DNA of 64,000 bases from an uncultured Hungatella sp. GTDB taxonomy: Bacteria > Bacillota > Clostridia > Lachnospirales > Lachnospiraceae. Position numbers and translations under genes: made by a program. The notes under the pieces were generated by a model. It worked only from the letters and a program-made list of their open reading frames with translations, ran no database searches and was not told the origin of the DNA. Positions 1 to 64,000 of this stretch are shown here, piece after piece. The stretch lies in contig CAMUJH010000014.1 of the NCBI GenBank assembly GCA_947089145.1, forward strand, positions 1 to 64,000. Direction: 5' to 3'. The first letter of the stretch is position 1. The number at the start of each line of letters is the position of its first letter.

Positions 1-53
1 CTATGACCCTCTGCTTGTAAGGCAGATGCTCTCCCAGCTGAGCTAAGACCCCC
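1..53 (-). tRNA. tRNA-Val (TAC), 3' end cut by window edge
   Basis: Read on the minus strand, this gives a 7-nt acceptor 5' arm (GGGGGTC at 53-47), a D arm with AGCTCAGCTGGGAGAGC, and an anticodon stem TCTGC/GCAGA closing the loop CTTACAA, so the anticodon is TAC (valine, GTA codons). The T arm and acceptor 3' arm lie beyond base 1. A consensus promoter sits just upstream at 85-113. Confidence 0.9.
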
Positions 54-84
54 TATACCTTGCCGCATTTGCGACTGCTTCATT

Positions 85-113
85 AGTATAATTGATATTG
101 TGTCAATTGTCAA
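85..113 (-). promoter_or_regulatory. sigma-A promoter of tRNA-Val
   Basis: On the minus strand there is a perfect -35 TTGACA (113-108), a 17-bp spacer, and a -10 TATACT (90-85), about 32 bp before the tRNA 5' end. The strength of the match fits a stable-RNA promoter. Confidence 0.8.
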
Positions 114-234
114 CATTTTTTTGACATTTTTTTGAAGTATTTTTTTTGACTATTTTTCCGGTATTTTTTCGGTATAATTTCATTTTTGTTTAAAGTATGG
201 TATACTGTAGGATAATGAAAGAGAGGAGTCTGTC

Positions 235-1158
235 ATGTATTATTTTATTGTAAACCCAAATGCCAGTGGCGGCCGAAGCAATAAGATATGGAAGCGGGTG
301 GAACGGCAACTGAATCATCTGGAAATCCCATACGAAGCCTATGTGACAGAGAAGCCTCTGGATGCTATGGCTTATGCCGCTGAGATTACCGAAGGCTGCC
401 GGGAACCTCGGGTTATCGTTGCCGTAGGCGGCGACGGAACCATGAATGAGGTGCTGGACGGGGTGGCGTTCTGCGGGCCGGTAACTTTGGGGTATATACC
501 TGCAGGGGCCGGCAACGATCTGGCGAAGAGCCTGAAACTGCCTGCATGGCCGTCCAGATGCTTAAGGAAAATCCTGAATCCCAAATACTATAAGCTTTTG
601 GATTACGGGGTCCTTTCCTATGGGGAGAAAATGGAGCACAGAAGGTTTATGGTCAGTGCTGGAATAGGAATGGACGGGGCAGTGTGTCATGGGCTGGCAT
701 GCTGGAAGATGAAACAGCCATTGAATAAGCTGCATGCGGGAAAGCTAAGTTACTGGGTAATGGGGATTCGGCAGCTGTTTACCTGTTACCCTGTGAAAGG
801 GTACCTTTTGCTGGACGGGAGCCAGAAGGTGGAATTGAACCACATTTATTTTATATCTGCCCACATCCACGCATATGAGGGCGGCGGGTTTAAATTCGCT
901 CCGGCGGCTGACCCTTGTGACGGAAAGCTGACCCTGTGCGTGGTTCATCACAGCGGAAAGATAAAGCTAATTCCGTTTCTTATCAGATCGCTTTTGGGGC
1001 ATTACAAAAAATATCGGGGAATCAGAAGCTATCAATGCAGGGAGGTAGAGATTCATACGGAGAGACCTATGCCGGTTCATGTGGATGGGGAAAGCTGTAT
1101 GAACCAGAAAGATATCCATTTACGATGTATTCAGGGAAAGGTCAGGATGATTGTATAG
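235..1158 (+). CDS. diacylglycerol/lipid kinase family protein (YegS/DagK-like)
   Basis: A 307-residue lipid kinase of the DAGK-catalytic fold, predicted to phosphorylate diacylglycerol or a related membrane lipid with ATP at the inner membrane face. Visible motifs are the N-terminal FIVNPNASGG strand-loop (residues 4-13), the nucleotide-binding GGDGT (65-69) and the PAGAGNDLA motif (89-97). There is no signal peptide or membrane span. The length is usual for YegS/BmrU-type enzymes. A GAGAGGAG ribosome site precedes the ATG, and an extended -10 (TGGTATACT, 198-206) lies upstream. It stands before ispF with a ~100-bp gap. The exact lipid substrate cannot be told from sequence. Confidence 0.88.
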   Translation: MYYFIVNPNASGGRSNKIWKRVERQLNHLEIPYEAYVTEKPLDAMAYAAEITEGCREPRVIVAVGGDGTMNEVLDGVAFCGPVTLGYIPAGAGNDLAKSLKLPAWPSRCLRKILNPKYYKLLDYGVLSYGEKMEHRRFMVSAGIGMDGAVCHGLACWKMKQPLNKLHAGKLSYWVMGIRQLFTCYPVKGYLLLDGSQKVELNHIYFISAHIHAYEGGGFKFAPAADPCDGKLTLCVVHHSGKIKLIPFLIRSLLGHYKKYRGIRSYQCREVEIHTERPMPVHVDGESCMNQKDIHLRCIQGKVRMIV

Positions 1159-1257
1159 ATATGGGATGAAGGATATAGATGAGATTTCCATAGGATAAAG
1201 CTGAAAAAGGCAAAATCTGACAGACTGACAATGCAAAGAGACGGAGGTTATATAAAT

Positions 1258-1833
1258 ATGAGAGCAGGCCTGGGATATGATGTACACCGCCTTACAGAAG
1301 GCAGGAAATTGATTTTAGGCGGGGTGGAGATTCCATATGAAAAGGGGCTTTTAGGACACTCGGATGCGGATGTGCTGGTTCATGCGGTGATGGATGCCCT
1401 TTTGGGGGCGGCGGCGCTGGGGGATATCGGGCAGCATTTTCCTGATACAGACCCCAGATATGAAGGAATTTCCAGCATAGAGCTTTTAAAGCATGTGGGG
1501 GCGCTTTTGGAGGCAGAAGGGTATGTTATTGAAAACATTGACGCCACGATTATTGCCCAAAGGCCCAAACTGGCGGCTTACCGCCCCCAAATGGCAGAAA
1601 ACATTGAGCAGGCCCTTAAGCTTGAAAAAGGCCGGGTAAGCGTGAAAGCCACTACAGAGGAAGGGTTGGGCTTTACCGGAACAGGGGAAGGAATTTCTTC
1701 TCAGGCCATTACATTATTGACATCCGCAGCAGATTACTGCTATGATGACAGAATGGGAATAAATGGGTGCAGCGGCTGCCAAGGATGCAGGCAGAGAAAC
1801 ATGGCGCCGGAATCAGTTAAGGAGGAAGAGTGA
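1258..1833 (+). CDS. ispF: 2-C-methyl-D-erythritol 2,4-cyclodiphosphate synthase, with Cys-rich C-terminal tail
   Basis: Converts CDP-methylerythritol 2-phosphate to the cyclodiphosphate in the non-mevalonate isoprenoid pathway. The ATG at 1258 is chosen over an upstream ATG at 1231 because GGAGG (1243-1247) is correctly spaced and the protein then opens with the family's [10 protein letters not shown]. Metal ligands Asp8, His10 and His42 and the GHSDADVL motif are present, as is the GTGEG region near residue 145. The core ends near residue 157, but this protein has 191 residues. The extra tail contains a CSGCQGC cluster, unusual for IspF. It is followed within 6 bp by cysS, so co-transcription is likely. 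Confidence 0.95.
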
Positions 1834-1839
1834 AAACTT

Positions 1840-3249
1840 ATGAAAATATTTAATACATTAAGCGGCAGAAAGGAAGAGTTTGTTCCCTTGGAGCCTGGAA
1901 AAGTGAAGATGTATGTCTGCGGCCCTACGGTGTACAATTTTATTCATATTGGCAATGCGCGGCCTATGATCGTATTTGATACGGTCCGACGTTATCTGGA
2001 ATATAAAGGATATGAGGTAAATTTTGTTTCAAATTTTACGGATGTGGATGACAAGATCATTAAGAAAGCCGTGGAAGAAGATGTGGATTCCGCTGTTATT
2101 TCCGAGCGGTATATTAAAGAGTGCAAGGCAGACATGGCAGCCATGAACGTAAGGCCTGCTACGGTTCATCCCAAGGCTACGGAAGAGATCGATGGAATGC
2201 AGGATCTGATTCAGACGCTGATTGATAAGGGCCATGCATATGTGGCGGAGGACAAAACCGTATATTTCAGGACTTCCTCTTTTAAGGAATACGGCAAGCT
2301 GTCTCACAAGAATCTGGACGACCTGCAGTCAGGGTTTAGGGAATTGAAAGTAACCGGGGAGGACAAAAAGGAGGAACCGTCGGATTTCGTGCTGTGGAAA
2401 CCGAAAAAAGAAGGGGAGCCTTACTGGGAGTCACCCTGGTGCGAGGGACGTCCCGGATGGCATATTGAGTGTTCTGCCATGTCCAGGAAATATCTTGGGG
2501 AGCAGATTGATATTCACGGCGGCGGTGAGGATCTGATCTTTCCCCATCACGAAAATGAGATCGCCCAAAGTGAGGCTGCCAGCGGAAAAGAGTTTGCCAA
2601 ATACTGGATGCACAACGGGTTTCTGAATATTGACAATAAAAAGATGTCAAAATCTTTGGGGAATTTTTTTACGGTCCGGGAGATCTCTGAGAAGTTCGAT
2701 CTGCAGGTGCTCCGCTTCTTTATGCTCAGTGCCCATTACCGCAGCCCCCTGAATTTCAGCGGGGAGCTTATGGAGGCGTCGAAAAACGGCCTGGAGCGGA
2801 TTTATAACGGCCTGGATAGGCTCAGAGAACTGGAAGCCAAGGTTAAGGAAGAAAAACTTTTGGACAGTGAAAAAATATCGTACCAGGAGTCTTTGGACTT
2901 AACTGCCAAATTTGAGGCGGCCATGGAAGATGATTTTAATACGGCGGACGCAGTGTCAGCGATATTTGAGTTGGTGAAGCTGGGCAATTCTACGGCAGGC
3001 TCTGACAGCAGCAGAGAGTACGTGGCCGCTTTGAGAAAGACTCTGGAAACTCTCTGCGATGTTCTGGGAATTGTGACAAAGCGGAACAAGGAGGTTCTGG
3101 ATCAGGAAGTGGAGGCCATGATTGCTGCCAGAGGGCAGGCCAGGAAAGAGAAGAATTTTGCTCTTGCGGACGAGATACGCCAAAAGCTTCTGGATATGGG
3201 CATTGTGCTGGAGGATACGAGAGAAGGCGTTAAATGGAAGAGGGCATAA
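1840..3249 (+). CDS. cysS: cysteinyl-tRNA synthetase
   Basis: Class I aminoacyl-tRNA synthetase that charges tRNA-Cys. Visible are the zinc/active-site Cys of YVCGPTVYN (Cys27), the HIGH-type signature HIGN (36-39), the zinc-site stretch CEGRPGWHIECSAM, GEDLIFPHHENE, and KMSKS at about 268-272. The 469-residue length is normal. It begins 6 bp after ispF and overlaps the start of mrnC by 16 bp. The order cysS-mrnC-rlmB is a common Firmicute translation/RNA-processing cluster. Confidence 0.98.
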   Translation: MKIFNTLSGRKEEFVPLEPGKVKMYVCGPTVYNFIHIGNARPMIVFDTVRRYLEYKGYEVNFVSNFTDVDDKIIKKAVEEDVDSAVISERYIKECKADMAAMNVRPATVHPKATEEIDGMQDLIQTLIDKGHAYVAEDKTVYFRTSSFKEYGKLSHKNLDDLQSGFRELKVTGEDKKEEPSDFVLWKPKKEGEPYWESPWCEGRPGWHIECSAMSRKYLGEQIDIHGGGEDLIFPHHENEIAQSEAASGKEFAKYWMHNGFLNIDNKKMSKSLGNFFTVREISEKFDLQVLRFFMLSAHYRSPLNFSGELMEASKNGLERIYNGLDRLRELEAKVKEEKLLDSEKISYQESLDLTAKFEAAMEDDFNTADAVSAIFELVKLGNSTAGSDSSREYVAALRKTLETLCDVLGIVTKRNKEVLDQEVEAMIAARGQARKEKNFALADEIRQKLLDMGIVLEDTREGVKWKRA

Positions 3250-3683
3250 GGACGCCTATGGGGTTTACAGAGGCGTATCAGGAGAAGATGGGGATCGGGA
3301 AGGCTGATCCGGCCATGTATTCCCCTCTGGCCCTGGCCTATTTGGGCGACGGGGTTTATGAGGTGATAATCCGCGCCAGGGTGTTGAGCCAGGGCAATAT
3401 GCAGGTAAATAAGATGCATAAGAAAAGCACTTCCCTGGTAAAAGCCCAGACTCAGGCCAGGCTGATACGGCTGCTGGAGCCGGAGCTTACGGATGAAGAG
3501 AGGGCGGTATTTAAGCGGGGAAGAAACGCCAAGTCTGCGACTGCGGCAAAGAATGCCACGATCACCGATTACCGCGCAGCCACCGGGTTTGAGGCGCTGG
3601 TGGGGTATCTGTACCTGTCGGAACGTTTTGAACGGCTGTCGCAGCTTATCAGCCGGGGATTAGAAGAGATAGGAGAAGCTTAA
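3234..3683 (+). CDS. mrnC: Mini-ribonuclease 3
   Basis: Small RNase III-like endonuclease lacking a dsRNA-binding domain. In Bacillus it matures the 23S rRNA ends. The 149-residue protein has the RNase III signature around YLGDGVYEVIIR (near residue 37) and the second catalytic segment ATGFEALVGYLYL (near 122-134). The ATG at 3234 overlaps cysS by 16 bp. A second ATG at 3258 (MGFTEAYQ) is an alternative start, and the first ten residues are not typical of the family. It is probably translationally coupled to cysS and followed 5 bp later by rlmB. Confidence 0.93.
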   Translation: MEEGIRTPMGFTEAYQEKMGIGKADPAMYSPLALAYLGDGVYEVIIRARVLSQGNMQVNKMHKKSTSLVKAQTQARLIRLLEPELTDEERAVFKRGRNAKSATAAKNATITDYRAATGFEALVGYLYLSERFERLSQLISRGLEEIGEA

Positions 3684-3688
3684 ATAGC

Positions 3689-4429
3689 ATGAACGAGGAA
3701 AATCTACTGATAGAGGGAAGGAACGCAGTTCTTGAGGCATTCCGATCCGGAAAAACCATTGATAAGCTGTATGTATTGGACGGATGCAAAGACGGGCCGG
3801 TACAGACCATTATCAGAGAAGCCAGGAAACAGGATACCATTATCACCTTTGTTTCCAGAGAGAGGCTGGATCAGCTGTCCGGGACCAGGAACCACCAGGG
3901 CGTTATTGCCCAGGGAGCCGCATATGGATATGTGCAGGTGGAGGACATTCTGGAGAAGGCCAGACAGAAGGGGGAGCCGCCTTTTGTGATCCTGCTGGAC
4001 GGCATTGAGGACCCCCATAACCTGGGAGCGATTATCAGGACGGCTAATCTGGCCGGGGCGCATGGGGTTATCATCCCTAAGAGAAGGGCTGTGGGGCTGA
4101 CGGCCACGGTGGCCAAGACATCCGCCGGGGCGCTGAACTATACAGGCGTGGCCAAGGTTACAAATCTGTCGTCTGCCATTGAGAAGCTGAAAAAAGAGGG
4201 ACTTTGGTTCGTGTGCGCAGATATGGGCGGAGAGCTGATGTACCGGCTGGATTTAAAGGGGCCTATTGGGCTGGTAGTTGGAAATGAAGGAGACGGTGTC
4301 AGCAAGCTGGTAAGAGAGAAGTGCGATCTGGCGGCGTCGATTCCCATGAAAGGGGAGATCGATTCCCTGAATGCCTCTGTGGCAGCGGGAATTTTGGCAT
4401 ATGAGATTGTGAGACAGAGGCTGCTGTAG
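3689..4429 (+). CDS. rlmB: 23S rRNA (guanosine-2'-O)-methyltransferase RlmB/TrmH-type
   Basis: SPOUT-class methyltransferase expected to methylate the ribose of G2251 in 23S rRNA using SAM. An N-terminal substrate-binding domain (IEGRNAVLEAF) is followed by the three SpoU motifs: DGIEDPHNLGAIIRTA, then GLVVGNEGDGV, then the C-terminal IPMKGEIDSLNASVA knot segment. It has 246 residues, normal for the family. It is the last gene of the ispF-cysS-mrnC-rlmB run; a hairpin terminator serving the opposite strand lies about 50 bp downstream. Confidence 0.93.
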   Translation: MNEENLLIEGRNAVLEAFRSGKTIDKLYVLDGCKDGPVQTIIREARKQDTIITFVSRERLDQLSGTRNHQGVIAQGAAYGYVQVEDILEKARQKGEPPFVILLDGIEDPHNLGAIIRTANLAGAHGVIIPKRRAVGLTATVAKTSAGALNYTGVAKVTNLSSAIEKLKKEGLWFVCADMGGELMYRLDLKGPIGLVVGNEGDGVSKLVREKCDLAASIPMKGEIDSLNASVAAGILAYEIVRQRLL

Positions 4430-4472
4430 GGCAGTCTCTGCTTTTGGGCGGGGATGTTTGGGGGGAGAGCAG

Positions 4473-4515
4473 AAAAAATAAAAAGCCCAAGTTTCCTATA
4501 AAGAAACTTGGGCTT
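4473..4515 (-). terminator. intrinsic terminator of tRNA-Trp
   Basis: A perfect 13-bp stem (4483-4495 with 4503-4515) and 7-nt loop. On the minus strand it is followed by a U-rich run (TTTTTATTTTTT). It ends the tRNA-Trp transcript and sits between it and the convergent rlmB gene. Confidence 0.85.
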
Positions 4516-4523
4516 GTAATCAG

Positions 4524-4594
4524 CAGGGGAAGAGGGGCTCGAACCCCCATCTACGGTTTTGGAGACCGCTGCTCTACCATTGAACTATTCCCCT
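4524..4594 (-). tRNA. tRNA-Trp (CCA)
   Basis: A full cloverleaf on the minus strand: acceptor AGGGGAA/TTCCCCT with discriminator G, a D arm with GTTCAATGGTAGAGC, anticodon stem GCGGT/ACCGT closing loop CTCCAAA (anticodon CCA), and T arm GGGGG-TTCGAGC-CCCTC. The 3' CCA is not encoded. A consensus promoter (4641-4669) and a terminator (4473-4515) bracket it. Confidence 0.96.
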
Positions 4595-4640
4595 GTATGG
4601 GTTTCTGTAATGCTTAAAATGTTTGTTGAACGCAAGAAAT

Positions 4641-4669
4641 AATATATCATAGAAGCAAAAGTATGTCAA
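4641..4669 (-). promoter_or_regulatory. sigma-A promoter of tRNA-Trp
   Basis: Minus strand -35 TTGACA (4669-4664), 17-bp spacer, -10 TATATT (4646-4641), about 47 bp upstream of the tRNA 5' end. Confidence 0.75.
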
Positions 4670-4737
4670 CTTCTTTTTTTACTTTTTTAGCGAATTTTGA
4701 AAAATGTGTTACTGTTCAGGAAGAGACAGAGAGGAGT

Positions 4738-5352
4738 ATGGATGACGTTATGATACAAAAGGCGGAGCTTAGGAAACAGATGCTTAAAAGACGGGACGGA
4801 TTGGGGAAAGATTACTGCATGGATTCGGACAGAAGGATTCTGGAGCGGGTTTTGGAGATGAAGGAATACAGACAGGCACACGTGATTTTTACTTATGTGA
4901 GCATAGAAGGAGAGGTGGATACCAGAGGGCTGATTCTGCAGGCTTTGAACCACGGAAAACAGGTGGCGGTTCCAAGGTGCGGCAAAAGTGGGATCATGAA
5001 AGCGTACGGCATCGAAAATATGGGGGAGCTTGAGCCGGGAATCCATGGCATTTTAGAGCCGGTGAAATGGTGTCAGGAGGTACAGGCAGAAGATATGGGG
5101 CTGGTGCTGGTTCCATGTGTCTGCTGCAGCGAAGCGGGGGTGAGGCTTGGGTACGGAGGCGGCTATTATGACCGGTATCTGCCAAGGACTTTGGCTCCCG
5201 CAGCGGCGCTGTGCAGGGAGGAGATGATGGCGCAACGTGTCCCAGGGGAAGAACATGACTGGGTTATGGACTTTGTGGTTACAGAGAAGCGGGTCATCAA
5301 CGTTCAAAAAAATCGGGCGGCATCTCCCGGCGGCCAAAGACCGGTCGGATGA
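4738..5352 (+). CDS. 5-formyltetrahydrofolate cyclo-ligase
   Basis: ATP-dependent enzyme converting 5-formyl-THF to 5,10-methenyl-THF in one-carbon metabolism. Typical features are the N-terminal KAELRKQMLKRRDG, the middle PRCGKSG region, and the C-terminal substrate loop RLGYGGGYYDRYL. The frame is open back to 4663, but that part overlaps the tRNA-Trp promoter and does not match the family. GAGGAG (4731-4736) favours the ATG at 4738 or the ATG at 4750 (MIQKAELRK). The 4750 start has better spacing and resembles known N-termini. The C-terminal ~15 residues are poorly conserved in character. Confidence 0.92.
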   Translation: MDDVMIQKAELRKQMLKRRDGLGKDYCMDSDRRILERVLEMKEYRQAHVIFTYVSIEGEVDTRGLILQALNHGKQVAVPRCGKSGIMKAYGIENMGELEPGIHGILEPVKWCQEVQAEDMGLVLVPCVCCSEAGVRLGYGGGYYDRYLPRTLAPAAALCREEMMAQRVPGEEHDWVMDFVVTEKRVINVQKNRAASPGGQRPVG

Positions 5353-5688
5353 TTACGGCTGGGAGACGGCGAGAAAACCGCAGCAGGCGGACTTTTGAAA
5401 GCGGAAGCCGGACAGGAAAGGAATTTTTACCAAAATTAAAGAATTCCAGCAGCGTTCTTCAGGGAAAACAGGCGAGGCAAAACGGGAAGTGCCGGAAAGC
5501 AACGAAACAATTAAGTGTTTCTTTGCATAAAATGTTTAGAAGATAAAAATTAGAAAGTACTTTTTTGCACAAGAAATTCCATAAATCCGGTAATTAGGTA
5601 AAATTTGACAATATGCAGGAAAAATGCTATAACGTGGATAACAGCAAAATCGTTTGCTGCACGTCATAGCCATAAGGAGATGAAGTTT
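5353..5688 (+). other. intergenic stretch with a short open frame, no supported gene
   Basis: The stretch between the cyclo-ligase stop and the HPr-like start. One frame from about 5401 to 5529 reads as a Lys/Glu-rich peptide (KIKEFQQRSSGKTGEAK) but has no start codon after its preceding stop. A 65-residue frame from 5349 is basic and low in complexity. Either could be a decayed gene end. No clear terminator for the cyclo-ligase was found. Confidence 0.35.
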
Positions 5689-5931
5689 ATGAAACAGAAA
5701 AGAATATTTTTACCGACTATCGAAGATGCAAAGAAATTTGTAGCGGCGGCTTCCCAGTGTGATTTTGAGATTGATATTTTTTATAATCGCATTATTATTG
5801 ATGCCAAATCCATTCTGGGGGTGTTGAGCCTGGATTTGACCCGTGTTCTGACTGTGGAGTATGACGGGGAGAATAAAGAATTTGAGGCATTTTTGGAGAA
5901 GAAGTCTGCAAGCAGGCGCACTGCCGCTTAA
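5689..5931 (+). CDS. HPr-family domain protein lacking the phosphorylatable histidine
   Basis: An 80-residue protein with the HPr fold pattern. The segment TIEDAKKFVAAASQC corresponds to the first helix, and KSILGVLSLDL closely matches the HPr Ser46 region (KSIMGVMSL). The position of the phospho-accepting His15 (GLHARP in HPr) is replaced by FLPTIED, so it cannot act as a PTS phosphocarrier. A regulatory role, as proposed for Crh-like proteins, is inference. The ATG at 5689 is preceded by AAGGAG (5674-5679) with 9-nt spacing, and a terminator follows at 5961-5993. Confidence 0.75.
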   Translation: MKQKRIFLPTIEDAKKFVAAASQCDFEIDIFYNRIIIDAKSILGVLSLDLTRVLTVEYDGENKEFEAFLEKKSASRRTAA

Positions 5932-5960
5932 AAGCGTCTTTTATGAGGAAAGGAAAATGG

Positions 5961-5993
5961 GGACCGGGACACGGGATGTGTTCCGGTCTTTTT
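5961..5993 (+). terminator. intrinsic terminator of the HPr-like gene
   Basis: An 11-bp stem with one mismatch (5962-5972 with 5978-5988) followed by a run of five T, 30 bp after the stop codon. Confidence 0.85.
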
Positions 5994-5995
5994 AA

Positions 5996-6133
5996 TGGTG
6001 CGCCAACATGCGGAATGGAATTTGGTATTGCGGTGGATATTTCGTATTGCAGACTGCATTTAACAGCAAGAGACTCCGTGAACTTGGATATCCAACATTC
6101 ACAGAGTTTTATCTGAAAGTATGCGAAAACTAA
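5996..6133 (+). pseudogene. C-terminal fragment of a group II intron maturase/reverse transcriptase
   Basis: An open frame of 45 codons with no start codon of its own. It contains a GIWYCGG turn, then an NSKRLRELGYPTFTEFYL ending, which matches the usual C-terminus of intron-encoded proteins (a glycine/tryptophan turn, then an N-x-x-L-x-x-x-GY-x-(S/T) helix and a final Tyr). An in-frame stop at 5993 precedes it. The identification rests on this pattern together with the intron RNA domains that follow. Confidence 0.6.
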
Positions 6134-6215
6134 GGAACCGCCGTATACGGAACCGTATGTACAGTGGTGGGAGGTCGGTAGATAAAATAATTATCTGCCT
6201 CCTACCCGATCTTGA
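5996..6215 (+). mobile_element. group II intron 3' remnant (maturase C-terminus plus domains V-VI)
   Basis: The end of an intron-encoded reverse transcriptase frame (stop at 6131-6133) is followed directly by a ~34-nt hairpin of domain V type: ACCGCCGTATACGG, a short loop, then CGTATGTACAGTGGT. A second stem containing AGATAA/TTATCT resembles domain VI. This order of ORF end, domain V, domain VI is how bacterial group II introns finish. The 5' part of the intron is missing: upstream lies the HPr-like gene's terminator. The element is therefore truncated and not self-mobile. Confidence 0.7.
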
Positions 6216-6217
6216 TG

Positions 6218-6814
6218 CTATGGGGATAAATATTTTAGAAAACAGTCATCATACTGGCTGTCCGGCAGCAGGATGGCGTTCATGCCTCTGAAAAACGGTT
6301 CGGCAAAATTAAGGCTGCCGTTTTGGATACACCAGTTAGTTTCAAAGCCCATAAAAGAGTAAGCTATCATCTGATAAATTAATTCGGGGGAATTCATGTT
6401 ATGGATTTCCCCTTTTTCCTGAGCTTTTTTTATGATAATAATGCACAAGGCGGTAAGGGATTCTCGCATGTCAAAGCTGTGCCGGTTCTGATTCAGATTG
6501 GAGATTAAAAGCTGGCTGAACAGATCCCATCCCATAGCCAGAGTATCGGCAATAAGGGAGGAAAATACCACATAGAGCTGTTCTATGTGGGACTCAGCCT
6601 GGATAAAGAGGCAGGTGTCATGAAGGATGTTGTTAATGGTGTGGTCATAGATGTCCAGGATTAGGTCTTCCTTGGAGTTTACATAGTTATAAAATGTAGG
6701 CTTTGTAATGTGGCAGGACTGACAGATATCGTTAATGGTCACATTGTTATAACCATGCTTTTTAAATAATTCTATGGCAGTGGCCGTGATGACGGCTTTG
6801 TCGATTTTAGGCAT
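6218..6814 (-). CDS. TetR/AcrR family transcriptional regulator
   Basis: A 198-residue one-component regulator with the TetR N-terminal helix-turn-helix (ATAIELFKKHGYNNVTINDIC, then ITKPTFYNYVNSKEDLI, residues ~11-60) and a variable ligand-binding C-terminal domain. It is divergent from the old-yellow-enzyme gene at 7042, with a 227-bp shared control region, so local regulation of that enzyme is likely but inferred. Its stop codon lies 3 bp from the group II intron remnant. The effector is unknown. Confidence 0.9.
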   Translation of the reverse strand: MPKIDKAVITATAIELFKKHGYNNVTINDICQSCHITKPTFYNYVNSKEDLILDIYDHTINNILHDTCLFIQAESHIEQLYVVFSSLIADTLAMGWDLFSQLLISNLNQNRHSFDMRESLTALCIIIIKKAQEKGEIHNMNSPELIYQMIAYSFMGFETNWCIQNGSLNFAEPFFRGMNAILLPDSQYDDCFLKYLSP

Positions 6815-6964
6815 AGTGTTACCTTTCTGGGAGGAAAATAAATTTGAGACATGCGAAAGCAGGTGCTGCCGGGAAAGTGCGGTTAGTATCTGAACTGCTG
6901 TATTTTAAGCACGCCTTTCATCCTATTTTAGAACAATTTGATGAAAAAATCAATGCGGATTCCA

Positions 6965-7030
6965 TTGACAGTTGGATGTTTTTATGATAAAATTTTAACC
7001 AGGGTAAAGAAGAATATTACCAGAGTAAAG
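6965..7030 (+). promoter_or_regulatory. promoter of the flavin oxidoreductase gene with downstream direct repeats
   Basis: -35 TTGACA (6965-6970), 17-bp spacer, -10 TAAAAT (6988-6993). Just downstream, two copies of CCAGRGTAAAG (6999-7009 and 7020-7030) lie exactly 21 bp apart, two helical turns. They cover the likely transcript start and leader, where a repressor could bind. TetR operators are usually palindromic, so the link to the divergent TetR gene is only a suggestion. Confidence 0.65.
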
Positions 7031-7041
7031 GATAGGGAACT

Positions 7042-8958
7042 ATGGCAAAAACATTATTTGACAAAACCAGCATTGGAACCATGAAGCTGAAAAACAGGAT
7101 CTTCATGTCGCCAATGGGGACAACCGGGGAAGCAGATGGGGCTTACTGCAATGAGGGGATTGACTATTTTGAGGAAAGGGCAAAAGGCGGTGTCGGACTT
7201 ATTATTACCGGGGCCAATGTTGTATCCACAAAATATGAGCCCAGGCCATGCACAGAGCTGTCGGATTTCCATCATGTGGAAAGGCTGAATATGCTCATTG
7301 AGCGGTGCCATGCATATGGAACCAAGGTGTGCGTTCAGCTGTCTCCTGGTCTGGGAAGGCAGCAGTTTACAGATCCGTTTACCCCGCCTTACAGCGCCGG
7401 CAGCGTAGGGGCGTTCTGGTTTCCGGATTTAATATGCAAGCCTTTTGCGGTGGAGGATATTAAGTACCTGGTTCAGAGAGTGGGGTATTCGGCTTCCCTG
7501 GCAGTGGCAGCCGGGGCGGACAGCGTGGAACTGCATGCATACGGAGGATATCTGCTGGATCAGTTCCATTCGACTCAGTGGAATAACAGGACGGATGAAT
7601 ACGGCGGTTCTCTGGAGAACAGGATGCGGTTTACTTTGGAATGTATAGAGGCGATTAAGAAGAATGTGCCGGCAGGATTTCCGGTTCTTGTGAAGTTTAC
7701 GCCTCACCAGAGGGTGGAAGGGTTCAGAACCATTGAGGAGGGCATGGAAATGGCCAGAATCCTGGAAGATGCCGGCGCAGACGCTCTGCATGTGGACACC
7801 GGATGCTATGAGGAATGGTTCCAGGCCATTACCACGGTTTATAGCGATAAAGGGCATAAGCTGGACGTCCAGGAGGCGATTAAGAAGATTGTCCATGTCC
7901 CGGTTTTAGGCGATGGCAATTTAAAGGACCCGGAGCTGGCGAAAAAGGTGATTGCGGACGGCGTGCTGGATTACATAGGATTGGGACATCAAATGCTGGC
8001 AGATCCTTACTGGGCGGCAAAGGTGAAGAAAGGCAATACGGAGGATATTGTCCCATGTGTTGGCTGCAATGAGTGCCTTCTGGCCGGTTTTTCCGGAAAG
8101 CATTACTACTGCGCCGTTAACCCTGCCTGCTATGCAGAGGCCCACTATCAGCTGCCGAAGGCGGACGGAAGCAAAAAGAAAGTCCTGGTTATCGGCGGAG
8201 GCCCTGCTGGAATGGAGGCCGCCATTACGGCCAGGAGACGGGGCTGGGAAGCAGATCTATATGAGAAGACTGACAGGCTGGGCGGAACGTTGTGGCCGGC
8301 AGGAGGCTGTGACTTTAAGAAGGATGTTGTGAAGCTGATTAAATATTTAGAGACTCAGTGTGTAAAAACAGGAGTACATGTATATTTGAACAGCGAAGTT
8401 ACGGCGGATAATTTGAAAAAGGGTGATTATGACAGGGTGATTTTGGCTGCCGGCTCCACACCGGTGATGCCTCCCATTAAAGGGATTGAACATACAAAAC
8501 TGGCTTCCGATTATCTGACCGGAAAGGTTCAGGCGGGAAAAAATGTGGTGATTATCGGCGGAGGGCTGGCAGGCACAGAGGCTGCATGCGACATTGCGCC
8601 TGAGGCTGACCAGGTGACCATCATAGAGATGCTGCCGGATATTCTGGCAGCTGCGGCTCACTGCCTGAATAATGACCAGCATTTGAGGAAAATGGTAAAG
8701 ACCCGGGGGGTGAAGGTGGAGGCAAATGCCAAAGTGACAGAGATCACGGCGGATTCCGTGACGTTTGAACGGGATGGAAAGACGCAGACGATTTCCTGCG
8801 ATACGGTTTTGAACGCTGCCGGATTCAGAGCAAATAATCAGCTGGAGGCAGTGCTGGATCAGATGTATGAAGATGTGGTAACAGTCGGCGATGCGGTTGC
8901 GCCGAGAAAGATACTGACAGCGGTTCATGAGGCGTACCATGCGGTGAGGACGATGTGA
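7042..8958 (+). CDS. old yellow enzyme family NADH:flavin oxidoreductase with 4Fe-4S and FAD/NAD domains
   Basis: A 638-residue reductase with the layout of 2,4-dienoyl-CoA reductase, enoate reductases and the bile-acid enzymes BaiCD/BaiH. An FMN-binding TIM barrel (~1-330) carries HAYGGYLLDQF and NRTDEYGGSLENR. A 4Fe-4S cluster motif follows (C-x2-C-x3-C then a Cys before NPAC, near 338-355). An FAD-binding Rossmann motif VIGGGPAGMEAA (~384) and an NAD(P)H motif VIIGGGLAGTEAA (~502) complete it. It probably reduces an activated C=C bond in an unsaturated acid or steroid-like compound with NADH; the substrate is not deducible. It is monocistronic, divergent from TetR, and ends in a terminator. 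Confidence 0.9.
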   Translation: MAKTLFDKTSIGTMKLKNRIFMSPMGTTGEADGAYCNEGIDYFEERAKGGVGLIITGANVVSTKYEPRPCTELSDFHHVERLNMLIERCHAYGTKVCVQLSPGLGRQQFTDPFTPPYSAGSVGAFWFPDLICKPFAVEDIKYLVQRVGYSASLAVAAGADSVELHAYGGYLLDQFHSTQWNNRTDEYGGSLENRMRFTLECIEAIKKNVPAGFPVLVKFTPHQRVEGFRTIEEGMEMARILEDAGADALHVDTGCYEEWFQAITTVYSDKGHKLDVQEAIKKIVHVPVLGDGNLKDPELAKKVIADGVLDYIGLGHQMLADPYWAAKVKKGNTEDIVPCVGCNECLLAGFSGKHYYCAVNPACYAEAHYQLPKADGSKKKVLVIGGGPAGMEAAITARRRGWEADLYEKTDRLGGTLWPAGGCDFKKDVVKLIKYLETQCVKTGVHVYLNSEVTADNLKKGDYDRVILAAGSTPVMPPIKGIEHTKLASDYLTGKVQAGKNVVIIGGGLAGTEAACDIAPEADQVTIIEMLPDILAAAAHCLNNDQHLRKMVKTRGVKVEANAKVTEITADSVTFERDGKTQTISCDTVLNAAGFRANNQLEAVLDQMYEDVVTVGDAVAPRKILTAVHEAYHAVRTM

Positions 8959-9000
8959 CTTTAAGATACACATAAAAATCATAGGGATAAGATTTGCCGG

Positions 9001-9037
9001 ACCGGCGCAGCTTTTCGCTGCGCCGGTTATTCTTATT
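9001..9037 (+). terminator. intrinsic terminator of the flavin oxidoreductase gene
   Basis: A perfect 11-bp stem (9001-9011 with 9017-9027) and 5-nt loop followed by TATTCTTATTT, 42 bp past the stop codon. Confidence 0.88.
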
Positions 9038-9083
9038 TAGAAACGTTTTTTAATATGCGTGACTGAACAGGGGATATGGGAGC

Positions 9084-9112
9084 TTTCCATTTTAATGGGA
9101 ATAGAGTATAAT
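9084..9112 (+). promoter_or_regulatory. promoter of the helicase gene
   Basis: -35-like TTTCCA (9084-9089), 17-bp spacer, perfect -10 TATAAT (9107-9112). It lies inside the upstream open frame that starts at 9059 and therefore decides in favour of the ATG at 9158. Confidence 0.7.
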
Positions 9113-9157
9113 GGATACTTACAATGGGGCGGCAGACAGCCGGGAAAGAGGCAGGAT

Positions 9158-11590
9158 ATGGATTCGGAGGAAAACAGGAGCGGTAAAGGCTTAGTGGGGG
9201 ACAGCATAGCTGCTCCTGAGATCATAAAGATTTCTGTCCGCAATTTGGTGGAGTTCGTTCTGCGCAGCGGGGATCTGGACAACCGGCAGACAGGGGCAGG
9301 ACAGAAAAATGCCATGGAGGCAGGAAGCCGGGTTCACAGGAAGATACAAAAGTCTATGGGGCCAGGGTATGAGGCGGAGGTGGCTTTAAAGCATGTGATT
9401 GATGAAGGAGAATTCCGCATTGCCGTGGAAGGCCGGGCGGACGGCATCTATACAGGGCCAGCCGGAGTCATGATCGACGAGATCAAGGGCGTATATATGG
9501 ATATCAGCCGGTTGGAAGAGCCCATTGCCGTCCATCTGGCGCAGGCCAGGTGCTACGGGTATATATATTGCTTTGACCATGGCCTGGACAGCGTTGCAAT
9601 ACAGATGACATACTGTAACCTGGAAACGGAGGAAATCCGCAGGTTACAGAAGGATTACTCATTTGATGAGCTGAAGGAATGGTTTGAGGGGCTGATTCAT
9701 GAGTATGTAAAATGGGCCAGGTATCTGTATCAGCATGGCATTCGGCGTGATGCGTCTTTAAAAGAGCTGGAATTTCCCTATGCATACCGGGAAGGGCAGA
9801 AAGACCTGGCGGTATCGGTTTACCGCTCCGTAGTAAGGAGGCGGAATTTGTTTATTCAGGCGCCTACAGGGGTGGGAAAGACCCTGTCCACGGTTTACCC
9901 CGGGCTGAAGGCCATGGGGGAGGGACATATTGAGAAGATTTTTTATCTGACAGCTAAGACCATTACCCGCAGCGTGGCGGAGGAGTCTTTTGCCGTGCTG
10001 CGTCAGAGGGGGATGTACCTGCGCACCGTGACCATTACGGCCAAGGAAAAGGTGTGTTTCCTGGATTCGCCCCAGTGCAATCCGGACGCCTGCCCTTATG
10101 CCAAGGGACATTTTGACAGGGTAAATGATGCGGTGTATGATATCATTCACCGGGAATTCGGCATTACCAGGGAAACGGTGATTCAATACGCTTTGGAGTA
10201 CCAGGTGTGTCCCTTCGAATTCTGCCTTGACATTACCAATTGGGTGGATGGCATTATCTGCGATTACAATTATGTGTTTGACCCCAATGCCAGACTAAGG
10301 AGGTATTTCTCTGACAACATGGGCGGAGAGTATCTGTTTTTAGTGGATGAAGCCCATAACCTGGTGTCAAGGGGAAGGGAAATGTACAGTGCGGCTCTTG
10401 TAAAGGAGGATGTGCTGCTTGCAAAGAAAGTGCTTAAAAACAGGTCGGACAAAGTGACCAGACTGCTGGAACGGTGCAATAAGCAGCTCCTTGACATGAA
10501 GCGGGAGTGTGAAAGCTATGTGATCCATGAAAGCATCAACCACCTGGTCACGACGCTGATGTCTTTGCTTGGGGAGATGGAAACATTTATGGAAGAACAC
10601 CGGGAGTTTGAGGATCGGGACCTTGTTCTGGATTTTTACTTTCAGCTAAGAGACTTTCTTAATATTTTTGAGGGGATGGATGAGGCCTACCGGATTTACT
10701 CGGAGCTGCAGGGGGACGGGCGGTTTATGGTGAAGCTGTTTTGCATGAATCCGGCAGCCCATTTAAAGGAATGCATGGATAAAGGGCGGTCCACGGTGTT
10801 CTTTTCTGCCACCCTGCTTCCGGTGCTGTATTACAAGGAACTTTTAAGCGGGAACCCGGAAGACTATGCAGTGTATATAAACAGCCCGTTTCCCGCAGGG
10901 AACAGGCTGCTTATGGTGGCCCGGGATGTGAGCAGCAGATATTCCAGACGGAACCGAAGAGAGTTTGAAAAGATCCTGGCTTACATTTTAGATGCGGCGG
11001 GACTGAAGAAAGGGAATTATATGGTATTTTTTCCTTCCTACCAATATATGAATGAGATATTAAGGCTGTGGGGAGAGCAGGAGGAAACGTTAAAGGATCG
11101 GGGATTCAGCCTCCTGGTACAGGGAAGCCGCATGAATGAGCAGGAAAAGGAAGAATTTCTAAAAGCGTTTGAAGAACAGCGGCAGGACAGCCTTGTGGCT
11201 TTCTGCGTTATGGGAGGTATCTTTTCAGAGGGCATTGACCTGAAAGAGGACAGGCTGATCGGAGTTATGGTGGTGGGAACAGGGCTTCCCATGGTGTGCA
11301 CAGAGCAGGAAATTCTGAGGAACTATTTTGATGAGAAACATGGCTGCGGGTTTGACTATGCATTCCAGTATCCGGGGATGAATAAGGTGATGCAGGCCGC
11401 AGGGCGGGTGATCCGGACTATGGAAGATAAAGGCATTATTCTTTTAATGGATGACCGGTTTTTGAGAGATGAGTACCAGGCCCTGTTTCCAAGGGAGTGG
11501 CAGGATTATAAGGTGGTGAGGCGGGAAAATGTGGGTAATGTGGTCAGAGCGTTTTGGGAGGAGCGGCAGCTTGCCATTTGGAATGCTTAG
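9158..11590 (+). CDS. DinG/XPD-type ATP-dependent DNA helicase with N-terminal RecB-like nuclease motif
   Basis: A superfamily 2 iron-sulfur helicase of about 810 residues. The N-terminal ~190 residues carry a PD-(D/E)xK-type signature (EAGSRVHRKI, then VEGRADGIY, then MIDEIKG) as in Cas4/RecB nuclease domains. The helicase part has Walker A APTGVGKT (~235-242), an Fe-S Cys set (VCFLDSPQCNPDACPY plus VCPFEFC, ~298-350), the DEAH box (~395) and C-terminal motif VI (QAAGRVIRT). It probably unwinds branched or damaged DNA. The ATG at 9158 is supported by AAAGAGG upstream and the TATAAT at 9107; longer frames start inside the promoter. Confidence 0.9.
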   Translation: MDSEENRSGKGLVGDSIAAPEIIKISVRNLVEFVLRSGDLDNRQTGAGQKNAMEAGSRVHRKIQKSMGPGYEAEVALKHVIDEGEFRIAVEGRADGIYTGPAGVMIDEIKGVYMDISRLEEPIAVHLAQARCYGYIYCFDHGLDSVAIQMTYCNLETEEIRRLQKDYSFDELKEWFEGLIHEYVKWARYLYQHGIRRDASLKELEFPYAYREGQKDLAVSVYRSVVRRRNLFIQAPTGVGKTLSTVYPGLKAMGEGHIEKIFYLTAKTITRSVAEESFAVLRQRGMYLRTVTITAKEKVCFLDSPQCNPDACPYAKGHFDRVNDAVYDIIHREFGITRETVIQYALEYQVCPFEFCLDITNWVDGIICDYNYVFDPNARLRRYFSDNMGGEYLFLVDEAHNLVSRGREMYSAALVKEDVLLAKKVLKNRSDKVTRLLERCNKQLLDMKRECESYVIHESINHLVTTLMSLLGEMETFMEEHREFEDRDLVLDFYFQLRDFLNIFEGMDEAYRIYSELQGDGRFMVKLFCMNPAAHLKECMDKGRSTVFFSATLLPVLYYKELLSGNPEDYAVYINSPFPAGNRLLMVARDVSSRYSRRNRREFEKILAYILDAAGLKKGNYMVFFPSYQYMNEILRLWGEQEETLKDRGFSLLVQGSRMNEQEKEEFLKAFEEQRQDSLVAFCVMGGIFSEGIDLKEDRLIGVMVVGTGLPMVCTEQEILRNYFDEKHGCGFDYAFQYPGMNKVMQAAGRVIRTMEDKGIILLMDDRFLRDEYQALFPREWQDYKVVRRENVGNVVRAFWEERQLAIWNA

Positions 11591-11663
11591 TGATAGAATT
11601 GAATGGATATATCTATAGAGAATACATTTGAAAAAATTATCAATAAAAAGGGGATGGATCACT

Positions 11664-12575
11664 ATGTTTGGCTTATTTGAAAAGAAAAAGAATCCGGAGG
11701 AACGGATGGAGGAGTGCCTGAGAAAAAGAGACTGGGACGGCCTGGCAAGGGCTTACTATGACCTGGGCGCTGCCGCTATGGACAAAGGCGATCTGAATAA
11801 GGCCGTCCTATGGCTGAACCGGGCGGATACGGTTTACAGCGCAAGGGACGAGGTATATGAGAAAGCAGGGAAAAACAGGCTCTTCCACAGGGAAATTGTC
11901 ACCGACTGCTCAGACCGTATCGGAAAGCTTGAGGATGCGGCTTTGCTTTACAACAACATTCCGTCTGAAGTGGAGGAGAAAGCAGAGGAACTGAGCGATA
12001 TCCAGGTCAGAATATGGGGCCTGCTGTCCGCTGCCCGTCTGGTCAGTCTGGGACAGCGGTTAAGCCGCATTCCAGGCTGCGAAGTGCTGGGAAGCCTGGG
12101 CTGGGCTGTGGATACCATGCTTAAGTCATTCCAGGAGCCTGTTTCCCAGGGGGAATATGATCAGCTGATGAGCGTCTGCAATGCTCTCTATGATATGGGC
12201 GATACGGAGGCTTTTTACGGGGGCGGCGAGATTGACGTTCCCGGCGGTGCGCCGTTTCAGGTTTTCGACCTAAATGGCATGATGGGCGTACATCTGGAGC
12301 TTAACAATTACTTGGATAACCATCTCCGTCTGCTAAGTGCTTTAAGCCAGAATCAGGAACCTCCGGCTGCTGACATCTGCATGGTGGGCTGCACGCTGCT
12401 GCCTGACTATTATGTGCGCACCGGTGCAAATGCATTGGAAGACGTGCCTCAGATCAAAGCAGAGATGGAACGCATGGAACGTGATTACGATTTTGTCTCT
12501 TCCGGCTTTACATGGGAACAGGCGGCCGGCAGAGTGAAAGAGTACAAAGAACTGGATATTCTTCAGCGGCTGTAG
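11664..12575 (+). CDS. uncharacterised helical (TPR-like) protein
   Basis: A soluble protein of 303 residues, not recognised. The first ~120 residues look like short helical repeats (RDWDGLARAYYDLGAAAMDKGDLNKAVLWLNRAD), a tetratricopeptide-like pattern. The remainder is mixed, with a central glycine-rich turn (GGGEIDVPGGAPFQ). No signal peptide or membrane span is seen. The ATG at 11664 is chosen for the AAGGGGAT ribosome site and the natural MFGLFEKKKN start; an upstream ATG at 11628 has none. It lies 73 bp after the helicase gene and before a shared bidirectional terminator. A protein-interaction role is only inference. Confidence 0.7.
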   Translation: MFGLFEKKKNPEERMEECLRKRDWDGLARAYYDLGAAAMDKGDLNKAVLWLNRADTVYSARDEVYEKAGKNRLFHREIVTDCSDRIGKLEDAALLYNNIPSEVEEKAEELSDIQVRIWGLLSAARLVSLGQRLSRIPGCEVLGSLGWAVDTMLKSFQEPVSQGEYDQLMSVCNALYDMGDTEAFYGGGEIDVPGGAPFQVFDLNGMMGVHLELNNYLDNHLRLLSALSQNQEPPAADICMVGCTLLPDYYVRTGANALEDVPQIKAEMERMERDYDFVSSGFTWEQAAGRVKEYKELDILQRL

Positions 12576-12648
12576 AACCGCCTGACAGAAACGGTTGGGA
12601 GATGTCTAGAGACTCAATGTCATTAAAATAATTGCTTCTATGACAAAG

Positions 12649-12694
12649 AAAAAAGTCCACCTGCCATATACAAAACAAGCGGGTGGACTTTTTT
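12649..12694. terminator. bidirectional intrinsic terminator
   Basis: The inverted arms AAAAAAGTCCACC and GGTGGACTTTTTT enclose ~20 nt. A-run and T-run on opposite sides let it end both the plus-strand helical-protein gene and the minus-strand kinase gene that converge here. Confidence 0.85.
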
Positions 12695-12733
12695 CATGCT
12701 TTTAGGGACTTTAGCATTTGAGGCCGCCTTTAT

Positions 12734-13231
12734 CTATGCCCCAACAATTTCTTTTGCTATTTCGTAAACGGTTTTGCTGTCAGTTTGCACCTTTACACTG
12801 CTGACAGACTGGTAGAAGGGAATCCTCGCTATACTTCTCTCAAGTACGCCGGCGCCACGGCGGCCGCTGTCAACATCCTTCATAATTCTTTGGGTCAAAG
12901 TTTCTTCATTTGCCATCAGAGAAACTACTTTCACAACACAATCCGTAATCTCTATTTTATTTAAAATCGTATCTATGATACTTTGTTCATGCATTACCCA
13001 GCAAAAAATAATATTCTCATAAACTGAACACTGAATAAAACGATTTAGCAGATAGCAAATATTATCAATAACCATTTCCCTGGTTTCTTCCGTTACTAGA
13101 AACGGATCTGCATCCCAACACCAGTCGCCATCAAGGAATACCGCATTGGGTAATTCCCGTTTCATACATTGGCTTACAGACGTTTTCCCAACGCCCATTG
13201 TACCGCCTATCAAATATAATTTTTTCATCAT
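12734..13231 (-). CDS. P-loop nucleotide/shikimate-kinase-like protein
   Basis: A 165-residue AAA/kinase-type P-loop protein with an N-terminal Walker A (LIGGTMGVGKTSVS, residues 6-19), an acidic LDGDWCW segment resembling the substrate/Mg site of gluconate or shikimate kinases, and a lid-like Arg region (RIMKDVDSGRRGAG). It probably phosphorylates a small molecule or nucleoside; no substrate can be assigned. A GGAGGG site abuts two adjacent ATG codons (13231 or 13228). It is followed in the same direction by the bidirectional terminator. Confidence 0.75.
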   Translation of the reverse strand: MMKKLYLIGGTMGVGKTSVSQCMKRELPNAVFLDGDWCWDADPFLVTEETREMVIDNICYLLNRFIQCSVYENIIFCWVMHEQSIIDTILNKIEITDCVVKVVSLMANEETLTQRIMKDVDSGRRGAGVLERSIARIPFYQSVSSVKVQTDSKTVYEIAKEIVGA

Positions 13232-13299
13232 CCCTCCGCCTGAAAATACCGATTTCCCAGTTCTACAAATGGGAGGTTGTCAAACTGTTTTGCCCTTCG

Positions 13300-14046
13300 C
13301 TAAAACAATAAACTGACATCTCCATAAATACAGATGCGAAGCACTCCAATGAAAATCAAATGGATTGGATAATATAGATAAAAAAACCATTTCATCCATT
13401 TGGCCTTCCCTTTTTCGCCATTGTATAGCTTTAACACAGGATAGACCAACAAAACACCAATCTGTACCAAAGCATAAACTTTACTCACAAAAAAGAACGA
13501 TACCACTGAATATATTGCAACATACAGAAGCATTTCTTTCATCTGTGCATTTAGGTTTCCCCGTTTCTTATACATTTCCAATATTGCAAGTATTGCTATG
13601 CAGCTCCAATCCGCTGGAAAAGCGCTCCAAATCAATATAAAGATAAGTATATTCTTTATCCAATTCTTCATTGGCAAATCATTGTCCTGCATCCACAGAA
13701 CCAAAACCGCGATAAAAAGCGGATACATGACACTTGTCTGATTAAAAATTCCTGTACTGAACGGAATCTGATTTATTCCGAATGCAAAACAATATGCAAA
13801 ATGTGAAATTACGGCAAAAATTCCCATTCTCAGCATATACCTTTTTACATTATGCGTGTAATAATATCCTTCACATACGAAAAACCACATAATCGGGGCT
13901 GTTAAACGCCCGACAATATGTAATACCATTGCTCCCGGTTCAGCTGGAAAACCGGGATAAACCAAATCACATACATGGTCTATCGTCATGGCAATAATTG
14001 CAATCAGTTTTAAATGATTCGCATTCAATCGTAGCTGCAGTTTCAT
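13300..14046 (-). CDS. TraX family membrane protein
   Basis: A 248-residue polytopic membrane protein of the TraX family, whose F-plasmid member acetylates pilin. Chromosomal members are acyltransferase-like with mostly unknown substrates. About 8 hydrophobic spans are visible; the N-terminal LNANHLKLIAIIAMTIDHV and later IVGRLTAPIMWFFVCEGYYYT are family hallmarks. GGAGGGG precedes the ATG. It lies upstream of the kinase gene on the same strand with a 68-bp gap, so the two may be co-transcribed. Confidence 0.88.
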   Translation of the reverse strand: MKLQLRLNANHLKLIAIIAMTIDHVCDLVYPGFPAEPGAMVLHIVGRLTAPIMWFFVCEGYYYTHNVKRYMLRMGIFAVISHFAYCFAFGINQIPFSTGIFNQTSVMYPLFIAVLVLWMQDNDLPMKNWIKNILIFILIWSAFPADWSCIAILAILEMYKKRGNLNAQMKEMLLYVAIYSVVSFFFVSKVYALVQIGVLLVYPVLKLYNGEKGKAKWMKWFFYLYYPIHLIFIGVLRICIYGDVSLLF

Positions 14047-14259
14047 ACTGCCCCTCCTGCCAACCTCTCGAATTATTCTTACACACCGATTTGTATATAA
14101 CTATACCATAGCTTGTATAATTCCAAAAGCAGAATGTTTACTTTTGTATATCATTTTTTTCTAAAAATCTGTTTATCTGTATTGGGAGCGGCTTAAAATC
14201 CGTTAAGCAAAAAGATGACCTGTTTTATTGCGGTTTTTCCCCTTCTTAACGACATTGCC

Positions 14260-14303
14260 AAAAGGCTGTCAGATGGAAGGCTTTGAGCCCCCATATGGCA
14301 GCC
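14260..14303 (-). terminator. probable terminator of purA
   Basis: Minus-strand stem GGCTGCCATATGG with CCATCTGACAGCC (11 of 13 pairs, enclosing a GGCT/AGCC inner stem) followed by four U, starting 26 bp after the purA stop. Confidence 0.6.
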
Positions 14304-14329
14304 TCTTATGGCTGTGATGCCAGGGTGCT

Positions 14330-15604
14330 TTATCGGTAGATAATCTCGTCCCTGCCAGGGCCGTTGGATACCATGGTGACCGGCACTTCCAGCTCTTTTT
14401 CAATAAATTCTACATATTCCCGGCACTCTTTAGGCAGATCGCCATATTTTTTGATGCCGCGGATGCTGCAGTTCCATCCCGGCAGCTTTGTATAAACAGG
14501 CTTGGCCTTCTCCAACTGCACGGTGGTGGGGAAATCTTTTGTGACAGTTCCGTTTATGTCGTATCCCACGCAGACAGGAATTTCATCCAGATATCCCAGC
14601 ACGTCCAGAACCGTAAGGGCGGCTTCGGTGGCTCCCTGAATTCGGCAGCCGTAGCGGGATGCCACTGCGTCGAACCAGCCCATTCGCCTGGGGCGTCCTG
14701 TCGTGGCGCCGAATTCTCCCGCGTCGCCGCCCCGCCGCCGTAAGTCGTCTGCCTCGCTGCCAAAGATCTCGCTGACAAATGCGCCTGCGCCTACGGCGCT
14801 GGAGTAGGCTTTTACCACGGCGGTAATATTTTTGATCTCATAGGGAGGGATTCCGGCTCCGATGGCTCCGTAAGCGGCCAGTGTGGAGGAGGAGGTTACC
14901 ATAGGATAGATGCCGTGATCAGGGTCTTTTAAAGAGCCTAACTGGCCTTCCAGAAGAATATTTTTACCTTCTTTTATGGCCTGGTGAAGGTATGCGGACA
15001 CATCGCATACATAAGGCTTAACCATGTCCCTATACTCCAAAAGCGTATTTAACAGATCTTGGGGATCTATGGGCGGTTTGTGATAGAGATGCTGCAGGGT
15101 CACGTTTTTCAGCTCGCAGACTCTTGCAGCTTTTTCTTTTAAAGTCTCCGTATCAAAAAGCTCGCTGACCTGAAACCCGATTTTGGCATATTTATCAGAG
15201 TAAAAAGGAGCGATTCCCGATTTGGTGGAGCCGAAGGACTTGCCGCCTAAACGTTCCTCCTCATATGCGTCAAACAGCATGTGGTACGGCATGAGAAGCT
15301 GGGCCCTGTCGGATACCAGGATTTTAGGGGAGGGAACTCCTTTTTCCGTCAGCGACCGGATCTCCTTGAAGAGATAGGGAATGTTCAGGGCTACGCCGTT
15401 GCCGATGATGCTGGTGGTGTGCCCGTAGAATACGCCGGAAGGAAGGAGATGCAGGGCAAATTTGCCGTAATTGTTAATAATCGTGTGGCCCGCATTGCTG
15501 CCGCCCTGAAATCGGATAATAATATCAGACTCTTTTGCCAGCATATCCGTGATTTTCCCTTTTCCTTCATCGCCCCAGTTGGCGCCTACGATTGCTCTTA
15601 CCAT
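14330..15604 (-). CDS. purA: adenylosuccinate synthetase
   Basis: Catalyses the GTP-dependent joining of IMP and aspartate in AMP synthesis. The N-terminal GTP-binding loop GANWGDEGKGK (residues 7-17), FQGGSNAGHTI, the IMP-site LLEGQLGSLKDPDHG, and the C-terminal GRPRRMGWFD and SNGPGRDEII segments are all present. It has 424 residues, typical length. CAGGAGG lies 12 nt before the ATG. A family A repeat lies directly upstream, between this start and the divergent XRE gene. The central part is somewhat atypical (LYHKPPIDPQDLL), as in Lachnospiraceae PurA variants. Confidence 0.96.
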   Translation of the reverse strand: MVRAIVGANWGDEGKGKITDMLAKESDIIIRFQGGSNAGHTIINNYGKFALHLLPSGVFYGHTTSIIGNGVALNIPYLFKEIRSLTEKGVPSPKILVSDRAQLLMPYHMLFDAYEEERLGGKSFGSTKSGIAPFYSDKYAKIGFQVSELFDTETLKEKAARVCELKNVTLQHLYHKPPIDPQDLLNTLLEYRDMVKPYVCDVSAYLHQAIKEGKNILLEGQLGSLKDPDHGIYPMVTSSSTLAAYGAIGAGIPPYEIKNITAVVKAYSSAVGAGAFVSEIFGSEADDLRRRGGDAGEFGATTGRPRRMGWFDAVASRYGCRIQGATEAALTVLDVLGYLDEIPVCVGYDINGTVTKDFPTTVQLEKAKPVYTKLPGWNCSIRGIKKYGDLPKECREYVEFIEKELEVPVTMVSNGPGRDEIIYR

Positions 15605-15650
15605 TTCTTGAAAACCTCCTGTTTTAAAATTCGATCATTTCATGCAGTAT

Positions 15651-15735
15651 CTCCATGCGTCCGGCAGGGATCTGCTGCCACACATAAAAGTCTTGCGGGC
15701 GCATTTGGCATCCCGGAATGCCTCCAGGGGGATGC
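15651..15735 (+). repeat. family A dispersed repeat, copy A1 (degenerate 3' part)
   Basis: Shares the core TGCGGGCGCATTTGGCATCC (15694-15713) and the upstream CCGGCAGGGA and ATAAAAGTCTTG blocks with five other copies in the window. The third hairpin is replaced by a different sequence. It lies in the divergent purA/XRE region. Confidence 0.75.
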
Positions 15736-16007
15736 ACACAAAATGCCAAAAGCAGGCATTTTGGCGCCATACGGTCAGCGCAGCATATGCGCAGACCTGC
15801 CATAAGAATTTAATACTTTCATAGTAACCGACACAGTAAGGATATATGAAAAAAAGGCATAAGTAAAATCAATATTAATTATATAATACATAAGTAATAC
15901 TTATATATCCAAGCAAGACAAAACGGACATCTTTTAAGTATTGGCAGCAAACCGAGATGATATGAACAACAGTTAAATTTATTTCCGGATCATTAACATC
16001 CATTCAG

Positions 16008-16036
16008 TTGAACAGCATATAAGCGTCTGATATGAT
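16008..16036 (+). promoter_or_regulatory. promoter of the XRE regulator gene
   Basis: -35 TTGAAC (16008-16013), 17-bp spacer, -10 TATGAT (16031-16036), about 50 bp before the start codon. Confidence 0.65.
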
Positions 16037-16093
16037 TAAGGCAGCAAAGGCCGATGCGAAATATGAGAGCTCAGGATAATAGGTAAGGAGGCA

Positions 16094-17146
16094 GTGAGTA
16101 AAAGAATGCAGATTGGACAGGTAATACGGAAATACAGAAAAATAAAGAATCTGACCCAGGAGGAGATGGCCAGCCGTTTGGGGGTAAGCGCTCCGGCGGT
16201 GAATAAATGGGAGAACGGCAATTCATTTCCGGATATTATGCTTTTGGCCCCTATTGCCAGGCTTTTGGATATTACTCCGGATACGCTTTTGGAATTTCGG
16301 GAGGAAATGACAGAGGAAGAAATTCGGGAAATTGTCTGCGAAACGGACAGAAGGATGAAAGAAGGCACTTATGAAGAGGCTTTTTTATGGGTAAAGAGGA
16401 AGGTGGAAGAATATCCGGACTGTGAGCAGCTTATGGTGCAGATGGCAGCGGTGCTGGATGCCAATGGGGTAATGAGAGGAATTCATGAAAAGCAGTATGA
16501 GGATGTGATTCTTTGGTGGTACCAGAGGGCTTTGGAAAGCAAGGATGAGGACATCCGCATTATGGCAGCTGAGGGGCTTTTTGGATTTTATAAGAGGAAA
16601 GGCCAGTATGATAAGGCAGAGGAATGCGTGGCTTTTTTCTCGGCCCAGAATCCGGAAAAGAAATGGAGGCTGGCTGAGATTTACAGAGAAACGGGAAAAA
16701 CGGAGGAGGCTTACAAGATTTATGAAGAGCTGCTGTTTTCTTCCTACCAGAGGACAAGCGCATATTTTTACGGCATTTTCAGGCTGGCCGCAGACGGCGG
16801 GAATATGGAAAAGGCCCGTATGGCAGCCGCAAAAATGGGAGAGCTGGCCAAAGTTTTTGAAATGGGGGAATACTATCAGGTTTCAGGAAGCCTGGAGCTG
16901 GCTGCTTTGGAAAAGGATGCAGATGCTGCCGTCAATATTGCGGAGAAAATGATTTTAAATGCGGAGAACGTATGCGGATATACGGAGTCTGATCTGTACC
17001 AGCATATGGCTTTTAAAAACGTGAACCCTGAATTTGTCGCGAACCTAAAGAATAACTTAATAAAACTGTTTCAGGATGAGGATAGCTTTGGATTTTTAAA
17101 AGAAGACGCCAGGTGGAAGAAGCTGGTTGGAATAGAAAACAGCTAA
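16094..17146 (+). CDS. XRE-family transcriptional regulator with helical repeat C-terminus
   Basis: An N-terminal HTH_3 DNA-binding domain (IGQVIRKYRKIKNLTQEEMA, then VSAPAVNKWENGNSFPD, residues ~7-65) is followed by ~280 residues of TPR-like helices. Such proteins are usually repressors or global regulators. The frame starts with GTG at 16094, only 2 nt after AAGGAGG (16085-16091). An ATG at 16106 (MQIGQVIRKYR) is 14 nt away and also plausible. It is transcribed away from purA. No target operator is evident; autoregulation is possible but not shown. Confidence 0.85.
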   Translation: MSKRMQIGQVIRKYRKIKNLTQEEMASRLGVSAPAVNKWENGNSFPDIMLLAPIARLLDITPDTLLEFREEMTEEEIREIVCETDRRMKEGTYEEAFLWVKRKVEEYPDCEQLMVQMAAVLDANGVMRGIHEKQYEDVILWWYQRALESKDEDIRIMAAEGLFGFYKRKGQYDKAEECVAFFSAQNPEKKWRLAEIYRETGKTEEAYKIYEELLFSSYQRTSAYFYGIFRLAADGGNMEKARMAAAKMGELAKVFEMGEYYQVSGSLELAALEKDADAAVNIAEKMILNAENVCGYTESDLYQHMAFKNVNPEFVANLKNNLIKLFQDEDSFGFLKEDARWKKLVGIENS

Positions 17147-17186
17147 GTTATAAAAGGATAAAAAGAGTAAAATATTTGTGAAGTTT

Positions 17187-17270
17187 GTGACAAAATCAAG
17201 CAACCTGTGTTATACTGTCCAGGTAGACAATAGAGAGCGCAGCCAGGCCGGACGTAAGTTTACGTCCGGC
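17187..17270 (+). promoter_or_regulatory. promoter and 5' UTR hairpin of the hflK operon
   Basis: -35 GTGACA (17187-17192), 18-bp spacer, -10 TATACT (17211-17216). The leader carries a perfect 11-bp hairpin (17247-17257 with 17260-17270, GCCGGACGTAA arms, very small loop) not followed by a T run, so it is not an obvious terminator. It may protect the 5' end or bind a regulator. Confidence 0.65.
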
Positions 17271-17303
17271 TTGTGTATAGGCAAAGTGAGGTGTCATATT
17301 TTT

Positions 17304-18353
17304 ATGGAAAGTTATAATCCAGAAGTGGAACAGAAAGTAAAGAACGCAGTAAAAAAGGCCAAGAGGTTTGCAGGATTCGGTCTGGTTCTTATAATGGCTT
17401 TTGTATTTGGAACAGGGTCATTTTATAATATAGAGGAGCAGGAGCAGGCGGTGCTGACCACTTTCGGCAAGGCCGTCAGCGTGACAGCGCCAGGGCTCCA
17501 TTTTAAGATCCCTCTGATTCAGCAAGTACAGAAGGTCAATACCACGATCCAGGGATTTGCCCTGGGGTATAACCAGGATGACAATGAGAGCATGGAAGAA
17601 GACTCTCTGATGATCACAAGCGATTACAACTTTGTCAATGTAGACTTTTTTATTGAGTACAAGGTGGCAGATCCGGTGAAGGCAGTGTACGCTTCCAAGG
17701 ACCCGGTTCTGATTCTTCGGAATATAAGCAAAAGCTGCGTCAGGACGGTTATCGGAAGCTATGATGTGGATTCGGTGCTGACCACGGGAAAAAACGAGAT
17801 CCAGTCAAAGGTCAGGGACATGATCATAAGCCAGCTGGATAAACACGATGTGGGACTGCAGGTAGTCAATGTGACCATCCAGGATTCGGAGCCGCCTACA
17901 GCAGAGGTTATGGAGGCGTTTAAAGCAGTGGAAACTGCCAAGCAGGGCAAGGAGACTGCGATTAATAACGCCAACAAGTACCGCAATGAAAAGCTGCCGG
18001 GGGCGGAGGCGCAGATTGACAAGATTATGCAGGACGCCCAGGCGGAGAAGACCAGAAGGATCAATGAGGCCAATGGGGAAGTGGCCAAATTTAACGCCAT
18101 GTATGATGAGTATGTCAAGAACCCCCAGGTTACCAGACAGAGAATGTTCTATGAAACTATGGAGGACGTGCTTCCGGGACTGAAAGTGGTCATTGACGGC
18201 ACGGACCAGACAAACACCATTCTTCCCCTTGACAGCTTTTTCAGCGCAGAGACAGGAAACACGTCTCAGGTTCAGGCAGGCGGCCTGACAGGCAAAAACG
18301 CAGAACCGACGCAGGGAAGCGAAGCGGAAGATGACCCAAGCGGGGAGGAATAA
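17304..18353 (+). CDS. hflK: FtsH protease modulator HflK (SPFH/prohibitin family)
   Basis: A 349-residue membrane-anchored SPFH protein that, with HflC, forms a complex regulating the FtsH protease. One N-terminal membrane span (~21-43) is followed by the SPFH/Band 7 domain (EEQEQAVLTTFGKAVSVTAPGL), a charged coiled coil (NANKYRNEKLPGAEAQIDKI) and a Ser/Glu-rich tail. The ATG at 17304 is preferred because the promoter and leader hairpin occupy the upstream open frame. It is followed 4 bp later by hflC. Confidence 0.9.
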   Translation: MESYNPEVEQKVKNAVKKAKRFAGFGLVLIMAFVFGTGSFYNIEEQEQAVLTTFGKAVSVTAPGLHFKIPLIQQVQKVNTTIQGFALGYNQDDNESMEEDSLMITSDYNFVNVDFFIEYKVADPVKAVYASKDPVLILRNISKSCVRTVIGSYDVDSVLTTGKNEIQSKVRDMIISQLDKHDVGLQVVNVTIQDSEPPTAEVMEAFKAVETAKQGKETAINNANKYRNEKLPGAEAQIDKIMQDAQAEKTRRINEANGEVAKFNAMYDEYVKNPQVTRQRMFYETMEDVLPGLKVVIDGTDQTNTILPLDSFFSAETGNTSQVQAGGLTGKNAEPTQGSEAEDDPSGEE

Positions 18354-18357
18354 AGCT

Positions 18358-19230
18358 ATGAAAAAAATGTTGGGAAAGACTTTGGCATTGGTGATAGCCA
18401 TAGCGGCTGTTATTGGACTGGGCGAGTCCATGGTGATTACCAAGGAGAATGAGTATAAACTGATTCGGGAGTTCGGGCGGGTCAGCAAAGTGATTGACAG
18501 TGCCGGATTAAGCTTTAAGGTTCCGTTTATACAGAGCGCAGACACATTGCCGAAAGAGATCCTTCTCTATGATCTGGCACCGTCGGACGTGATTACCATG
18601 GATAAAAAAACTATGATGTCAGACAGTTATGTTTTGTGGAAGATTACCGATCCTCTGAAATTTGCCCAGACCTTGAATTTCTCCCTTCTCAATGCAGAGA
18701 GGAGGATCGACGCCGCAGTTTACAATTCCATTAAAAACGTTATCAGCAGCTTAAGCCAGAATGATGTGATCAGCGGCCGCGACGGGCAGCTGTCAGAGGC
18801 AATCATGGACAATATCGGAGGGAGCATGGATCAGTACGGCATCGAGATTCTGGCAGTGGAGACGAAGCAGCTGGATCTGCCGTCTGATAACAAGGCAGCG
18901 GTTTATGAGAGAATGATTTCCGAGCGTGATAAGATTGCGGCTACGTATCAGGCTGAGGGCCAGGCTGAGGCCAAGGTGATCCAGAACACCACAGACAGGG
19001 AAATCGCCATCAGCGTATCCGATGCCCAGGCAAAAGCGGCAGCGGTTACGGCTGAGGGGGAGGCGGAATACATGAGGATTCTGGCCGCGGCATACAATAC
19101 GCCGGAGCGGGCGGAATTTTACGGGTTTATAAGAGCCCTGGAGGCGGCCAGAGCTTCTCTGACAGGCAGCCAGAATACGCTGATTCTGCCGGGGGATTCT
19201 CCTATTGCCAGGATTTTCACAGGGCAGTAG
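18358..19230 (+). CDS. hflC: FtsH protease modulator HflC (SPFH family)
   Basis: A 290-residue partner of HflK with one N-terminal membrane span (~7-27), a Band 7 domain (ENEYKLIREFGRVSKVIDSAGL) and the long helical segment rich in Ala/Glu near YERMISERDKIAATYQAEGQAEA, as in other HflC proteins. GGAGG precedes the ATG at 18358. The 4-bp distance to hflK implies one operon. metF follows 43 bp later and may be read through. Confidence 0.92.
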   Translation: MKKMLGKTLALVIAIAAVIGLGESMVITKENEYKLIREFGRVSKVIDSAGLSFKVPFIQSADTLPKEILLYDLAPSDVITMDKKTMMSDSYVLWKITDPLKFAQTLNFSLLNAERRIDAAVYNSIKNVISSLSQNDVISGRDGQLSEAIMDNIGGSMDQYGIEILAVETKQLDLPSDNKAAVYERMISERDKIAATYQAEGQAEAKVIQNTTDREIAISVSDAQAKAAAVTAEGEAEYMRILAAAYNTPERAEFYGFIRALEAARASLTGSQNTLILPGDSPIARIFTGQ

Positions 19231-19273
19231 GGATTTTGGGAGTACAGAAATTGGAGAACAGGAGCAGACGGAG

Positions 19274-20143
19274 ATGAAGATAAGAGACATATTAAGCCAG
19301 GGAAGGCCGACCCTCTCTTTTGAGGTGTTTCCTCCTAAAACGGAAGACAGATATGAAACCGTGGAGGCGGCTGCCAGAAAAATCGCAGAACTGATGCCGG
19401 ATTTTATGAGCGTGACTTACGGGGCGGGAGGAGGAACCAGCCGGTATACGGTGGATATTGCCGCTGCCTTGAACAATGAGTACCAGGTGCCTACATTGGC
19501 CCATTTAACATGCGTGTCCTCCACAAAAGAGCATGTCCGCCATGTTTTGCAGGAGATGAAAGATAAAGGCATCGAGAATGTGCTGGCCTTGAGGGGAGAT
19601 ATACCTGAGGGCGGAAGGACGGCCCATGACTATCGGTATGCCTCGGAGCTGATTTCCGAGATCAAAAGCAACGGGAATTTCTGCATCGGGGCCGCCTGTT
19701 ACCCGGAAGGCCACGTAGAGTCTGCCAATAAGACAGAGGATATTACCTATCTGAAACAGAAGGTGGAGGCAGGCTGCGATTTTGTCACGACTCAGATGTT
19801 CTTTGATAATAATATTCTTTATAATTATCTGTACCGGATTCGGGAGAGGGGGATCACCGTGCCGGTGGTGGCAGGAATCATGCCGGTGACAAGCGCATCC
19901 CAGATTCAGAGGATCTGCCGCATGTCCGGCACGTACCTGCCGTCACGGTTTAAAGCCATCGTGGATCGGTTCGGAGACAATCCGGCGGCTATGAAGCAGG
20001 CAGGCATTGCCTATGCCACGGAACAGATCATTGATCTGATTGCCAACGGGGTCAATGGAATACATATTTATTCTATGAACAAACCTGATGTGGCGGCGCG
20101 GATACAGGAGAGCCTGTCAGAGATTCTGGGCAGGGGAAATTGA
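19274..20143 (+). CDS. metF: 5,10-methylenetetrahydrofolate reductase
   Basis: Flavin-dependent TIM-barrel enzyme reducing methylene-THF to 5-methyl-THF, the methyl donor for methionine synthase. Motifs are SFEVFPPKTE (residues ~15-24), MSVTYGAGGGTSR, NVLALRGDIP, and the C-terminal GVNGIHIYSMN ending. 289 residues, normal length. The ATG at 19274 has a GGAG site 9 nt upstream. It works with the metH pair at 25.3-28.5 kb. A strong palindrome follows at 20165-20205. Confidence 0.96.
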   Translation: MKIRDILSQGRPTLSFEVFPPKTEDRYETVEAAARKIAELMPDFMSVTYGAGGGTSRYTVDIAAALNNEYQVPTLAHLTCVSSTKEHVRHVLQEMKDKGIENVLALRGDIPEGGRTAHDYRYASELISEIKSNGNFCIGAACYPEGHVESANKTEDITYLKQKVEAGCDFVTTQMFFDNNILYNYLYRIRERGITVPVVAGIMPVTSASQIQRICRMSGTYLPSRFKAIVDRFGDNPAAMKQAGIAYATEQIIDLIANGVNGIHIYSMNKPDVAARIQESLSEILGRGN

Positions 20144-20164
20144 CGTCCCATTTTACAGGGCTTT

Positions 20165-20205
20165 ACGGCATGCATTATGGCTGCTTCTGCTGCGATGCAT
20201 GCCGT
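20165..20205 (+). terminator. stem-loop downstream of metF, possible terminator
   Basis: A perfect 11-bp stem ACGGCATGCAT/ATGCATGCCGT, 21 bp past the metF stop. The following U run is poor (TTTGC), so termination would be weak or factor-assisted. Confidence 0.45.
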
Positions 20206-20309
20206 TTGCAATGCTGGCAAAGCGTCGACAAGGCCGGAGATTGAATAAAAATACCTAAATAATGAAAAAATAATCATATTTTTTATGGGCAAAATGCACA
20301 AAAACATAG

Positions 20310-20338
20310 TTGACATTTTTATGTCAAAGAGGTATAGT
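20310..20338 (+). promoter_or_regulatory. promoter of the exported flavoprotein gene with overlapping palindromic operator
   Basis: Perfect -35 TTGACA (20310-20315), 17-bp spacer, -10 TATAGT (20333-20338). The -35 lies in a perfect 7-4-7 palindrome, TTGACAT-TTTT-ATGTCAA (20310-20327). Such an overlap is typical of a repressor site or of a Crp/FNR-like dimer site. The downstream 5' UTR of ~220 nt consists mainly of the family B repeat. Confidence 0.75.
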
Positions 20339-20366
20339 AAGGGCAAGGCGCCATAGGCGCCTGACA

Positions 20367-20536
20367 ATGTACTCTCGGAATCTCTCCTGCACCTGCCTTT
20401 GCGGCTGATCTTCCGTCAGATGCACATAAATTTAACCAACGTACGTTCCATGTGTTTCATATACGCCTCATAAATTTATGAACATCCGACAAAAATCATC
20501 TCACAAAATCAGGCCAGAGAGACTTCGAAAGCACAT
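20367..20536 (+). repeat. family B palindromic repeat, copy B1
   Basis: About 170 bp, nearly identical over most of its length to copy B2 at 33161-33322. It opens with ATGTACTCTCGGAATCTCTC and ends with an imperfect inverted copy (...TTCGAAAGCACAT), has inner arms CATAAATTTA/TAAATTTATG, and a centre CAACGTACG...TACGCCTC. It sits in the 5' UTR of the flavoprotein gene. Confidence 0.9.
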
Positions 20537-20561
20537 AACAAAATAAGGGAGGATAGTTATA

Positions 20562-22598
20562 ATGAAGAAAAAACTATCATGTGTGGCTTCCGTGATGCTG
20601 GCAGTCAGCCTGACAGCATGTTCAGGAGGCGGACAGGAGACAACCACGGCTGCGCCGGAGACGACTGAGACAAGCGCGCCGGAGCAGACTACCAAGGCAG
20701 CGGAGGAAGAAACTACGGCGGCGGAAGCCGGAGGACTTACGGCAGGCACGTATACCGCGTCCAAGGGCGGCATGAACGGTGATGTGACCGTAGAGGTAGT
20801 GACAGACGATTCGTCCATCGTTTCCGTAACCGTGACGGATAACCAGGAAACGCCTGGCATCGGTTCCCCACTGGTAGACGGAGTGAAAGAGGGAACAGTT
20901 CCCACGGTTTCCATTCCTGCTGCTATTGTTGAGAACCAGTCTGTTGCCGTTGACGCAGTGGCAGGAGCTACCATTACAAGCGCAGCGATTAAGTCTGCGG
21001 TGGAAGACTGCCTGACTCAGGCGGGGGCCAATGTGGATGACTGGAAAACCGAAGTGGAGAAAGAACCGGGAAAAGAGATTGAGATGGATGCCGACGTTAT
21101 TGTAGTAGGCGGCGGCGGAGCCGGACTGGCTGCGGCTATTTCCGCATCAGAGAACGGCGCAAAGGTAATCGTAGTGGAGAAGAATGGCGCGGTAGGCGGA
21201 GATACCCTGGTCTGCGGCGCAATTTACAATAACCCGGATGAAGAGCTGCAGAGCAAGGTTGAGATGAGTGATGCGGTGAAGAAGACTCTGGAGGCAGGCA
21301 TTGCAGTAGATCCTGTGGATGATGCCCACAAGGAGCTGATAAATACGGTTTCCGAAGAGTGGAAGCAGCATCAGGCTGACGGAAAGACCACCTTGTTTGA
21401 TTCGGACGCCTGGTTTACCCTTCAGACCTATAACGGCGGAGACAACGTGGCTGATCTGGAGCTGGTTAAGGTTCTGTGCGACAATGCGGTAGAAGGATAT
21501 GAGTGGATCAAGGGCCTTGGCATGGAGTTTAATGACACCATCGGTCAGGGCGCAGGCTCTCTTTGGCAGAGAACCCATACCTCCACAAAGCCTATGGGCA
21601 CCGGCTTTATTTCCACCTATGTGGAGAACATTGCCAAGGATGACAACATTGAGATGCTTACCTCCACGACAGCTACCGGCTTGATCCAGGATGACAGCGG
21701 ACGGGTAGTAGGCGTAGAGGCAGAGGATGTTAACGGCAATACATATAAGTTCCAGGCTTCCAAAGGCGTGGTTTTGGCTACCGGCGGTTTTGCGGCCAAT
21801 TCCAAGATGGTAAATGACAACAATACGACAGGAAAGTGGAATGACCTGTCCAAGGTTCCCACTACCAACCGCTTTGGCTGTTCCCAGGGCGACGGAATCC
21901 TGATGGCTCAGGACATCGGCGCAGCCCTGTATCAGATGGAGCAGATCCAGCTTCTGTATCTTGGCAACGTGAAGGACGGCGGCCTGACCAAATATCCGGC
22001 CCGCTGCGTAAACGGCACGGATCAGGAGATCTTTATCAATAAGAACGGTGAGCGCTTCGTAAGAGAAGACGGACGCCGTGACGAGATCTGTCTGCAGGTG
22101 CTGGCTCAGCCGGATGCCATGTTCTATTTCCTGGAGTCCGCAGACGGCGATTATACGGATGTTGAGACGGCGCTGACAGCAGACGGCTTTACCTTTAAGG
22201 AGATGGAGGAGCAGGGATACATTATTATTGCCGACACTCTGGAAGAGATGGCTGAGAAGCTGGGATGTGATGCAGAGACTCTTAAAGCTACAGTAGATAC
22301 GTTTAATGCTTCCGTAGACAGCGGCGAGGACGAGTTCGGCCGTACCCTTTACAGCATTAAGCTGGAGAACGGGCCGTGGGTTGCAACTCCTCGGCAGGCA
22401 TGCGTTCATCATACCATGGGCGGCGTGAAGATTGATACGGAAGGCCGTGTTCTGAAAGAGGACGGAACTCCGATCGAAGGCTTGGTAGCAGCAGGCGAGA
22501 TCACAGGCGGCATCCACGGAGCTAACCGTTTAGGCGGCAATGCGGTTGTTGATACGGTTGTATTTGGCAAGCTGGCAGGCGAGACGGTTACGAAGTAA
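20562..22598 (+). CDS. exported lipoprotein flavin reductase: FMN-binding domain plus fumarate-reductase-like FAD domain
   Basis: A 678-residue protein predicted to be anchored outside the cell. The lipoprotein signal ends LTACS (Cys20). A Thr/Glu-rich linker (~25-60) follows. An FMN-binding domain carries the ApbE flavinylation motif DAVAGATITSAA (~133-144). Then comes a fumarate/urocanate-reductase-type FAD domain (VVGGGGAGLAAA ~181, NGERFVRE, HHTMGG, TGGIHGANRLGGNA). The substrate Arg and His motifs are present, but the Frd-type HPT segment is not obvious, so the electron acceptor is uncertain. It likely takes electrons through covalent FMN to reduce an external unsaturated organic compound. 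Confidence 0.9.
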   Translation: MKKKLSCVASVMLAVSLTACSGGGQETTTAAPETTETSAPEQTTKAAEEETTAAEAGGLTAGTYTASKGGMNGDVTVEVVTDDSSIVSVTVTDNQETPGIGSPLVDGVKEGTVPTVSIPAAIVENQSVAVDAVAGATITSAAIKSAVEDCLTQAGANVDDWKTEVEKEPGKEIEMDADVIVVGGGGAGLAAAISASENGAKVIVVEKNGAVGGDTLVCGAIYNNPDEELQSKVEMSDAVKKTLEAGIAVDPVDDAHKELINTVSEEWKQHQADGKTTLFDSDAWFTLQTYNGGDNVADLELVKVLCDNAVEGYEWIKGLGMEFNDTIGQGAGSLWQRTHTSTKPMGTGFISTYVENIAKDDNIEMLTSTTATGLIQDDSGRVVGVEAEDVNGNTYKFQASKGVVLATGGFAANSKMVNDNNTTGKWNDLSKVPTTNRFGCSQGDGILMAQDIGAALYQMEQIQLLYLGNVKDGGLTKYPARCVNGTDQEIFINKNGERFVREDGRRDEICLQVLAQPDAMFYFLESADGDYTDVETALTADGFTFKEMEEQGYIIIADTLEEMAEKLGCDAETLKATVDTFNASVDSGEDEFGRTLYSIKLENGPWVATPRQACVHHTMGGVKIDTEGRVLKEDGTPIEGLVAAGEITGGIHGANRLGGNAVVDTVVFGKLAGETVTK

Positions 22599-22702
22599 AC
22601 CTGCATGTGCCCGGTTTGGGATGCGCCGCCGCATACGAAGGCCTGGCGGGCGCTTGACATCCCTGAACGGATGCCGCCTACTTGGCGGTGGGGCTTTCAT
22701 GA
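22597..22702 (+). repeat. family A dispersed repeat, copy A2
   Basis: Starts at the stop codon of the flavoprotein gene. It contains CCTGGCGGGCGC, a diverged middle (TTGACATCCCTGAACGGATG) and the terminal hairpin GCCGCCTACTTGGCGG. It is the most diverged of the copies with all three blocks. Confidence 0.8.
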
Positions 22703-22773
22703 TAAAAGGTACATGTTTTTTGTGGAAGGCAATGGGCCTATGGTAACAGGACACTTCCGCAAATAAAAAGAAT

Positions 22774-22818
22774 GCCGCAGCATGGCAAGAAAAGTCATGC
22801 TGCGGCGGTTTTGTTTTA
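22774..22818 (+). terminator. intrinsic terminator downstream of the flavoprotein gene
   Basis: A perfect 11-bp stem GCCGCAGCATG/CATGCTGCGGC (22774-22784, 22796-22806) followed by GGTTTTGTTTT. It lies ~175 bp after the stop, beyond repeat A2. Confidence 0.85.
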
Positions 22819-22926
22819 GTCTTGTATATAAAGTTTTTCCCATTTTGTAGTCTGAATAGGAAATCTTTATAAAAAGAGCAAACTTCATTAGAGCTGTTAA
22901 AGAACTAAACAGACTGGAGGCGCAAT

Positions 22927-24078
22927 ATGCATCACCGTTTTTTTAAATGCCTGTCACTGGGAATTGTATTTTCTCTTATCTGCATCTTTCTATGTGCCTG
23001 CGGATATTCAAAAGAAGAGAAGGAGCGTATGGATCATATTGCAGAGCAGGGAAAGGAAAATGCAGCAGACTATATCCAAAACAAATATGGATTTGTGCCT
23101 GAGATTATGGATATAGAAGTATGTATGGAGTCAGGGGATTCTGACCCGCTTTTATGGGCAAATGGATATGTGGTAGTTTCTATGACTTACGGGGATAAAA
23201 AGTTTCAGGTTCATATAAATGGGGAAGAGCCCAGCCAGCGGGGGAGGGACAATTTTCAGCAGGAACAGATCAGAGATGAGGCGGAAGCATATTTTAGGGA
23301 TCTGCTGGGCTATGACATATACGACATTTATTTGGAATATGAGGAAAACCAGAGGTCGGATGACTCCTTTCCATCGTGCCATGAGAAATATATGCTTGAA
23401 AAATCATATAGGGCCGGAGATTTTAAAAATTTTATGAAGGAATATTCTATAAACGTCAGAATTGATGACTGCGAAAATCAGGATTTAACAGAATTGGAGA
23501 GGAATAAACCAGATGTTGTCAATTGCTTACAGCAGCATGCCAGAGAAAGTGGAATGAAAGCGATTTTAATTTCTTACAAAAGCGAAGATGATTATCAAAA
23601 AGGTTTTGACCATGTATATGGGAGAGGGGGAGTTCTGGATTTTGGAATTTGGGCTGACGGGCTGTATATCAACTCCTATGCTGCTTTTGAGGAGGAAAAT
23701 ATGGATGCAGGCCGGTTCGAACAGCAGGAATATGATGGTATGATTTTTAGCTGTATTGACAAGGCGGAAGGAAATGATCTGTTGATTTCAAAGAACCGGA
23801 ATAATTGGATGGAACTGGAAGAAAACAGCGGAAATCCGCTGTCAGAGGTATATTCCATAAATCGGGAGCAGTCTGGCGAAATTACGGTTTACATACCCAC
23901 AGAGCGATATGGAAAAAACGTTTCTGTATTTGTTCAGTATTTTCATGAAAATGAATGGAGGCAGTATGAGAGCAATACGGATGTGACAACAGATAAAGAA
24001 TATATATTTATAACATATCAGGGTATATATGGGGGGACATTTGATTTCGCATTTTTTGATTCGCTAAAAATGGAATAG
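22927..24078 (+). CDS. uncharacterised lipoprotein
   Basis: A 383-residue protein with a lipoprotein signal peptide (hydrophobic LGIVFSLICIFLCAC, lipid-modified Cys at ~25) and an acidic, aromatic-rich mature part. Not recognised. The DKKFQVHINGEEPS region and the C-terminal SGEITVYIPTERYGKNVSVF stretch look like beta-rich domains. A GGAGG site precedes the ATG. It stands alone between a terminator and the opposite-strand GNAT gene. An envelope function is inferred from the signal only. Codon use is slightly more AT-rich than in its neighbours. Confidence 0.8.
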   Translation: MHHRFFKCLSLGIVFSLICIFLCACGYSKEEKERMDHIAEQGKENAADYIQNKYGFVPEIMDIEVCMESGDSDPLLWANGYVVVSMTYGDKKFQVHINGEEPSQRGRDNFQQEQIRDEAEAYFRDLLGYDIYDIYLEYEENQRSDDSFPSCHEKYMLEKSYRAGDFKNFMKEYSINVRIDDCENQDLTELERNKPDVVNCLQQHARESGMKAILISYKSEDDYQKGFDHVYGRGGVLDFGIWADGLYINSYAAFEEENMDAGRFEQQEYDGMIFSCIDKAEGNDLLISKNRNNWMELEENSGNPLSEVYSINREQSGEITVYIPTERYGKNVSVFVQYFHENEWRQYESNTDVTTDKEYIFITYQGIYGGTFDFAFFDSLKME

Positions 24079-24324
24079 TGAATTAAGACAGGATATAAAA
24101 GAGATGCAGATAATAAAAGAGGATTATTACAGCCTGCTGGGAAATGGCACAGACCAAGTGATTGACCGTCAAATCTATTACATAGTGTCTGCCAGCAGGC
24201 CGCATATGATATGGGAATGGATTTCAGCAATTATGTTCTCCGGTTTTCCAGCCAAGACAGTATCCTCTCAAATCAAACATATACAGGCAATGAATAGCCG
24301 CCCGTTAATCCCAAAATGTATTTC

Positions 24325-24741
24325 CTATAAAACTTTTCTGAGAAACATTTCCATAGGCTGGTCAAATGGCGTATTATTAAATACTAAGCCGCCGCAATCC
24401 ACATATCCTAGTTTTCGATATAAATGTTGTGCTTGTTCATCAACCTGCGTTGAAAGCAGAGTCATTTTATAACCTTGACTTTTCATTTCATTTTCCCAAC
24501 AGATTATTGCCTGCTTTGCAAACCCCTTCCCGCGATAGTCTTCTTTGATATATATATGATTCATAAAGGGAAGATTATCCCACAAAATGCAATGCACTAT
24601 GATTCCAATTCGCTGGTCTTTTTCCCATATAACATAAGCGGATTTTGTATACACCCGATTGGCATAGCCTGTATCATCAACATGCTTATCAATACTCATT
24701 ACAAACTTCTTGTCACTATCTGTTACAACCTTTATCTCCAT
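24325..24741 (-). CDS. GNAT family N-acetyltransferase
   Basis: A 138-residue acetyl-CoA-dependent acyltransferase of the GNAT fold. The central IYIKEDYRGKGFAKQAI is the acetyl-CoA motif A (R/Q-x-x-G-x-G/A), and AQHLYRKLGYVDCGG matches motif B near the C-terminus. GGAGG lies 8 nt before the ATG. The substrate is unknown. The region is AT-richer than its surroundings and may have been acquired. Confidence 0.88.
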   Translation of the reverse strand: MEIKVVTDSDKKFVMSIDKHVDDTGYANRVYTKSAYVIWEKDQRIGIIVHCILWDNLPFMNHIYIKEDYRGKGFAKQAIICWENEMKSQGYKMTLLSTQVDEQAQHLYRKLGYVDCGGLVFNNTPFDQPMEMFLRKVL

Positions 24742-24787
24742 ATGTTATCCTCCGCCAGCTTCTGGGTAGTGCTTTTCTTATACCAAT

Positions 24788-24931
24788 TCACAAATCAAAT
24801 TGTCCATTTTCCGCATGAAATCCTTTTGTTCCTGCTCCGCCAAGGCTCGGTGGCAGGATTTTCGCGGCATTCTCTGTCTCCTTCAATGCGCTCAACCCCA
24901 TCTGCAGGGCTCTTTTGAGCGATTTCGTCAT
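24788..24931 (-). CDS. possible small hypothetical protein
   Basis: A 47-residue frame (MTKSLKRALQMGLSALKE... to ...FHAENGQFDL) on the minus strand, ending 46 bp upstream of the GNAT start. It reads as a plausible amphipathic helix plus a Gly-rich end, but there is no clear ribosome site and a second frame is open across the same region. It may be a remnant. I do not recognise a family. Confidence 0.25.
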   Translation of the reverse strand: MTKSLKRALQMGLSALKETENAAKILPPSLGGAGTKGFHAENGQFDL

Positions 24932-25203
24932 TGTGGTTCCCAACGGTGTATGTATATATCCGTATGCGGCATACATGGCATCCCTGCAGATGGGAAAAGC
25001 TTAAATAAGCCCCCAAATGGGCATATCCATGATTTCTTCACGCTCTGTTCAGGCTTCAGCCCCCGTTTGGCAGTGTGGCAGCGGACATCAAAGTGATAAC
25101 ATTTAATAACACTTTGTTGCTGTTTGTCAAGGGCTTTGGGGCATTTATTGGGATAAAATCTCTTTCAGAAAGCAGGATAACCTCATAGATACAGCATTTT
25201 TTA

Positions 25204-25232
25204 TTGTCATTTCATTGAACTCATAGTACAAT
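25204..25232 (+). promoter_or_regulatory. promoter of the methionine synthase operon
   Basis: -35 TTGTCA (25204-25209), 17-bp spacer, -10 TACAAT (25227-25232). The ~90-nt leader is too short for a complete cobalamin riboswitch, and no S-box or B12-box sequence was seen. Confidence 0.65.
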
Positions 25233-25330
25233 GGCAATCAGCAGTTGAAAGAATGTCTGGGAATCCAAACTGCCCAAAAGCGTGCAGGGAAGATTCACAA
25301 TGGGCTTTGAATAGGCGTGGGAGGCAGACG

Positions 25331-26017
25331 ATGAATCTTGAAGAAACCTTTCGATATCTGGGATATAAAGGAAATAAGGCCGATGAACAGACGTTGAAAT
25401 TGGCGGAGGAATGCTGGCAGGAGTTGGAGCAAAGAGCGGAAAAAAGATCGTGCCATCAAGAGTTCCCTCTATCCTTTCAGGACGGGAAACTGGATATGGG
25501 ATGCTTTCAGACGAAAAGCCAGGCGCTGGAGAAAAACTTAAAAGGATGCAGCCGTGTGGTACTGTTTGCGGCTACCCTGGGGGTTCAGGCAGATAACCTG
25601 ATTCGCAGATACAGCCATGTGCAGATTAGCAGGGCCGTGGTAATGCAGGCGGCAGCGGCAGCTATGCTTGAGGATTATTGTGATCAGGTTAATCAGGAAA
25701 TACGACAGGAATATGAAAAGAAAGGCTTGTATCTGCGGCCCCGCTTCAGCCCGGGATACGGGGACTTTTCCCTGAACTGCCAGCCGGCGCTTATAAGGGG
25801 GCTGGAGGCAGGGAAGCGTATAGGCATCACCCTGACAGACAGTCTGCTGATGATGCCGTCGAAATCGGTGACAGCGGTCATAGGGGTCAGCCCGGCCCCG
25901 GCAAAGAGGAACTGGAATGGACAGATTCAAGCTGTTTCGGATGGGAGCAGACAGAATACAAAAGGATGCGCAGCATGCAATAAGACAGATTGTCTTTATA
26001 GGAGGGAAAACATATGA
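25331..26017 (+). CDS. methionine synthase reactivation-domain protein (stand-alone)
   Basis: A 228-residue protein resembling the C-terminal AdoMet-binding reactivation domain of MetH, here as its own gene. The segment LYLRPRFSPGYGDFSLNCQP contains the RxxPGYG-type SAM-binding motif, and SVTAVIGVSPA follows. The C-terminus has a Cys cluster (CAACNKTDC). The ATG at 25331 follows GGAG with 7-nt spacing; an upstream start at 25253 is not supported. Its stop overlaps the start of the methionine synthase gene by 4 bp, and the partner gene lacks this domain, so the two products probably act as one enzyme. Confidence 0.88.
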   Translation: MNLEETFRYLGYKGNKADEQTLKLAEECWQELEQRAEKRSCHQEFPLSFQDGKLDMGCFQTKSQALEKNLKGCSRVVLFAATLGVQADNLIRRYSHVQISRAVVMQAAAAAMLEDYCDQVNQEIRQEYEKKGLYLRPRFSPGYGDFSLNCQPALIRGLEAGKRIGITLTDSLLMMPSKSVTAVIGVSPAPAKRNWNGQIQAVSDGSRQNTKGCAACNKTDCLYRRENI

Positions 26018-28503
26018 GTACCAATATACTGGAGGAGATAAACAGGCGGAAAGTGTTTTGCGACGGAGGCATGGGAAGTCTTTTGCAGGCCAGGGGACTT
26101 AAGGCGGGGGAACTGCCGGAAACCTGGAATTTGCTGCACCCAGAGATTTTAAAGGAAATTCATGAGGCATATCTGGAAGCAGGGTGTGATATTGTGACTA
26201 CCAATACCTTTGGCGCCAACAGGCTCAAATATCCGGCAGGAGGAGATTTTGATTTAGAAGCAATTATAAAGGCGGCTGTAGAGAATGCCAGATGGGCGGT
26301 AAAAAAGGCAGGAAAAGGATTTGTGGCCCTGGATCTAGGCCCTACAGGAAAACTTTTGAAACCTTTGGGAGATCTGGATTTTGATGATGCCTACCACATA
26401 TACAGGGAAGCTGTGGTAACAGGATGCCAGGCAGGGGCGGATCTGATCCTGATAGAAACCATGAGCGACAGCTATGAGGCCAAGGCGGCAGTGCTGGCGG
26501 CAAAAGAGAACAGCAGCCTTCCGGTGTTTGCCACCATGATATTTGACGGAAAAGGAAAGCTTCTCACCGGAGGAAATGTAGAGTCCGTTGTGGCGCTGTT
26601 GGAGGGGCTGGGTGTAGACGCTTTGGGAATTAACTGCGGCCTGGGACCGGTACAGATGAAAGATATTTTAAAGGAAATCCTGGCCGCTGCATCAATACCG
26701 GTGATTGTCAACCCAAATGCAGGACTCCCCAGGAGTGAAAATGGAACTACAGTATACGATATTGATGAAGACCAGTTTGCAGCCGTAATGGAAGAGATCG
26801 GTGAGATGGGTGCCAATGTGCTGGGCGGCTGCTGCGGAACCACGCCGGGTCATATCCGGAAGCTGACAGACCGATGCAAAAACCAGAGACAGGTATTGCC
26901 GACTCAGAAAAACCGGACAGTAGTCTCTTCCTACACCCACGTCGTGGTAATAGACAAGGACCCGGTGATTATCGGGGAGCGTATTAATCCTACAGGGAAG
27001 TCCAAATTTAAACAGGCTTTGAGGGAGCATAATCTGGAGTACATTCTTCAGGAGGGCGTGGTTCAGCAGGATCAGGGCGCCCATGTACTTGACGTCAATG
27101 TAGGCCTGCCGGAGATTGACGAGCCCCGCATGATGGAAGAAGTGATCAAAGAATTACAGAGCATCATTGATCTGCCACTGCAGATTGACACGTCAGATCT
27201 GACGGCCATGGAGCGGGCCATGAGAATATATAACGGAAAGCCGCTGATCAACTCCGTCAACGGGAAGAAAGAATCCATGGAGGCAATATTCCCCCTGGTC
27301 AAACGGTATGGCGGCGTGGTGGTGGCCCTGGCCCTGGACGAGAACGGGATACCGGATACGGCAGACGGGCGGATTCAGATAGCAGAGAAAATCTACAAAA
27401 AGGCGGCTGAATATGGAATCCAGGCAAAGGATATTCTCATTGACGGGCTCTGCCTGACCGTAAGCTCTGACAGCAAGGGCGCCCTGACCACTCTGGAAAC
27501 CTTGAGAAGAGTGAAAGACCAGCTTGGCGGGAAGACGATTTTAGGAGTGTCGAATATCTCCTTCGGCCTTCCTCAAAGGGAGATTATCAACGGAGCGTTC
27601 TTTACTATGGCCATGGCAAACGGGCTGAACGCGGCGATCATCAACCCCAATTCCCAGATAATGATGAAAGCCTATTACAGTTTTCGGGCGCTGGCGGATC
27701 TGGACAGACAGTGCGGGGACTATATTGAAGTTTACGGCAGCCCTTCGGCGGGAAGCGGGGCCGGGGCCGCCAAAGGGACAGGGGAGAAAAGCGAAAACAG
27801 CAGCATGGCAGGCAGGGGCCTGTCATCTGGCCGACCCGGCGCTTTAGCCGGCAGTCTTTCGGCAGGAGCCAATGCCATGGAACTTGGGGACTGTATCCGC
27901 AGGGGGCTGAAGGAGCGCGCCCATGAGGCGGTGAAAGAACTTCTGACCCAAAAAGGTGCTCTGGATATTATCCATGAGGAGATGATTCCGGCCCTGGACT
28001 ACGTGGGAAAGGGGTTTGAAAAAGGAACGGTTTTCCTCCCTCAGCTGCTTATGAGTGCAGAAGCGGCCAAGGCGGCTTTTGACGTCATTAAAGACGAAAT
28101 GTCAAAAAGCGGCCTCAGCCAGGAGAAAAAAGGTACGATTGTGCTTGCCACGGTGAAGGGGGATATTCATGACATTGGGAAAAATATTGTGAAAGTCCTT
28201 TTGGAAAATTACAGCTATGAAGTGCTGGATCTGGGGAAAGACGTTGCGCCGGAGCACATTGTGGAAACGGCAGTGGAACACCATGTGCCTCTGGTAGGCT
28301 TAAGCGCTTTAATGACCACCACGGTTCCCAGCATGGAGGAAACCATAAAAAAGCTGAGAGAAGAAGCCCCATGGGTAAAAGTAATGGTAGGCGGTGCCGT
28401 GCTTACAGAAGAATACGCCCGTACCATTGGCGCCGATCAGTACTGCAGGGACGCCATGGCATCCGTGAAATTTGCAGAATCTGTGATAATGGAGGATTCC
28501 TGA
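26014..28503 (+). CDS. metH: cobalamin-dependent methionine synthase lacking the reactivation domain
   Basis: An 829-residue protein that transfers methyl from 5-methyl-THF via cobalamin to homocysteine. Order: homocysteine-binding barrel (1-~290, zinc Cys in INCG near 208 and GGCCGTT near 271), pterin-binding domain (~315-570, GERINPTGKSKF), a Gly/Ser/Ala-rich linker (~575-620), a cobalamin cap, and the B12-binding domain with DIHDIGKN (~717). The C-terminal SAM reactivation domain of full-length MetH is absent and is supplied by the preceding gene (4-bp overlap). The low-complexity linker is unusually long. Confidence 0.94.
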   Translation: MSTNILEEINRRKVFCDGGMGSLLQARGLKAGELPETWNLLHPEILKEIHEAYLEAGCDIVTTNTFGANRLKYPAGGDFDLEAIIKAAVENARWAVKKAGKGFVALDLGPTGKLLKPLGDLDFDDAYHIYREAVVTGCQAGADLILIETMSDSYEAKAAVLAAKENSSLPVFATMIFDGKGKLLTGGNVESVVALLEGLGVDALGINCGLGPVQMKDILKEILAAASIPVIVNPNAGLPRSENGTTVYDIDEDQFAAVMEEIGEMGANVLGGCCGTTPGHIRKLTDRCKNQRQVLPTQKNRTVVSSYTHVVVIDKDPVIIGERINPTGKSKFKQALREHNLEYILQEGVVQQDQGAHVLDVNVGLPEIDEPRMMEEVIKELQSIIDLPLQIDTSDLTAMERAMRIYNGKPLINSVNGKKESMEAIFPLVKRYGGVVVALALDENGIPDTADGRIQIAEKIYKKAAEYGIQAKDILIDGLCLTVSSDSKGALTTLETLRRVKDQLGGKTILGVSNISFGLPQREIINGAFFTMAMANGLNAAIINPNSQIMMKAYYSFRALADLDRQCGDYIEVYGSPSAGSGAGAAKGTGEKSENSSMAGRGLSSGRPGALAGSLSAGANAMELGDCIRRGLKERAHEAVKELLTQKGALDIIHEEMIPALDYVGKGFEKGTVFLPQLLMSAEAAKAAFDVIKDEMSKSGLSQEKKGTIVLATVKGDIHDIGKNIVKVLLENYSYEVLDLGKDVAPEHIVETAVEHHVPLVGLSALMTTTVPSMEETIKKLREEAPWVKVMVGGAVLTEEYARTIGADQYCRDAMASVKFAESVIMEDS

Positions 28504-28504
28504 T

Positions 28505-29101
28505 ATGGAGTATGGGCTGATGGGAGCGCAGATAGCCGGAGGCTGGGGAGCGCTGGGCCAGTGGGAATTTGAGATTCTGTATGGGCTGCAGAAGCTTCAC
28601 GGCCCGTGGCTGGATCAGGTGATGACATTTATTACCAGTCTGGCAGACCATGGGAGAATGTGGATATTGCTGGGGCTTTTGTTTCTGTGCTTTTCTAAGA
28701 CCAGGCGTCTGGGTGTGTCATTGCTGCTGTCCATAGGGTTAGGATATGTGACAGGGAATCTGATAATGAAACATCTTTTTGCCAGAAGCCGTCCCTGCTG
28801 GATTTTGCCGCAGGTGCCCCTTTTAATACCGATACCCATGGATTATTCTTTTCCGTCGGGCCATACGCTGGTTTCTTTTGAGGGAGCATATTCCATATGG
28901 AGGCATAATCGGAGATGGGGGACTGGGGCGTTTGCCGGGGCGGCGCTGATTGCATTATCCAGGATGTATCTTTTTGTACATTTTCCCACAGATGTTATGG
29001 CAGGAGCAATGTTAGGACTCGTCAATGGCCTGGGTGGGGAATGGCTGGCCAAAGATTTGGAAAAGCGTGTTTGCCTGCGGAAAACTGTGACAAAAAAATG
29101 A
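28505..29101 (+). CDS. PAP2 family membrane phosphatase
   Basis: A 198-residue polytopic protein with the phosphatidic-acid-phosphatase/haloperoxidase motifs. Motif 1 is K-x6-RP (KHLFARSRPC), motif 2 is PSGHT, and motif 3 is SRMYLFVHFPTD. These give the His/Arg active site that dephosphorylates lipid phosphates such as undecaprenyl pyrophosphate or phosphatidic acid. About five membrane spans. It starts 1 bp after metH and is probably in the same transcript, without an obvious functional link. Confidence 0.9.
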   Translation: MEYGLMGAQIAGGWGALGQWEFEILYGLQKLHGPWLDQVMTFITSLADHGRMWILLGLLFLCFSKTRRLGVSLLLSIGLGYVTGNLIMKHLFARSRPCWILPQVPLLIPIPMDYSFPSGHTLVSFEGAYSIWRHNRRWGTGAFAGAALIALSRMYLFVHFPTDVMAGAMLGLVNGLGGEWLAKDLEKRVCLRKTVTKK

Positions 29102-29120
29102 GGAGCGGAAAAAAGATATT

Positions 29121-29702
29121 TTGAGGGTGGGGAAGACTTTGAAGATTAAGGATTTATTTTTAACATTTATGAAAATCGGGCTGTTTACCTTTGGAGGCGG
29201 CTATGCCATGATTCCTATAATAGAAGATATTTGCGTGGACAAAAGAAGATGGATCAGCCATGATGAAATGATGGAGATTACGGTTATCGCAGAAGCCACT
29301 CCAGGCCCCATTGCTATTAATTGTGCCACCTTTGTGGGATATAAGCAGGCAGGGGCAGCAGGAGCAGGAGCTGCAACCCTGGGAGTTATTCTGCCGTCAT
29401 TTTGTATTATATTTGTCATCTCCATGTGCCTTGAGCACTTTCTCGAGATTACATGGGTGGCCAATGCATTCCGGGGAATCAAAATTGCGGTTGGCATTCT
29501 CATATTGAATGCAGCGGTAAATATGATAAAAAAGATGCCCAAAAAGCCGATGCCGGTTTTGACAATGGCAGTTTCCTGCTTTACAATGATTTTGTCGGAC
29601 CTGTTTTCATGGCGGGTTTCTACAGTCGTCCTGATGGTGGCTGCTGCCGGATTCAGCCTTTCGGTATATGGTGTGAAGCAGTTGGAGAAAAGAGGAAGGT
29701 AA
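29121..29702 (+). CDS. chromate transporter family protein, first half
   Basis: A single-domain ChrA (CHR) protein of ~190 residues with the family signature FTFGGGYAMIPIIE and the EATPGPIAINCATFVGY motif, and about six membrane spans. In two-gene CHR transporters two short proteins pair to make one carrier, and the next gene is the partner. Start choice is uncertain: TTG at 29121, or TTG at 29139 (MKIKDLFLTF), which matches family N-termini better. The real substrate may be an anion other than chromate. Confidence 0.85.
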   Translation: MRVGKTLKIKDLFLTFMKIGLFTFGGGYAMIPIIEDICVDKRRWISHDEMMEITVIAEATPGPIAINCATFVGYKQAGAAGAGAATLGVILPSFCIIFVISMCLEHFLEITWVANAFRGIKIAVGILILNAAVNMIKKMPKKPMPVLTMAVSCFTMILSDLFSWRVSTVVLMVAAAGFSLSVYGVKQLEKRGR

Positions 29703-29708
29703 CCGGGT

Positions 29709-30269
29709 ATGAGTGTGATTTGGCAGTTGTTTTTTGGATTTTTCCGCGTCGGGTGTTTTGCCTTTGGAGGAGCTTATGGAGCGATTCCCCTGATACGGGA
29801 CGTGGTCTTAAGCCATGGATGGCTGGATGATGAGACTTTAACCTATTTCATTGCTGTCAGCGAGAGCACGCCAGGACCGATTATGGTGAATCTTGCCACT
29901 TATATTGGAAGCACGCAGGCCGGCTTTTGGGGCGCTGTTGCCGCAACAGTGGCGGTGACGCTTCCGGCATTTGTGCTGATTATTATTATAATTGCCATGA
30001 TGAGAAACGCAGTGGAGAACCAATATGTAAAAGCCATGCTGGATGGCGTCAAACCATGTATTGCCGGGATTATTCTGGCTACGGGAGGCTATATGACTGT
30101 CAAAGGCTGTGCAGCGGCAAAACCTTTTAGCCCAGACATTCAGGGAATGACGATTGCGGCGGTGCTGGCCGGCATTTTGCTGGTGCGGGGCAAAAGGAAA
30201 AAGAAGATATCACCGATTCTGCTGATACTTCTGTCAGCCTGTCTGGGGATTTGCATATATGGAATGTAA
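29709..30269 (+). CDS. chromate transporter family protein, second half
   Basis: A 186-residue partner of the preceding gene (6-bp gap). It carries FAFGGAYGAIPLIRD and SESTPGPIMVNLATYIG, the same two CHR motifs, and five or six hydrophobic spans. Split CHR pairs are common in Firmicutes, and the two are expected to form a heterodimer. The gene ends 85 bp before a large inverted repeat. Confidence 0.87.
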   Translation: MSVIWQLFFGFFRVGCFAFGGAYGAIPLIRDVVLSHGWLDDETLTYFIAVSESTPGPIMVNLATYIGSTQAGFWGAVAATVAVTLPAFVLIIIIIAMMRNAVENQYVKAMLDGVKPCIAGIILATGGYMTVKGCAAAKPFSPDIQGMTIAAVLAGILLVRGKRKKKISPILLILLSACLGICIYGM

Positions 30270-30353
30270 CCATGGCCCCAGGTACTGTGTACTGTCTTGC
30301 AGGCAGTAAATGTATGATCAGGCGGCAATGTCATTTAGCTAAGGTTGCCGCAG

Positions 30354-30473
30354 GCCCCAAGGGCTCCATCTCCTGTCAGGGCTCAGAATTGCCAAATGTT
30401 CCGAAGAATCCGAAAAACAGGTTTCTTCTCCACGGCATTAATTCACCCTGACAGGAGATGGAGCCCTTGGGGC
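30354..30473. repeat. 120-bp element with 28-bp perfect terminal inverted repeats
   Basis: 30354-30381 is the exact reverse complement of 30446-30473 (arm starts GCCCCAAGGGCTCC). The 64-nt interior has further complementary blocks (GAAGAA with TTCTTC, GCC with GGC), so the whole can fold into one long hairpin. It lies between the chr gene pair and the ABC-F promoter. No target duplication, T run or reading frame is evident. It could be a miniature transposon, a structured RNA or a strong bidirectional stop. Confidence 0.8.
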
Positions 30474-30517
30474 AAAAGAAGAATTCGCTTAACTGTTATG
30501 ACATTGGATCAGGCGTA

Positions 30518-30546
30518 TTGACAGATGCCTGGTTTCGTGCTAGAAT
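30518..30546 (+). promoter_or_regulatory. promoter of the ABC-F leader transcript
   Basis: Perfect -35 TTGACA (30518-30523), 17-bp spacer, -10 TAGAAT (30541-30546). The transcript would start near 30553, giving a leader of roughly 310 nt before the ABC-F start codon. Confidence 0.8.
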
Positions 30547-30552
30547 ACGGAC

Positions 30553-30867
30553 AATGAATGTGAGAGGGGTGAGAGGATGAGATAACGGCCTGCGAATGTA
30601 ACCGCATAAGAGATCAGGCTCGTGCCTGTTTATTTCTTATGCCTGTTTTGCAGGAACGTTTCCTTGTCCGCCCCTTTATTTTTGTGCAGAAATTATCAGC
30701 TGCTGTCAGGCAGAGGGTATGCCGGTTCGTGTGTGCTTTTTCGGTAAACTTGCAGAAACATTTCTCTTTTTGAAATGGCGGGGAATTGAAGGTTCGATTC
30801 TTGCAGCCATTTTTTGTATTGCAATAAATGCTGAGAGGTTGCAGTACAGTGTAAAGGAGGAATGTAT
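30553..30867 (+). promoter_or_regulatory. long structured leader of the ABC-F gene
   Basis: About 310 nt without a normal gene. An early stem-loop pairs GCATAAG with CTTATGC around an inner CAGGC/GCCTG stem (~30603-30643). A second stem-loop with a U run (30773-30816) looks like an intrinsic terminator. A short reading frame overlaps this terminator and the ABC-F start. Long leaders with attenuators are known for antibiotic-responsive ABC-F and erm genes; application here is inference. Confidence 0.6.
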
Positions 30868-30877
30868 ATGTCATTGA
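30719..30877 (+). CDS. possible regulatory upstream ORF overlapping the ABC-F start
   Basis: A 52-codon frame starting ATG at 30719 after AGAGGG and ending at 30875-30877, 10 bp inside the ABC-F gene. It runs through the candidate terminator at 30773-30816, so translating ribosomes would disrupt that hairpin. The peptide (MPVRVCFFGKLAETFLFLKW...) is hydrophobic and resembles no family I know. The ribosome site is weak and close. Confidence 0.3.
   Translation: MPVRVCFFGKLAETFLFLKWRGIEGSILAAIFCIAINAERLQYSVKEECICH
30773..30816 (+). terminator. candidate attenuator terminator in the ABC-F leader
   Basis: Arms AAATGGC (30773-30779) and GCCATTT (30806-30812), with an inner GAAT/ATTC pairing, followed by a run of T up to 30815. 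It sits ~50 bp before the ABC-F start codon, in the leader, as expected of a conditional terminator. Confidence 0.55.
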
Positions 30878-32433
30878 TTCGGGTATCCGATTTGTCATTT
30901 ACCTATGAGGGCAGCTACGTGCCGGTATTTGAAAACGTTTCCTTTCAGATTGATACAGACTGGAAGCTGGGGCTTACAGGGAGAAATGGAAGAGGGAAAA
31001 CTACGTTTCTGCGTCTTCTGATGGGGGATTATGAATATGATGGCAGCATCGGGGCCAGCGTGGAGTTTGACTATTTTCCCTTTCCTGTTGAGAACCCAGA
31101 GGCGGATACGCTGGAAGTGATTCTGGGGCAGATGCCTGATGTAGAATTCTGGCAGCTGAAACGAGAGCTTTTGAGGCTTCACGTAAAGGAAGACGTTTTG
31201 TACCGGCCTGTTGGGACCTTGTCCCACGGAGAAAGGACGAAAGTGCTTTTAGCTGCCCTTTTTGTCCGGGAGAACAGGTTCCTTTTAATTGACGAGCCTA
31301 CCAATCATCTGGATCTGGAGGGAAGAAAACTTCTTGGAGAGTATTTAAGCCAGAAGAAAGGATTTATTCTGGTATCCCATGACAGAGCATTTCTGGATTC
31401 CTGCATTGACCATATGCTGTCAATAAATAAAGCGGATATTCAGGTGCAGAAGGGGAATTTTTCAGTATGGTATGAAAATAAGCAACGGCAGGACGCCTGC
31501 GAGGCGGCCAGGCAGCAGCAACTGAAAAAGGAAATTGGACGGCTGCAAGAGACGGCACGGCAGGCTGGAAACTGGGGGGATCAGGTAGAGTCTACAAAAA
31601 TCGGAAAAAAGTCTTTAAACTATGACAGGAACAGAGACTATGTAGGGGAGAAATCCCGGAGAATGCAGCAGAGACGGAAGAATCTGGAGCGAAGGCAGGA
31701 GCGGGCCATAGATGAGAAAAGCCAGCTTTTGAAAAACGTAGAGACAGCGGAAAGCTTAAGGCTGGAGCCGCTTTCCTTCCATAAGGAAATACTGGTGGAG
31801 GCGAAAGAGCTGATGATAGGGTATGGAGCTAAGACAGTCTGCGGCCCCGTTAGCTTTCAGATAAAAGGCGGAGACAGAGTCCTGCTTCAGGGGGCGAACG
31901 GGTGCGGAAAATCCAGCATTATGAAGGTGATTTTGGAACAGGCAGGCCAAAGAAGCCTCGGCTGCAGAAAAGAAAATATGCCAAAGCAGGAGGGAACTGA
32001 CAGGAAGGAGGAAGCCTTGACAGTTCCAAAGATAACAGGCGGAACTCTGGAAACGGCAGGCGGTCTGAGGATTTCCTGGATTTCCCAGAGCACGGATCAC
32101 CTGAAAGGTTCCCTGGACGATTATATCAGGCAGCAGGCAGCAGACGGGACTTTAATCAGAGCGCTGCTGCGGAAGATGGATTTTTCAAGGGAGCAGTTTG
32201 AGGCGCCTTTGGAATCCTACAGCGAGGGACAGAAGAAAAAGGTGCTGATTGCAGGAAGTCTGTGCCAGCAGGCCCATTTGTATATCTGGGATGAACCTTT
32301 TAATTATATTGACCTTTATTCCAGGATGCAGATTGAAGAACTGATCCGCACCTGGAGTCCTACGCTTTTGTGCGTGGAACATGACAAAGCGTTTGGGGAG
32401 GCCATAGAAGCCAACGATGTACTAGTTTCTTGA
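30868..32433 (+). CDS. Lsa-family ABC-F ribosomal protection protein
   Basis: A 521-residue cytosolic tandem ABC ATPase without membrane spans. Sites: Walker A GRNGRGKT (~37-44), signature LSHGERTK, Walker B FLLIDEPTNHLD; second half GANGCGKS, SYSEGQKKK, WDEPFNYID. The opening FTYEGSYVPVFENVSFQIDT and the linker segment FSVWYENKQRQDA are typical of Lsa proteins, which displace lincosamides, streptogramin A and pleuromutilins from the ribosome. The resistance phenotype is inferred from family. The ATG at 30868 has AAGGAGG 7 nt upstream; an ATG at 30862 abuts it. Confidence 0.9.
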   Translation: MSLIRVSDLSFTYEGSYVPVFENVSFQIDTDWKLGLTGRNGRGKTTFLRLLMGDYEYDGSIGASVEFDYFPFPVENPEADTLEVILGQMPDVEFWQLKRELLRLHVKEDVLYRPVGTLSHGERTKVLLAALFVRENRFLLIDEPTNHLDLEGRKLLGEYLSQKKGFILVSHDRAFLDSCIDHMLSINKADIQVQKGNFSVWYENKQRQDACEAARQQQLKKEIGRLQETARQAGNWGDQVESTKIGKKSLNYDRNRDYVGEKSRRMQQRRKNLERRQERAIDEKSQLLKNVETAESLRLEPLSFHKEILVEAKELMIGYGAKTVCGPVSFQIKGGDRVLLQGANGCGKSSIMKVILEQAGQRSLGCRKENMPKQEGTDRKEEALTVPKITGGTLETAGGLRISWISQSTDHLKGSLDDYIRQQAADGTLIRALLRKMDFSREQFEAPLESYSEGQKKKVLIAGSLCQQAHLYIWDEPFNYIDLYSRMQIEELIRTWSPTLLCVEHDKAFGEAIEANDVLVS

Positions 32434-32482
32434 GAAAAGTTATGAGCCGGCAGTACAAGATTTGCCAGTTGCTGAAAAACAA

Positions 32483-32511
32483 GTGACATTTGCCGCAAAA
32501 AATGATAAAAT
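32483..32511 (+). promoter_or_regulatory. promoter of the ferritin gene
   Basis: -35 GTGACA (32483-32488), 17-bp spacer, -10 TAAAAT (32506-32511), ~30 bp before the start codon. No Fur or PerR box was recognised. Confidence 0.65.
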
Positions 32512-32542
32512 AATTCATAATCACAAAGGAGGAGATTTTAAT

Positions 32543-33055
32543 ATGTTAGATGCAAAAGTGGCAGAACTGCTGAATACGCAGGTAAACAAGGAGTTTTATT
32601 CCGCATATCTGTATCTGGATTTTTCTAATTACTATATGGATCAGGGGCTGGAGGGCTTTGGAAACTGGTACAAGGTTCAGGCCCAGGAGGAGCGGGATCA
32701 TGCCATGCTGTTTATGCAGTATCTGCAGAATAACGGGTGCAAGGTAACATTAGAAGCCATTGACAAGCCGAACAGTGAACTGAAAGGATTTGCAGACCCC
32801 CTTCGTGCAGGATATGAGCATGAGCAGTATGTAACCAGCCTGATTCATACGATCTATGAAGCGGCAGGCGAGGCGAAAGATTTCCGCACCATGCAGTTTT
32901 TAGACTGGTTTGTGAAAGAGCAGGGCGAGGAAGAAACCAATGCAGAGGCGCTGATTAAGAAGTTTGATCTGTTCGGCTCAGACCCAAGGGCTCTTTACAT
33001 GCTGGACAGCGAACTGGGAGCAAGAACATATTCCGCACCATCCCTGGTACTGTAA
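32543..33055 (+). CDS. ferritin
   Basis: A 170-residue bacterial non-heme ferritin (FtnA type) that oxidises and stores iron in 24-subunit shells. Four-helix bundle with di-iron ligands in NKEFYSAYLYLDF (Glu), AQEERDHAMLF (E-x2-H) and KEQGEEETNAE (Q/E-E-E). The ATG at 32543 follows AAAGGAGGAG. An upstream frame to 32462 overlaps the promoter. The stop codon is the first base region of repeat A3. Confidence 0.95.
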   Translation: MLDAKVAELLNTQVNKEFYSAYLYLDFSNYYMDQGLEGFGNWYKVQAQEERDHAMLFMQYLQNNGCKVTLEAIDKPNSELKGFADPLRAGYEHEQYVTSLIHTIYEAAGEAKDFRTMQFLDWFVKEQGEEETNAEALIKKFDLFGSDPRALYMLDSELGARTYSAPSLVL

Positions 33056-33160
33056 ACCCCCATCTGCCCGGCGGGGAGGCACCATTGCCCATGAAAGTCT
33101 GGCGGGCGCATTTGGCATCCCAGAATGCATACCGCCTGATCGGCGGCGGGACTGTCATGG
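33053..33160 (+). repeat. family A dispersed repeat, copy A3
   Basis: Begins at the ferritin stop codon. Core GGCGGGCGCATTTGGCATCC at 33101-33120, third hairpin ACCGCCTGATCGGCGG. It runs directly into family B copy B2 at 33161 with no spacer. Confidence 0.9.
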
Positions 33161-33322
33161 ATGTACTCTCGGAATCTCTCCAGCACCTGCCTTTGCGGCT
33201 GATTTTCCGTCATATGCGCATAAATTTAATCAACGTACGTTTCACGTACGCCTCATAAATTTATGCACATCTGACAAAAATCGTCTCACAAAATCAGGCA
33301 CAGAGAGACTTCGAGAGTACAT
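33161..33322 (+). repeat. family B palindromic repeat, copy B2
   Basis: 162 bp with near-perfect 20-bp terminal inverted repeats (ATGTACTCTCGGAATCTCTC against GAGAGACTTCGAGAGTACAT), inner arms CATAAATTTA/TAAATTTATG and a centre CAACGTACG-TTTCA-CGTACGCCTC. It closely matches B1 (20367-20536) and abuts repeat A3. Confidence 0.92.
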
Positions 33323-33424
33323 ATGGTGCATAGGGAGAAAGGCTGCAGAGGTTAAGGACAGCCCCCAGTGGTCTGGACAATGCTTTTTGTCAGCTCCGGG
33401 GCTGTTTCTGACAGAGGAAAAAAG

Positions 33425-34186
33425 ATGAATGTGTATACAATGTATTTCAGTCCCACCGGCGGAACAAAACGGGTGGTTGACATTTTGGCCGGAGAATTTG
33501 GAACGTCGGTGGAGATGGATTTTTCGGTTTTCAGTAAAAATTATGAGATATACCGGTTTGAGCCTGGAGACGTGTGCTTTGTAGGGGTGCCTTCTTTTGG
33601 GGGACGCGTCCCTGATGCCGCCCTTAAGAATCTGACAAAGGTACGAGCCCAAGGGGCTGCCGCGGTTGTGGTGGTTTCCTATGGAAACAGGGCTTATGAG
33701 GATACGCTTCTGGAACTGCGGAAAGCCATGGAAGGCTGCGGTTTCAGGGTAGTGGCAGCCGTTGCCGCAGTGACAGAGCATTCGATTATGCACCAATACG
33801 GGACAGGCAGACCGGATCATAAGGATATCCAGGATCTAAAGGCTATGGCCGGCAGGATCAGGAAGAAACTCCTAAGGCCAGATTCATGGAAAGACTTTTT
33901 TGTGCCGGGGCGGTATCCCTACAAAGAGTACCATACCATACCCATGGTTCCTGAAGCAGACAAGAACTGCCGAAGGTGCGGGCTTTGTGCAAAGCAGTGT
34001 CCGGCGGCGGCGATTTCAAAAGCCGATCCCCATAAGACGGATGCAGAAAAATGCATTTCCTGTATGCGGTGCGTCAGCATCTGTCCGGAACATGGAAGAA
34101 AGGTAAATAAGGTGATGGTTTTTGCCGCTTCCATGAAGCTGAGGAAAGCCTGTTTGGGGAGAAAAGATAATCAATTATTTTTATAA
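33425..34186 (+). CDS. flavodoxin-like/4Fe-4S ferredoxin fusion (EFR1-type)
   Basis: A 253-residue electron-transfer protein. An N-terminal flavodoxin-like domain (MYFSPTGGTKRVVDIL, FMN phosphate loop S-P-T-G-G-T, residues ~6-13) is followed by two 4Fe-4S motifs near 180-225 (CRRCGLCAKQCP and CISCMRCVSICP). The layout matches EFR1-family ferredoxins of anaerobes. The ATG at 33425 has a GAGG site; an upstream start at 33368 would lie right behind repeat B2. A terminator follows at 34201-34243. The redox partner is unknown. Confidence 0.88.
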   Translation: MNVYTMYFSPTGGTKRVVDILAGEFGTSVEMDFSVFSKNYEIYRFEPGDVCFVGVPSFGGRVPDAALKNLTKVRAQGAAAVVVVSYGNRAYEDTLLELRKAMEGCGFRVVAAVAAVTEHSIMHQYGTGRPDHKDIQDLKAMAGRIRKKLLRPDSWKDFFVPGRYPYKEYHTIPMVPEADKNCRRCGLCAKQCPAAAISKADPHKTDAEKCISCMRCVSICPEHGRKVNKVMVFAASMKLRKACLGRKDNQLFL

Positions 34187-34200
34187 AATTTTATTTCAGC

Positions 34201-34243
34201 GGCCATGCGGGATATGAAGTATCTGCCAGCATGGTTTTCTTTT
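34201..34243 (+). terminator. intrinsic terminator of the flavodoxin/ferredoxin gene
   Basis: Arms CCATGC (34203-34208) and GCATGG (34229-34234) with an inner GATA/TATC pairing, then TTTTCTTTTG, 15 bp after the stop. Confidence 0.7.
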
Positions 34244-34306
34244 GTTCTGTGCATATTAATGGTGTGATACGAAATAAAGAATATACAGGAACAGGAGGGA
34301 TGCACG

Positions 34307-34480
34307 ATGAGTCCAAAGGAATTAACGTATATTGAGGATGCACTTGGCCATGAGAAGTTTTTGAAGACCCAGTGCCAGGAGGCTGTAAAGAATCTGCAAG
34401 ATCCGGAGCTGAAATCCAGCGTGGAGCAGCTTTCACAGAAACATCAGCAGATATTTGACAATTTTTATAATCTGATATAA
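34307..34480 (+). CDS. small helical protein, probable spore coat partner
   Basis: A 57-residue helical, Gln/Glu-rich protein (ELTYIEDALGHEKFLKTQC) with an excellent AGGAGG site 8 nt before the ATG. It lies 18 bp upstream of a CotF-like coat gene. Paired short helical genes of this sort are usual next to CotF-domain proteins in clostridia, so a spore coat or sporulation role is likely by context. It has no catalytic motif. Confidence 0.75.
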   Translation: MSPKELTYIEDALGHEKFLKTQCQEAVKNLQDPELKSSVEQLSQKHQQIFDNFYNLI

Positions 34481-34498
34481 GCCAGGAGGGATGCGAAC

Positions 34499-34744
34499 AT
34501 GGATGACAGATGTATAATGGAGAACCTGCTTCTGACAACAAAAGGCGTATGTGATCTGTACCTGCACGGGACCATAGAGTCTTCTACCCAGAATGTGCAT
34601 CAGATGTTTGATAAGGCTTTAGGAGACAGTCTGTGCATGCAGGATGATATTTATAAAAAGATGTCTGCAAAAGGGTGGTACTCTACGGAGATTGCGGAGC
34701 AGCAGAAGGTGCAGAAGGTAAAGAACCAGTTTGCAGGAATGTAA
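34499..34744 (+). CDS. CotF-like spore coat protein
   Basis: An 81-residue protein of the spore coat F (CotF) type: helical, ferritin-like half-bundle with TTKGVCDLYLHGTIESSTQN and the C-terminal KMSAKGWYSTEIAEQQKVQK ending with the YS/YP motif common in these proteins. AGGAGG precedes the ATG by ~10 nt. With the preceding small gene it forms a two-gene unit ended by the terminator at 34844. Expression under a late sporulation sigma factor is expected but not seen in the sequence. Confidence 0.82.
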   Translation: MDDRCIMENLLLTTKGVCDLYLHGTIESSTQNVHQMFDKALGDSLCMQDDIYKKMSAKGWYSTEIAEQQKVQKVKNQFAGM

Positions 34745-34843
34745 CCCTGGGGAAACTGCCGGCCAGATCCCTGCATTCTGAATCATCCAAGGGGAAACTG
34801 GCGGAGAAGCGGATCATGCTCTGACCGCTGCAGGGAACCAGAG

Positions 34844-34896
34844 AAAGCGGCTTTGCGCAAGAACCATAAGATGGTTTTGGGCAAAGCCGCTTTTGT
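34844..34896 (+). terminator. intrinsic terminator of the coat gene pair
   Basis: A 12-bp stem AAAGCGGCTTTG/CAAAGCCGCTTT (34844-34855, 34882-34893) with an inner AACCAT/ATGGTT stem and a following T-rich tail (TTTTGT). It lies 100 bp after the stop. The stretch 34745-34843 holds nothing recognised. Confidence 0.8.
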
Positions 34897-34999
34897 AAAT
34901 GGGCATCAGGCATGTCAATACCATATTAGAGCCCAAAAGCCGCAGGAAGAGATGGGAGATCTCAGCATATGGCATGAAAAACACATATGGGATAAATGA

Positions 35000-35029
35000 C
35001 TGGCAATCTATACCAGTTTAGGGTATAAT
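35000..35029 (+). promoter_or_regulatory. promoter of the Memo-AMMECR1 gene
   Basis: Perfect -10 TATAAT (35024-35029) with a weak -35 CTGGCA (35000-35005, 18-bp spacer). The start codon is 83 bp downstream with GGAGG before it. Confidence 0.6.
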
Positions 35030-35111
35030 ACATATATAGGAAGAGAACAGATTACATAAGGGGCTGATTTTTGCAGGTTATGCAGTTAATTCATGTATTG
35101 GAGGTTATTTT

Positions 35112-36497
35112 ATGGGAATTTTAGGAGCATTTATGGTTCCCCATCCGCCGATTATTATACCAGATATCGGCAAGGGGGAAGAGAGGAAGATCCAGAACAC
35201 CATTGACGGATATCGGGAGGCAGCCAGAAAAATTGTTAGGTGGAAGCCGGATACCATTGTACTGTTTTCACCGCATCAGATCATGTACGGTGATTATTTC
35301 CACATATCGCCGGGGGAGGGGGCTCATGGAGATTTCGGACAGTTTGGCGCAGAAAACGTGAGTATAGATGTTTCCTATGATGGGGAGTTTGTGGAGGAAC
35401 TATGCAGACAGGCTGTAGCCCAGGGACTGAAGGCGGGGACTTTGGGAGAGCGTGACAAAAACCTGGATCACGGTACTATGGTGCCGCTGTATTTTGTGAA
35501 TCAATACTGGAAAGACTATAAATTGGTAAGAATCGGACTTTCCGGCCTGCCTCTTTCCATGCATTATGAATTGGGCCAGTGTATTCAGGAGACAGCTCGG
35601 ATTTTGGGGCGGAATGCGGTTATTATCGGAAGCGGGGACCTTTCCCACAGGCTGAAGGAGGACGGGCCGTACGGTTACCAGAAAGAGGGGCCGGAGTTTG
35701 ACAAGAAAGCCATGGATGTTATGGGAAAGGGAGACTTTGGGGAACTTTTGAGATTTCCGGAGGATTTCTGCGAGACTGCAGGGGAGTGCGGCCACCGCTC
35801 TTTTATTATCATGGCGGGCACCTTGGACAGGATGGCAGTGAAAGCGGAGAAACTTTCCTATGAAGGGCCTTTCGGAGTAGGGTATGGCATCTGCTGCTAT
35901 GAGACTGCCGGGGAAGATCCGGAGCGGAATTTCCTGGAAAAGTATGAGGAGGAAGAGAGAAGACAGATTCTGGAGCGCCATGAAAAAGAGGACGCCTATG
36001 TAAAGCTTGCCCGAAAAACCATAGAGGAGTATGTGAAAACCGGAGTGATGATACAGGCGCCTAAAGATTTGCCCAGAGAATTGTATGACAGCAGAGCCGG
36101 AGTTTTTGTCTCTATTAAAGAGGACGGAAGGCTGCGGGGATGTATCGGAACCATTGAGGCATCTTATGAATCGCTGGCAGAAGAGATCATAAATAATGCG
36201 GTCAGCGCCTGCTCCCGTGACCCCAGGTTTTCGCCGGTAGAATCCAGGGAACTGCAGAAGCTGGTTATCACCGTGGATGTTCTGGGAGAGACAGAACCGA
36301 TTGATTCGCCAAGACAGCTGGATGTGAAACGATATGGGGTGGTTGTCAGCAACGGCCCCAGGCGGGGGCTTCTGCTTCCTAACCTGGCCGGAGTCAGCAG
36401 CGTGGAGCAGCAGATTGCCATAGCGAAGCAAAAGGCCAATATAGGAGAGCAGGAAGCCGTGGAACTGGAGCGGTTTGAGGTGGTGAGACATATCTGA
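35112..36497 (+). CDS. Memo-like / AMMECR1 fusion (AmmeMemoRadiSam system proteins B and A)
   Basis: A 461-residue two-domain protein. Residues 1-~265 form a LigB/Memo-type domain with metal-site-like His residues (MVPHPPIIIPDIG, LFSPHQ, LDHGTMVPLYF, GSGDLSHRL). Residues ~290-461 are an AMMECR1 domain with GVFVSIKEDGRLRGCIGT, including the invariant LRGCIG motif. In many bacteria these two and a radical SAM protein (AmrS) form the AmmeMemoRadiSam set, proposed to modify an unknown substrate. No radical SAM gene is next to it; an aminotransferase follows after 50 bp. Confidence 0.9.
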   Translation: MGILGAFMVPHPPIIIPDIGKGEERKIQNTIDGYREAARKIVRWKPDTIVLFSPHQIMYGDYFHISPGEGAHGDFGQFGAENVSIDVSYDGEFVEELCRQAVAQGLKAGTLGERDKNLDHGTMVPLYFVNQYWKDYKLVRIGLSGLPLSMHYELGQCIQETARILGRNAVIIGSGDLSHRLKEDGPYGYQKEGPEFDKKAMDVMGKGDFGELLRFPEDFCETAGECGHRSFIIMAGTLDRMAVKAEKLSYEGPFGVGYGICCYETAGEDPERNFLEKYEEEERRQILERHEKEDAYVKLARKTIEEYVKTGVMIQAPKDLPRELYDSRAGVFVSIKEDGRLRGCIGTIEASYESLAEEIINNAVSACSRDPRFSPVESRELQKLVITVDVLGETEPIDSPRQLDVKRYGVVVSNGPRRGLLLPNLAGVSSVEQQIAIAKQKANIGEQEAVELERFEVVRHI

Positions 36498-36547
36498 CAG
36501 AGATAGGGCCGGCGCCAGGACTTTTGATATAAAAAGAGGATAAGACT

Positions 36548-37735
36548 ATGATTAATGAAAACTACAGACAAATGCTTCAGGAAAAATCCGTTATCCGCGA
36601 GTTAAGCGAATATGCCGCTGCCAGGGGAAAGGAGATCGGGCAAGACAATGTTTTTGACTACAGCCTGGGCAATCCCAGCGTGCCCTGTCCTCAGGGGTAT
36701 ACGGACGCTTTGACGCAGATGCTTATGAACAAGGACCCTATGGATATTCATGGCTACAGCCCTTCTCTTGGCATCGAAAGCGTCAGGAGGGCGGTAGCAG
36801 ACAGCCTGAACCGCCGGTTTGCCATGGATTATGATTCAAAACACATCTTTATGGCCTGCGGAGCGGCAGGGGCCCTGGCCCATGCTTTCCGCTGCGTTAC
36901 CAGGCCGGGGGATGAGATTCTCATTTTTGCGCCGTACTTTCCGGAGTATGGGCCTTATATAAGCCACACGGGAGCTGTGCTTAAAGTGGTTCCCGCAGAT
37001 ACGGAGAATTTTCAGATAAATTTTGCGGCTTTGGAGGAAATGATGAGCCAGAAGGTTATGGCGGTTCTAATTAATACCCCCAATAATCCTTCGGGAATTG
37101 TTTACAATACAGAAACCATTGAAAAACTGGCAGATTTTCTCTCCACAAAACAGAAGGAATACGGCCATGATATTTTCCTCATCAGCGATGAGCCTTACCG
37201 GGAGATCGTGTTCAAGGGGGAGGATTCCCCTTATGTTTCCAAATTTTATGATAACTCTATTTCCTGCTACTCGTTCTCAAAAAGCTTAAGCCTTCCAGGG
37301 GAGCGCATCGGATACGTGGCCGTAAACCCCAGATGCAGGGATGCAGACATTATTGCTGTAATGTGCGGACAGATCAGCCGTGGAATCGGGCACAACTGCC
37401 CGCCGTCAAGCGTGCAGCTGGCAGTGGCTGAGGTTCTGGACCAGACCAGCGATCTGTCTGTATATGAAACCAACAGAAACCTGCTTTATGATGCTCTTAC
37501 TGCTATGGGCTTTCACGTGGTGAAGCCGGGAGGAACATTTTACATTTTTCCGAAGGCGCTGGAAGAGGATGCTAAAACGTTCTGCATGAAGGCGAAACAA
37601 TATGATTTGATTTTGGTTCCGTCAGATAATTTTGGCGTCAGAGGATATTTCCGCATGGCCTACTGCATTGATATGGAGAAAGTAAAACGCTCTATTCCCG
37701 TATTGGAGAGATTTGTAAGGGAGCAGTATCCGTAA
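36548..37735 (+). CDS. PLP-dependent class I/II aminotransferase
   Basis: A 395-residue fold-type I aminotransferase. Visible are the glycine turn before the cofactor (CGAAGALAHAFR), NTPNNPSGIVY (Asn of the PLP site), ISDEPYREIVF (Asp/Tyr), the Schiff-base Lys in SFSKSLSLPGERIGY (~236-250), and the C-terminal Arg in FRMAYC. It is close to aspartate/aromatic aminotransferases; the amino acid used cannot be fixed. It follows the Memo-AMMECR1 gene by 50 bp and precedes capA by 53 bp, possibly in one transcript. Confidence 0.92.
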   Translation: MINENYRQMLQEKSVIRELSEYAAARGKEIGQDNVFDYSLGNPSVPCPQGYTDALTQMLMNKDPMDIHGYSPSLGIESVRRAVADSLNRRFAMDYDSKHIFMACGAAGALAHAFRCVTRPGDEILIFAPYFPEYGPYISHTGAVLKVVPADTENFQINFAALEEMMSQKVMAVLINTPNNPSGIVYNTETIEKLADFLSTKQKEYGHDIFLISDEPYREIVFKGEDSPYVSKFYDNSISCYSFSKSLSLPGERIGYVAVNPRCRDADIIAVMCGQISRGIGHNCPPSSVQLAVAEVLDQTSDLSVYETNRNLLYDALTAMGFHVVKPGGTFYIFPKALEEDAKTFCMKAKQYDLILVPSDNFGVRGYFRMAYCIDMEKVKRSIPVLERFVREQYP

Positions 37736-37788
37736 CAGAAATGCCGGCAAGTGAAATCAGGCATGGCTCCATTAAGAAAGGATACTAA

Positions 37789-38985
37789 ATGAAAAGACAG
37801 ATTATAGTTTTCATAAGCGCGGCATTTTTGACGGTATCAGGTTTCGGAACGTTAAATTCTGCTGCGGCAGGTGCCGGAGAGTGTTTGAAAATTCATTCCC
37901 ACCGTGTCACCCCGCTTTACAGCAGCCAGAAAAAAGAAAAAAGCGGTGGGAACCAAAGCTCTGAGGAAACGGTGAAAGGCAGCGGCAGGGAACAAGTTTA
38001 CATAAAGGAGCCTCATGAGAAGGGGAAGATAACCTTATGCTTTGCAGGGGACATCAGTTTTGCGGAAGGGTACGCCAACATGAGCTATTACCACAGCAAT
38101 GGCGATGATATTACAAAATGCATTGTGCCAGAGGTGATTGCGCGGATGGATGCCGCAGATATTATGATGGTAAATAATGAGTTTACATACAGCAGCAGAG
38201 GAAAGCCGTTGCCTGGCAAGACGTTTACGTTTCGGGCAAAGCCGGAAACGGCAGCGAATCTGTCAGTGCTGTCAGCGGATATTGTTTCATTGGCTAATAA
38301 CCATGTGTATGATTATGGGGAAACCGCTCTTTTAGACACTCTGGATACGCTTAACCAGCATGGGATTTTGCATGTAGGTGCCGGAAGGAATCTGGAGGAG
38401 GCAAAGCAGATCGTATACTTTCAGACAGGCGACATGAAAATTGCCTATGTCAGCGCAACCCAGGTGGAGCGCTCCTATGTATATACGAAAGAAGCTACAG
38501 ACACTACGGCAGGAGTCTTAAGGACTTATGACCCGGCGGCATTTCTGGAAGTCATAAAGAAGGCGGACGAAACCAGCGACTTTGTGGTGGTTTATGTCCA
38601 CTGGGGAACTGAGGGGGTTAACCGGTTTGAGACGGATCAGCAGAATCTGGGACATCAGTATATTGACGCAGGGGCTGATCTGGTTATGGGGGATCATCCT
38701 CACTGCCTGCAGGGGGTGGAATATTATAAAGGGGTACCCATTTTCTACAGCCTGGGGAATTTCTGGTTTAACACCAGAACCAGGGACACAGGGCTTGTGG
38801 AGGCGGACATTTCACCAGAAGGCGTGAAAGAGCTCCGCTTCGTACCCTGCATCCAGAAAGGATGCCGTACCACATTGGTAAAGGACGAGGAGGAGAGACA
38901 AAGGATTTTCCGCTTTTTGGAAGATATCTCCGCTGATGTGGTGATTGACGGCAGTGGGGTAATCAGGGAGAAGGCAGCAGATTGA
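37789..38985 (+). CDS. CapA family protein (poly-gamma-glutamate capsule/metallophosphatase-like)
   Basis: A 398-residue exported protein. An N-terminal signal peptide (IVFISAAFLTVSGFGTLNSAAAG) is followed by a Ser/Lys-rich linker (~30-80) and the CapA domain with ITLCFAGDISFAEG, VNNEFTYS, LANNHVYDYG, VVYVHWGTE and GDHPHCLQG, which carry the metal-binding Asp, Asn and His of the calcineurin-like fold. It acts outside the membrane, probably on an envelope polymer. Odd feature: codons for ECLKIHSH in the linker (37881-37900) are identical over 20 nt to the left end of the family C repeat at 57527. Confidence 0.9.
   Translation: MKRQIIVFISAAFLTVSGFGTLNSAAAGAGECLKIHSHRVTPLYSSQKKEKSGGNQSSEETVKGSGREQVYIKEPHEKGKITLCFAGDISFAEGYANMSYYHSNGDDITKCIVPEVIARMDAADIMMVNNEFTYSSRGKPLPGKTFTFRAKPETAANLSVLSADIVSLANNHVYDYGETALLDTLDTLNQHGILHVGAGRNLEEAKQIVYFQTGDMKIAYVSATQVERSYVYTKEATDTTAGVLRTYDPAAFLEVIKKADETSDFVVVYVHWGTEGVNRFETDQQNLGHQYIDAGADLVMGDHPHCLQGVEYYKGVPIFYSLGNFWFNTRTRDTGLVEADISPEGVKELRFVPCIQKGCRTTLVKDEEERQRIFRFLEDISADVVIDGSGVIREKAAD
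37877..37920 (+). repeat. partial family C repeat inside the capA reading frame
   Basis: GTGTTTGAAAATTCATTCCC (37881-37900) is identical to 57534-57553, the left end of the full family C element. The match continues with gaps (CACCCCGCTTT against CGCCCCACTTTG). It is in the linker after the signal peptide, in frame and without stops. Confidence 0.75.
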
Positions 38986-39129
38986 TGTTTTCATGGATGT
39001 AACAATTGTAAGAATCATGTAAGATTTGTGTAATGGAAAGTTTCTTTACCAGAATAAGGAAATGTGGTAGATTATAACCTAAGGAGTGCAGACAGCGGCA
39101 CATCCAAATAAAAGGAAAGGAGAATTGCT

Positions 39130-39240
39130 ATGAAACGGCTGAATAACAGGAAAGTAAAAGTTCATAATTGGATAGGGAACGCAGTATCATGCCTTTGGCA
39201 AAGCCTGGAAGCAGTTTCTGGCGAGATTCTTTTTGTTTAA
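39130..39240 (+). CDS. possible small protein, 36 residues
   Basis: ATG at 39130 behind a strong AAAGGAG site. The basic N-terminus (MKRLNNRKVKVHNWIGNAV) is followed by a short apolar end (GEILFV). No family is recognised. It is the only good frame in the 540-bp stretch between capA and the rtcB unit, apart from the weaker frame at 39312. It could be a small peptide or a decayed gene start. Confidence 0.4.
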   Translation: MKRLNNRKVKVHNWIGNAVSCLWQSLEAVSGEILFV

Positions 39241-39311
39241 GTTCGGATGCGCAGCACCGCACATGATTTGAGAATGCCAGGAAACCTTGCAGGTTACAGG
39301 AAGCAGGCAGC

Positions 39312-39431
39312 ATGATGGACAGATGTTCCCATTGTGCGGCCGGCTGTAAGAATATAGAGAAGAAACCATACAGAGCCGATGAAGCTTGGCAGCAGCGCTG
39401 CCAGATGTTGGCTCTGTTTTTATTTGCCTGA
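39312..39431 (+). CDS. possible 39-residue Cys-rich peptide
   Basis: The frame MMDRCSHCAAGCKNIEKK... has a C-x2-C-x3-C cluster, reminiscent of small Cys-rich metal-binding peptides, behind a loose AGGAAGC site. It overlaps the stem-loop at 39370-39425, which argues against coding. Low support. Confidence 0.22.
   Translation: MMDRCSHCAAGCKNIEKKPYRADEAWQQRCQMLALFLFA
39370..39425 (+). terminator. intrinsic terminator between capA region and rtcB unit
   Basis: Outer arms ACAGAGCC (39370-39377) and GGCTCTGT (39410-39417) enclose an inner stem TTGGCAGC/GCTGCCAG, followed by TTTTTATTT. It ends the transcript carrying the small frame at 39130. Confidence 0.8.
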
Positions 39432-39525
39432 TTGTATAAGCCGCCGCATCGAAGATGTCTGCAAAGCTTTGCCAGGAGGCAGCGGCGGGACTTTTATAGT
39501 GAAGACTTTGAAGGAGAAAAAGGAT

Positions 39526-39717
39526 ATGGCACATTACAGGGAAACCGTGTGTATGTATTATGTGGCAGCAGGGCAGTGTAAAAAAGGCAGAGAGGCATCT
39601 CATGCCCGTTATTGCCAGAAATGCGGCAAATATGCCCCCAGGGCCAGAGTGAGGCATATAAATGAAAAAAAGAAAAAACTGGATAGGATCAGAGAGAAGG
39701 AGATGAAGCAGGTATGA
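39526..39717 (+). CDS. small Cys-containing protein coupled to rtcB
   Basis: A 63-residue basic protein with four Cys in two spaced pairs (VCMYYVAAGQC and YCQKCGKYAPRARV), a likely zinc-ribbon or knuckle, and a Lys/Arg-rich helix (RHINEKKKKLDRIREKEMK) that could bind RNA. AAGGAG stands 9 nt before the ATG at 39526. Its TGA overlaps the rtcB ATG (ATGA), implying translational coupling. The function is unknown; an accessory role in RNA ligation is inferred from the overlap. Confidence 0.78.
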   Translation: MAHYRETVCMYYVAAGQCKKGREASHARYCQKCGKYAPRARVRHINEKKKKLDRIREKEMKQV

Positions 39718-40925
39718 AACTTGTGGAAGGATTATACAATACTGCGAAAGTGTACACAGATGTGGTGGAGGATACGGCTCTTGGGCAGATTAAGGCCCTG
39801 TGCGATCAGGAGTTTTCGAAAGGTTCCAAAATCCGCATTATGCCGGACGTTCATGCAGGAGCAGGGTGCACCATAGGAACTACCATGACCATAGGGGATG
39901 CGGTGGTACCCAACCTGGTAGGCGTGGACATCGGGTGCGGCATGGAAACCATACGGCTGCGGGACAGGCATCTGGAACTGGAAAAACTGGATAAGCTGAT
40001 TTATGAGAAGATTCCGTCAGGATTTACAGTCCGGGAGAAGGCCCATAAGCGGAATGACGACATTGATCTGGCGCAGCTTCGGTGCCTAAGGCCGGCCGGG
40101 ATTCATGTGGACCGGGCAGTTAGATCCCTGGGGACTCTGGGCGGGGGGAACCATTTTATAGAAGTGGATAAGGATCAGGAGGGATATCTGTACGTGGTGA
40201 TCCATTCCGGCTCCCGGCACCTGGGACTTGAGGTGGCCGGGTATTATCAGGAGCAGGCTTATCGGTCCCTTTGCGGCGTTTCCAGGAAGAACATAAAAAA
40301 GCTGATTGAGAAATATAAGAGGACAGGGAGACAGCAGGAGATTCAATCCGCAGTGGAGGCAATGAAAGCTCAGGTGAACACGGAAGTTCCCAAAGCCCTG
40401 GCCTACTGTCGTGGAGAACTTATGGACGACTATATCCACGACATGAAGATCGTACAGAGATTTGCCATGCTGAACCGAAAAGCCATGATGGATGAGCTGA
40501 TACGGGGAATGAAGCTTAAGACGGAAGAGGAATTTACAACCATACACAATTATATAGACACTGATACCATGATCCTGCGCAAAGGGGCAGTTTCGGCAAA
40601 GAAAGGGGAAAAATTGCTGATTCCCATCAACATGAGGGACGGTTCCCTGATCTGCACAGGAAAGGGAAACGAGGAGTGGAACTGCTCGGCGCCTCACGGG
40701 GCCGGAAGGCTGATGTCCAGAAGGAAGGCAAAAGAGTCCTACACAGTTTCTCAGTTTAAGAAAGAGATGGCCGGTATTTTTACCACATCAGTCAATGCCC
40801 GGACGCTGGATGAATGCCCCATGGCGTATAAAGACATGGATGACATTGTGGAGAATATCGGGGATACGGCAAAGATTGACAAAGTGATTAAACCAATTTA
40901 TAATTTTAAGGCGGGGGAAGAGTGA
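39714..40925 (+). CDS. rtcB: RNA-splicing ligase RtcB
   Basis: A 403-residue GTP- and Mn-dependent ligase that joins RNA 2',3'-cyclic phosphate (3'-phosphate) ends to 5'-OH ends. Metal and nucleotide motifs: MPDVHAGAGCTIG, VGVDIGCGM (metal Cys), GGGNHFIE, VIHSGSRHLG, and CSAPHGAGRLMSRRKA with the His that becomes guanylylated. The length is near the bacterial norm. It overlaps the small Cys protein by 4 bp. A convergent stem-loop separates it from the fapA-like gene. Confidence 0.95.
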   Translation: MKLVEGLYNTAKVYTDVVEDTALGQIKALCDQEFSKGSKIRIMPDVHAGAGCTIGTTMTIGDAVVPNLVGVDIGCGMETIRLRDRHLELEKLDKLIYEKIPSGFTVREKAHKRNDDIDLAQLRCLRPAGIHVDRAVRSLGTLGGGNHFIEVDKDQEGYLYVVIHSGSRHLGLEVAGYYQEQAYRSLCGVSRKNIKKLIEKYKRTGRQQEIQSAVEAMKAQVNTEVPKALAYCRGELMDDYIHDMKIVQRFAMLNRKAMMDELIRGMKLKTEEEFTTIHNYIDTDTMILRKGAVSAKKGEKLLIPINMRDGSLICTGKGNEEWNCSAPHGAGRLMSRRKAKESYTVSQFKKEMAGIFTTSVNARTLDECPMAYKDMDDIVENIGDTAKIDKVIKPIYNFKAGEE

Positions 40926-40928
40926 CAT

Positions 40929-40962
40929 GCCCTGCAGCCGGCCAAAAGGGTGGCTGCAGGGC
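40929..40962. terminator. stem-loop between convergent rtcB and fapA-like genes
   Basis: A perfect 11-bp stem GCCCTGCAGCC/GGCTGCAGGGC, 12-nt loop. No strong T run on either side (ATAATGCCTATTTT), so termination is likely but not certain. Confidence 0.6.
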
Positions 40963-40969
40963 ATAATGC

Positions 40970-42568
40970 CTATTTTAACAGAATCTGTCCCGACTGCAGG
41001 TGGATGTCACAGTCGCTTTCTCTCTGTTCAATAGTCATGCTGACCCGCTCGATGTTTATCTTTGTGACAGGGTAAATATTTTCGCAGATTATACTGCCCA
41101 CGCGGATTGAACGGAGGCTTTTATTTAATTCATCCAGCTCATCCAGCTTTTCCCTTTTTAACTCCCCGTATGTAGTGCGCTGATCCACTAAATCGCTGTA
41201 TTCCTTTTGGGAATCATTTCGGTGGCTTTTGCCTAATATCTGCATATTCGAAATATTTTTTCGAAGCTGCTCCAGAGTTCTGTTGATTTCTTCCAGCTCA
41301 TCATGAATCGATTTTTTCCGCCGCTCAAATTCAGCCTCCAGGCCCAGGGTAATATTGTTCACGCAGCCGGAAATATTGCCGATCTTTTTTGCATAGACGG
41401 ATTTGCCTGATGTGACGCTGCTGCCGAAAATCAGGCCCCGTCCCATAAGAGCATAGACAGATCCCTTCTCGCTGATAACGTCGCTGTCAGCAATAACACC
41501 GGCATAGACATCCTCTATGGCAGAGGCAGTCACATTCTCCATAATCAGACACTGGATTTGCTTGGCGGCTTTTAACTTTATTCTGGAAGTTCCCTTAACC
41601 TCCCCCTGTATGCAGATGGTTCCTCCGGATATAATTTTGCCGCTTCGGACGTCGCCCACGATCATAACATTGCCTGTAGCCTCAATGGCAACTTTGTCAT
41701 CTACATTTCCTCGGATATAAATATCCCCGTCAAACCGCAGATTACCTACACCGGCGTTAATGTCCTGTTCCAATACCCGCTGGCTGTGGATGGAGAAATT
41801 GTCGTTCTCCATGACCACAATGCCGCTGATATCCGACCGGAGAACAAGGCCGTCCTCAAAGACGCTGGTATATTTTCCCTGAGGCATTCGGACAGCGGCG
41901 CCTTCTCTGCCGTAAAGCGTGCTTCCGGAAACGTCAAAACCGTTTTGGGCCGGTACGGGAGGCGTGATTCGGCACAGGATCTCTCCCTCGCGGATGGTCT
42001 GAATCAGATTCTTCTTTCTGAAATCATGGCCGGCAAGCATCTCCTCCTCATCCAGTTCGGGAGTCTGCGCATATCTGCGCTCATAAAATTCTTCCAGTTT
42101 TCCGTCTATTCCATCTACAGGATATTGGCCTGTGGCAATCTTCCTGATCCGCAGGTAATCTCTGGAATTCACCAGTTCCATAACCGCATTCTGATCAATC
42201 CCAGAAGTTATGCCTTCATAGCGCATGTCTTCCAGAAAGTGTTCCTGGTCAACTTCCTTGCCGTCATTGAGCGGAGGGAGGACGCACACATATGCGCTCA
42301 TGCAGTCTGAGGAAACGTAGAACAATGACAGGACATCAACAGGCAATTGCTCCCGCTTCTGGCCCTCCACATGTTTTTTAACTTCCTTTTCCAGTATCCT
42401 GTAAAAAGGACCGGGACCGTTAGCGTTTTCTTTACTGTCCGAAAAATCATTCTGCAGGTTGGTACGGATTTTTTCCATCATTTTTAACATCTCCGGCTTT
42501 GAAGAACTGTAGCTTTCGGAATTTGATGTCATCTGCGGTTTTTTCTTAAAAAAGTTATATTTAGCCAT
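40970..42568 (-). CDS. DUF342/FapA family protein
   Basis: A 532-residue cytosolic protein. An N-terminal helical/charged region (~1-150) is followed by a FapA-type domain (GEILCRITPPVPAQNGFDVSG), a right-handed beta-helix (repeated short Val/Ile strands such as GNVMIVGDVRSGKIISGGTICIQG, ~270-400) and a C-terminal coiled coil (FERRKKSIHDELEEINRTLEQ, ~400-480). FapA proteins are linked to flagellar or polymer assembly in some species, but no flagellar genes are nearby and the role here is unknown. Confidence 0.85.
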   Translation of the reverse strand: MAKYNFFKKKPQMTSNSESYSSSKPEMLKMMEKIRTNLQNDFSDSKENANGPGPFYRILEKEVKKHVEGQKREQLPVDVLSLFYVSSDCMSAYVCVLPPLNDGKEVDQEHFLEDMRYEGITSGIDQNAVMELVNSRDYLRIRKIATGQYPVDGIDGKLEEFYERRYAQTPELDEEEMLAGHDFRKKNLIQTIREGEILCRITPPVPAQNGFDVSGSTLYGREGAAVRMPQGKYTSVFEDGLVLRSDISGIVVMENDNFSIHSQRVLEQDINAGVGNLRFDGDIYIRGNVDDKVAIEATGNVMIVGDVRSGKIISGGTICIQGEVKGTSRIKLKAAKQIQCLIMENVTASAIEDVYAGVIADSDVISEKGSVYALMGRGLIFGSSVTSGKSVYAKKIGNISGCVNNITLGLEAEFERRKKSIHDELEEINRTLEQLRKNISNMQILGKSHRNDSQKEYSDLVDQRTTYGELKREKLDELDELNKSLRSIRVGSIICENIYPVTKINIERVSMTIEQRESDCDIHLQSGQILLK

Positions 42569-42828
42569 TTTTCACACTCCAACAAACCATATAATAAGTA
42601 ACTCTTCTTATTATATTCTAAATCAGACCGGTACGCAATACTCGCAGCCATCTTTTTGCAGCAGCCGACTTTAAATGTCGGTCCAGATTACAGTCCGCCA
42701 GTGAACTGTAACGGCATCTGGAAAATAAAGAAAAAAGATGAAGAAAAAAGATCTGCAAATATGCTTCCCTTTTAGGGAAAGTCATGATAGAATAAACAGG
42801 ATAAAAACAACCGCAAACATTTTAACAT

Positions 42829-43059
42829 GATAGAGGTGCGGGATTCAAGAGTATCAGGGGATCATAGCTGAACCGCTGTTTCCTGAGAAAGGGGATTTCG
42901 CCGAAGGGCTTTTTGCCGGTTCAGGCATAAGGTTCTGGGACGACGCAGAATATGCGGCGTACTGTCACGTATGTGGAGCGCTATCTGTGTTGTCAGGTTC
43001 CAGATTTTAACACACCACAAACGCGTTTCCTTGCGGGAACAGATGTTTGTGGTGTTTTT
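42829..43059 (+). promoter_or_regulatory. lysine riboswitch (L box) with terminator platform
   Basis: The conserved L-box blocks appear in order: TAGAGGTGCG (42831-42840), AGAGTATCAGGGG, GAAAGGGGATTTCGCCGAAG, TTCTGGG, ACTGTCACGT (42961-42970), and GGAGCGCTATCTG (42975-42987). A terminator follows: ACACCACAAAC (43012-43022) pairs with GTTTGTGGTGT (43045-43055), then a T run. Lysine binding is expected to stabilise the terminator and turn off the NhaC-type gene 88 bp downstream. The 42600-42828 stretch before it shows only a small CCGAC/GTCGG stem and a weak TAGAAT -10 (42788). Confidence 0.92.
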
Positions 43060-43146
43060 ATATCCGGAAAGCACTTTGGCTGGAGCAAGGCCTGACAGCT
43101 TTCCTTAAATATAAGCGAACACAAAAAGAAAAGAGGAGAGAAAATC

Positions 43147-44769
43147 ATGTACCTGACAAAAAAGAAAGCGTTTGGCACCATAGCTGCGGCTTTCCCTTTG
43201 GCCCTGGCCTGCTGTATGACGGCCCTGGCTGCCGAGGAGGGAGTTGAGTATGTGCCGGCTGTGTATTCCACGTTCTGGGCTCTGGTGCCCCCCATTGTGG
43301 CCATCGGCCTGGCACTGATTACCAAGGAGGTTTACAGTTCCCTGTTTGTGGGAATTCTGATGGGAGGCCTTTTGTATTCAGGATTTAATTTTGAGATGAC
43401 CATTACCCATATTTTTGAGGACGGAATCATTGGCTCCCTGTCTGACAGCTATAATGTTGGCATCCTGGTATTTCTTGTAATCCTGGGGGCCATGGTGTGC
43501 CTGATGAACAAAGCAGGAGGCTCTGCTGCTTTTGGGCAGTTTGCTGCTTCCAAGATTCACAACCGTGTAGGAGCCCAATTGGCAACCATCCTTCTGGGGG
43601 TCCTGATTTTTATCGACGATTATTTTAACTGCCTTACAGTGGGAAGCGTTATGAGGCCTGTAACAGATAAATTTAAGGTGTCCAGGGCTAAACTGTCTTA
43701 TCTGATCGACGCCACGGCGGCTCCGGTATGCATCATTGCCCCCATTTCTTCGTGGGCAGCGGCAGTTACGGGATTCGTAGAGGGGGAGGACGGATTTTCT
43801 ATTTTCATGAGGGCCATCCCATACAATTTTTATGCCATCCTGACCATTGTGATGATGGTGGGCATGGTTCTTATGAAAGAGGAATTTGGCTCCATGAAGG
43901 TTCATGAGACTAATGCGCTGAAAGGGGATCTGTACACAACGCCGGGGCGTCCCTACGGCTTGGCAAAGGAGGAAGCTGTGGAGGCAAAGGGAACGGTAAT
44001 GGATCTTTTGATTCCCATTATTTCCCTGATTATCTGCTGCGTGATTGGAATGCTGTATACTGGAGGATTCTTCTCAGGGACGGATTTTGTCACTGCGTTT
44101 TCGGAATCAGATGCCTCCCTGGGCCTTACATACGGAAGCTTTTTCGGACTGCTGATTACCATCGGACTTTATCAGATCCGCCGCGTGCTGAAGTTTTCTG
44201 AATGCATGGCCTGTATACCGGAAGGCTTTAAAGCCATGGTTCCAGCCATTATGATTTTGACGTTTGCCTGGTCTTTAAAGGCCATGACAGACAGCCTGGG
44301 GGCGGATGTATATGTGGCAGGCGTGGTGGAGGCCAGTGCGAAAGGATTCCTTAATTTCCTTCCTGCGATTATTTTCGTGGTGGGATGTCTTCTGGCGTTT
44401 GCCACAGGGACTTCATGGGGAACGTTTGGAATCCTGATTCCCATTGTTGTGGCAGTATTCCAGAACAGCAATCCTCAGCTGATGATCATATCCATCTCCG
44501 CATGCATGGCAGGGGCAGTGTGCGGGGATCACTGTTCTCCTATTTCTGATACCACGATTATGGCTTCAGCGGGAGCCCAGTGCGAACATGTGAACCATGT
44601 GACAACCCAGCTGCCCTATGCGGTGACTGCTGCTGCTGTATCTTTTGTAACCTATATTGTGGCGGGGGTTGTGCAGAGCGCCTGGATTGCCCTTCCGACA
44701 GGCATTTTGCTGATGGTGGGGGTCCTGTTTGCGATAAAGCTGCGGGGAAACACAGTTGCAGAAGAATAG
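43147..44769 (+). CDS. lysW: NhaC-superfamily transporter, probable lysine carrier (LysW type)
   Basis: A 540-residue polytopic membrane protein of the NhaC Na+/H+ antiporter superfamily with 11-13 hydrophobic spans. Motifs include FIDDYFNCLTVGSVM and SISACMAGAVCGDHCSPISDTTIMASAG, the family's paired conserved regions. The lysine riboswitch directly upstream marks it as the LysW-like group, predicted by comparative genomics to import lysine; sequence alone would say antiporter. An unusual signal-like N-terminus (FPLALACCMTALAAEE) precedes the first span. It ends in the terminator at 44812. Confidence 0.88.
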   Translation: MYLTKKKAFGTIAAAFPLALACCMTALAAEEGVEYVPAVYSTFWALVPPIVAIGLALITKEVYSSLFVGILMGGLLYSGFNFEMTITHIFEDGIIGSLSDSYNVGILVFLVILGAMVCLMNKAGGSAAFGQFAASKIHNRVGAQLATILLGVLIFIDDYFNCLTVGSVMRPVTDKFKVSRAKLSYLIDATAAPVCIIAPISSWAAAVTGFVEGEDGFSIFMRAIPYNFYAILTIVMMVGMVLMKEEFGSMKVHETNALKGDLYTTPGRPYGLAKEEAVEAKGTVMDLLIPIISLIICCVIGMLYTGGFFSGTDFVTAFSESDASLGLTYGSFFGLLITIGLYQIRRVLKFSECMACIPEGFKAMVPAIMILTFAWSLKAMTDSLGADVYVAGVVEASAKGFLNFLPAIIFVVGCLLAFATGTSWGTFGILIPIVVAVFQNSNPQLMIISISACMAGAVCGDHCSPISDTTIMASAGAQCEHVNHVTTQLPYAVTAAAVSFVTYIVAGVVQSAWIALPTGILLMVGVLFAIKLRGNTVAEE

Positions 44770-44811
44770 AAGCTGCTGCCAAGAGGCGTATTAAAACAGA
44801 ACAAGATCCCA

Positions 44812-44852
44812 GATCCCGGAAGTCCGCCAAAAAGCGGGTTCCGGGATTTTTA
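44812..44852 (+). terminator. intrinsic terminator of the lysine-transporter gene
   Basis: Stem ATCCCGGAA-GTCCGC with GCGGG-TTCCGGGAT, loop CAAAAA-like, then TTTTTATAG. Its 3' flank (GGGATTTTTATAGTAA, 44843-44858) recurs exactly at the end of repeat A4 (44952-44967). Confidence 0.85.
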
Positions 44853-44857
44853 TAGTA

Positions 44858-44967
44858 AACCCCCACGCGCCCGGCCGGGGAGGCATCATCCCCCATGAAA
44901 GTCCGGCGGGCGCATTTGGCATCCCAGAATGCGTGCCGCCTATTCGGCGGCGGGATTTTTATAGTAA
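44858..44967 (+). repeat. family A dispersed repeat, copy A4
   Basis: Core GGCGGGCGCATTTGGCATCC at 44905-44924, third hairpin GCCGCCTATTCGGCGGC followed by GGGATTTTTATAG, which looks like an intrinsic terminator. It is bracketed by a 16-nt direct repeat (44843-44858 and 44952-44967), the first copy of which is the 3' side of the preceding gene's terminator. Confidence 0.92.
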
Positions 44968-45043
44968 CCTATAGATTTTTTGCCTTTCGAGGCGATTGGC
45001 ATAGAAAAAGGCATGAGTTTTTGATAGACAGGTTATTTTGTGG

Positions 45044-45072
45044 TTGTCACATTTTTCCTGTTGTGCTAAACT
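45044..45072 (+). promoter_or_regulatory. promoter of the DUF4321 gene
   Basis: -35 TTGTCA (45044-45049), 17-bp spacer, -10 TAAACT (45067-45072), 18 bp before the start codon. Confidence 0.65.
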
Positions 45073-45089
45073 AAAGTGAGAAGAGAGGA

Positions 45090-45350
45090 ATGAAAAAGAT
45101 GGGTTATAAAAGCTTTTGGGTTTTATTAGTACTTTTACTGTCCGGGATTGTGCTGGGAAGCTTTATAGGGGATGTGGCACAGAATATTCCCGGATTGTCG
45201 TGGCTGAACTTTGGACAGTCATTTGGACTTGATTCACCGCTTGTTGTCAATCTCGGAGTGATTGTCATTACATTTGGACTAACCATTCGGATTACAATGG
45301 CCAGTATCATTGGCGTAGCCCTGGCTCTGATTATTTACCGGATGATTTAG
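45090..45350 (+). CDS. DUF4321 domain membrane protein
   Basis: An 86-residue membrane protein with two hydrophobic spans (FWVLLVLLLSGIVLGSFIGD near the N-terminus; VVNLGVIVITFGLTIRITMASIIGVALALIIY at the C-terminus) separated by a Gly/Asn-rich loop. The GIVLGSFIG and FGLTIRI patterns are those of DUF4321 proteins, common in spore-formers and of unknown role. ATG at 45090 or 45099. A terminator follows directly. Confidence 0.83.
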   Translation: MKKMGYKSFWVLLVLLLSGIVLGSFIGDVAQNIPGLSWLNFGQSFGLDSPLVVNLGVIVITFGLTIRITMASIIGVALALIIYRMI

Positions 45351-45377
45351 GGCGCTGCCTTGCAGGCGCCTTTTTTG
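45351..45377 (+). terminator. intrinsic terminator of the DUF4321 gene
   Basis: GGCGC-TGCCTTGCAG-GCGCC stem-loop followed by six T (45371-45376), immediately after the stop codon. The following stretch to 45639 holds a CTGCGC/GCGCAG stem (45471-45486) and no supported gene. Confidence 0.85.
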
Positions 45378-45639
45378 CTTTGCAGAGTGCGTTTTGTAAA
45401 GCAAAATCCTTCGAGGAATGTACAGTATCAGGGCTGTTTACAGAACGAAAACGGCGGCTGCCGCTGCCGCAGCTGCGCTTAGGCGCAGGAACCCGGTGTG
45501 ACAGCATCTTTATATCTGAAGGAGGTGTGGTTAAAAAAGGTTACAGGTTACATAGGAATTATGAATTTTCAGGGAGAATCTGAGGGGGAAGTTTGTATTT
45601 TCAAAATCGAAATAAGGCGAAACTTGCGGTCGATATTCG

Positions 45640-45669
45640 TTGCAAGCAGGGAAAACGACAGACTATAAT
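45640..45669 (+). promoter_or_regulatory. promoter of spo0A
   Basis: -35 TTGCAA (45640-45645), 18-bp spacer, perfect -10 TATAAT (45664-45669). AGGCGAA (45615-45621), one base off the Spo0A-box TGNCGAA, lies about 20 bp upstream of the -35, consistent with autoregulation but weak evidence. Confidence 0.6.
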
Positions 45670-45699
45670 ACATCTTACCAGCGAAAAGGAGGACACAAA

Positions 45700-46509
45700 A
45701 TGACAGCATTAAACGTTGCAATTGCAGAGGATAACCCGAAAACCATGGAATTATTGAAGGATATGCTGAAAAATGAAGACGGAATCGAAGTGGTGGGAAA
45801 TGCAAAAACAGGCGATGAAGCTTACAAGATGATTGTGGATTCAAAGCCGGATGTGGTGCTTCTGGATGTGATCATGCCGGGAATGGACGGCGTGGAGGTA
45901 ATGGAAAAGGTGAAAACAGAAGGCAATTTAGATAAAAATCCCTGCTTTATCGTAGTATCAGCGGCTGGAAGCGAGAATGTGACCGAGGACGCATTCAGCA
46001 TAGGAGCCAGTTATTTCATTATGAAGCCTTTTAACAAAGAGGTGCTGGTGGACAAGATACGCCGGATCGGCGGCCGCGGGAGAAAATCCAGAGGACTGAA
46101 CCTGGCAGGGACCCGCAAGGTGAAGCCCTTTGAGAGCATGCTGGATTATATGGAGCAGAACCTGGAAAATGACGTGACGCAGATTCTTCATGAGATTGGC
46201 GTTCCGGCCCACATTAAAGGATATCAGTATTTAAGGGATGCCATTACCATTTCTGTTGAGGATCAGGAGATGCTGACTTCTGTGACCAAAGTGCTTTACC
46301 CCAGCATTGCAAAAAAGCATCAGACGACCCCAAGCCGTGTGGAACGGGCGATCCGTCACGCCATTGAGGTGGCATGGAGCCGGGGAAGCATGGACACTAT
46401 CAATGCTATTTTCGGATATACGGTAAGCAACGGAAAAGGAAAACCTACCAATTCGGAATTCATTGCACTTCTTTCTGATAAAATCCGTCTGGACTATAAA
46501 AGATTGTAG
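45700..46509 (+). CDS. spo0A: sporulation transcription factor Spo0A
   Basis: A 269-residue response regulator that commits cells to sporulation. The receiver domain (1-~125) has the acidic pocket (AIAEDN), phospho-acceptor Asp in [13 protein letters not shown] and Lys in IMKPFN. The C-terminal Spo0A domain contains [17 protein letters not shown] and the recognition helix region [28 protein letters not shown] lies 7 nt before the ATG at 45700. SpoIVB, its usual upstream neighbour in clostridia, is absent; DUF4321 takes that place. Confidence 0.97.
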
Positions 46510-46650
46510 GAATGGGGGCGCTACATAGGGATGCCGAAGGAAGCATGGCTCCGACTGTGCAGATTGCACAAAATTATTGCGGCTTATCTGGTTTGGATTG
46601 CGGTTAGAAACCAATAATGACAAAAACAGCTGCAAAATACAAGAATGTAC

Positions 46651-46679
46651 TTCCTAAAATCCCAAAAATGTTGTATACT
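46651..46679 (+). promoter_or_regulatory. promoter of glgA
   Basis: -10 TATACT (46674-46679) with a weak -35 TTCCTA (46651-46656) at 17 bp. Confidence 0.5.
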
Positions 46680-46737
46680 AAGGCTATTAAAGTATGAAGG
46701 GTTGCGAGATTCGCTCCAAATGAGGAGGTTATTTCAA

Positions 46738-48183
46738 ATGAAAAAGATTTTGTTTGTTGCTTCAGAGGCTGTGCCTTTTATTAAAACCGGCGGGCTGGCG
46801 GATGTTGTCGGTTCTCTGCCTAAGTGTTTTAATAAGGAGTATTATGATGTGAGAGTCATGATTCCGAAGTATCTCTGCATTAAGCAGGAGTGGCGGGACA
46901 AGATGGACTACATTGACCATTTCTATATGGATTATATGGGACAGAGCCGCTATGTTGGAATCATGCATTATGAGCATGAGGGAATCCATTTCTATTTTAT
47001 TGACAATGAAGGATATTTTTCCGGTCCGAAGCCATATGGGGATTGGCTGTATGATCTGGAGAAGTTTTCATTCTTCTGCAATGCAGCCCTTTCTGCGCTG
47101 CCGGTCATCGGATTCCAGCCGGATGTGGTACACTGCCATGACTGGCAGACAGGCTTGATCCCTGTTTACCTGAAAGACCGTTTCCGCGGTGGTGAGTTCT
47201 TCTGCAATATGAAGTCCGTATTCACCATCCATAACCTGAAATTCCAGGGCGTGTGGGACGTAAAGACCATCCAGAGATTTTCAGGGCTTTCCGATTACTA
47301 TTTTGCACCGGATAAGCTGGAGGCTTATAAGGACGGCAATCTGCTCAAAGGCGGCGTGGTATTTGCAGATGCCATTACTACTGTAAGCGACACTTATGCG
47401 GAAGAGATTAAGATGCCGTTTTACGGGGAGGGCCTGGACGGACTTATGAGAGCCCGTTCCGGGAGTTTAAGAGGAATTGTCAACGGCATTGATTATGACG
47501 ATTTCAACCCTGCTACCGATTCCATGATCGAGCAGGTTTATGATGCCAGGAATTTCCGCAAGGAGAAGATTAAGAACAAAAGAGCCCTTCAAAGGGAATT
47601 GGGTCTGGACGAGGATGACGGCCGGATGATGATCGGCGTTGTATCCAGGCTTACGGATCAGAAGGGATTTGATCTGATCCAATATGTGATGGAGGACTTG
47701 TGCAGCGATGCCATTCAGCTGGTGGTTTTGGGAACCGGCGAGGAGCGCTATGAGAACATGTTCCGCCATTTTGCGTGGAAATATCCGGGCAAGGTAGCTG
47801 CGCTGATTTATTATTCCGAGCCTATGTCTCACAAGGTTTATGCGGCTTCAGATGCGTTTTTAATGCCGTCCCTGTTTGAGCCTTGCGGCCTGAGCCAGCT
47901 GATGGCTCTGCGCTACGGCACGGTTCCCATTGTCAGAGAGACAGGAGGGCTAAAAGACACAGTTGAGCCATATAATGAATTTGAGGGCACGGGCACAGGA
48001 TTCTCATTTACTAATTATAATGCCCATGAGATGCTGGCGTCTGTCAGATATGCGGAGAGAATCTACTATGACAAGAAGCGGGAGTGGAATAAGCTGATTG
48101 ACAGAGCCATGGCTAAGGATTATTCCTGGAATGCTTCGGCGCTTAAGTACCAGGAACTGTATGACTGGCTGATAGGCTATTGA
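46738..48183 (+). CDS. glgA: glycogen (starch) synthase
   Basis: A 481-residue GT5 glycosyltransferase that extends alpha-1,4-glucan using ADP-glucose. Motifs: KTGGLADVVGSLPK (ADP-glucose binding, residues ~15-28), CHDWQTGLIPVYLK, IVNGIDYDDFNP, VSRLTDQKGFDL, and the C-terminal PSLFEPCGLSQLMALRYGT with the E-x7-E pair. The ATG at 46738 has AGGAGG at 10 nt. A run-in frame from 46645 includes the promoter and is not used. The other glg genes are not in the window. Confidence 0.96.
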   Translation: MKKILFVASEAVPFIKTGGLADVVGSLPKCFNKEYYDVRVMIPKYLCIKQEWRDKMDYIDHFYMDYMGQSRYVGIMHYEHEGIHFYFIDNEGYFSGPKPYGDWLYDLEKFSFFCNAALSALPVIGFQPDVVHCHDWQTGLIPVYLKDRFRGGEFFCNMKSVFTIHNLKFQGVWDVKTIQRFSGLSDYYFAPDKLEAYKDGNLLKGGVVFADAITTVSDTYAEEIKMPFYGEGLDGLMRARSGSLRGIVNGIDYDDFNPATDSMIEQVYDARNFRKEKIKNKRALQRELGLDEDDGRMMIGVVSRLTDQKGFDLIQYVMEDLCSDAIQLVVLGTGEERYENMFRHFAWKYPGKVAALIYYSEPMSHKVYAASDAFLMPSLFEPCGLSQLMALRYGTVPIVRETGGLKDTVEPYNEFEGTGTGFSFTNYNAHEMLASVRYAERIYYDKKREWNKLIDRAMAKDYSWNASALKYQELYDWLIGY

Positions 48184-48224
48184 AAAGGGCTGCTTATAAA
48201 CAATGATTAAATGGCAATAAGGCG

Positions 48225-48272
48225 GTTTGGCATAGTGAGTGTGCGGTTACCCGCACGGATACTGTGCCAAAC
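48225..48272 (+). terminator. strong stem-loop after glgA
   Basis: Outer arms GTTTGGCATAGT/ACTGTGCCAAAC (12 bp, one wobble) and an inner perfect GTGCGG-TTAC-CCGCAC hairpin, 42 bp after the stop. No run of T follows (TGTCTGTTTG), so this is a structural element or weak terminator. Confidence 0.55.
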
Positions 48273-48321
48273 TGTCTGTTTGTAATCAGAGCGCATGGTA
48301 TTTTGGGGAAGGAAACAGGGA

Positions 48322-48858
48322 ATGAGCAGGGAGAGAATGAGGAAAGAAGAGCTTTTGCAGAAAAGCGCCCGATGGAGCAGGGACGAGGAATATATGGCAT
48401 GCGTTCGGGATATCTTAGAAAATAAGGTGTTTCAGTCCATGGATCAGTTTATCCAGCATGGCCATACTACCTGCAAGGAACATTGCATTCAGGTTTCTTA
48501 TATTGCCTTTGAGATATGCAAAAACAGAGGATGGGACAGCCGATCAGCGGCCAGAGCCGGGCTGCTTCATGATCTGTTTTTGTACGACTGGCATACTCAT
48601 GCCAGGGAGACAGGAGAACACTTTCACGGATTCACCCATCCCAGGGTGGCCATGAACAACGCTGTGAAATACTTTCAGGTAACAGAAAAGGAACAGGACA
48701 TAATTTTGAGGCACATGTGGCCGTTAACGCCCATACCGCCTAAGTCCCGGGAGGGGTATGCGATTTTGTATGCAGATAAGCTGTGCGGGCTCACGGAATT
48801 TTTTGGCCATGCCAAAGACTGGCTTATTGTGGCGGTCTGGCCGAAACAGATGGGATGA
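48322..48858 (+). CDS. HD domain phosphohydrolase-like protein
   Basis: A 178-residue protein with an HD-type metal site: HTTCKEHCIQV (His), AGLLHDLFLYDW (the HD pair, ~85-97), and ILYADKLCGL (Asp). Such domains hydrolyse nucleotides or other phosphoesters. The ATG at 48322 follows GGGGAAGGA; an ATG at 48295 is less well placed. It lies after glgA and before a membrane phosphatase-like gene; no pathway link is evident. Confidence 0.85.
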   Translation: MSRERMRKEELLQKSARWSRDEEYMACVRDILENKVFQSMDQFIQHGHTTCKEHCIQVSYIAFEICKNRGWDSRSAARAGLLHDLFLYDWHTHARETGEHFHGFTHPRVAMNNAVKYFQVTEKEQDIILRHMWPLTPIPPKSREGYAILYADKLCGLTEFFGHAKDWLIVAVWPKQMG

Positions 48859-48957
48859 GAGTATGATTCCGGAAAAGGGCTGCAGGCACATGGTTGAGAT
48901 TTTTGGAAATTCTTAAGATGGATAGGCCGAAAAGGCCTGGAGTGACAGGAGAATACG

Positions 48958-49416
48958 ATGGATATATGGCAGGAAATGCTTGAGAATCAGATATTAGTCA
49001 GTTCAGTGACCGGCTGGGTGGTGGCCCAGGTACTGAAAACCATGATTGACTGTACTCTGAATCACGGTTTTTCTCCAGAGCGTCTTGTGGGATCAGGAGG
49101 AATGCCCAGCTCCCACTCTTCGACCGTTTGCGCTCTGGTAGTTTCCAGCGGAATCTGCTGTGGCGTGTCATCACCGGAATTTGCAGTCAGCTTTGTTTTG
49201 GCGGCAGTAGTGATGTATGATGCCATAGGAGTGCGGCAGGAGACAGGGAAGCAGGCCAAGCTTCTCAACATGATCTTGGAGCAGGATTTTTTTAAACTGA
49301 ACAATCACGAATTCCAGAAGAAACTGAAAGAGTTCGTTGGACATACGCCCCTGCAGGTGTTTGCAGGTGCGGTTTTGGGGATTGCAATTGCCTTGCTGAT
49401 AAATATGGCTTACTAA
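48958..49416 (+). CDS. divergent PAP2 (DUF212) family membrane protein
   Basis: A 152-residue membrane protein of the divergent PAP2 family, with GSGGMPSSHSSTVCAL (motif with the catalytic-type His), YDAIGVRQETGKQAKLLN and VGHTPLQVFAGAVLGI, in the expected order and with about four membrane spans. It is predicted to act on acid anhydride or lipid phosphate bonds. AGGAG precedes the ATG. Confidence 0.88.
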   Translation: MDIWQEMLENQILVSSVTGWVVAQVLKTMIDCTLNHGFSPERLVGSGGMPSSHSSTVCALVVSSGICCGVSSPEFAVSFVLAAVVMYDAIGVRQETGKQAKLLNMILEQDFFKLNNHEFQKKLKEFVGHTPLQVFAGAVLGIAIALLINMAY

Positions 49417-49460
49417 ACAACAAAATAAAAGAATATTAAAAAAACGTTAAGATATTATAC

Positions 49461-49489
49461 TTGTGTTTTAAAACAAGATGCGATATACT
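49461..49489 (+). promoter_or_regulatory. promoter of the CmpB-like membrane protein gene
   Basis: -35 TTGTGT (49461-49466), 17-bp spacer, -10 TATACT (49484-49489). A TTTTAAAA palindrome lies in the spacer. Confidence 0.55.
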
Positions 49490-49551
49490 CTAACATGTGA
49501 AATATTACCATGCCTGCTGGATATCTGCAGGCGTTTTGCGTGGAGGGAAGT

Positions 49552-50109
49552 ATGAATGTGTATTATATGATTAACTGGTTTTTTCTCTGCAGCTTACTGG
49601 GGTATCTGCTGGAATGCGTGGTTCTCACCTATGAAAACCGCACTCCGGTTCTGAACCGGGGGTTTGGCCATGGGCCTTTTTGCATCATTTACGGTTTCGG
49701 GGCTGTCGGAGCCAATTTTCTTTTAAGCCCTTTGGCGGACAGCACGGTGAAACTGTACATGGCAGCCATGATTATGGCCACGGTTATGGAACTGGTGACT
49801 GCCAGGGCCATGATCCGGCTGTTCGGCAGTTTCTGGTGGGACTACAGCATGAAGAAGTTTAATTATAAAGGGATCATCTGCCTGGAAAGCAGCCTTGGAT
49901 GGGGGCTTTTGGGGATCGTGTATTTCCGGTTCCTTAACGGGTTTTTGATGCATCTGGCCGGTTTTGTGCCTCAAAGGTTTGAGAAGAGGCTGGCAGTGAC
50001 CCTGGTGTTGTTTTATCTGACGGATTTCTTATGGTGCCTGCGGCATCAGATACGAACCCGGGGAGAGGAGCAAAAGCAGGTCATAGGGAGGTTAAGCGTT
50101 CGTCCGTAA
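49552..50109 (+). CDS. putative ABC-transporter-permease-like membrane protein (CmpB family)
   Basis: A 185-residue integral membrane protein with about five spans. The start YMINWFFLCSLLGYLLECVVLT, then NRGFGHGPFCIIYGFGAVGA, and later WWDYSMKKFNYKGIICLESSLGWG, are hallmarks of the 'putative ABC transporter permease' family PF06541, common in clostridia. There is no ATPase nearby and the transport role is not proven. ATG at 49552 with GGAGGGA. Confidence 0.82.
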   Translation: MNVYYMINWFFLCSLLGYLLECVVLTYENRTPVLNRGFGHGPFCIIYGFGAVGANFLLSPLADSTVKLYMAAMIMATVMELVTARAMIRLFGSFWWDYSMKKFNYKGIICLESSLGWGLLGIVYFRFLNGFLMHLAGFVPQRFEKRLAVTLVLFYLTDFLWCLRHQIRTRGEEQKQVIGRLSVRP

Positions 50110-50138
50110 GCGGAAAGCGGGGCGGACGCCTTTTTATT
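50095..50138 (+). terminator. intrinsic terminator of the CmpB-like gene
   Basis: Arms GCGTTCGTCCG... and CGGACGCC close a GCGGAAAGC-containing loop and are followed by TTTTTATTTT. The hairpin overlaps the last codons and stop. Confidence 0.75.
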
Positions 50139-50157
50139 TTGCATAGGAGGAAATGCA

Positions 50158-50186
50158 TTGAATATTTGCATCAGATATCGTAAAAT
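50158..50186 (+). promoter_or_regulatory. promoter of the maf operon
   Basis: -35 TTGAAT (50158-50163), 17-bp spacer, -10 TAAAAT (50181-50186), 71 bp before the maf start. Confidence 0.65.
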
Positions 50187-50256
50187 AATTCATAGACGTC
50201 CCCCTGATGATTCATAGTGGGAAGGTCTATGCACACAGAAAGGAAATGCGGAGAAA

Positions 50257-50871
50257 ATGACAGTTACAGATATGAAGAATATAACCTTGATATTGGCTTC
50301 AGGTTCCCCCAGACGCCGGGAACTGCTCTGCCAGATTGGAATTGAACCGCTGGTAAAGCCCAGCCGGATAGAGGAGCGGATCACGTCCGCAGTACCTGAA
50401 GAGGTGGTGATGGATCTGTCCGCCCGGAAGGCGGAGGACGTGGCGGATTGGGCGCCTGCAGGGACGCTGATACTGGGAGCGGACACCGTCGTGGCGGTGG
50501 AAGGTCAGATTTTAGGAAAGCCCGAAAGCCATGAGGAGGCAAAGCGTATGATACGTCTGATCCAGGGACGTAGCCATCAGGTGTATACAGGCGTTACGCT
50601 GATTTACAAAGGGCAAGAGGGCAGCAGGGGGGTTACCTTTGCAGAGAAGACAGAGGTTATCGTATACCCGATGACAGATGATGAAATCCAGGACTATGCC
50701 CAGGCGGAGGAACCTATGGATAAGGCAGGGGCATACGGGATTCAGGGAAGGTTTGCAGCTTATATCCAGGGGATTTGCGGAGATTATAATAATGTAGTAG
50801 GGCTTCCGGTAGGACGGGTCTGGCAGGAGTGGAAGCGGCTGATGGAAGAGGAGGAGGAATCACATGATTAA
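50257..50871 (+). CDS. maf: Maf-family nucleoside triphosphate pyrophosphatase
   Basis: A 204-residue house-cleaning enzyme hydrolysing dTTP/UTP and modified nucleotides. Motifs are ILASGSPRRRELL (residues ~11-23), VMDLSARKAEDVA, LILGADTVVAVEG, GRSHQVYTGV and DKAGAYGIQGRFA. A second ATG at 50272 (MKNITLILASG) is an alternative start. It overlaps the next gene by 8 bp, so coupled translation is likely. Confidence 0.94.
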   Translation: MTVTDMKNITLILASGSPRRRELLCQIGIEPLVKPSRIEERITSAVPEEVVMDLSARKAEDVADWAPAGTLILGADTVVAVEGQILGKPESHEEAKRMIRLIQGRSHQVYTGVTLIYKGQEGSRGVTFAEKTEVIVYPMTDDEIQDYAQAEEPMDKAGAYGIQGRFAAYIQGICGDYNNVVGLPVGRVWQEWKRLMEEEEESHD

Positions 50872-51649
50872 ACTGATAGCAAGCGATATTGACGGAACGC
50901 TGGTAAGGGACGGAGAGCATCGGCTGAATCCGGAATTCTTCGATGTGATATTAAAGCTGCGGCAAAAGGGAATTCAGTTTGCAGCGGCCAGCGGACGGCA
51001 GTGGGCCAGTATTGAGGCTGTTTTTGAACCGATAAAGGAGAAAGTGTTTTATTTATCTGACAATGGGGCCTATGTAGGGTGCCATGGCAGGAACCTTTTT
51101 CTGAACCCCATTCACCGGGATACAGCCATAGAACTGATCAGGGAGATCAGGAAGAGGCCGGAATTGGAGGTAATGGCAGGCGGGCCGGACGTGGTGTATG
51201 TGGATACGGAAAATAAAGAGTTTGTGGACTGGATTATTAACGGATATAAGTTCCAGGTAAAAAAAGTGGACGACATAACTCAGGTTTCTGATGAGATTAT
51301 TAAAGTGTCTGCTTATAAGGCCCATAGGATTCAGGCAGCTGTCAAAGGGCTGACAGACAGATTTGGAAGCCGGATGAAAATGACGATTTCAGGTGACATG
51401 TGGATGGATGCCATGGCTCCGGGGGTGTGCAAAGGCCAGGCGATTCAGGTTCTGCAGGACAATCTGGAAATAAAGCCGGAGGAAACCATGGCCTTCGGGG
51501 ATCAGCTAAATGACATTGAGATGCTGGAACGCTCCTATTACAGCTTTGCTGTAGGCAACGCCAGAGAAGAGGTAAAAAAGGCCGCCAGGTTCCAGGCTGA
51601 CAGCAATGTTAACGGCGGCGTTTTGAAAATCCTTAAGCTGCTGCTGTAG
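50864..51649 (+). CDS. Cof-type HAD family hydrolase
   Basis: A 261-residue haloacid dehalogenase phosphatase of the Cof/type IIB class. Motif I DIDGTLV (residues ~8-14) has the nucleophile Asp. Motif II AASGRQ, a C2 cap (~85-185), the Lys of motif III, and motif IV MAFGDQLNDIEML (~207-219) follow. It dephosphorylates sugar phosphates or cofactors; the substrate is unknown. It overlaps maf by 8 bp. Confidence 0.92.
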   Translation: MIKLIASDIDGTLVRDGEHRLNPEFFDVILKLRQKGIQFAAASGRQWASIEAVFEPIKEKVFYLSDNGAYVGCHGRNLFLNPIHRDTAIELIREIRKRPELEVMAGGPDVVYVDTENKEFVDWIINGYKFQVKKVDDITQVSDEIIKVSAYKAHRIQAAVKGLTDRFGSRMKMTISGDMWMDAMAPGVCKGQAIQVLQDNLEIKPEETMAFGDQLNDIEMLERSYYSFAVGNAREEVKKAARFQADSNVNGGVLKILKLLL

Positions 51650-51755
51650 CCGCATGTTCACCGGTTTGCAGCATTTCATTTATGGGCGCTGGTTCTGACA
51701 AGGCTTGGCTGACTTTGCCCCATGTCTGAGATCATTATGGAAAGGAATCTTTTAA

Positions 51756-52739
51756 ATGAGAAAGGAAGACAGACGGAAGTATATAGGGATTCTGACTGCC
51801 GTTCTGCTGGTATTTTTTGCCTGGGGGTGCTCAAAAAAGGAGGTTCCCAGCGGGGCGGAAACATTGGAGACAGTGGGGTATACCAGATCCCAGATGATGG
51901 TGATCGCATTGACGGAGAGGAACCGGTATGAGCAGGTTTACACAGACAGGATTTGGGATGCCATTATGGAAGACGGGGATACCTTCGGCAGGTATCTTTT
52001 GGGGCAGGTGCGCACGTTCCTGGAAAATATGAAGACCATGACCCTGCTGGCGAAAGACAGGGAGATTTCCTTATCCAGCGGAGAATCTGACAGAGTCAGA
52101 AGGGTGGCCAGAAATTACTATTCATCTTTGTCCAGAAGCGAGATTGAATATTTAGGCATTTCAGAGGAAGATATTGTGACCCTGTATGAGGACTATTACA
52201 TTGCCAACAAGGTGGTGGAAGTGCTGACAGAGGGACTGGATCTGGAAGTCAGCGACAGCGAGGCAAAGGTCATTACCATACGGCTGGCGGAAACCGGTGA
52301 CAGAGTAAGGGCAGAAACCATTTATGGGCGCATGATGGAAGAGGGCAGCGATTTTTCGGCAGTGGTCAGGGATGTGACGGGGGCAAGCCCCCAGGAGCGG
52401 AAGCTTTGGCGGGGGGAGGAGCCGGAAGCCCTGGAAGAAGCGGCGTTTAACCTGGCATCAGGGGAAATCAGCCCTGTTGTGGAGTCTGACGGAATGTACT
52501 ACATTATTCAATGCGTCAATGATTATGAGATGGACGCCACAAGAGAGAGAAAGACCCAGATTTACAAAGAACGTAAAAACTGGGCCTTTCAGCAGATTTA
52601 TGGGCAGTTTGAGAATGAACACCGGGTATCCATTTCGGATGAGGAGTGGTCCCAGGTTACCTTTGAAGGCGGGGAACAAGTGGTGACATCCGATTTTTTT
52701 GAACTATACCAAGAAGAATTCGGAAGCCAGAGCTACTAA
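51756..52739 (+). CDS. lipoprotein peptidyl-prolyl isomerase (PrsA/SurA-like)
   Basis: A 327-residue secreted foldase. The lipoprotein signal (GILTAVLLVFFAWGCSKK, Cys ~25), a helical SurA-like N-terminal region (LTERNRYEQVY...), and a parvulin-type domain (~170-270: VITIRLAETGDRVRAETIYGRM, GSDFSAVVRD, FNLASGEISPVVESDGMYYIIQC) are visible. It helps exported proteins fold outside the membrane. Its last 36 bp overlap the 3' end of the convergent M18 gene. The spacing to the HAD gene (106 bp) leaves operon membership open. Confidence 0.85.
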   Translation: MRKEDRRKYIGILTAVLLVFFAWGCSKKEVPSGAETLETVGYTRSQMMVIALTERNRYEQVYTDRIWDAIMEDGDTFGRYLLGQVRTFLENMKTMTLLAKDREISLSSGESDRVRRVARNYYSSLSRSEIEYLGISEEDIVTLYEDYYIANKVVEVLTEGLDLEVSDSEAKVITIRLAETGDRVRAETIYGRMMEEGSDFSAVVRDVTGASPQERKLWRGEEPEALEEAAFNLASGEISPVVESDGMYYIIQCVNDYEMDATRERKTQIYKERKNWAFQQIYGQFENEHRVSISDEEWSQVTFEGGEQVVTSDFFELYQEEFGSQSY

Positions 52740-54038
52740 AGCTGCCTGGTCGTCTGCTCCCATAATCTCCCGGGCAGAATGCATGGCAAGAATAGGGACG
52801 CCTATGTCTACGGTCTTCATGGACAGCATGGCAGAGGAAATAGTACCCAGGGTGGCTCCTCCTTTTATATCGGAGCGGTTGGAGAATTTCTTATACGGAA
52901 TATGGCTGCGGCGGCAGATACCCTCAATAACGCTGATGCAGGAGGCATCCGTGGCGTAGGACTGGGCTGCAGCCATTTTTATTGCAACGCCGTCTCCTGG
53001 GAAAATCCGGTTTTTGATATCGCATTTTTCCTTGTGGTTGGGGTGCATGGCATGGGCCACGTCCATGGATAAAAGGAATCCGTCCATAACCGCATTTAAA
53101 TACTGCTGCCTGGAATATCCCAGGGACAGATATATTTTTTCCAGAACCCTGTCCGTGACAGCGGAAAACGCGCCCTGCTTGGTACGGCTTCCCACCTCCT
53201 CATTGTCATAGAGGGCGATGACATTGATTCCTCCTGTGCGGAAGCCGGAAGCGATGGCTGTAAGGCAGGCCTGAACAGAGGTCAGGTTGTCAATGCGGGG
53301 AGCCGTGAAGAATTCTTCGTTAAGGCCCAGGGTGGTACAGGAATCCAGATTGTAGAGGCAGATGTCGTAGTCCAGAATCTGGTCAGGTGAACAGCCGATT
53401 TCCTCTGCCAGAAGGTTTAAGAGGCAGTTGTCTTTGTCCGCCTGATCTTTCAGGAGCGTTAGAATAGGCAGCATATCGATCTGAGGATTCAGCTCTACTC
53501 CCTTATTTACCTCCCGGTTCATGTGAATGGCCAGGCTGGGGATGAGAGCGACAGGGCGTTTTATGTCAACCATGTGGACATTTGGAGAGAATGGCGTTTC
53601 CCCGGATGTGCAGACCTTGCCTGCAAGGGAGAGAGGGCGGTCCAGCCAGGTGCTGAGAATAGGACTGCCGTAAACTTCCACATTCAGCTTGCCATAGCGG
53701 CCCACAGGGATTTCCGGGGAGGGCTTCAGCTTCATGCAGGGCCAGTCCGTGTGGGCGGCTTCCATGCGGAGGCTGGGAACTGCGGGTGAGAAATCAGAGA
53801 CAGTGGAAATGGTTTCCATGTTCCGGCATTCCGACCCTATGGTGAAAGCCATAAGGCAGGAGTCGAAAACAGGCAGGTAGTAGCCATGTCCCGGTTCCAG
53901 ATTCCAGGCGCCGGTCAGATCCAGGCGTTTGAATCCGGCGTCTTTTAGAATCTGGGAAGCAGTCAGGATGCAGTGGAATGGAGACACGCTGTCCATAAGC
54001 AGGCGGGTTAAATGTTCAATGTCTTTTTGCGGGTTCAT
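52704..54038 (-). CDS. M18 family aminopeptidase
   Basis: A 444-residue zinc aminopeptidase. Likely metal-site motifs are EAAHTDWP (His), RIDNLTSVQACL (bridging Asp), DNEEVGSRTKQGA (the catalytic Glu pair), SMDVAHAMHPN (Asp/His) and a C-terminal PILAMHSAREIMG (His). It removes N-terminal, often acidic, residues from peptides in the cytosol. The ATG at 54038 has GAGGAGG 10 nt upstream; an upstream start at 54104 is not supported. Its 3' end overlaps the convergent PPIase gene by 36 bp. Confidence 0.93.
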   Translation of the reverse strand: MNPQKDIEHLTRLLMDSVSPFHCILTASQILKDAGFKRLDLTGAWNLEPGHGYYLPVFDSCLMAFTIGSECRNMETISTVSDFSPAVPSLRMEAAHTDWPCMKLKPSPEIPVGRYGKLNVEVYGSPILSTWLDRPLSLAGKVCTSGETPFSPNVHMVDIKRPVALIPSLAIHMNREVNKGVELNPQIDMLPILTLLKDQADKDNCLLNLLAEEIGCSPDQILDYDICLYNLDSCTTLGLNEEFFTAPRIDNLTSVQACLTAIASGFRTGGINVIALYDNEEVGSRTKQGAFSAVTDRVLEKIYLSLGYSRQQYLNAVMDGFLLSMDVAHAMHPNHKEKCDIKNRIFPGDGVAIKMAAAQSYATDASCISVIEGICRRSHIPYKKFSNRSDIKGGATLGTISSAMLSMKTVDIGVPILAMHSAREIMGADDQAALVALASEFFLV

Positions 54039-54162
54039 AGTATATTCCTCCTCAATTAAAATGTTATTGTCTGGCTTGCCGAAGCAGAATAGGCAACGGT
54101 TCAAGGGGTATGTGAACTGTTACGAGTATAACATGGAGAAGGGCGGCAGGCAAATGGAAATA

Positions 54163-54191
54163 TTGACACTCCGCATTTTACGTTGTATAGT
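54163..54191 (+). promoter_or_regulatory. promoter of the DUF5721 gene
   Basis: Perfect -35 TTGACA (54163-54168), 17-bp spacer, -10 TATAGT (54186-54191). It lies inside the long upstream frame and shows that translation must begin downstream, at 54256. Confidence 0.8.
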
Positions 54192-54255
54192 TGTAACAGC
54201 AATGCCAGGCGTATTAAAACTGGTGCAGATTAAAAAAGAAGGGCTGGAAAACGGC

Positions 54256-54750
54256 ATGGTGGCATTGAAAGTGGAGGATATCAGGCAGTTTACGACAGGG
54301 CTGTTTATCGGAAACCTGTTTGACAAATTTTTGGTAAGGGAAGCAGATATTGTGACGTTTAACGCTTTTCATGTGGACGGGCGGATAAAGCCTGGATTTT
54401 ATACGGAGCAGGAGACAGAAGAGAAAGAAATCGGGGAATATTCCGCATGGGAAGCGATTAAGCCGGTGTGTTTTTCGCTGATTAAAGGGAAACGGCTGCC
54501 AGGAAGCTTTCAGATTGTGCTTCAGCTGGGAAAAAAGCAGGTGGAACAGTTTCTGGCCAAAAGGCAGACAGCTGTCAGGGCGGAGCAGGTTGGAGGAATG
54601 TATATAAATATACGGTATGAGAACGGAGAGCTTTTCTGCGTGACAGGAACATCCGTTAACTTTTTTACCATGGATAAGTCTCTGGATATGGAGTGGGATA
54701 ATGCGGTGAAGGAATTTTTCAGGCGGAATGGGATTCCGGTTATAGCGTAA
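54256..54750 (+). CDS. DUF5721 family protein
   Basis: A 164-residue cytosolic protein. The start at 54256 is chosen because MVALKVEDIRQFTTGLFIG matches the family's usual opening and because a perfect promoter occupies 54163-54191; the frame is open further upstream. It has FLVREADIVTFNAFHVDGRIKPGF, a block typical of DUF5721, and a beta-rich C-terminal half (MYINIRYENGELFCVTGTS). The function is not known. The stop codon is the first base region of repeat A5. Confidence 0.8.
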   Translation: MVALKVEDIRQFTTGLFIGNLFDKFLVREADIVTFNAFHVDGRIKPGFYTEQETEEKEIGEYSAWEAIKPVCFSLIKGKRLPGSFQIVLQLGKKQVEQFLAKRQTAVRAEQVGGMYINIRYENGELFCVTGTSVNFFTMDKSLDMEWDNAVKEFFRRNGIPVIA

Positions 54751-54855
54751 ACCTTCCTGCGCCCGGCAGGCGGCGCACCGCTGCGCATGAAAGCCTGGCG
54801 GGCGCACTTGGCATCCCAAAATGCATGCCGCCTGATTGGCGGCGGACTTTTATAT
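54749..54855 (+). repeat. family A dispersed repeat, copy A5
   Basis: Core with one change (GCGCACTTGGCATCC, 54797-54816). The first stem is near perfect: CGCCCGGCAGGC against GCCTGGCGGGCG. Third hairpin GCCGCCTGATTGGCGGC. It fills the whole gap between the DUF5721 stop and the tdk ribosome site. Confidence 0.92.
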
Positions 54856-54870
54856 AAGGAGATGAGGACA

Positions 54871-55446
54871 GTGGCAAAGCTGTATTTTCGATATGGAGCT
54901 ATGGGAAGTTCCAAAACCGCCAATGCGCTGATGGTGGAGTACAATTATTTTGAGCGCGGCAAAAAGGCTCTTTTGGTAAAGCCCCGGCTGGATTCCAGGG
55001 ACGGGGATTATATCATACGTTCCAGAATGGGGTTGGAGAAAGAAGGAATTCTTTTGGAAAACCTGGCGAAGATGGAAGATAAGGAAATCCGGCAGTATGA
55101 CTGCATCATTGTGGATGAAGCCCAATTTGCGTCCAAGGCTCAGATTGAGTTTTTGGTGCATATTGTGGATGATCTGGCAGTGCCGGTGATCTGTTATGGC
55201 TTAAGGACAGATTTTAGAAGGGAGTTTTTTGAGGGAAGCTTATGGCTTATGGCGTGGGCGGATGTTATTGAGGAGATAAAGACCGTGTGCTGGTGCGGCA
55301 AAGCAGCTACCTGCAATGCCAGAATCGGTGAGGACGGAAGGATGATCCAGGCAGGGGAGCAGATCCTTATGGGAGGCAATGACAGGTATACGGCGCTCTG
55401 CAGAAAGCATCACCGCCAGGGGAATCTGGGGCCGAAGCCCGCGTAA
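54871..55446 (+). CDS. tdk: thymidine kinase
   Basis: A 191-residue type II thymidine kinase that salvages thymidine to dTMP. P-loop GAMGSSKT (residues ~10-17), Walker B-like CIIVDEAQF, the thymidine-site region CYGLRTDF, and zinc-binding Cys in VCWCGKAATCNAR and ALCRKHH are present. The start is taken as GTG 54871 (AAGGAG at 54856-54861, 9 nt). An ATG at 54862 abuts the ribosome site, and earlier in-frame ATGs lie within repeat A5. Confidence 0.94.
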   Translation: MAKLYFRYGAMGSSKTANALMVEYNYFERGKKALLVKPRLDSRDGDYIIRSRMGLEKEGILLENLAKMEDKEIRQYDCIIVDEAQFASKAQIEFLVHIVDDLAVPVICYGLRTDFRREFFEGSLWLMAWADVIEEIKTVCWCGKAATCNARIGEDGRMIQAGEQILMGGNDRYTALCRKHHRQGNLGPKPA

Positions 55447-55597
55447 CGGCAGGCATATGCGGGGGTGCCAAAGCTGCATTTATCCCGTCCAGGGCAGGGC
55501 CGAAGCGCGCATAACAGCAGACATAGCGGGGCAAAGCGGGCAGGCGGCCAAATATCCAGGCGTACGGGGGCGCCAGGGGAGAATAGAAGGAGAGTGC

Positions 55598-57442
55598 ATG
55601 ATGTTCAGGGAGATTGGGGAGAGCGCAGCCGTGACTGCGCTATTTGATCTGTACCCGCCTGCAAAAGACAGGAAGGCATGGGAGGAAATACCAAAAAGCT
55701 ACAGAGAACGATTAATAGAGGAAGGAGAAAAGTGGCTGAACTATGAATTTCCCCCTATTTATGCTTCTGACTTTATGGAATTTTGCCGTACAGGGAACCG
55801 CACCCACTATGAGGATAAGCAGTTTAAGAGGAGAACCGTGCTTAATGCCCTGGTTCTGGCAGAATGCGCCCAGTATCAGGGGCGTTTTCTGGATGAGATT
55901 ATCAACGGCATTTTTTTAATATGCCAGGAAGCGGCATGGCAGATTCCGGCCCACAATTCCTATATCCGGGATACGCCTCAGCAGATTCTTCCTGATGTTA
56001 CAAGGCCTGTTATTGATCTGTTTGCGGCGGAAACAGGGGCAGTGGCAGCCATGGCAGAGTATCTGCTGCGGGATGCCCTTAACAAAGTCAGCCCGGCTAT
56101 TTCCAAAATGGTGGATCACAATCTGGAAAACAGGATTTTAAAGCCCTATTTGGAAGAACATTTCTGGTGGATGGGCGACGGAACTTCCCCTATGAACAAT
56201 TGGACGGCATGGTGCACTCAAAATGTGCTTATTGCGGCATTTACCAGGAAGCTGCCGGAGAACATGCAGATTGATATTGTGCAAAAGGCCTGCAGAAGCC
56301 TGGATTATTTTCTGGATGAGTATGGGGAGGACGGATGCTGCGATGAAGGCGCCCAGTATTACCGCCATGCGGGGCTGACGCTGTTTAATGCCATGGAAGT
56401 TCTCAACCACGTCTGCGGGGGAGCATTTTCGGCTCTCTACAAAAAGGATAAGATCGGCAATATAGCGGCCTATATCCGAAAAGTCCATGTGGCGGGCCCG
56501 TATTATATAAATTTTGCAGACTGCTCTCCCATAGCCGGAAGATGCGGCGCCCGGGAATATCTGTTTGGAAAGCGGACAGGCGATGACAGCCTGAGAGCAT
56601 TTGCTGCTGAGGACTACAGAGGCTGCGAAGACCAGCTGAATCTGGAGGAACATAATCTGATGTACCGGGTACAGGCTGCATTTTCCCATAAAGAGATGAT
56701 GAAATACGGAAAAGACAGGGCAGAGCCAGGGCTAAGGCAGGAACAGGAGGCTGACTGTTATTTTCCAAGCACCGGCCTTTTCGTTGCCAGGGATGACAGG
56801 TTCTGTATGGCTGTAAAAGCCGGGGACAATGATGACAGCCACAACCACAACGACGCAGGCAGCTTTACGGTCTATAAAGACGGGAAGCCTTTGTTTATTG
56901 ACGTAGGGGTGGAGAGCTATACCAAGAAGACATTTTCGCCTGAGAGGTATGAGATCTGGACCATGCAGTCCCAGTATCACAATCTTCCATCCTTTGGAGG
57001 TGTTATGGAAAAGGACGGGAAGGAATTTTGTGCCGCAGATGTGGAATATGGCATGGGAGAGGAAGCGTCCTGGATTTCTATGGAGCTGGCGGGAGCCTAT
57101 CCCAGGTGCCGGACTGCGTCTTACAGAAGGAAGGCCTGCCTGGAGAAGGGAGGCTGCATCCGTATTACGGACAGATGGGAAGGAAACGGGGAAAGCAAAG
57201 ATGTGGTGCTGTCTCTGATGACTTACGAAAAGCCGGACATAAGACAAGAAGGACAGGGATTCAGGATGGAGCTGGAGGGTCTGGGCAGCTGCAGCATAAT
57301 CGGCGGGATTCATGTTGCGACAGAGGAGATACCGATTATTGACGAAAGACTGAAAACTGCGTGGAAACATAATATTTTCCGCACTTTGGCGGCCTTTGCG
57401 GGGAGAGAGGTGCAGATTGTAATTTGGCGCAGTCCGTCATAG
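55598..57442 (+). CDS. heparinase II/III-like polysaccharide lyase
   Basis: A 614-residue protein with an alpha/alpha-toroid N-terminal part (helical, ~1-360, with GMG-like WWMGDGTSPMNNWTAWCTQN and YYRHAG) and a heparinase II/III C-terminal beta domain (DDSHNHNDAGSFTVYKDGKPLFIDVG, ~420-460, carrying the His/Tyr motif). It degrades or trims uronic-acid-containing glycans. There is no signal peptide, so it probably acts on imported oligosaccharides. AAGGAGA precedes ATG 55598 (or 55601). Context with YesMN and a sugar ABC transporter supports glycan use. Confidence 0.87.
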   Translation: MMFREIGESAAVTALFDLYPPAKDRKAWEEIPKSYRERLIEEGEKWLNYEFPPIYASDFMEFCRTGNRTHYEDKQFKRRTVLNALVLAECAQYQGRFLDEIINGIFLICQEAAWQIPAHNSYIRDTPQQILPDVTRPVIDLFAAETGAVAAMAEYLLRDALNKVSPAISKMVDHNLENRILKPYLEEHFWWMGDGTSPMNNWTAWCTQNVLIAAFTRKLPENMQIDIVQKACRSLDYFLDEYGEDGCCDEGAQYYRHAGLTLFNAMEVLNHVCGGAFSALYKKDKIGNIAAYIRKVHVAGPYYINFADCSPIAGRCGAREYLFGKRTGDDSLRAFAAEDYRGCEDQLNLEEHNLMYRVQAAFSHKEMMKYGKDRAEPGLRQEQEADCYFPSTGLFVARDDRFCMAVKAGDNDDSHNHNDAGSFTVYKDGKPLFIDVGVESYTKKTFSPERYEIWTMQSQYHNLPSFGGVMEKDGKEFCAADVEYGMGEEASWISMELAGAYPRCRTASYRRKACLEKGGCIRITDRWEGNGESKDVVLSLMTYEKPDIRQEGQGFRMELEGLGSCSIIGGIHVATEEIPIIDERLKTAWKHNIFRTLAAFAGREVQIVIWRSPS

Positions 57443-57476
57443 AAGGAGGCAAAAACCAAGGCAATGCAGTTTGAGC

Positions 57477-57500
57477 AGGCTCTGCCCCGTGGCAGAGCCT
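57477..57500 (+). terminator. stem-loop after the heparinase gene
   Basis: A perfect 10-bp stem AGGCTCTGCC/GGCAGAGCCT with a CCGT loop, 35 bp after the stop, without a T run. It precedes the family C palindrome. Confidence 0.45.
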
Positions 57501-57526
57501 GAACGAATATTCCTGCAAGTCACGTT

Positions 57527-57692
57527 CTAGAGCGTGTTTGAAAATTCATTCCCGCCATCTGCACGCCCCACTTTGCGGGAGATCTGGCCCTCATTCGGTC
57601 AACGTAGCCCACTACGCCTCCCTCATTCGGGCCAGATCTCCCGCAAACTGTGACGCACATCTGACGGAAAGCAATTTTCAAACACGCTCTAG
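57527..57692. repeat. family C palindromic element, full copy
   Basis: 166 bp. Outer arms are 20 bp and perfect (CTAGAGCGTGTTTGAAAATT at 57527-57546 against 57673-57692). Inner arms are 19 bp and perfect (57572-57590 against 57629-57647, TTTGCGGGAGATCTGGCCC). The centre holds CGTAG-CCCA-CTACG. It lies between the convergent heparinase and response-regulator genes, and its right end supplies the regulator's TAG stop codon. The core TCAACGTA...TACGCCTC and box GCACATCTGAC are shared with family B. Confidence 0.93.
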
Positions 57693-59290
57693 GGCTTCAG
57701 GGATTGCTGTACAAATTCCCTGGGGGACACACCAGCCACCTTTTTGAATACCTTGCTGAAATAAAAGGCGCTTTCAAACCCCAGCTGATCCGCCACTTCA
57801 TACACTTTCATGTCCTGTTCCAGCAGCATGGTTCTGGCCCGGCTTATTTTCATCTGGGTAATGTATTCCGAGAATCCGATGCCGCAGGTCTTCTTAAACA
57901 GCACGCTGAGATAATTGGGGCTGAGCCCGAATACGGCGGATACTTCGTTTAAAGTCAGCCTCTCGTCAATGTGGTTCTGAATATATTTCTGGATATTGGA
58001 GATAACATGTTCCTTGTAGGTAATGCGTTTGGATTTCAGGGTTTCGCACAGCCCGTCCCGCAGGCGGACCATCCAGTCTGACACTTGCTCCACATTGCCC
58101 ATGCGGTAGATGGAGCGGTAATTGTCAGGGTCATCAGAAAAGATCCCGGCAAGGGTTTCTTCACCAGAGGGAAGAAGAGACAGAGCCAGATACAGGATAT
58201 TGCAGGCACCGTCAATGGCCTGAAGATACCGCAGAGGGTTTGAGCGGAACAGCTCAATGATCTGGGTCAGGGTATCATAGAGAATGCCGGTGTCAAATTC
58301 CTCAAAAGCTTTGGTCAGGTCATTTTTAAAAAGGGTAATATTAAAGGAATTTTTAATATCTTCCGGCTTCACCTGGTCGTAATCCCGGAAAGGGTCTTCC
58401 AGGGTGGCGGAGGTAAAGGCAACCCTGGCATCCTGATAAGAATCGCTGATCTTCAAAGGAGAATCCACCACAGAGCCAATACCCACCGTGAGACGGACAT
58501 TAAAATAATTGCGTACCATGGCGGAGGCATTGCGGAGAGCTTCCATCATCTTTTCATGCTCTTCTTTGCTGACGGCAGAAAAATGAAAAATGATGGAAAA
58601 GTGTTTCAGATCCAGAGAGATAACCTGGCATGTCATGTGGCGCTTTAAAATGTCCTTTACCATCTGCATGGTGCTGTTGTACAGATTCATCAGCTGGCCG
58701 TGGGTCATATCCCGGACAGAATCTTCCAGAATCTCGCAGTGAGCCGCTGCAAAGTATTGATTGTCAAAATTCAGGCTTAAATCTTTTGCCTGAAGCTTAA
58801 ATTGCTCCTCATTGTCAAAAAGATTGTGGAGAAGCCGCAGAAAAAACTTGTCCAGATAGCTCTGGAGGATGGGACGCCTTTCGCTGCGGACGGTTTCACT
58901 GGCTCTCAGCTCATTAAGCCTTTCCAGCGTCCGGCCAATGGATCTGCCCAGAGCCTCAGGGTCCAGCTCCAGCTTAATAAGATAATCAACAACCTCGTAA
59001 GAGAGGGCCTGCCTTGCCAATTCAAATTCTTCATAGCTGGTCAGGATAATGAACAGAGGTATCCGGCCATAGGTTTCCCGGCAGATTTTGGCCAGTTCCA
59101 GGCCGTTCATAATCGGCATGCGGATGTCAGTAATGACGATTTCCGGAGAATACTCTTCGATCATCTCCAGCGCGACGGCTCCATTCATGGCAGTCCCGCA
59201 CACCTCAATCCCATAATCAGCCCAGTTAAGCATGGATTTAATTCCAATCTGAACTAAAGGTTCATCATCTGCAATCAGTAATTTAATCAT
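57689..59290 (-). CDS. YesN-type response regulator with AraC DNA-binding domain
   Basis: A 533-residue two-component regulator. The receiver domain (1-~125) has LLIADDEP, phospho-acceptor Asp in IVITDIRMP (~54) and the Lys region. A long middle domain (~150-400) follows, then a C-terminal AraC/HTH_18 domain (~430-530: LTLNEVSAVFGLSPNYLSVLFKKTCG, VADQLGFESAFYFSKVFKKVAGVSP). It probably activates the neighbouring sugar ABC transporter genes. It lies downstream of the sensor kinase gene on the same strand, separated by 176 bp containing repeat A6. Its stop codon lies within element C. Confidence 0.93.
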   Translation of the reverse strand: MIKLLIADDEPLVQIGIKSMLNWADYGIEVCGTAMNGAVALEMIEEYSPEIVITDIRMPIMNGLELAKICRETYGRIPLFIILTSYEEFELARQALSYEVVDYLIKLELDPEALGRSIGRTLERLNELRASETVRSERRPILQSYLDKFFLRLLHNLFDNEEQFKLQAKDLSLNFDNQYFAAAHCEILEDSVRDMTHGQLMNLYNSTMQMVKDILKRHMTCQVISLDLKHFSIIFHFSAVSKEEHEKMMEALRNASAMVRNYFNVRLTVGIGSVVDSPLKISDSYQDARVAFTSATLEDPFRDYDQVKPEDIKNSFNITLFKNDLTKAFEEFDTGILYDTLTQIIELFRSNPLRYLQAIDGACNILYLALSLLPSGEETLAGIFSDDPDNYRSIYRMGNVEQVSDWMVRLRDGLCETLKSKRITYKEHVISNIQKYIQNHIDERLTLNEVSAVFGLSPNYLSVLFKKTCGIGFSEYITQMKISRARTMLLEQDMKVYEVADQLGFESAFYFSKVFKKVAGVSPREFVQQSLKP

Positions 59291-59343
59291 GGTAGTTCAC
59301 AATCCTTTCCATTTTGTGCGGAAATTTATCGAATTTCAAAGAA

Positions 59344-59450
59344 AACCTCCATGGGCCTGGCAGGGGACGCACCACTGCGCATGAAAGCCTGGCGGGTGCA
59401 TTTGGCATCCTCAAGTGCATGCCGCCTAATGGGCGGCGAAACCGTAAAAG
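59344..59450 (+). repeat. family A dispersed repeat, copy A6
   Basis: Core GGCGGGTGCATTTGGCATCC (59391-59410), block GCATGAAAGCCT identical to A5, third hairpin GCCGCCTAATGGGCGGC. It is in the gap between the sensor kinase and regulator genes, both on the minus strand, so the repeat is antisense to that transcript. Confidence 0.9.
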
Positions 59451-59466
59451 CAGGACTGCGCTTTCC

Positions 59467-61323
59467 TTACTCAGACGGCGCTGGTATAATATATGGAACC
59501 AGGATAGTCATGACCGTGTATTCTCCTAACTGGCTTTCTATGGAAATTCCGTAATGTTCTCCAAATTCATGCTGGATACGCTGGTTTACATTGGCAATCC
59601 CTACCTGGCGGAAAAAGTCGGCATTTTTCCTGGACGGTTTCTGATGCAGCACTTTTTCAATGGTTTCAGGGGACATTCCGACCCCGTTATCCCTAATGGA
59701 GATCCACAGATTTTTCCCCTCTGTTCCTGCCGCGGCCCACGCCTTTACCAGGATTTTTCCCGCAGATCCCTTTGGCTCAATGCCATGGAACAGGGCGTTT
59801 TCGATAATGGGCTGCAGGGAAAAGCGGTGAACCATGCACTGATACAGATCCTGGGATTCGATTTGGTATTCAATGGCAATGCTGCCTCCATAGCGGTACT
59901 GCTGAATAAGAAAATAGTCTTTCACCAGATTCAGCTCTTCCTCCAAAGGGATCATGGCGGAAGACCCCTTGGCCACCTGCCTTAACAGCCTTGCCAGGGC
60001 CGTAGTCATCTCGGCGATTCCGGGAGAACCCTGGATGGTTGCCATCCATTTAATGGAGTTTAAAGTATTGTATAGGAAGTGAGGATTTATCTGGCTTTGG
60101 AGAATCTGGTACTGCAGATCTTTTTTCTGTTTCTCATCTTCAATCCGCCTGTTCATAAGGTTTACCACGTCAAAAGACAGCGTATTAATTCCTTTCCCGA
60201 TATCCCCCAGTTCGTGGTTCCACTCAATAGACGGATCTCTGGAAAAATCCCCGTGGGCAATTTCATTGATTTTTTTCTGTATTTTAGCCACTGGCTGATT
60301 GATAGTCCGGTTAAGGGACAGAACCATAAAAATTCCCAGGGACAGTATGGCAGTGCAGATGGCGCCGATCAGGAGAAGATAGATCTGCCGCTGCTGCATT
60401 AGCTGCTGCCTTGACAGAATCTGGTGGATATACCAGCCGTTTGGACCAAGCGAGTGAGTGATGAGGGTTTCTGTCTTTCCATTTTCCATGCGCACTTTCT
60501 GCACCAGGGTTCCTGAGCCAGTACCCCTTACATTTTCCTGGGAGAGAACTGAAAAATTCGGCGCTGCCTCCTGGATTCGGTTTCCCTGAAGCTGGTAGAA
60601 TTTATCTCCAATGGTAAGGTAAAGGCTGCTGTCTGACGGAAGGGGAAACGCCTTTAAATAGTCCAGGATAATATTGGCAGACACGGATATGTAGACCCAG
60701 CCTACGGCGTCGCTTCCAAATGTGGAGTAAATAGGGCGCACAATGGGGATGACAGGGGCCTCCTGAAAATCCTGGTAGAAAGGATCGTTAATAATGCCTA
60801 TCCACAGAAAATCCGGGCTCTCAAGAAGCGTGCGGAATACATCAGACAGAACCAGGGAGCTTATGCTATAGGAAAGGGTATCCCCGGAGGTGGAAAGCAC
60901 CTGAAGAAAATTGGCAGCGGAGCCGGTGGAAACAATGACCCTGGTAATATAGCGGCTGGTGTTGTGGAATTCTTCCTTTAACCGTTCCGAGGAGCTGAGG
61001 GCAATGGTCCGCAGGCTTTTGTCATCTCTTGACGCTACGGCCAGAGGAGGCTTATCCTGAAAGGTTTCCAGGTATTTCAGGATATCATTGCTGGAGCCGC
61101 ACCATCTGGAGAAATACATAATTTCTTTCATATCAGATGATACGTTGCTTGCCACCAGCTGCAGGCCGAATTCCACGGACTGAATCTGGTTTCGCCTTAA
61201 AAGAGACTGAAATACCACGAAACAGACTCCGACCGTGATCAGGGCGATGATCAGAATGGTGCCTATGGTGATGGCTACGATTTTACCTTTTATGGTTTTG
61301 AGAAAAGTTGTTATGGCATTCAT
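59467..61323 (-). CDS. YesM-type sensor histidine kinase
   Basis: A 618-residue membrane kinase paired with the downstream regulator. Membrane spans are at ~14-36 and ~290-315, with an extracellular Cache-like sensor between, then HAMP (~315-370), the His_kinase domain with the H-box QINPHFLYNTLNSIKWM, and HATPase with NALFHGIEPKGSAG (N box) and DNGVGM (G1 box). The ATG at 61323 follows GGAAG; an earlier in-frame start at 61371 lacks a site. It likely senses an extracellular sugar or the sugar-loaded binding protein. Confidence 0.93.
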   Translation of the reverse strand: MNAITTFLKTIKGKIVAITIGTILIIALITVGVCFVVFQSLLRRNQIQSVEFGLQLVASNVSSDMKEIMYFSRWCGSSNDILKYLETFQDKPPLAVASRDDKSLRTIALSSSERLKEEFHNTSRYITRVIVSTGSAANFLQVLSTSGDTLSYSISSLVLSDVFRTLLESPDFLWIGIINDPFYQDFQEAPVIPIVRPIYSTFGSDAVGWVYISVSANIILDYLKAFPLPSDSSLYLTIGDKFYQLQGNRIQEAAPNFSVLSQENVRGTGSGTLVQKVRMENGKTETLITHSLGPNGWYIHQILSRQQLMQQRQIYLLLIGAICTAILSLGIFMVLSLNRTINQPVAKIQKKINEIAHGDFSRDPSIEWNHELGDIGKGINTLSFDVVNLMNRRIEDEKQKKDLQYQILQSQINPHFLYNTLNSIKWMATIQGSPGIAEMTTALARLLRQVAKGSSAMIPLEEELNLVKDYFLIQQYRYGGSIAIEYQIESQDLYQCMVHRFSLQPIIENALFHGIEPKGSAGKILVKAWAAAGTEGKNLWISIRDNGVGMSPETIEKVLHQKPSRKNADFFRQVGIANVNQRIQHEFGEHYGISIESQLGEYTVMTILVPYIIPAPSE

Positions 61324-61604
61324 GGATATCTTCCGTTTCCAGATGTTCCCTGCATAATCCGGGACAGGCACGGCGGCGGATCTTAGGGGATAGGGGACAA
61401 TCTTTCTATCTGTTCTTAATGAAATATATAAGTTTATAAAAAGTATGATACATTATTGCAAAAAAGTCAACAGAGACATGAGCCTGAAAGCGGGAGACGG
61501 AATGAAAAGATAAAATATTACCGGAAATTCATAAAAAAACACATGGAATCAAAAAATACAATTTTACAGCAGTAGATAGTGAAGTATTTGTGCAATTTTT
61601 TCCA

Positions 61605-61633
61605 TTCTGCAGGGAAATGATTTACGATATACT
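61605..61633 (+). promoter_or_regulatory. promoter of the sugar ABC transporter operon
   Basis: -10 TATACT (61628-61633), weak -35 TTCTGC (61605-61610) at 17 bp. A poor -35 fits a promoter that needs an activator such as the YesN-like regulator. The AT-rich stretch 61390-61600 upstream holds no gene. Confidence 0.6.
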
Positions 61634-61673
61634 ATTTCCATAGTAAAAAGAGAGAAAAGAGGAGGAAAAAAAC

Positions 61674-63047
61674 ATGAAAAAAAGATTACTTGGTCTTACA
61701 TTGGCTTGCACCATGACAGCCATGAGCCTGGCAGGCTGCGGGGGAGGCGGTTCCGATTCAGGGACAACGGCTGCAGAGGCGGGCGCTGAGACAACTGCCC
61801 CGGCAAATGCAGGCGGGGAAACCACGGCAGCTTCCGTACAGGCGGCAGAAGGGGACACGGTGTTAAAGTGGGCCGTGTGGGATATTTCTTCTACGGTGTA
61901 TTACCAGCCTTTGATCGACGCTTTTGAGGCGGCTAACCCAGGTGTAAAGATTGAGATGGTGGATCTGGGCTCTGCGGATTACCAGACGGTTTTGGCCACG
62001 GAACTGACAGGAAGCGGCTCTGATTTTGATATTGCCACCATCAAGGACGTTCCCGGTTATACCACGCTGGTAAATAAAGGCGTTCTGGAATCCCTGGATG
62101 ACTATATTGCAAAGGACAGCATTGATTTGTCCCAGTACGGCGGCATCACAGATCAGGTAACGGTAGACGGCAAGCTGTATGAGCTGCCTTTCAGAAGCGA
62201 TTTCTGGGTATTGTTCTACAATAAGAATGTATTTGACAATGCAGGAGTCAGCTATCCTACCAATGATATGACATTTGAACAGTATGACCAGCTTGCAAGA
62301 AGCGTTACCAATACGGAACCGGGCCAGGAGGTATACGGCGCCCATTACCATACCTGGAGGTCAGCTGTCCAGCTGTTTGGCATCCTGGACGGCAAGAACT
62401 CCATTGTAGACGGCAGCTATGATTTCCTGAAACCGTATTATGAGATGATTTTAAAGCAGCAGGAGGACGGCGTATGCCAGGACTATGCTACCCTTAAGAC
62501 TTCCAGCCTTCATTATTCCGGCGCATTTGCCCAGGGCAATGTGGCCATGATGAACATGGGTTCCTGGTTTATCCCGACTTTGATTGAGAAAATTAAGACC
62601 GGCGAGTACGGCGAGGAAGTTGCCAACTGGGGAATCGTGAAATATCCTCACGCAGAAGGCGTGGAGCCAGGGTCCACTTTGGCTACCATCACCTGCCTGT
62701 CCATTCCTACGTCCGCTCCTCACAAGGATCTGGCATGGAATTTCGTGAAGTTTGTGTGCGGGACAGAAGGCGCTGAGGTGGTGGCCAAGACCGGCACGAT
62801 CCCGGCCATTACCACCGACGCCGTAGTAAGCGCCATTTCCGGCATGGAGGGATTCCCGGATGATGATGCAAGCGCCGAGGCTTTAAAAACTGCCAACACC
62901 TATCTTGAGATGCCGGTTCATGCCAAGAGTTCTGAGATTGAGACGGTTCTCAACGAAGGCCATGACAATATTATGACAGAAGGCAGCACCATTGACGAGG
63001 GGATTGAAGAGATGAACGAAGGCGTTCAGGCAATCCTGGGACAGTAG
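61674..63047 (+). CDS. extracellular sugar-binding lipoprotein of an ABC transporter
   Basis: A 457-residue family 1 solute-binding protein. The lipoprotein signal ends SLAGCGGGG (Cys22), followed by a Thr/Ala linker (~30-60) and the binding domain (WAVWDISSTVYYQPLIDAFEAANPGVKIEM; later YPHAEGVEPGSTLATITCLSIP). It binds a carbohydrate outside the cell and delivers it to the permease encoded next. GAGGAGG precedes the ATG. Identity of the sugar is unknown; neighbouring heparinase and YesMN suggest an oligosaccharide. Confidence 0.93.
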   Translation: MKKRLLGLTLACTMTAMSLAGCGGGGSDSGTTAAEAGAETTAPANAGGETTAASVQAAEGDTVLKWAVWDISSTVYYQPLIDAFEAANPGVKIEMVDLGSADYQTVLATELTGSGSDFDIATIKDVPGYTTLVNKGVLESLDDYIAKDSIDLSQYGGITDQVTVDGKLYELPFRSDFWVLFYNKNVFDNAGVSYPTNDMTFEQYDQLARSVTNTEPGQEVYGAHYHTWRSAVQLFGILDGKNSIVDGSYDFLKPYYEMILKQQEDGVCQDYATLKTSSLHYSGAFAQGNVAMMNMGSWFIPTLIEKIKTGEYGEEVANWGIVKYPHAEGVEPGSTLATITCLSIPTSAPHKDLAWNFVKFVCGTEGAEVVAKTGTIPAITTDAVVSAISGMEGFPDDDASAEALKTANTYLEMPVHAKSSEIETVLNEGHDNIMTEGSTIDEGIEEMNEGVQAILGQ

Positions 63048-63100
63048 TTTTCTGACGGATTCACAAGGAAACATAAGCACATCGACATAAAGAGACTTTG

Positions 63101-63133
63101 CGGACGGGCTGATGATTTAGCCCGTCCGATTTT
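63101..63133 (+). terminator. partial terminator between binding protein and permease genes
   Basis: A perfect 10-bp stem CGGACGGGCT/AGCCCGTCCG (63101-63110, 63119-63128) followed by ATTTTAAG. Such a leaky stop after the binding-protein gene would give more binding protein than permease. Confidence 0.65.
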
Positions 63134-63265
63134 AAGAGGACAAAAGGTTCCCTTTAGGAGACAAGACAGCTGTTTGGGAACATGCCCATTGCTGAAAAAA
63201 TAAAAGCAGCCGTGACAGGCAGCAGGAAAAGGAGGATAAGCCGGATTTAAGAGGCTTTGGGAAAT

Positions 63266-64000
63266 ATGGCAAATCAAAAAAATGTTGACCCCAATGTTGT
63301 AAAAGAGAAACTGGCCAGACTTGAACCGCAGCTTTTGGCTTTGCAGGAGGAGCTGAAAAACACTTCTGACAAGAAAAAGCGCAACAGGCTTATATCGAAA
63401 ATCGAATACACCCAGGGAAAAATCAAGCAGGCAAAGACAGGGGAGAGGTTAAGCCGGCAGGCCAAAAGAGATCTGGTGGCCTACTCATTTATAGCCCCGA
63501 ACTTTATCGGGTTCTGTGTTTTTACCCTGATACCCATTATTTTTGCATTTATCCTGGCATTTGCCCAGTGGGACGGCAACAACGCCATGAAATTTGTGGC
63601 TTTTGACAACTTTGTCCAGGCATTTCAAAATGACCGGTTTCTTGCGTCTTTAAAGAACACCGTCATCTACTGTATCGCCACAGTTCCCCTGACGCTTATC
63701 TGCTCCCTGGGGCTGGCCATTATCCTAAACCAGAAAGTAAAGGGAAGGAACTTCTTCAGGACAGTCAGCTTTTTCCCGTACGTGGCGTCCCTGGTTGCGG
63801 TTGCGGCGGTGTGGAATATGCTGTTCAGCCCCCAGAAAAGCGGCCCGGTGAACATGATCCTGTATAACCTGGGGATGGCGGCCAAAGATCTTCCAAAATG
63901 GTCGGCGGATAAGGACTGGGTCATGTTTACGGTGGTTCTGTTCAGCGTGTGGAAGAACATGGGATATTACATGGTAATCTATCTGGCAGGACTTCAGGGC
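63266..64000 (+). CDS. sugar ABC transporter permease (MalF type), cut by window end
   Basis: The first 245 residues of an inner-membrane permease. An unusual cytosolic N-terminal extension of ~70 residues is rich in Lys/Glu/Leu (KEKLARLEPQLLALQEELKN), probably a coiled coil. The typical first span FIAPNFIGFCVFTLIPIIFAF follows, then WDGNNAMKFVAFDNFVQAFQND and more spans (LKNTVIYCIATVPLTLICSLGLAIILNQK). The ATG at 63266 has a weak site. The gene continues past base 64000. It forms an operon with the binding-protein gene. Confidence 0.9.
   Translation, partial: MANQKNVDPNVVKEKLARLEPQLLALQEELKNTSDKKKRNRLISKIEYTQGKIKQAKTGERLSRQAKRDLVAYSFIAPNFIGFCVFTLIPIIFAFILAFAQWDGNNAMKFVAFDNFVQAFQNDRFLASLKNTVIYCIATVPLTLICSLGLAIILNQKVKGRNFFRTVSFFPYVASLVAVAAVWNMLFSPQKSGPVNMILYNLGMAAKDLPKWSADKDWVMFTVVLFSVWKNMGYYMVIYLAGLQG

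Follow-up and report, generated by a model that had tools for sequence, protein, structure and literature searches.

Relation to described single-strand elements

Palindrome-associated transposable elements (PATEs) are moved by single-strand transposases of the IS200/IS605 type, and IS91/Helitron elements have a target tetranucleotide at one end, a hairpin ~11-15 nt from the 3′ end, and form tandem arrays. In the passages of PMC3119063 that describe them, the PATEs of Haloquadratum walsbyi have near-terminal palindromes, a 4- to 6-nt target, no terminal inverted repeats, and no target duplication; they are too short to encode a transposase, fall into divergent families, include short forms with deleted cores, and show mobile elements inserted into one another. 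Members of the IS200/IS605 family (IS608, ISDra2, and the Halanaerobium IS605 in the relevant portion of PMC7290912) insert 3′ of a specific tetranucleotide, carry hairpins at both ends, and make no duplication. The family uses the lagging-strand template according to the sections of PMC6006769 devoted to it, which also present REP/REPIN repeats as intergenic palindromes of high copy number, presumably spread in trans by a Y1 enzyme, RAYT (TnpAREP).

We analyzed a repeat, family A, in a 64,000-nt stretch of DNA (the window). The first-pass annotation had listed six copies, all on the + strand, and each was found in its place; it had read them as a REP-like or small-RNA family with its own structure and had missed their mobility, which is revealed by comparison of filled and empty sites. 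We consider it near certain that family A is a mobile element; its ends are exact, and GTAA is its target. The unit is ~109 bp long with precise edges (ACCTNCATGCGCCC...GGACTTTCANAGTAA), being bounded by RTAA followed by ACCTNCATGC at the left and by ACTTTCANAGTAA at the right, and its length is 108-113 bp in 137 of 145 copies (one target base counted in). GTAA is the 3′ tetranucleotide of 101 of these 145 copies, which were chosen by a pattern containing GTAA. Terminal inverted repeats are absent, as the consensus 5′ end matches the reverse complement of the 3′ end at 1 of 20 positions (shuffled mean, 4.8), and a palindrome lies close to both ends: the left one begins ~6 nt inside its end, and the right hairpin stops ~14 nt short of the opposite end. 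The unit encodes no gene and is too small for a transposase coding sequence. No description of family A was found in the literature searched, and Rfam gave no match, either for the whole window at gathering scores or for a single copy at E values up to 1.

Family A thus resembles the PATEs, as portrayed in the same passages of PMC3119063, in its short length, tetranucleotide target, near-terminal palindromes, and lack of terminal inverted repeats and of duplication, and also in its divergent families, core-deleted short forms, and mutual insertion. It differs in domain of life and in sequence, in having no IS605-type transposon that shares its ends, in its same-family head-to-tail arrays, and in its left palindrome being nearer its end than the right one, a proportion that the haloarchaeal elements reverse in that account. 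With the IS200/IS605 family, within the portions of the accounts cited above, it shares insertion 3′ of a tetranucleotide, a hairpin at each end, and absence of duplication; however, the unit carries neither tnpA nor tnpB. In IS200/IS605 elements, a guide tetranucleotide that pairs with the target stands at the hairpin's 5′ foot; in family A, only ~6 nt separate the left cut from the stem. The target tetranucleotide at one end, the distance of the right hairpin, and the tandem arrays recall IS91/Helitron elements, but a Y2 transposase (PF04986) was detected in 1 of 13 draft genomes searched and not in the other 12. Many copies, often intergenic and with hairpins, would also be expected of REP/REPIN repeats that a RAYT transposase disperses. 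We regard this origin as very improbable, and the REP-like label holds only loosely for what is otherwise indeed a dispersed, structured family lacking an Rfam match: REPs measure 20-40 nt and, as outlined in PMC6006769, are short, have GT[AG]G as their foot, and are arranged in inverted doublets, whereas family A units are ~109 bp long and lie head to tail rather than in alternating doublets, no GTAG/GTGG foot is present in their alignment, and the PF01797 genes of the source genome have no family A repeats at their flanks.

Filled sites, empty sites, and arrays

The first copy in the window (15651..15827, + strand) is a hybrid, with a family A 5′ half to ~15724 and a family B 3′ half at 15725-15827; it has AGTAT as its left flank and TACTTTCATAGTAA as its right end. 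The GCCGCC-N5-GGCGGC hairpin that had been attributed to all copies is present in five of the six (with one base changed in the copy at 33053) and is missing from this hybrid, which departs from family A after GGAATGC. The unit at 22599..22705 (+) follows a target GTAA (22595-22598) in which a flavoprotein gene has its TAA stop, and that at 33056..33160 (+), which has lost its terminal bases to an adjoining repeat, follows a GTAA (33052-33055) containing the stop of a ferritin gene. The target GTAA (44855-44858) of the 109-bp unit at 44859..44967 (+) sits within an upstream GGGATTTTTATAGTAA, which resembles an element 3′ end. The unit at 54751..54857 (+) is followed by a thymidine kinase gene and follows a GTAA (54747-54750) containing the stop of a DUF5721 gene; its left near-terminal palindrome (stem one, TGCGCCCG...GGCGGGCGCA) spans 54758..54806 (+), and its right near-terminal hairpin, GCCGCC-TGATT-GGCGGC, spans 54827..54843 (+), 14 nt from the 3′ end. 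The last unit (59345..59453, +) has a decayed 3′ end and GAAA (59341-59344) as its left tetranucleotide, and it lies antisense between response regulator and histidine kinase genes, both on the − strand. The earlier observation that three copies begin at stop codons (22597, 33053, and 54749) is borne out, the TAA stop in each case forming the final three bases of the target GTAA. Copies come to stand after stop codons because the target includes TAA.

Several family A sites are empty in a relative, G010, which is 92-93% identical. The 54751 site has a clean empty counterpart there, and the 33056 site is unoccupied but informative at its left junction only. Of 24 joined-flank queries prepared, 18 were searched in G010; two with a family B element as right flank were omitted. 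The junction was spanned by 12 of the 18, and six of these 12 showed precise empty sites (L056, L023, L064, L044, L050, and L060, the last within two bases). These filled/empty pairs place the insertion point directly 3′ of an RTAA-like tetranucleotide, mostly GTAA, with no further duplication. In two of the six precise pairs, an unusual left tetranucleotide equals the empty site and the right one differs (ATAA, GCAA); L060 (GTCG) agrees with this left-target rule, its edges being uncertain by two bases; two pairs have GTAA throughout and are thus uninformative on the side of the target; and L050 goes the other way, its empty-site GGAA matching the right copy, not the left. Extra or diverged bases were seen at five G010 junctions (L062, L063, L045, L102, and L042) and a shortened remnant at L028. 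Partial or split matches were obtained for L017, L026, and L035, and the joined flanks of L046 and L061 had no match in G010; L049 is occupied in both genomes. The target is loose, with GTAA preceding 23 of the 68 copies that have no element-like left flank, some of the rest being misanchored.

Units are also stacked head to tail at the target junction, and such arrays occur in three genomes. An element-end-like 10-mer lies directly upstream of 55 of 145 copies; when the 34 copies with a hairpin arm before the 10-mer are excluded, the figure is 21 of 111, versus 266 of 11,505 background RTAA sites, likewise counted without those preceded by a hairpin. Element 3′ ends serve as targets of family A. 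Head-to-tail arrays with folded ends are also what gene-less, integron-like cassettes (attC) moved by an integron integrase would form. We find this origin scarcely credible: the attC consensus has RYYYAAC and GTTRRRY ends, whereas family A ends are ACC and GTAA, and the copies lie on many contigs and are not clustered at one attI.

Stems, stop codons, and strand

The suggestion that substitutions preserve three stems stood for two of them. In 116 copies, stem one is 86-92% paired and shows compensatory changes, and stem three, the right hairpin, is 96.7% paired and nearly constant. Stem two (GCATT/AATGC) is not conserved, as 77% of its cells are paired and a single pair is disrupted in 54 of the 116 copies. 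Two-sided cells number 29 in stems one and three together, stem one accounting for 27, versus 5.5 in shuffles, none of 500 shuffles reaching the combined number. Two weaker measures gave six pairs with a two-sided change versus 3.7 in shuffles (48 of 500 scored as high) and, for further pair types, a count of 22 versus 19.1 (34 of 500 scored as high). GGCAT/ATGCC is nearly invariant across the copies. When folded as single-strand DNA, the 54751 copy clearly beats shuffles (z = −3.7; opposite strand, −2.4), and the other four + strand copies reach z values of only −0.6 to −1.8. Neither of two further candidate pairings gained support: the strongest covariation, between columns 8 and 29, lies outside any helix and looks like shared descent; and an internal ATGAAAGTC, considered as a guide pairing with the 3′ end, is complementary to it but shows no covariation, with 57 of 500 swaps scoring as high.

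Among 134 copies, of which 110 had a called ORF upstream, 22 start at a sense stop codon; a crude ORF caller placed 35 of the 134 within predicted ORFs of at least 80 codons. The starts at stop codons, together with the compensatory changes in stem one, would suit a structured RNA kept after stop codons as a 3′ UTR element, an mRNA stabilizer, or a small RNA. We judge such a role improbable, since orthologous sites are empty in G010, arrays and defined ends are typical of a mobile element, Rfam gave no match at the thresholds used, and nothing in the sequence analysis points to a small RNA; moreover, orientation between co-oriented genes (41 versus 14) is not clearly different from the supply of GTAA sites (223 versus 135; p = 0.10). 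The one-strand layout of the six copies is largely accounted for by gene direction and target supply.

We also note that the element occupies the G-rich strand in 52 of 70 matches, compared with 421 of 731 intergenic GTAA sites (p = 0.007), an excess in the direction expected of lagging-strand-template insertion but confounded with gene direction, which agrees with the skew in 68 of the 70.

Spread among genomes and the search for a transposase

A covariance model built from the six copies, whose own E-values of 5e-23 to 2e-40 reflect that origin, gave 105 matches scattered over many contigs of the source genome, and family A was found in 8 of 41 genomes searched, namely the source genome and seven congeners. 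The reading of a mere local duplication, which the first-pass annotation had kept in view, thus fails, and family A is far more abundant than expected by chance. No match was found in plasmids, phages, or viral contigs. Identical units with unrelated flanks occur in Caccovicinus (G043; L160/L140) and in Limivivens (L156/L136), and family A is recently dispersed.

An enzyme encoded elsewhere is probably borrowed by family A. With moderate confidence, we favor a non-autonomous, PATE-like element moved by a single-strand (HUH-type) transposase acting in trans. Such an enzyme would bind both palindromes on one strand and cut behind the RTAA at the left and the GTAA at the right; on the lagging-strand template, the excised strand would then be pasted 3′ of a further RTAA. 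Under this reading, the copies that follow stop codons would be accounted for by the TAA of the target and, presumably, by selection that removes intragenic insertions. Counting against it are the missing helper, the end distances, the L050 pair, the looseness of the target, the two weaker covariation measures, the lack of covariation of ATGAAAGTC, the copies within predicted ORFs, and the confounding of strand with gene direction.

None of 25 Y1 loci scanned in the draft genomes, where absence is weak evidence, was bounded by family A ends; L257, a Y1 gene in G010, is flanked by a family A array on a single side. PF01797 (Y1) was not detected in the draft genomes of the carriers G016, G006, G003, and G043. 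An autonomous element was sought among six candidate spans of 300-4000 bp, and the five inspected (all but L198) contained ordinary genes, their end matches being due to chance or unrelated. The right-end pattern gave 55 matches in the source genome versus 13 for a reversed control, and no transposase was seen at the 30 inspected.

It is conceivable, though somewhat unlikely, that the unit moves by neither Y1 nor Y2 HUH enzymes but through a folded-strand recombinase or an RNA-mediated (reverse transcriptase) route. In the draft genome of Caccovicinus G043, where identical copies are dispersed, neither PF01797 nor PF04986 was detected, and GGCATNCCNGAAT, between the stems, is almost invariant across the alignment, as for a protein- or RNA-bound motif. 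However, draft assemblies drop repeated transposase genes, and apart from the end distances and the absent helper, the anatomy fits that of HUH elements. The truncations also speak against reverse transcription. Those at the 5′ end are more numerous in sets selected via the 3′ half (31 versus 10, and 14 versus 6 among matches lacking the search pattern), but these skewed sets are biased by the choice of loci, and the less biased set is even (8 per end), unlike target-primed reverse transcription; we therefore rejected 5′ truncation as a sign of this route. A broader proposal, which we put forward tentatively and hold to be rather unlikely, is that family A belongs to a long-lived, gene-less family of the single-strand type in Lachnospiraceae that depends for its movement on neither a Y1 nor a Y2 HUH enzyme but on one of another kind, and that prefers its own 3′ ends as targets and so builds self-stacking arrays, often behind stop codons.

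Whatever moves it, gut Lachnospiraceae have in family A a mobile element that reaches high copy number and has well-defined ends. Annotation would be misled if it were taken for a regulatory RNA, and its copies could break assemblies. Because target and ends are known, the hunt for the missing transposase is straightforward, and the self-targeting arrays offer a natural test of site choice in single-strand transposition. Given its frequent position at gene 3′ ends, family A could alter the 3′ UTRs and terminators of its hosts.

Family A copies and neighbouring repeats

The six family A copies that the first-pass annotation had placed in the window, all on the + strand, were borne out by the sequence, five of them being family A units. 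In the copy at 15651, the sequence changes after GGAATGC to a second repeat, family B (window 15725-15827, about 162 bp; further examples are L097, L099 and L100 among many loci), whose own 3' end lies at 15827. The copy at 33053 lacks its final bases where a neighbouring repeat adjoins. Both end sequences of family B are common to family A, and TTTACTATGAA in its 5' part is complementary to the target plus left end. A/B hybrids occur that change from one family to the other at ATGCCGC or CATGAAAG, and 29 of the 48 matches of one repeat search covered only the family B part of the query. Because the ends are shared and family B units are stacked behind family A and behind other B units, these sequences point to one enzyme that may serve both families.

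Other repeats were counted by BLAST in 777 kb of the own genome drawn from the surroundings of known copies, the window among them. The third repeat (ATGTACTCTCGG...; window 20367-20545 and 33161-33323, 87% alike over 172 bases), which directly adjoins the 33056 unit and whose self-match is partly inverted, had 5 matches; an inverted repeat with GTGTTTGAAAATTCATTCC (window 57527-57692 and 37868-37903; 81-nt arms, 77% complementary) had 24, and a 28-bp inverted repeat with perfectly matched arms around a 64-nt loop (window 30354-30473) had 12. Further, a lysine riboswitch lies at 42823-42991, upstream of a Na+/H+ antiporter family gene.

The covariance-model search proposed in the first-pass annotation, built from the six window copies (E <= 0.01), found further copies: 105 matches in the own genome (4.46 Mb draft), with 150 of 659 first-look candidates scored. 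Of 41 genomes, 8 had matches, own included: 8 of 25 within the genus and 0 of 16 from elsewhere in the order, in other families. Scanning named genomes with a pattern gave at least 105 stretches in at least 16 assemblies by accession prefix, labelled, among the matches listed, Lachnospiraceae, Limivivens, Caccovicinus, Cottocaccamicrobium, Ventrimonas, Hungatella, Hespellia, Robinsoniella, Enterocloster, isolate D16-56 and Clostridiaceae.

Folded structure

The unit has a long, imperfect palindrome towards its left end and a strong hairpin close to its right end, with the nearly invariant GGCATNCCNGAAT between them. In an alignment of 116 copies, stems one and three together showed 29 two-sided changed cells compared with 5.5 in shuffles, none of 500 of which reached as many; stem one accounted for 27 of them, and one of its pairs occurs as CG 90, GC 12 and UA 3 times. 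In a partner-sliding control, the number of such cells never exceeded 16 and the score never exceeded 0.068, versus 0.099. Two stricter measures were weaker: 6 pairs changed on both sides, a number reached in 48 of 500 shuffles, and there were 22 further pair types, reached in 34 of 500. Of the compensatory changes looked for in three stems, those in stem one were found, stem three is paired (96.7%) but barely varies, and stem two (GCATT/AATGC) fails.

Ends, target and mobility

Head-to-tail family A arrays (unit ~108-113 bp) occur in three genomes (G016, G010 and G000), with GTAA|ACC junctions and, here and there, GCAA, GGAA or a decayed form. Among 145 copies whose two ends could both be recognised, those at locus edges or lacking recognisable ends having been left out, the commonest lengths were 109 and 110, one target base counted in, and the last four bases were GTAA in 101, a number inflated by the inclusion of GTAA in the right-end search pattern. 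Where the left flank was not element-like (68 copies), target base frequencies were G 0.53 or A 0.35, T 0.50, A 0.68 and A 0.81; the target is therefore loose, or partly mis-anchored.

Filled and empty sites were compared in the relative G010, 93% and 92% identical to the window at the two loci first searched. The DUF5721-thymidine kinase gap reads AATGTAA|GGAGATG in G010 versus GCGTAA|ACC...TATATAA|GGAGATG in the window, and the ferritin gene site CTGTAA|GGAAAT versus CTGTAA|ACCCCC. At 18 further own-genome sites, the junction was spanned in 12 and precise in 6 of these. In two precise pairs, the unusual left tetranucleotide (ATAA, GCAA) equals the empty site, which implies that the left copy is the target; a third (GTCG) fits this within two bases, and two are GTAA throughout. 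Contrary to this reading, the empty site of one precise pair, L050, equals the right copy. At L049 and the G010 locus L284, visibly different units stand at the same junction between well-aligned flanks, which is suggestive of possible separate insertions into one target.

Fifty-five of the 145 copies lie directly 3' of an element-end-like 10-mer. Leaving out 34 with a hairpin arm before the 10-mer, 21 of 111 remain compared with 2.3% of background RTAA sites treated alike, and element-end-like sequence is thus a favoured target. At L203, L148, L179, L119 and L157, 5'-truncated or core-deleted remnants stand immediately 5' of other units, an arrangement that would fit a preference of new insertions for the ends of decayed older copies. 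Both ends are retained in shortened forms of some 35-41 bp, and Caccovicinus and Limivivens each contain identical units between unrelated flanks. We conclude that family A is almost certainly a mobile element.

Orientation and candidate helper

TAA is part of the target sequence, which would account for copies that begin at stop codons. With a crude ORF caller, which called an upstream ORF for 110 of 134 copies, 22 of the 134 started at a sense stop codon (20 TAA) and 35 lay inside a called ORF. Between co-oriented genes, 41 copies ran with gene direction and 14 against (GTAA sites, 223 versus 135; p = 0.10). GC skew was positive on the element strand for 49 of 78 copies in named 8-kb loci (p = 0.03), and in the 777 kb this was the G-rich strand in 52 of 70 matches versus 421 of 731 intergenic GTAA sites (p = 0.007). 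Insertion that uses the lagging-strand template would give a bias in this direction, although gene direction, agreeing with skew in 68 of 70, confounds it.

Three Y1 transposase (PF01797) matches in the own genome have ends unlike family A. Y1 matched in 8 of 12 carrier genomes and not in G016, G006, G003 or G043 (Caccovicinus), and Y2 (PF04986) in 1 of 13 only; these are drafts, in which absence is weak evidence, as it is for family A ends bounding 0 of 25 Y1 loci. At one Y1 locus, L257 in G010, a family A array lies on a single flank. An IS200-like tnpA (L081, G000:C29:339-701; 145-codon open frame) has its own, different hairpin ends.

No description of family A for Lachnospiraceae was found in the literature covered, subscription papers being mostly outside it. 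Palindrome-associated transposable elements (PATEs), as described in PMC3119063, lack inverted repeats and duplication, have palindromes close to their termini, use a 4-6-nt target and include core-deleted forms; family A shares all five features. That text links PATEs to IS605-type transposons whose palindromes are similar, whereas no such partner of family A was found among the Y1 loci searched. PMC7290912 and PMC6006769 describe insertion on the 3' side of a tetranucleotide, guide sequences located at the feet of the hairpins, and the lagging-strand template as the strand used. With modest confidence, we regard PATE-like single-strand transposition as the best mechanism, in which a helper transposase acting in trans would move family A.
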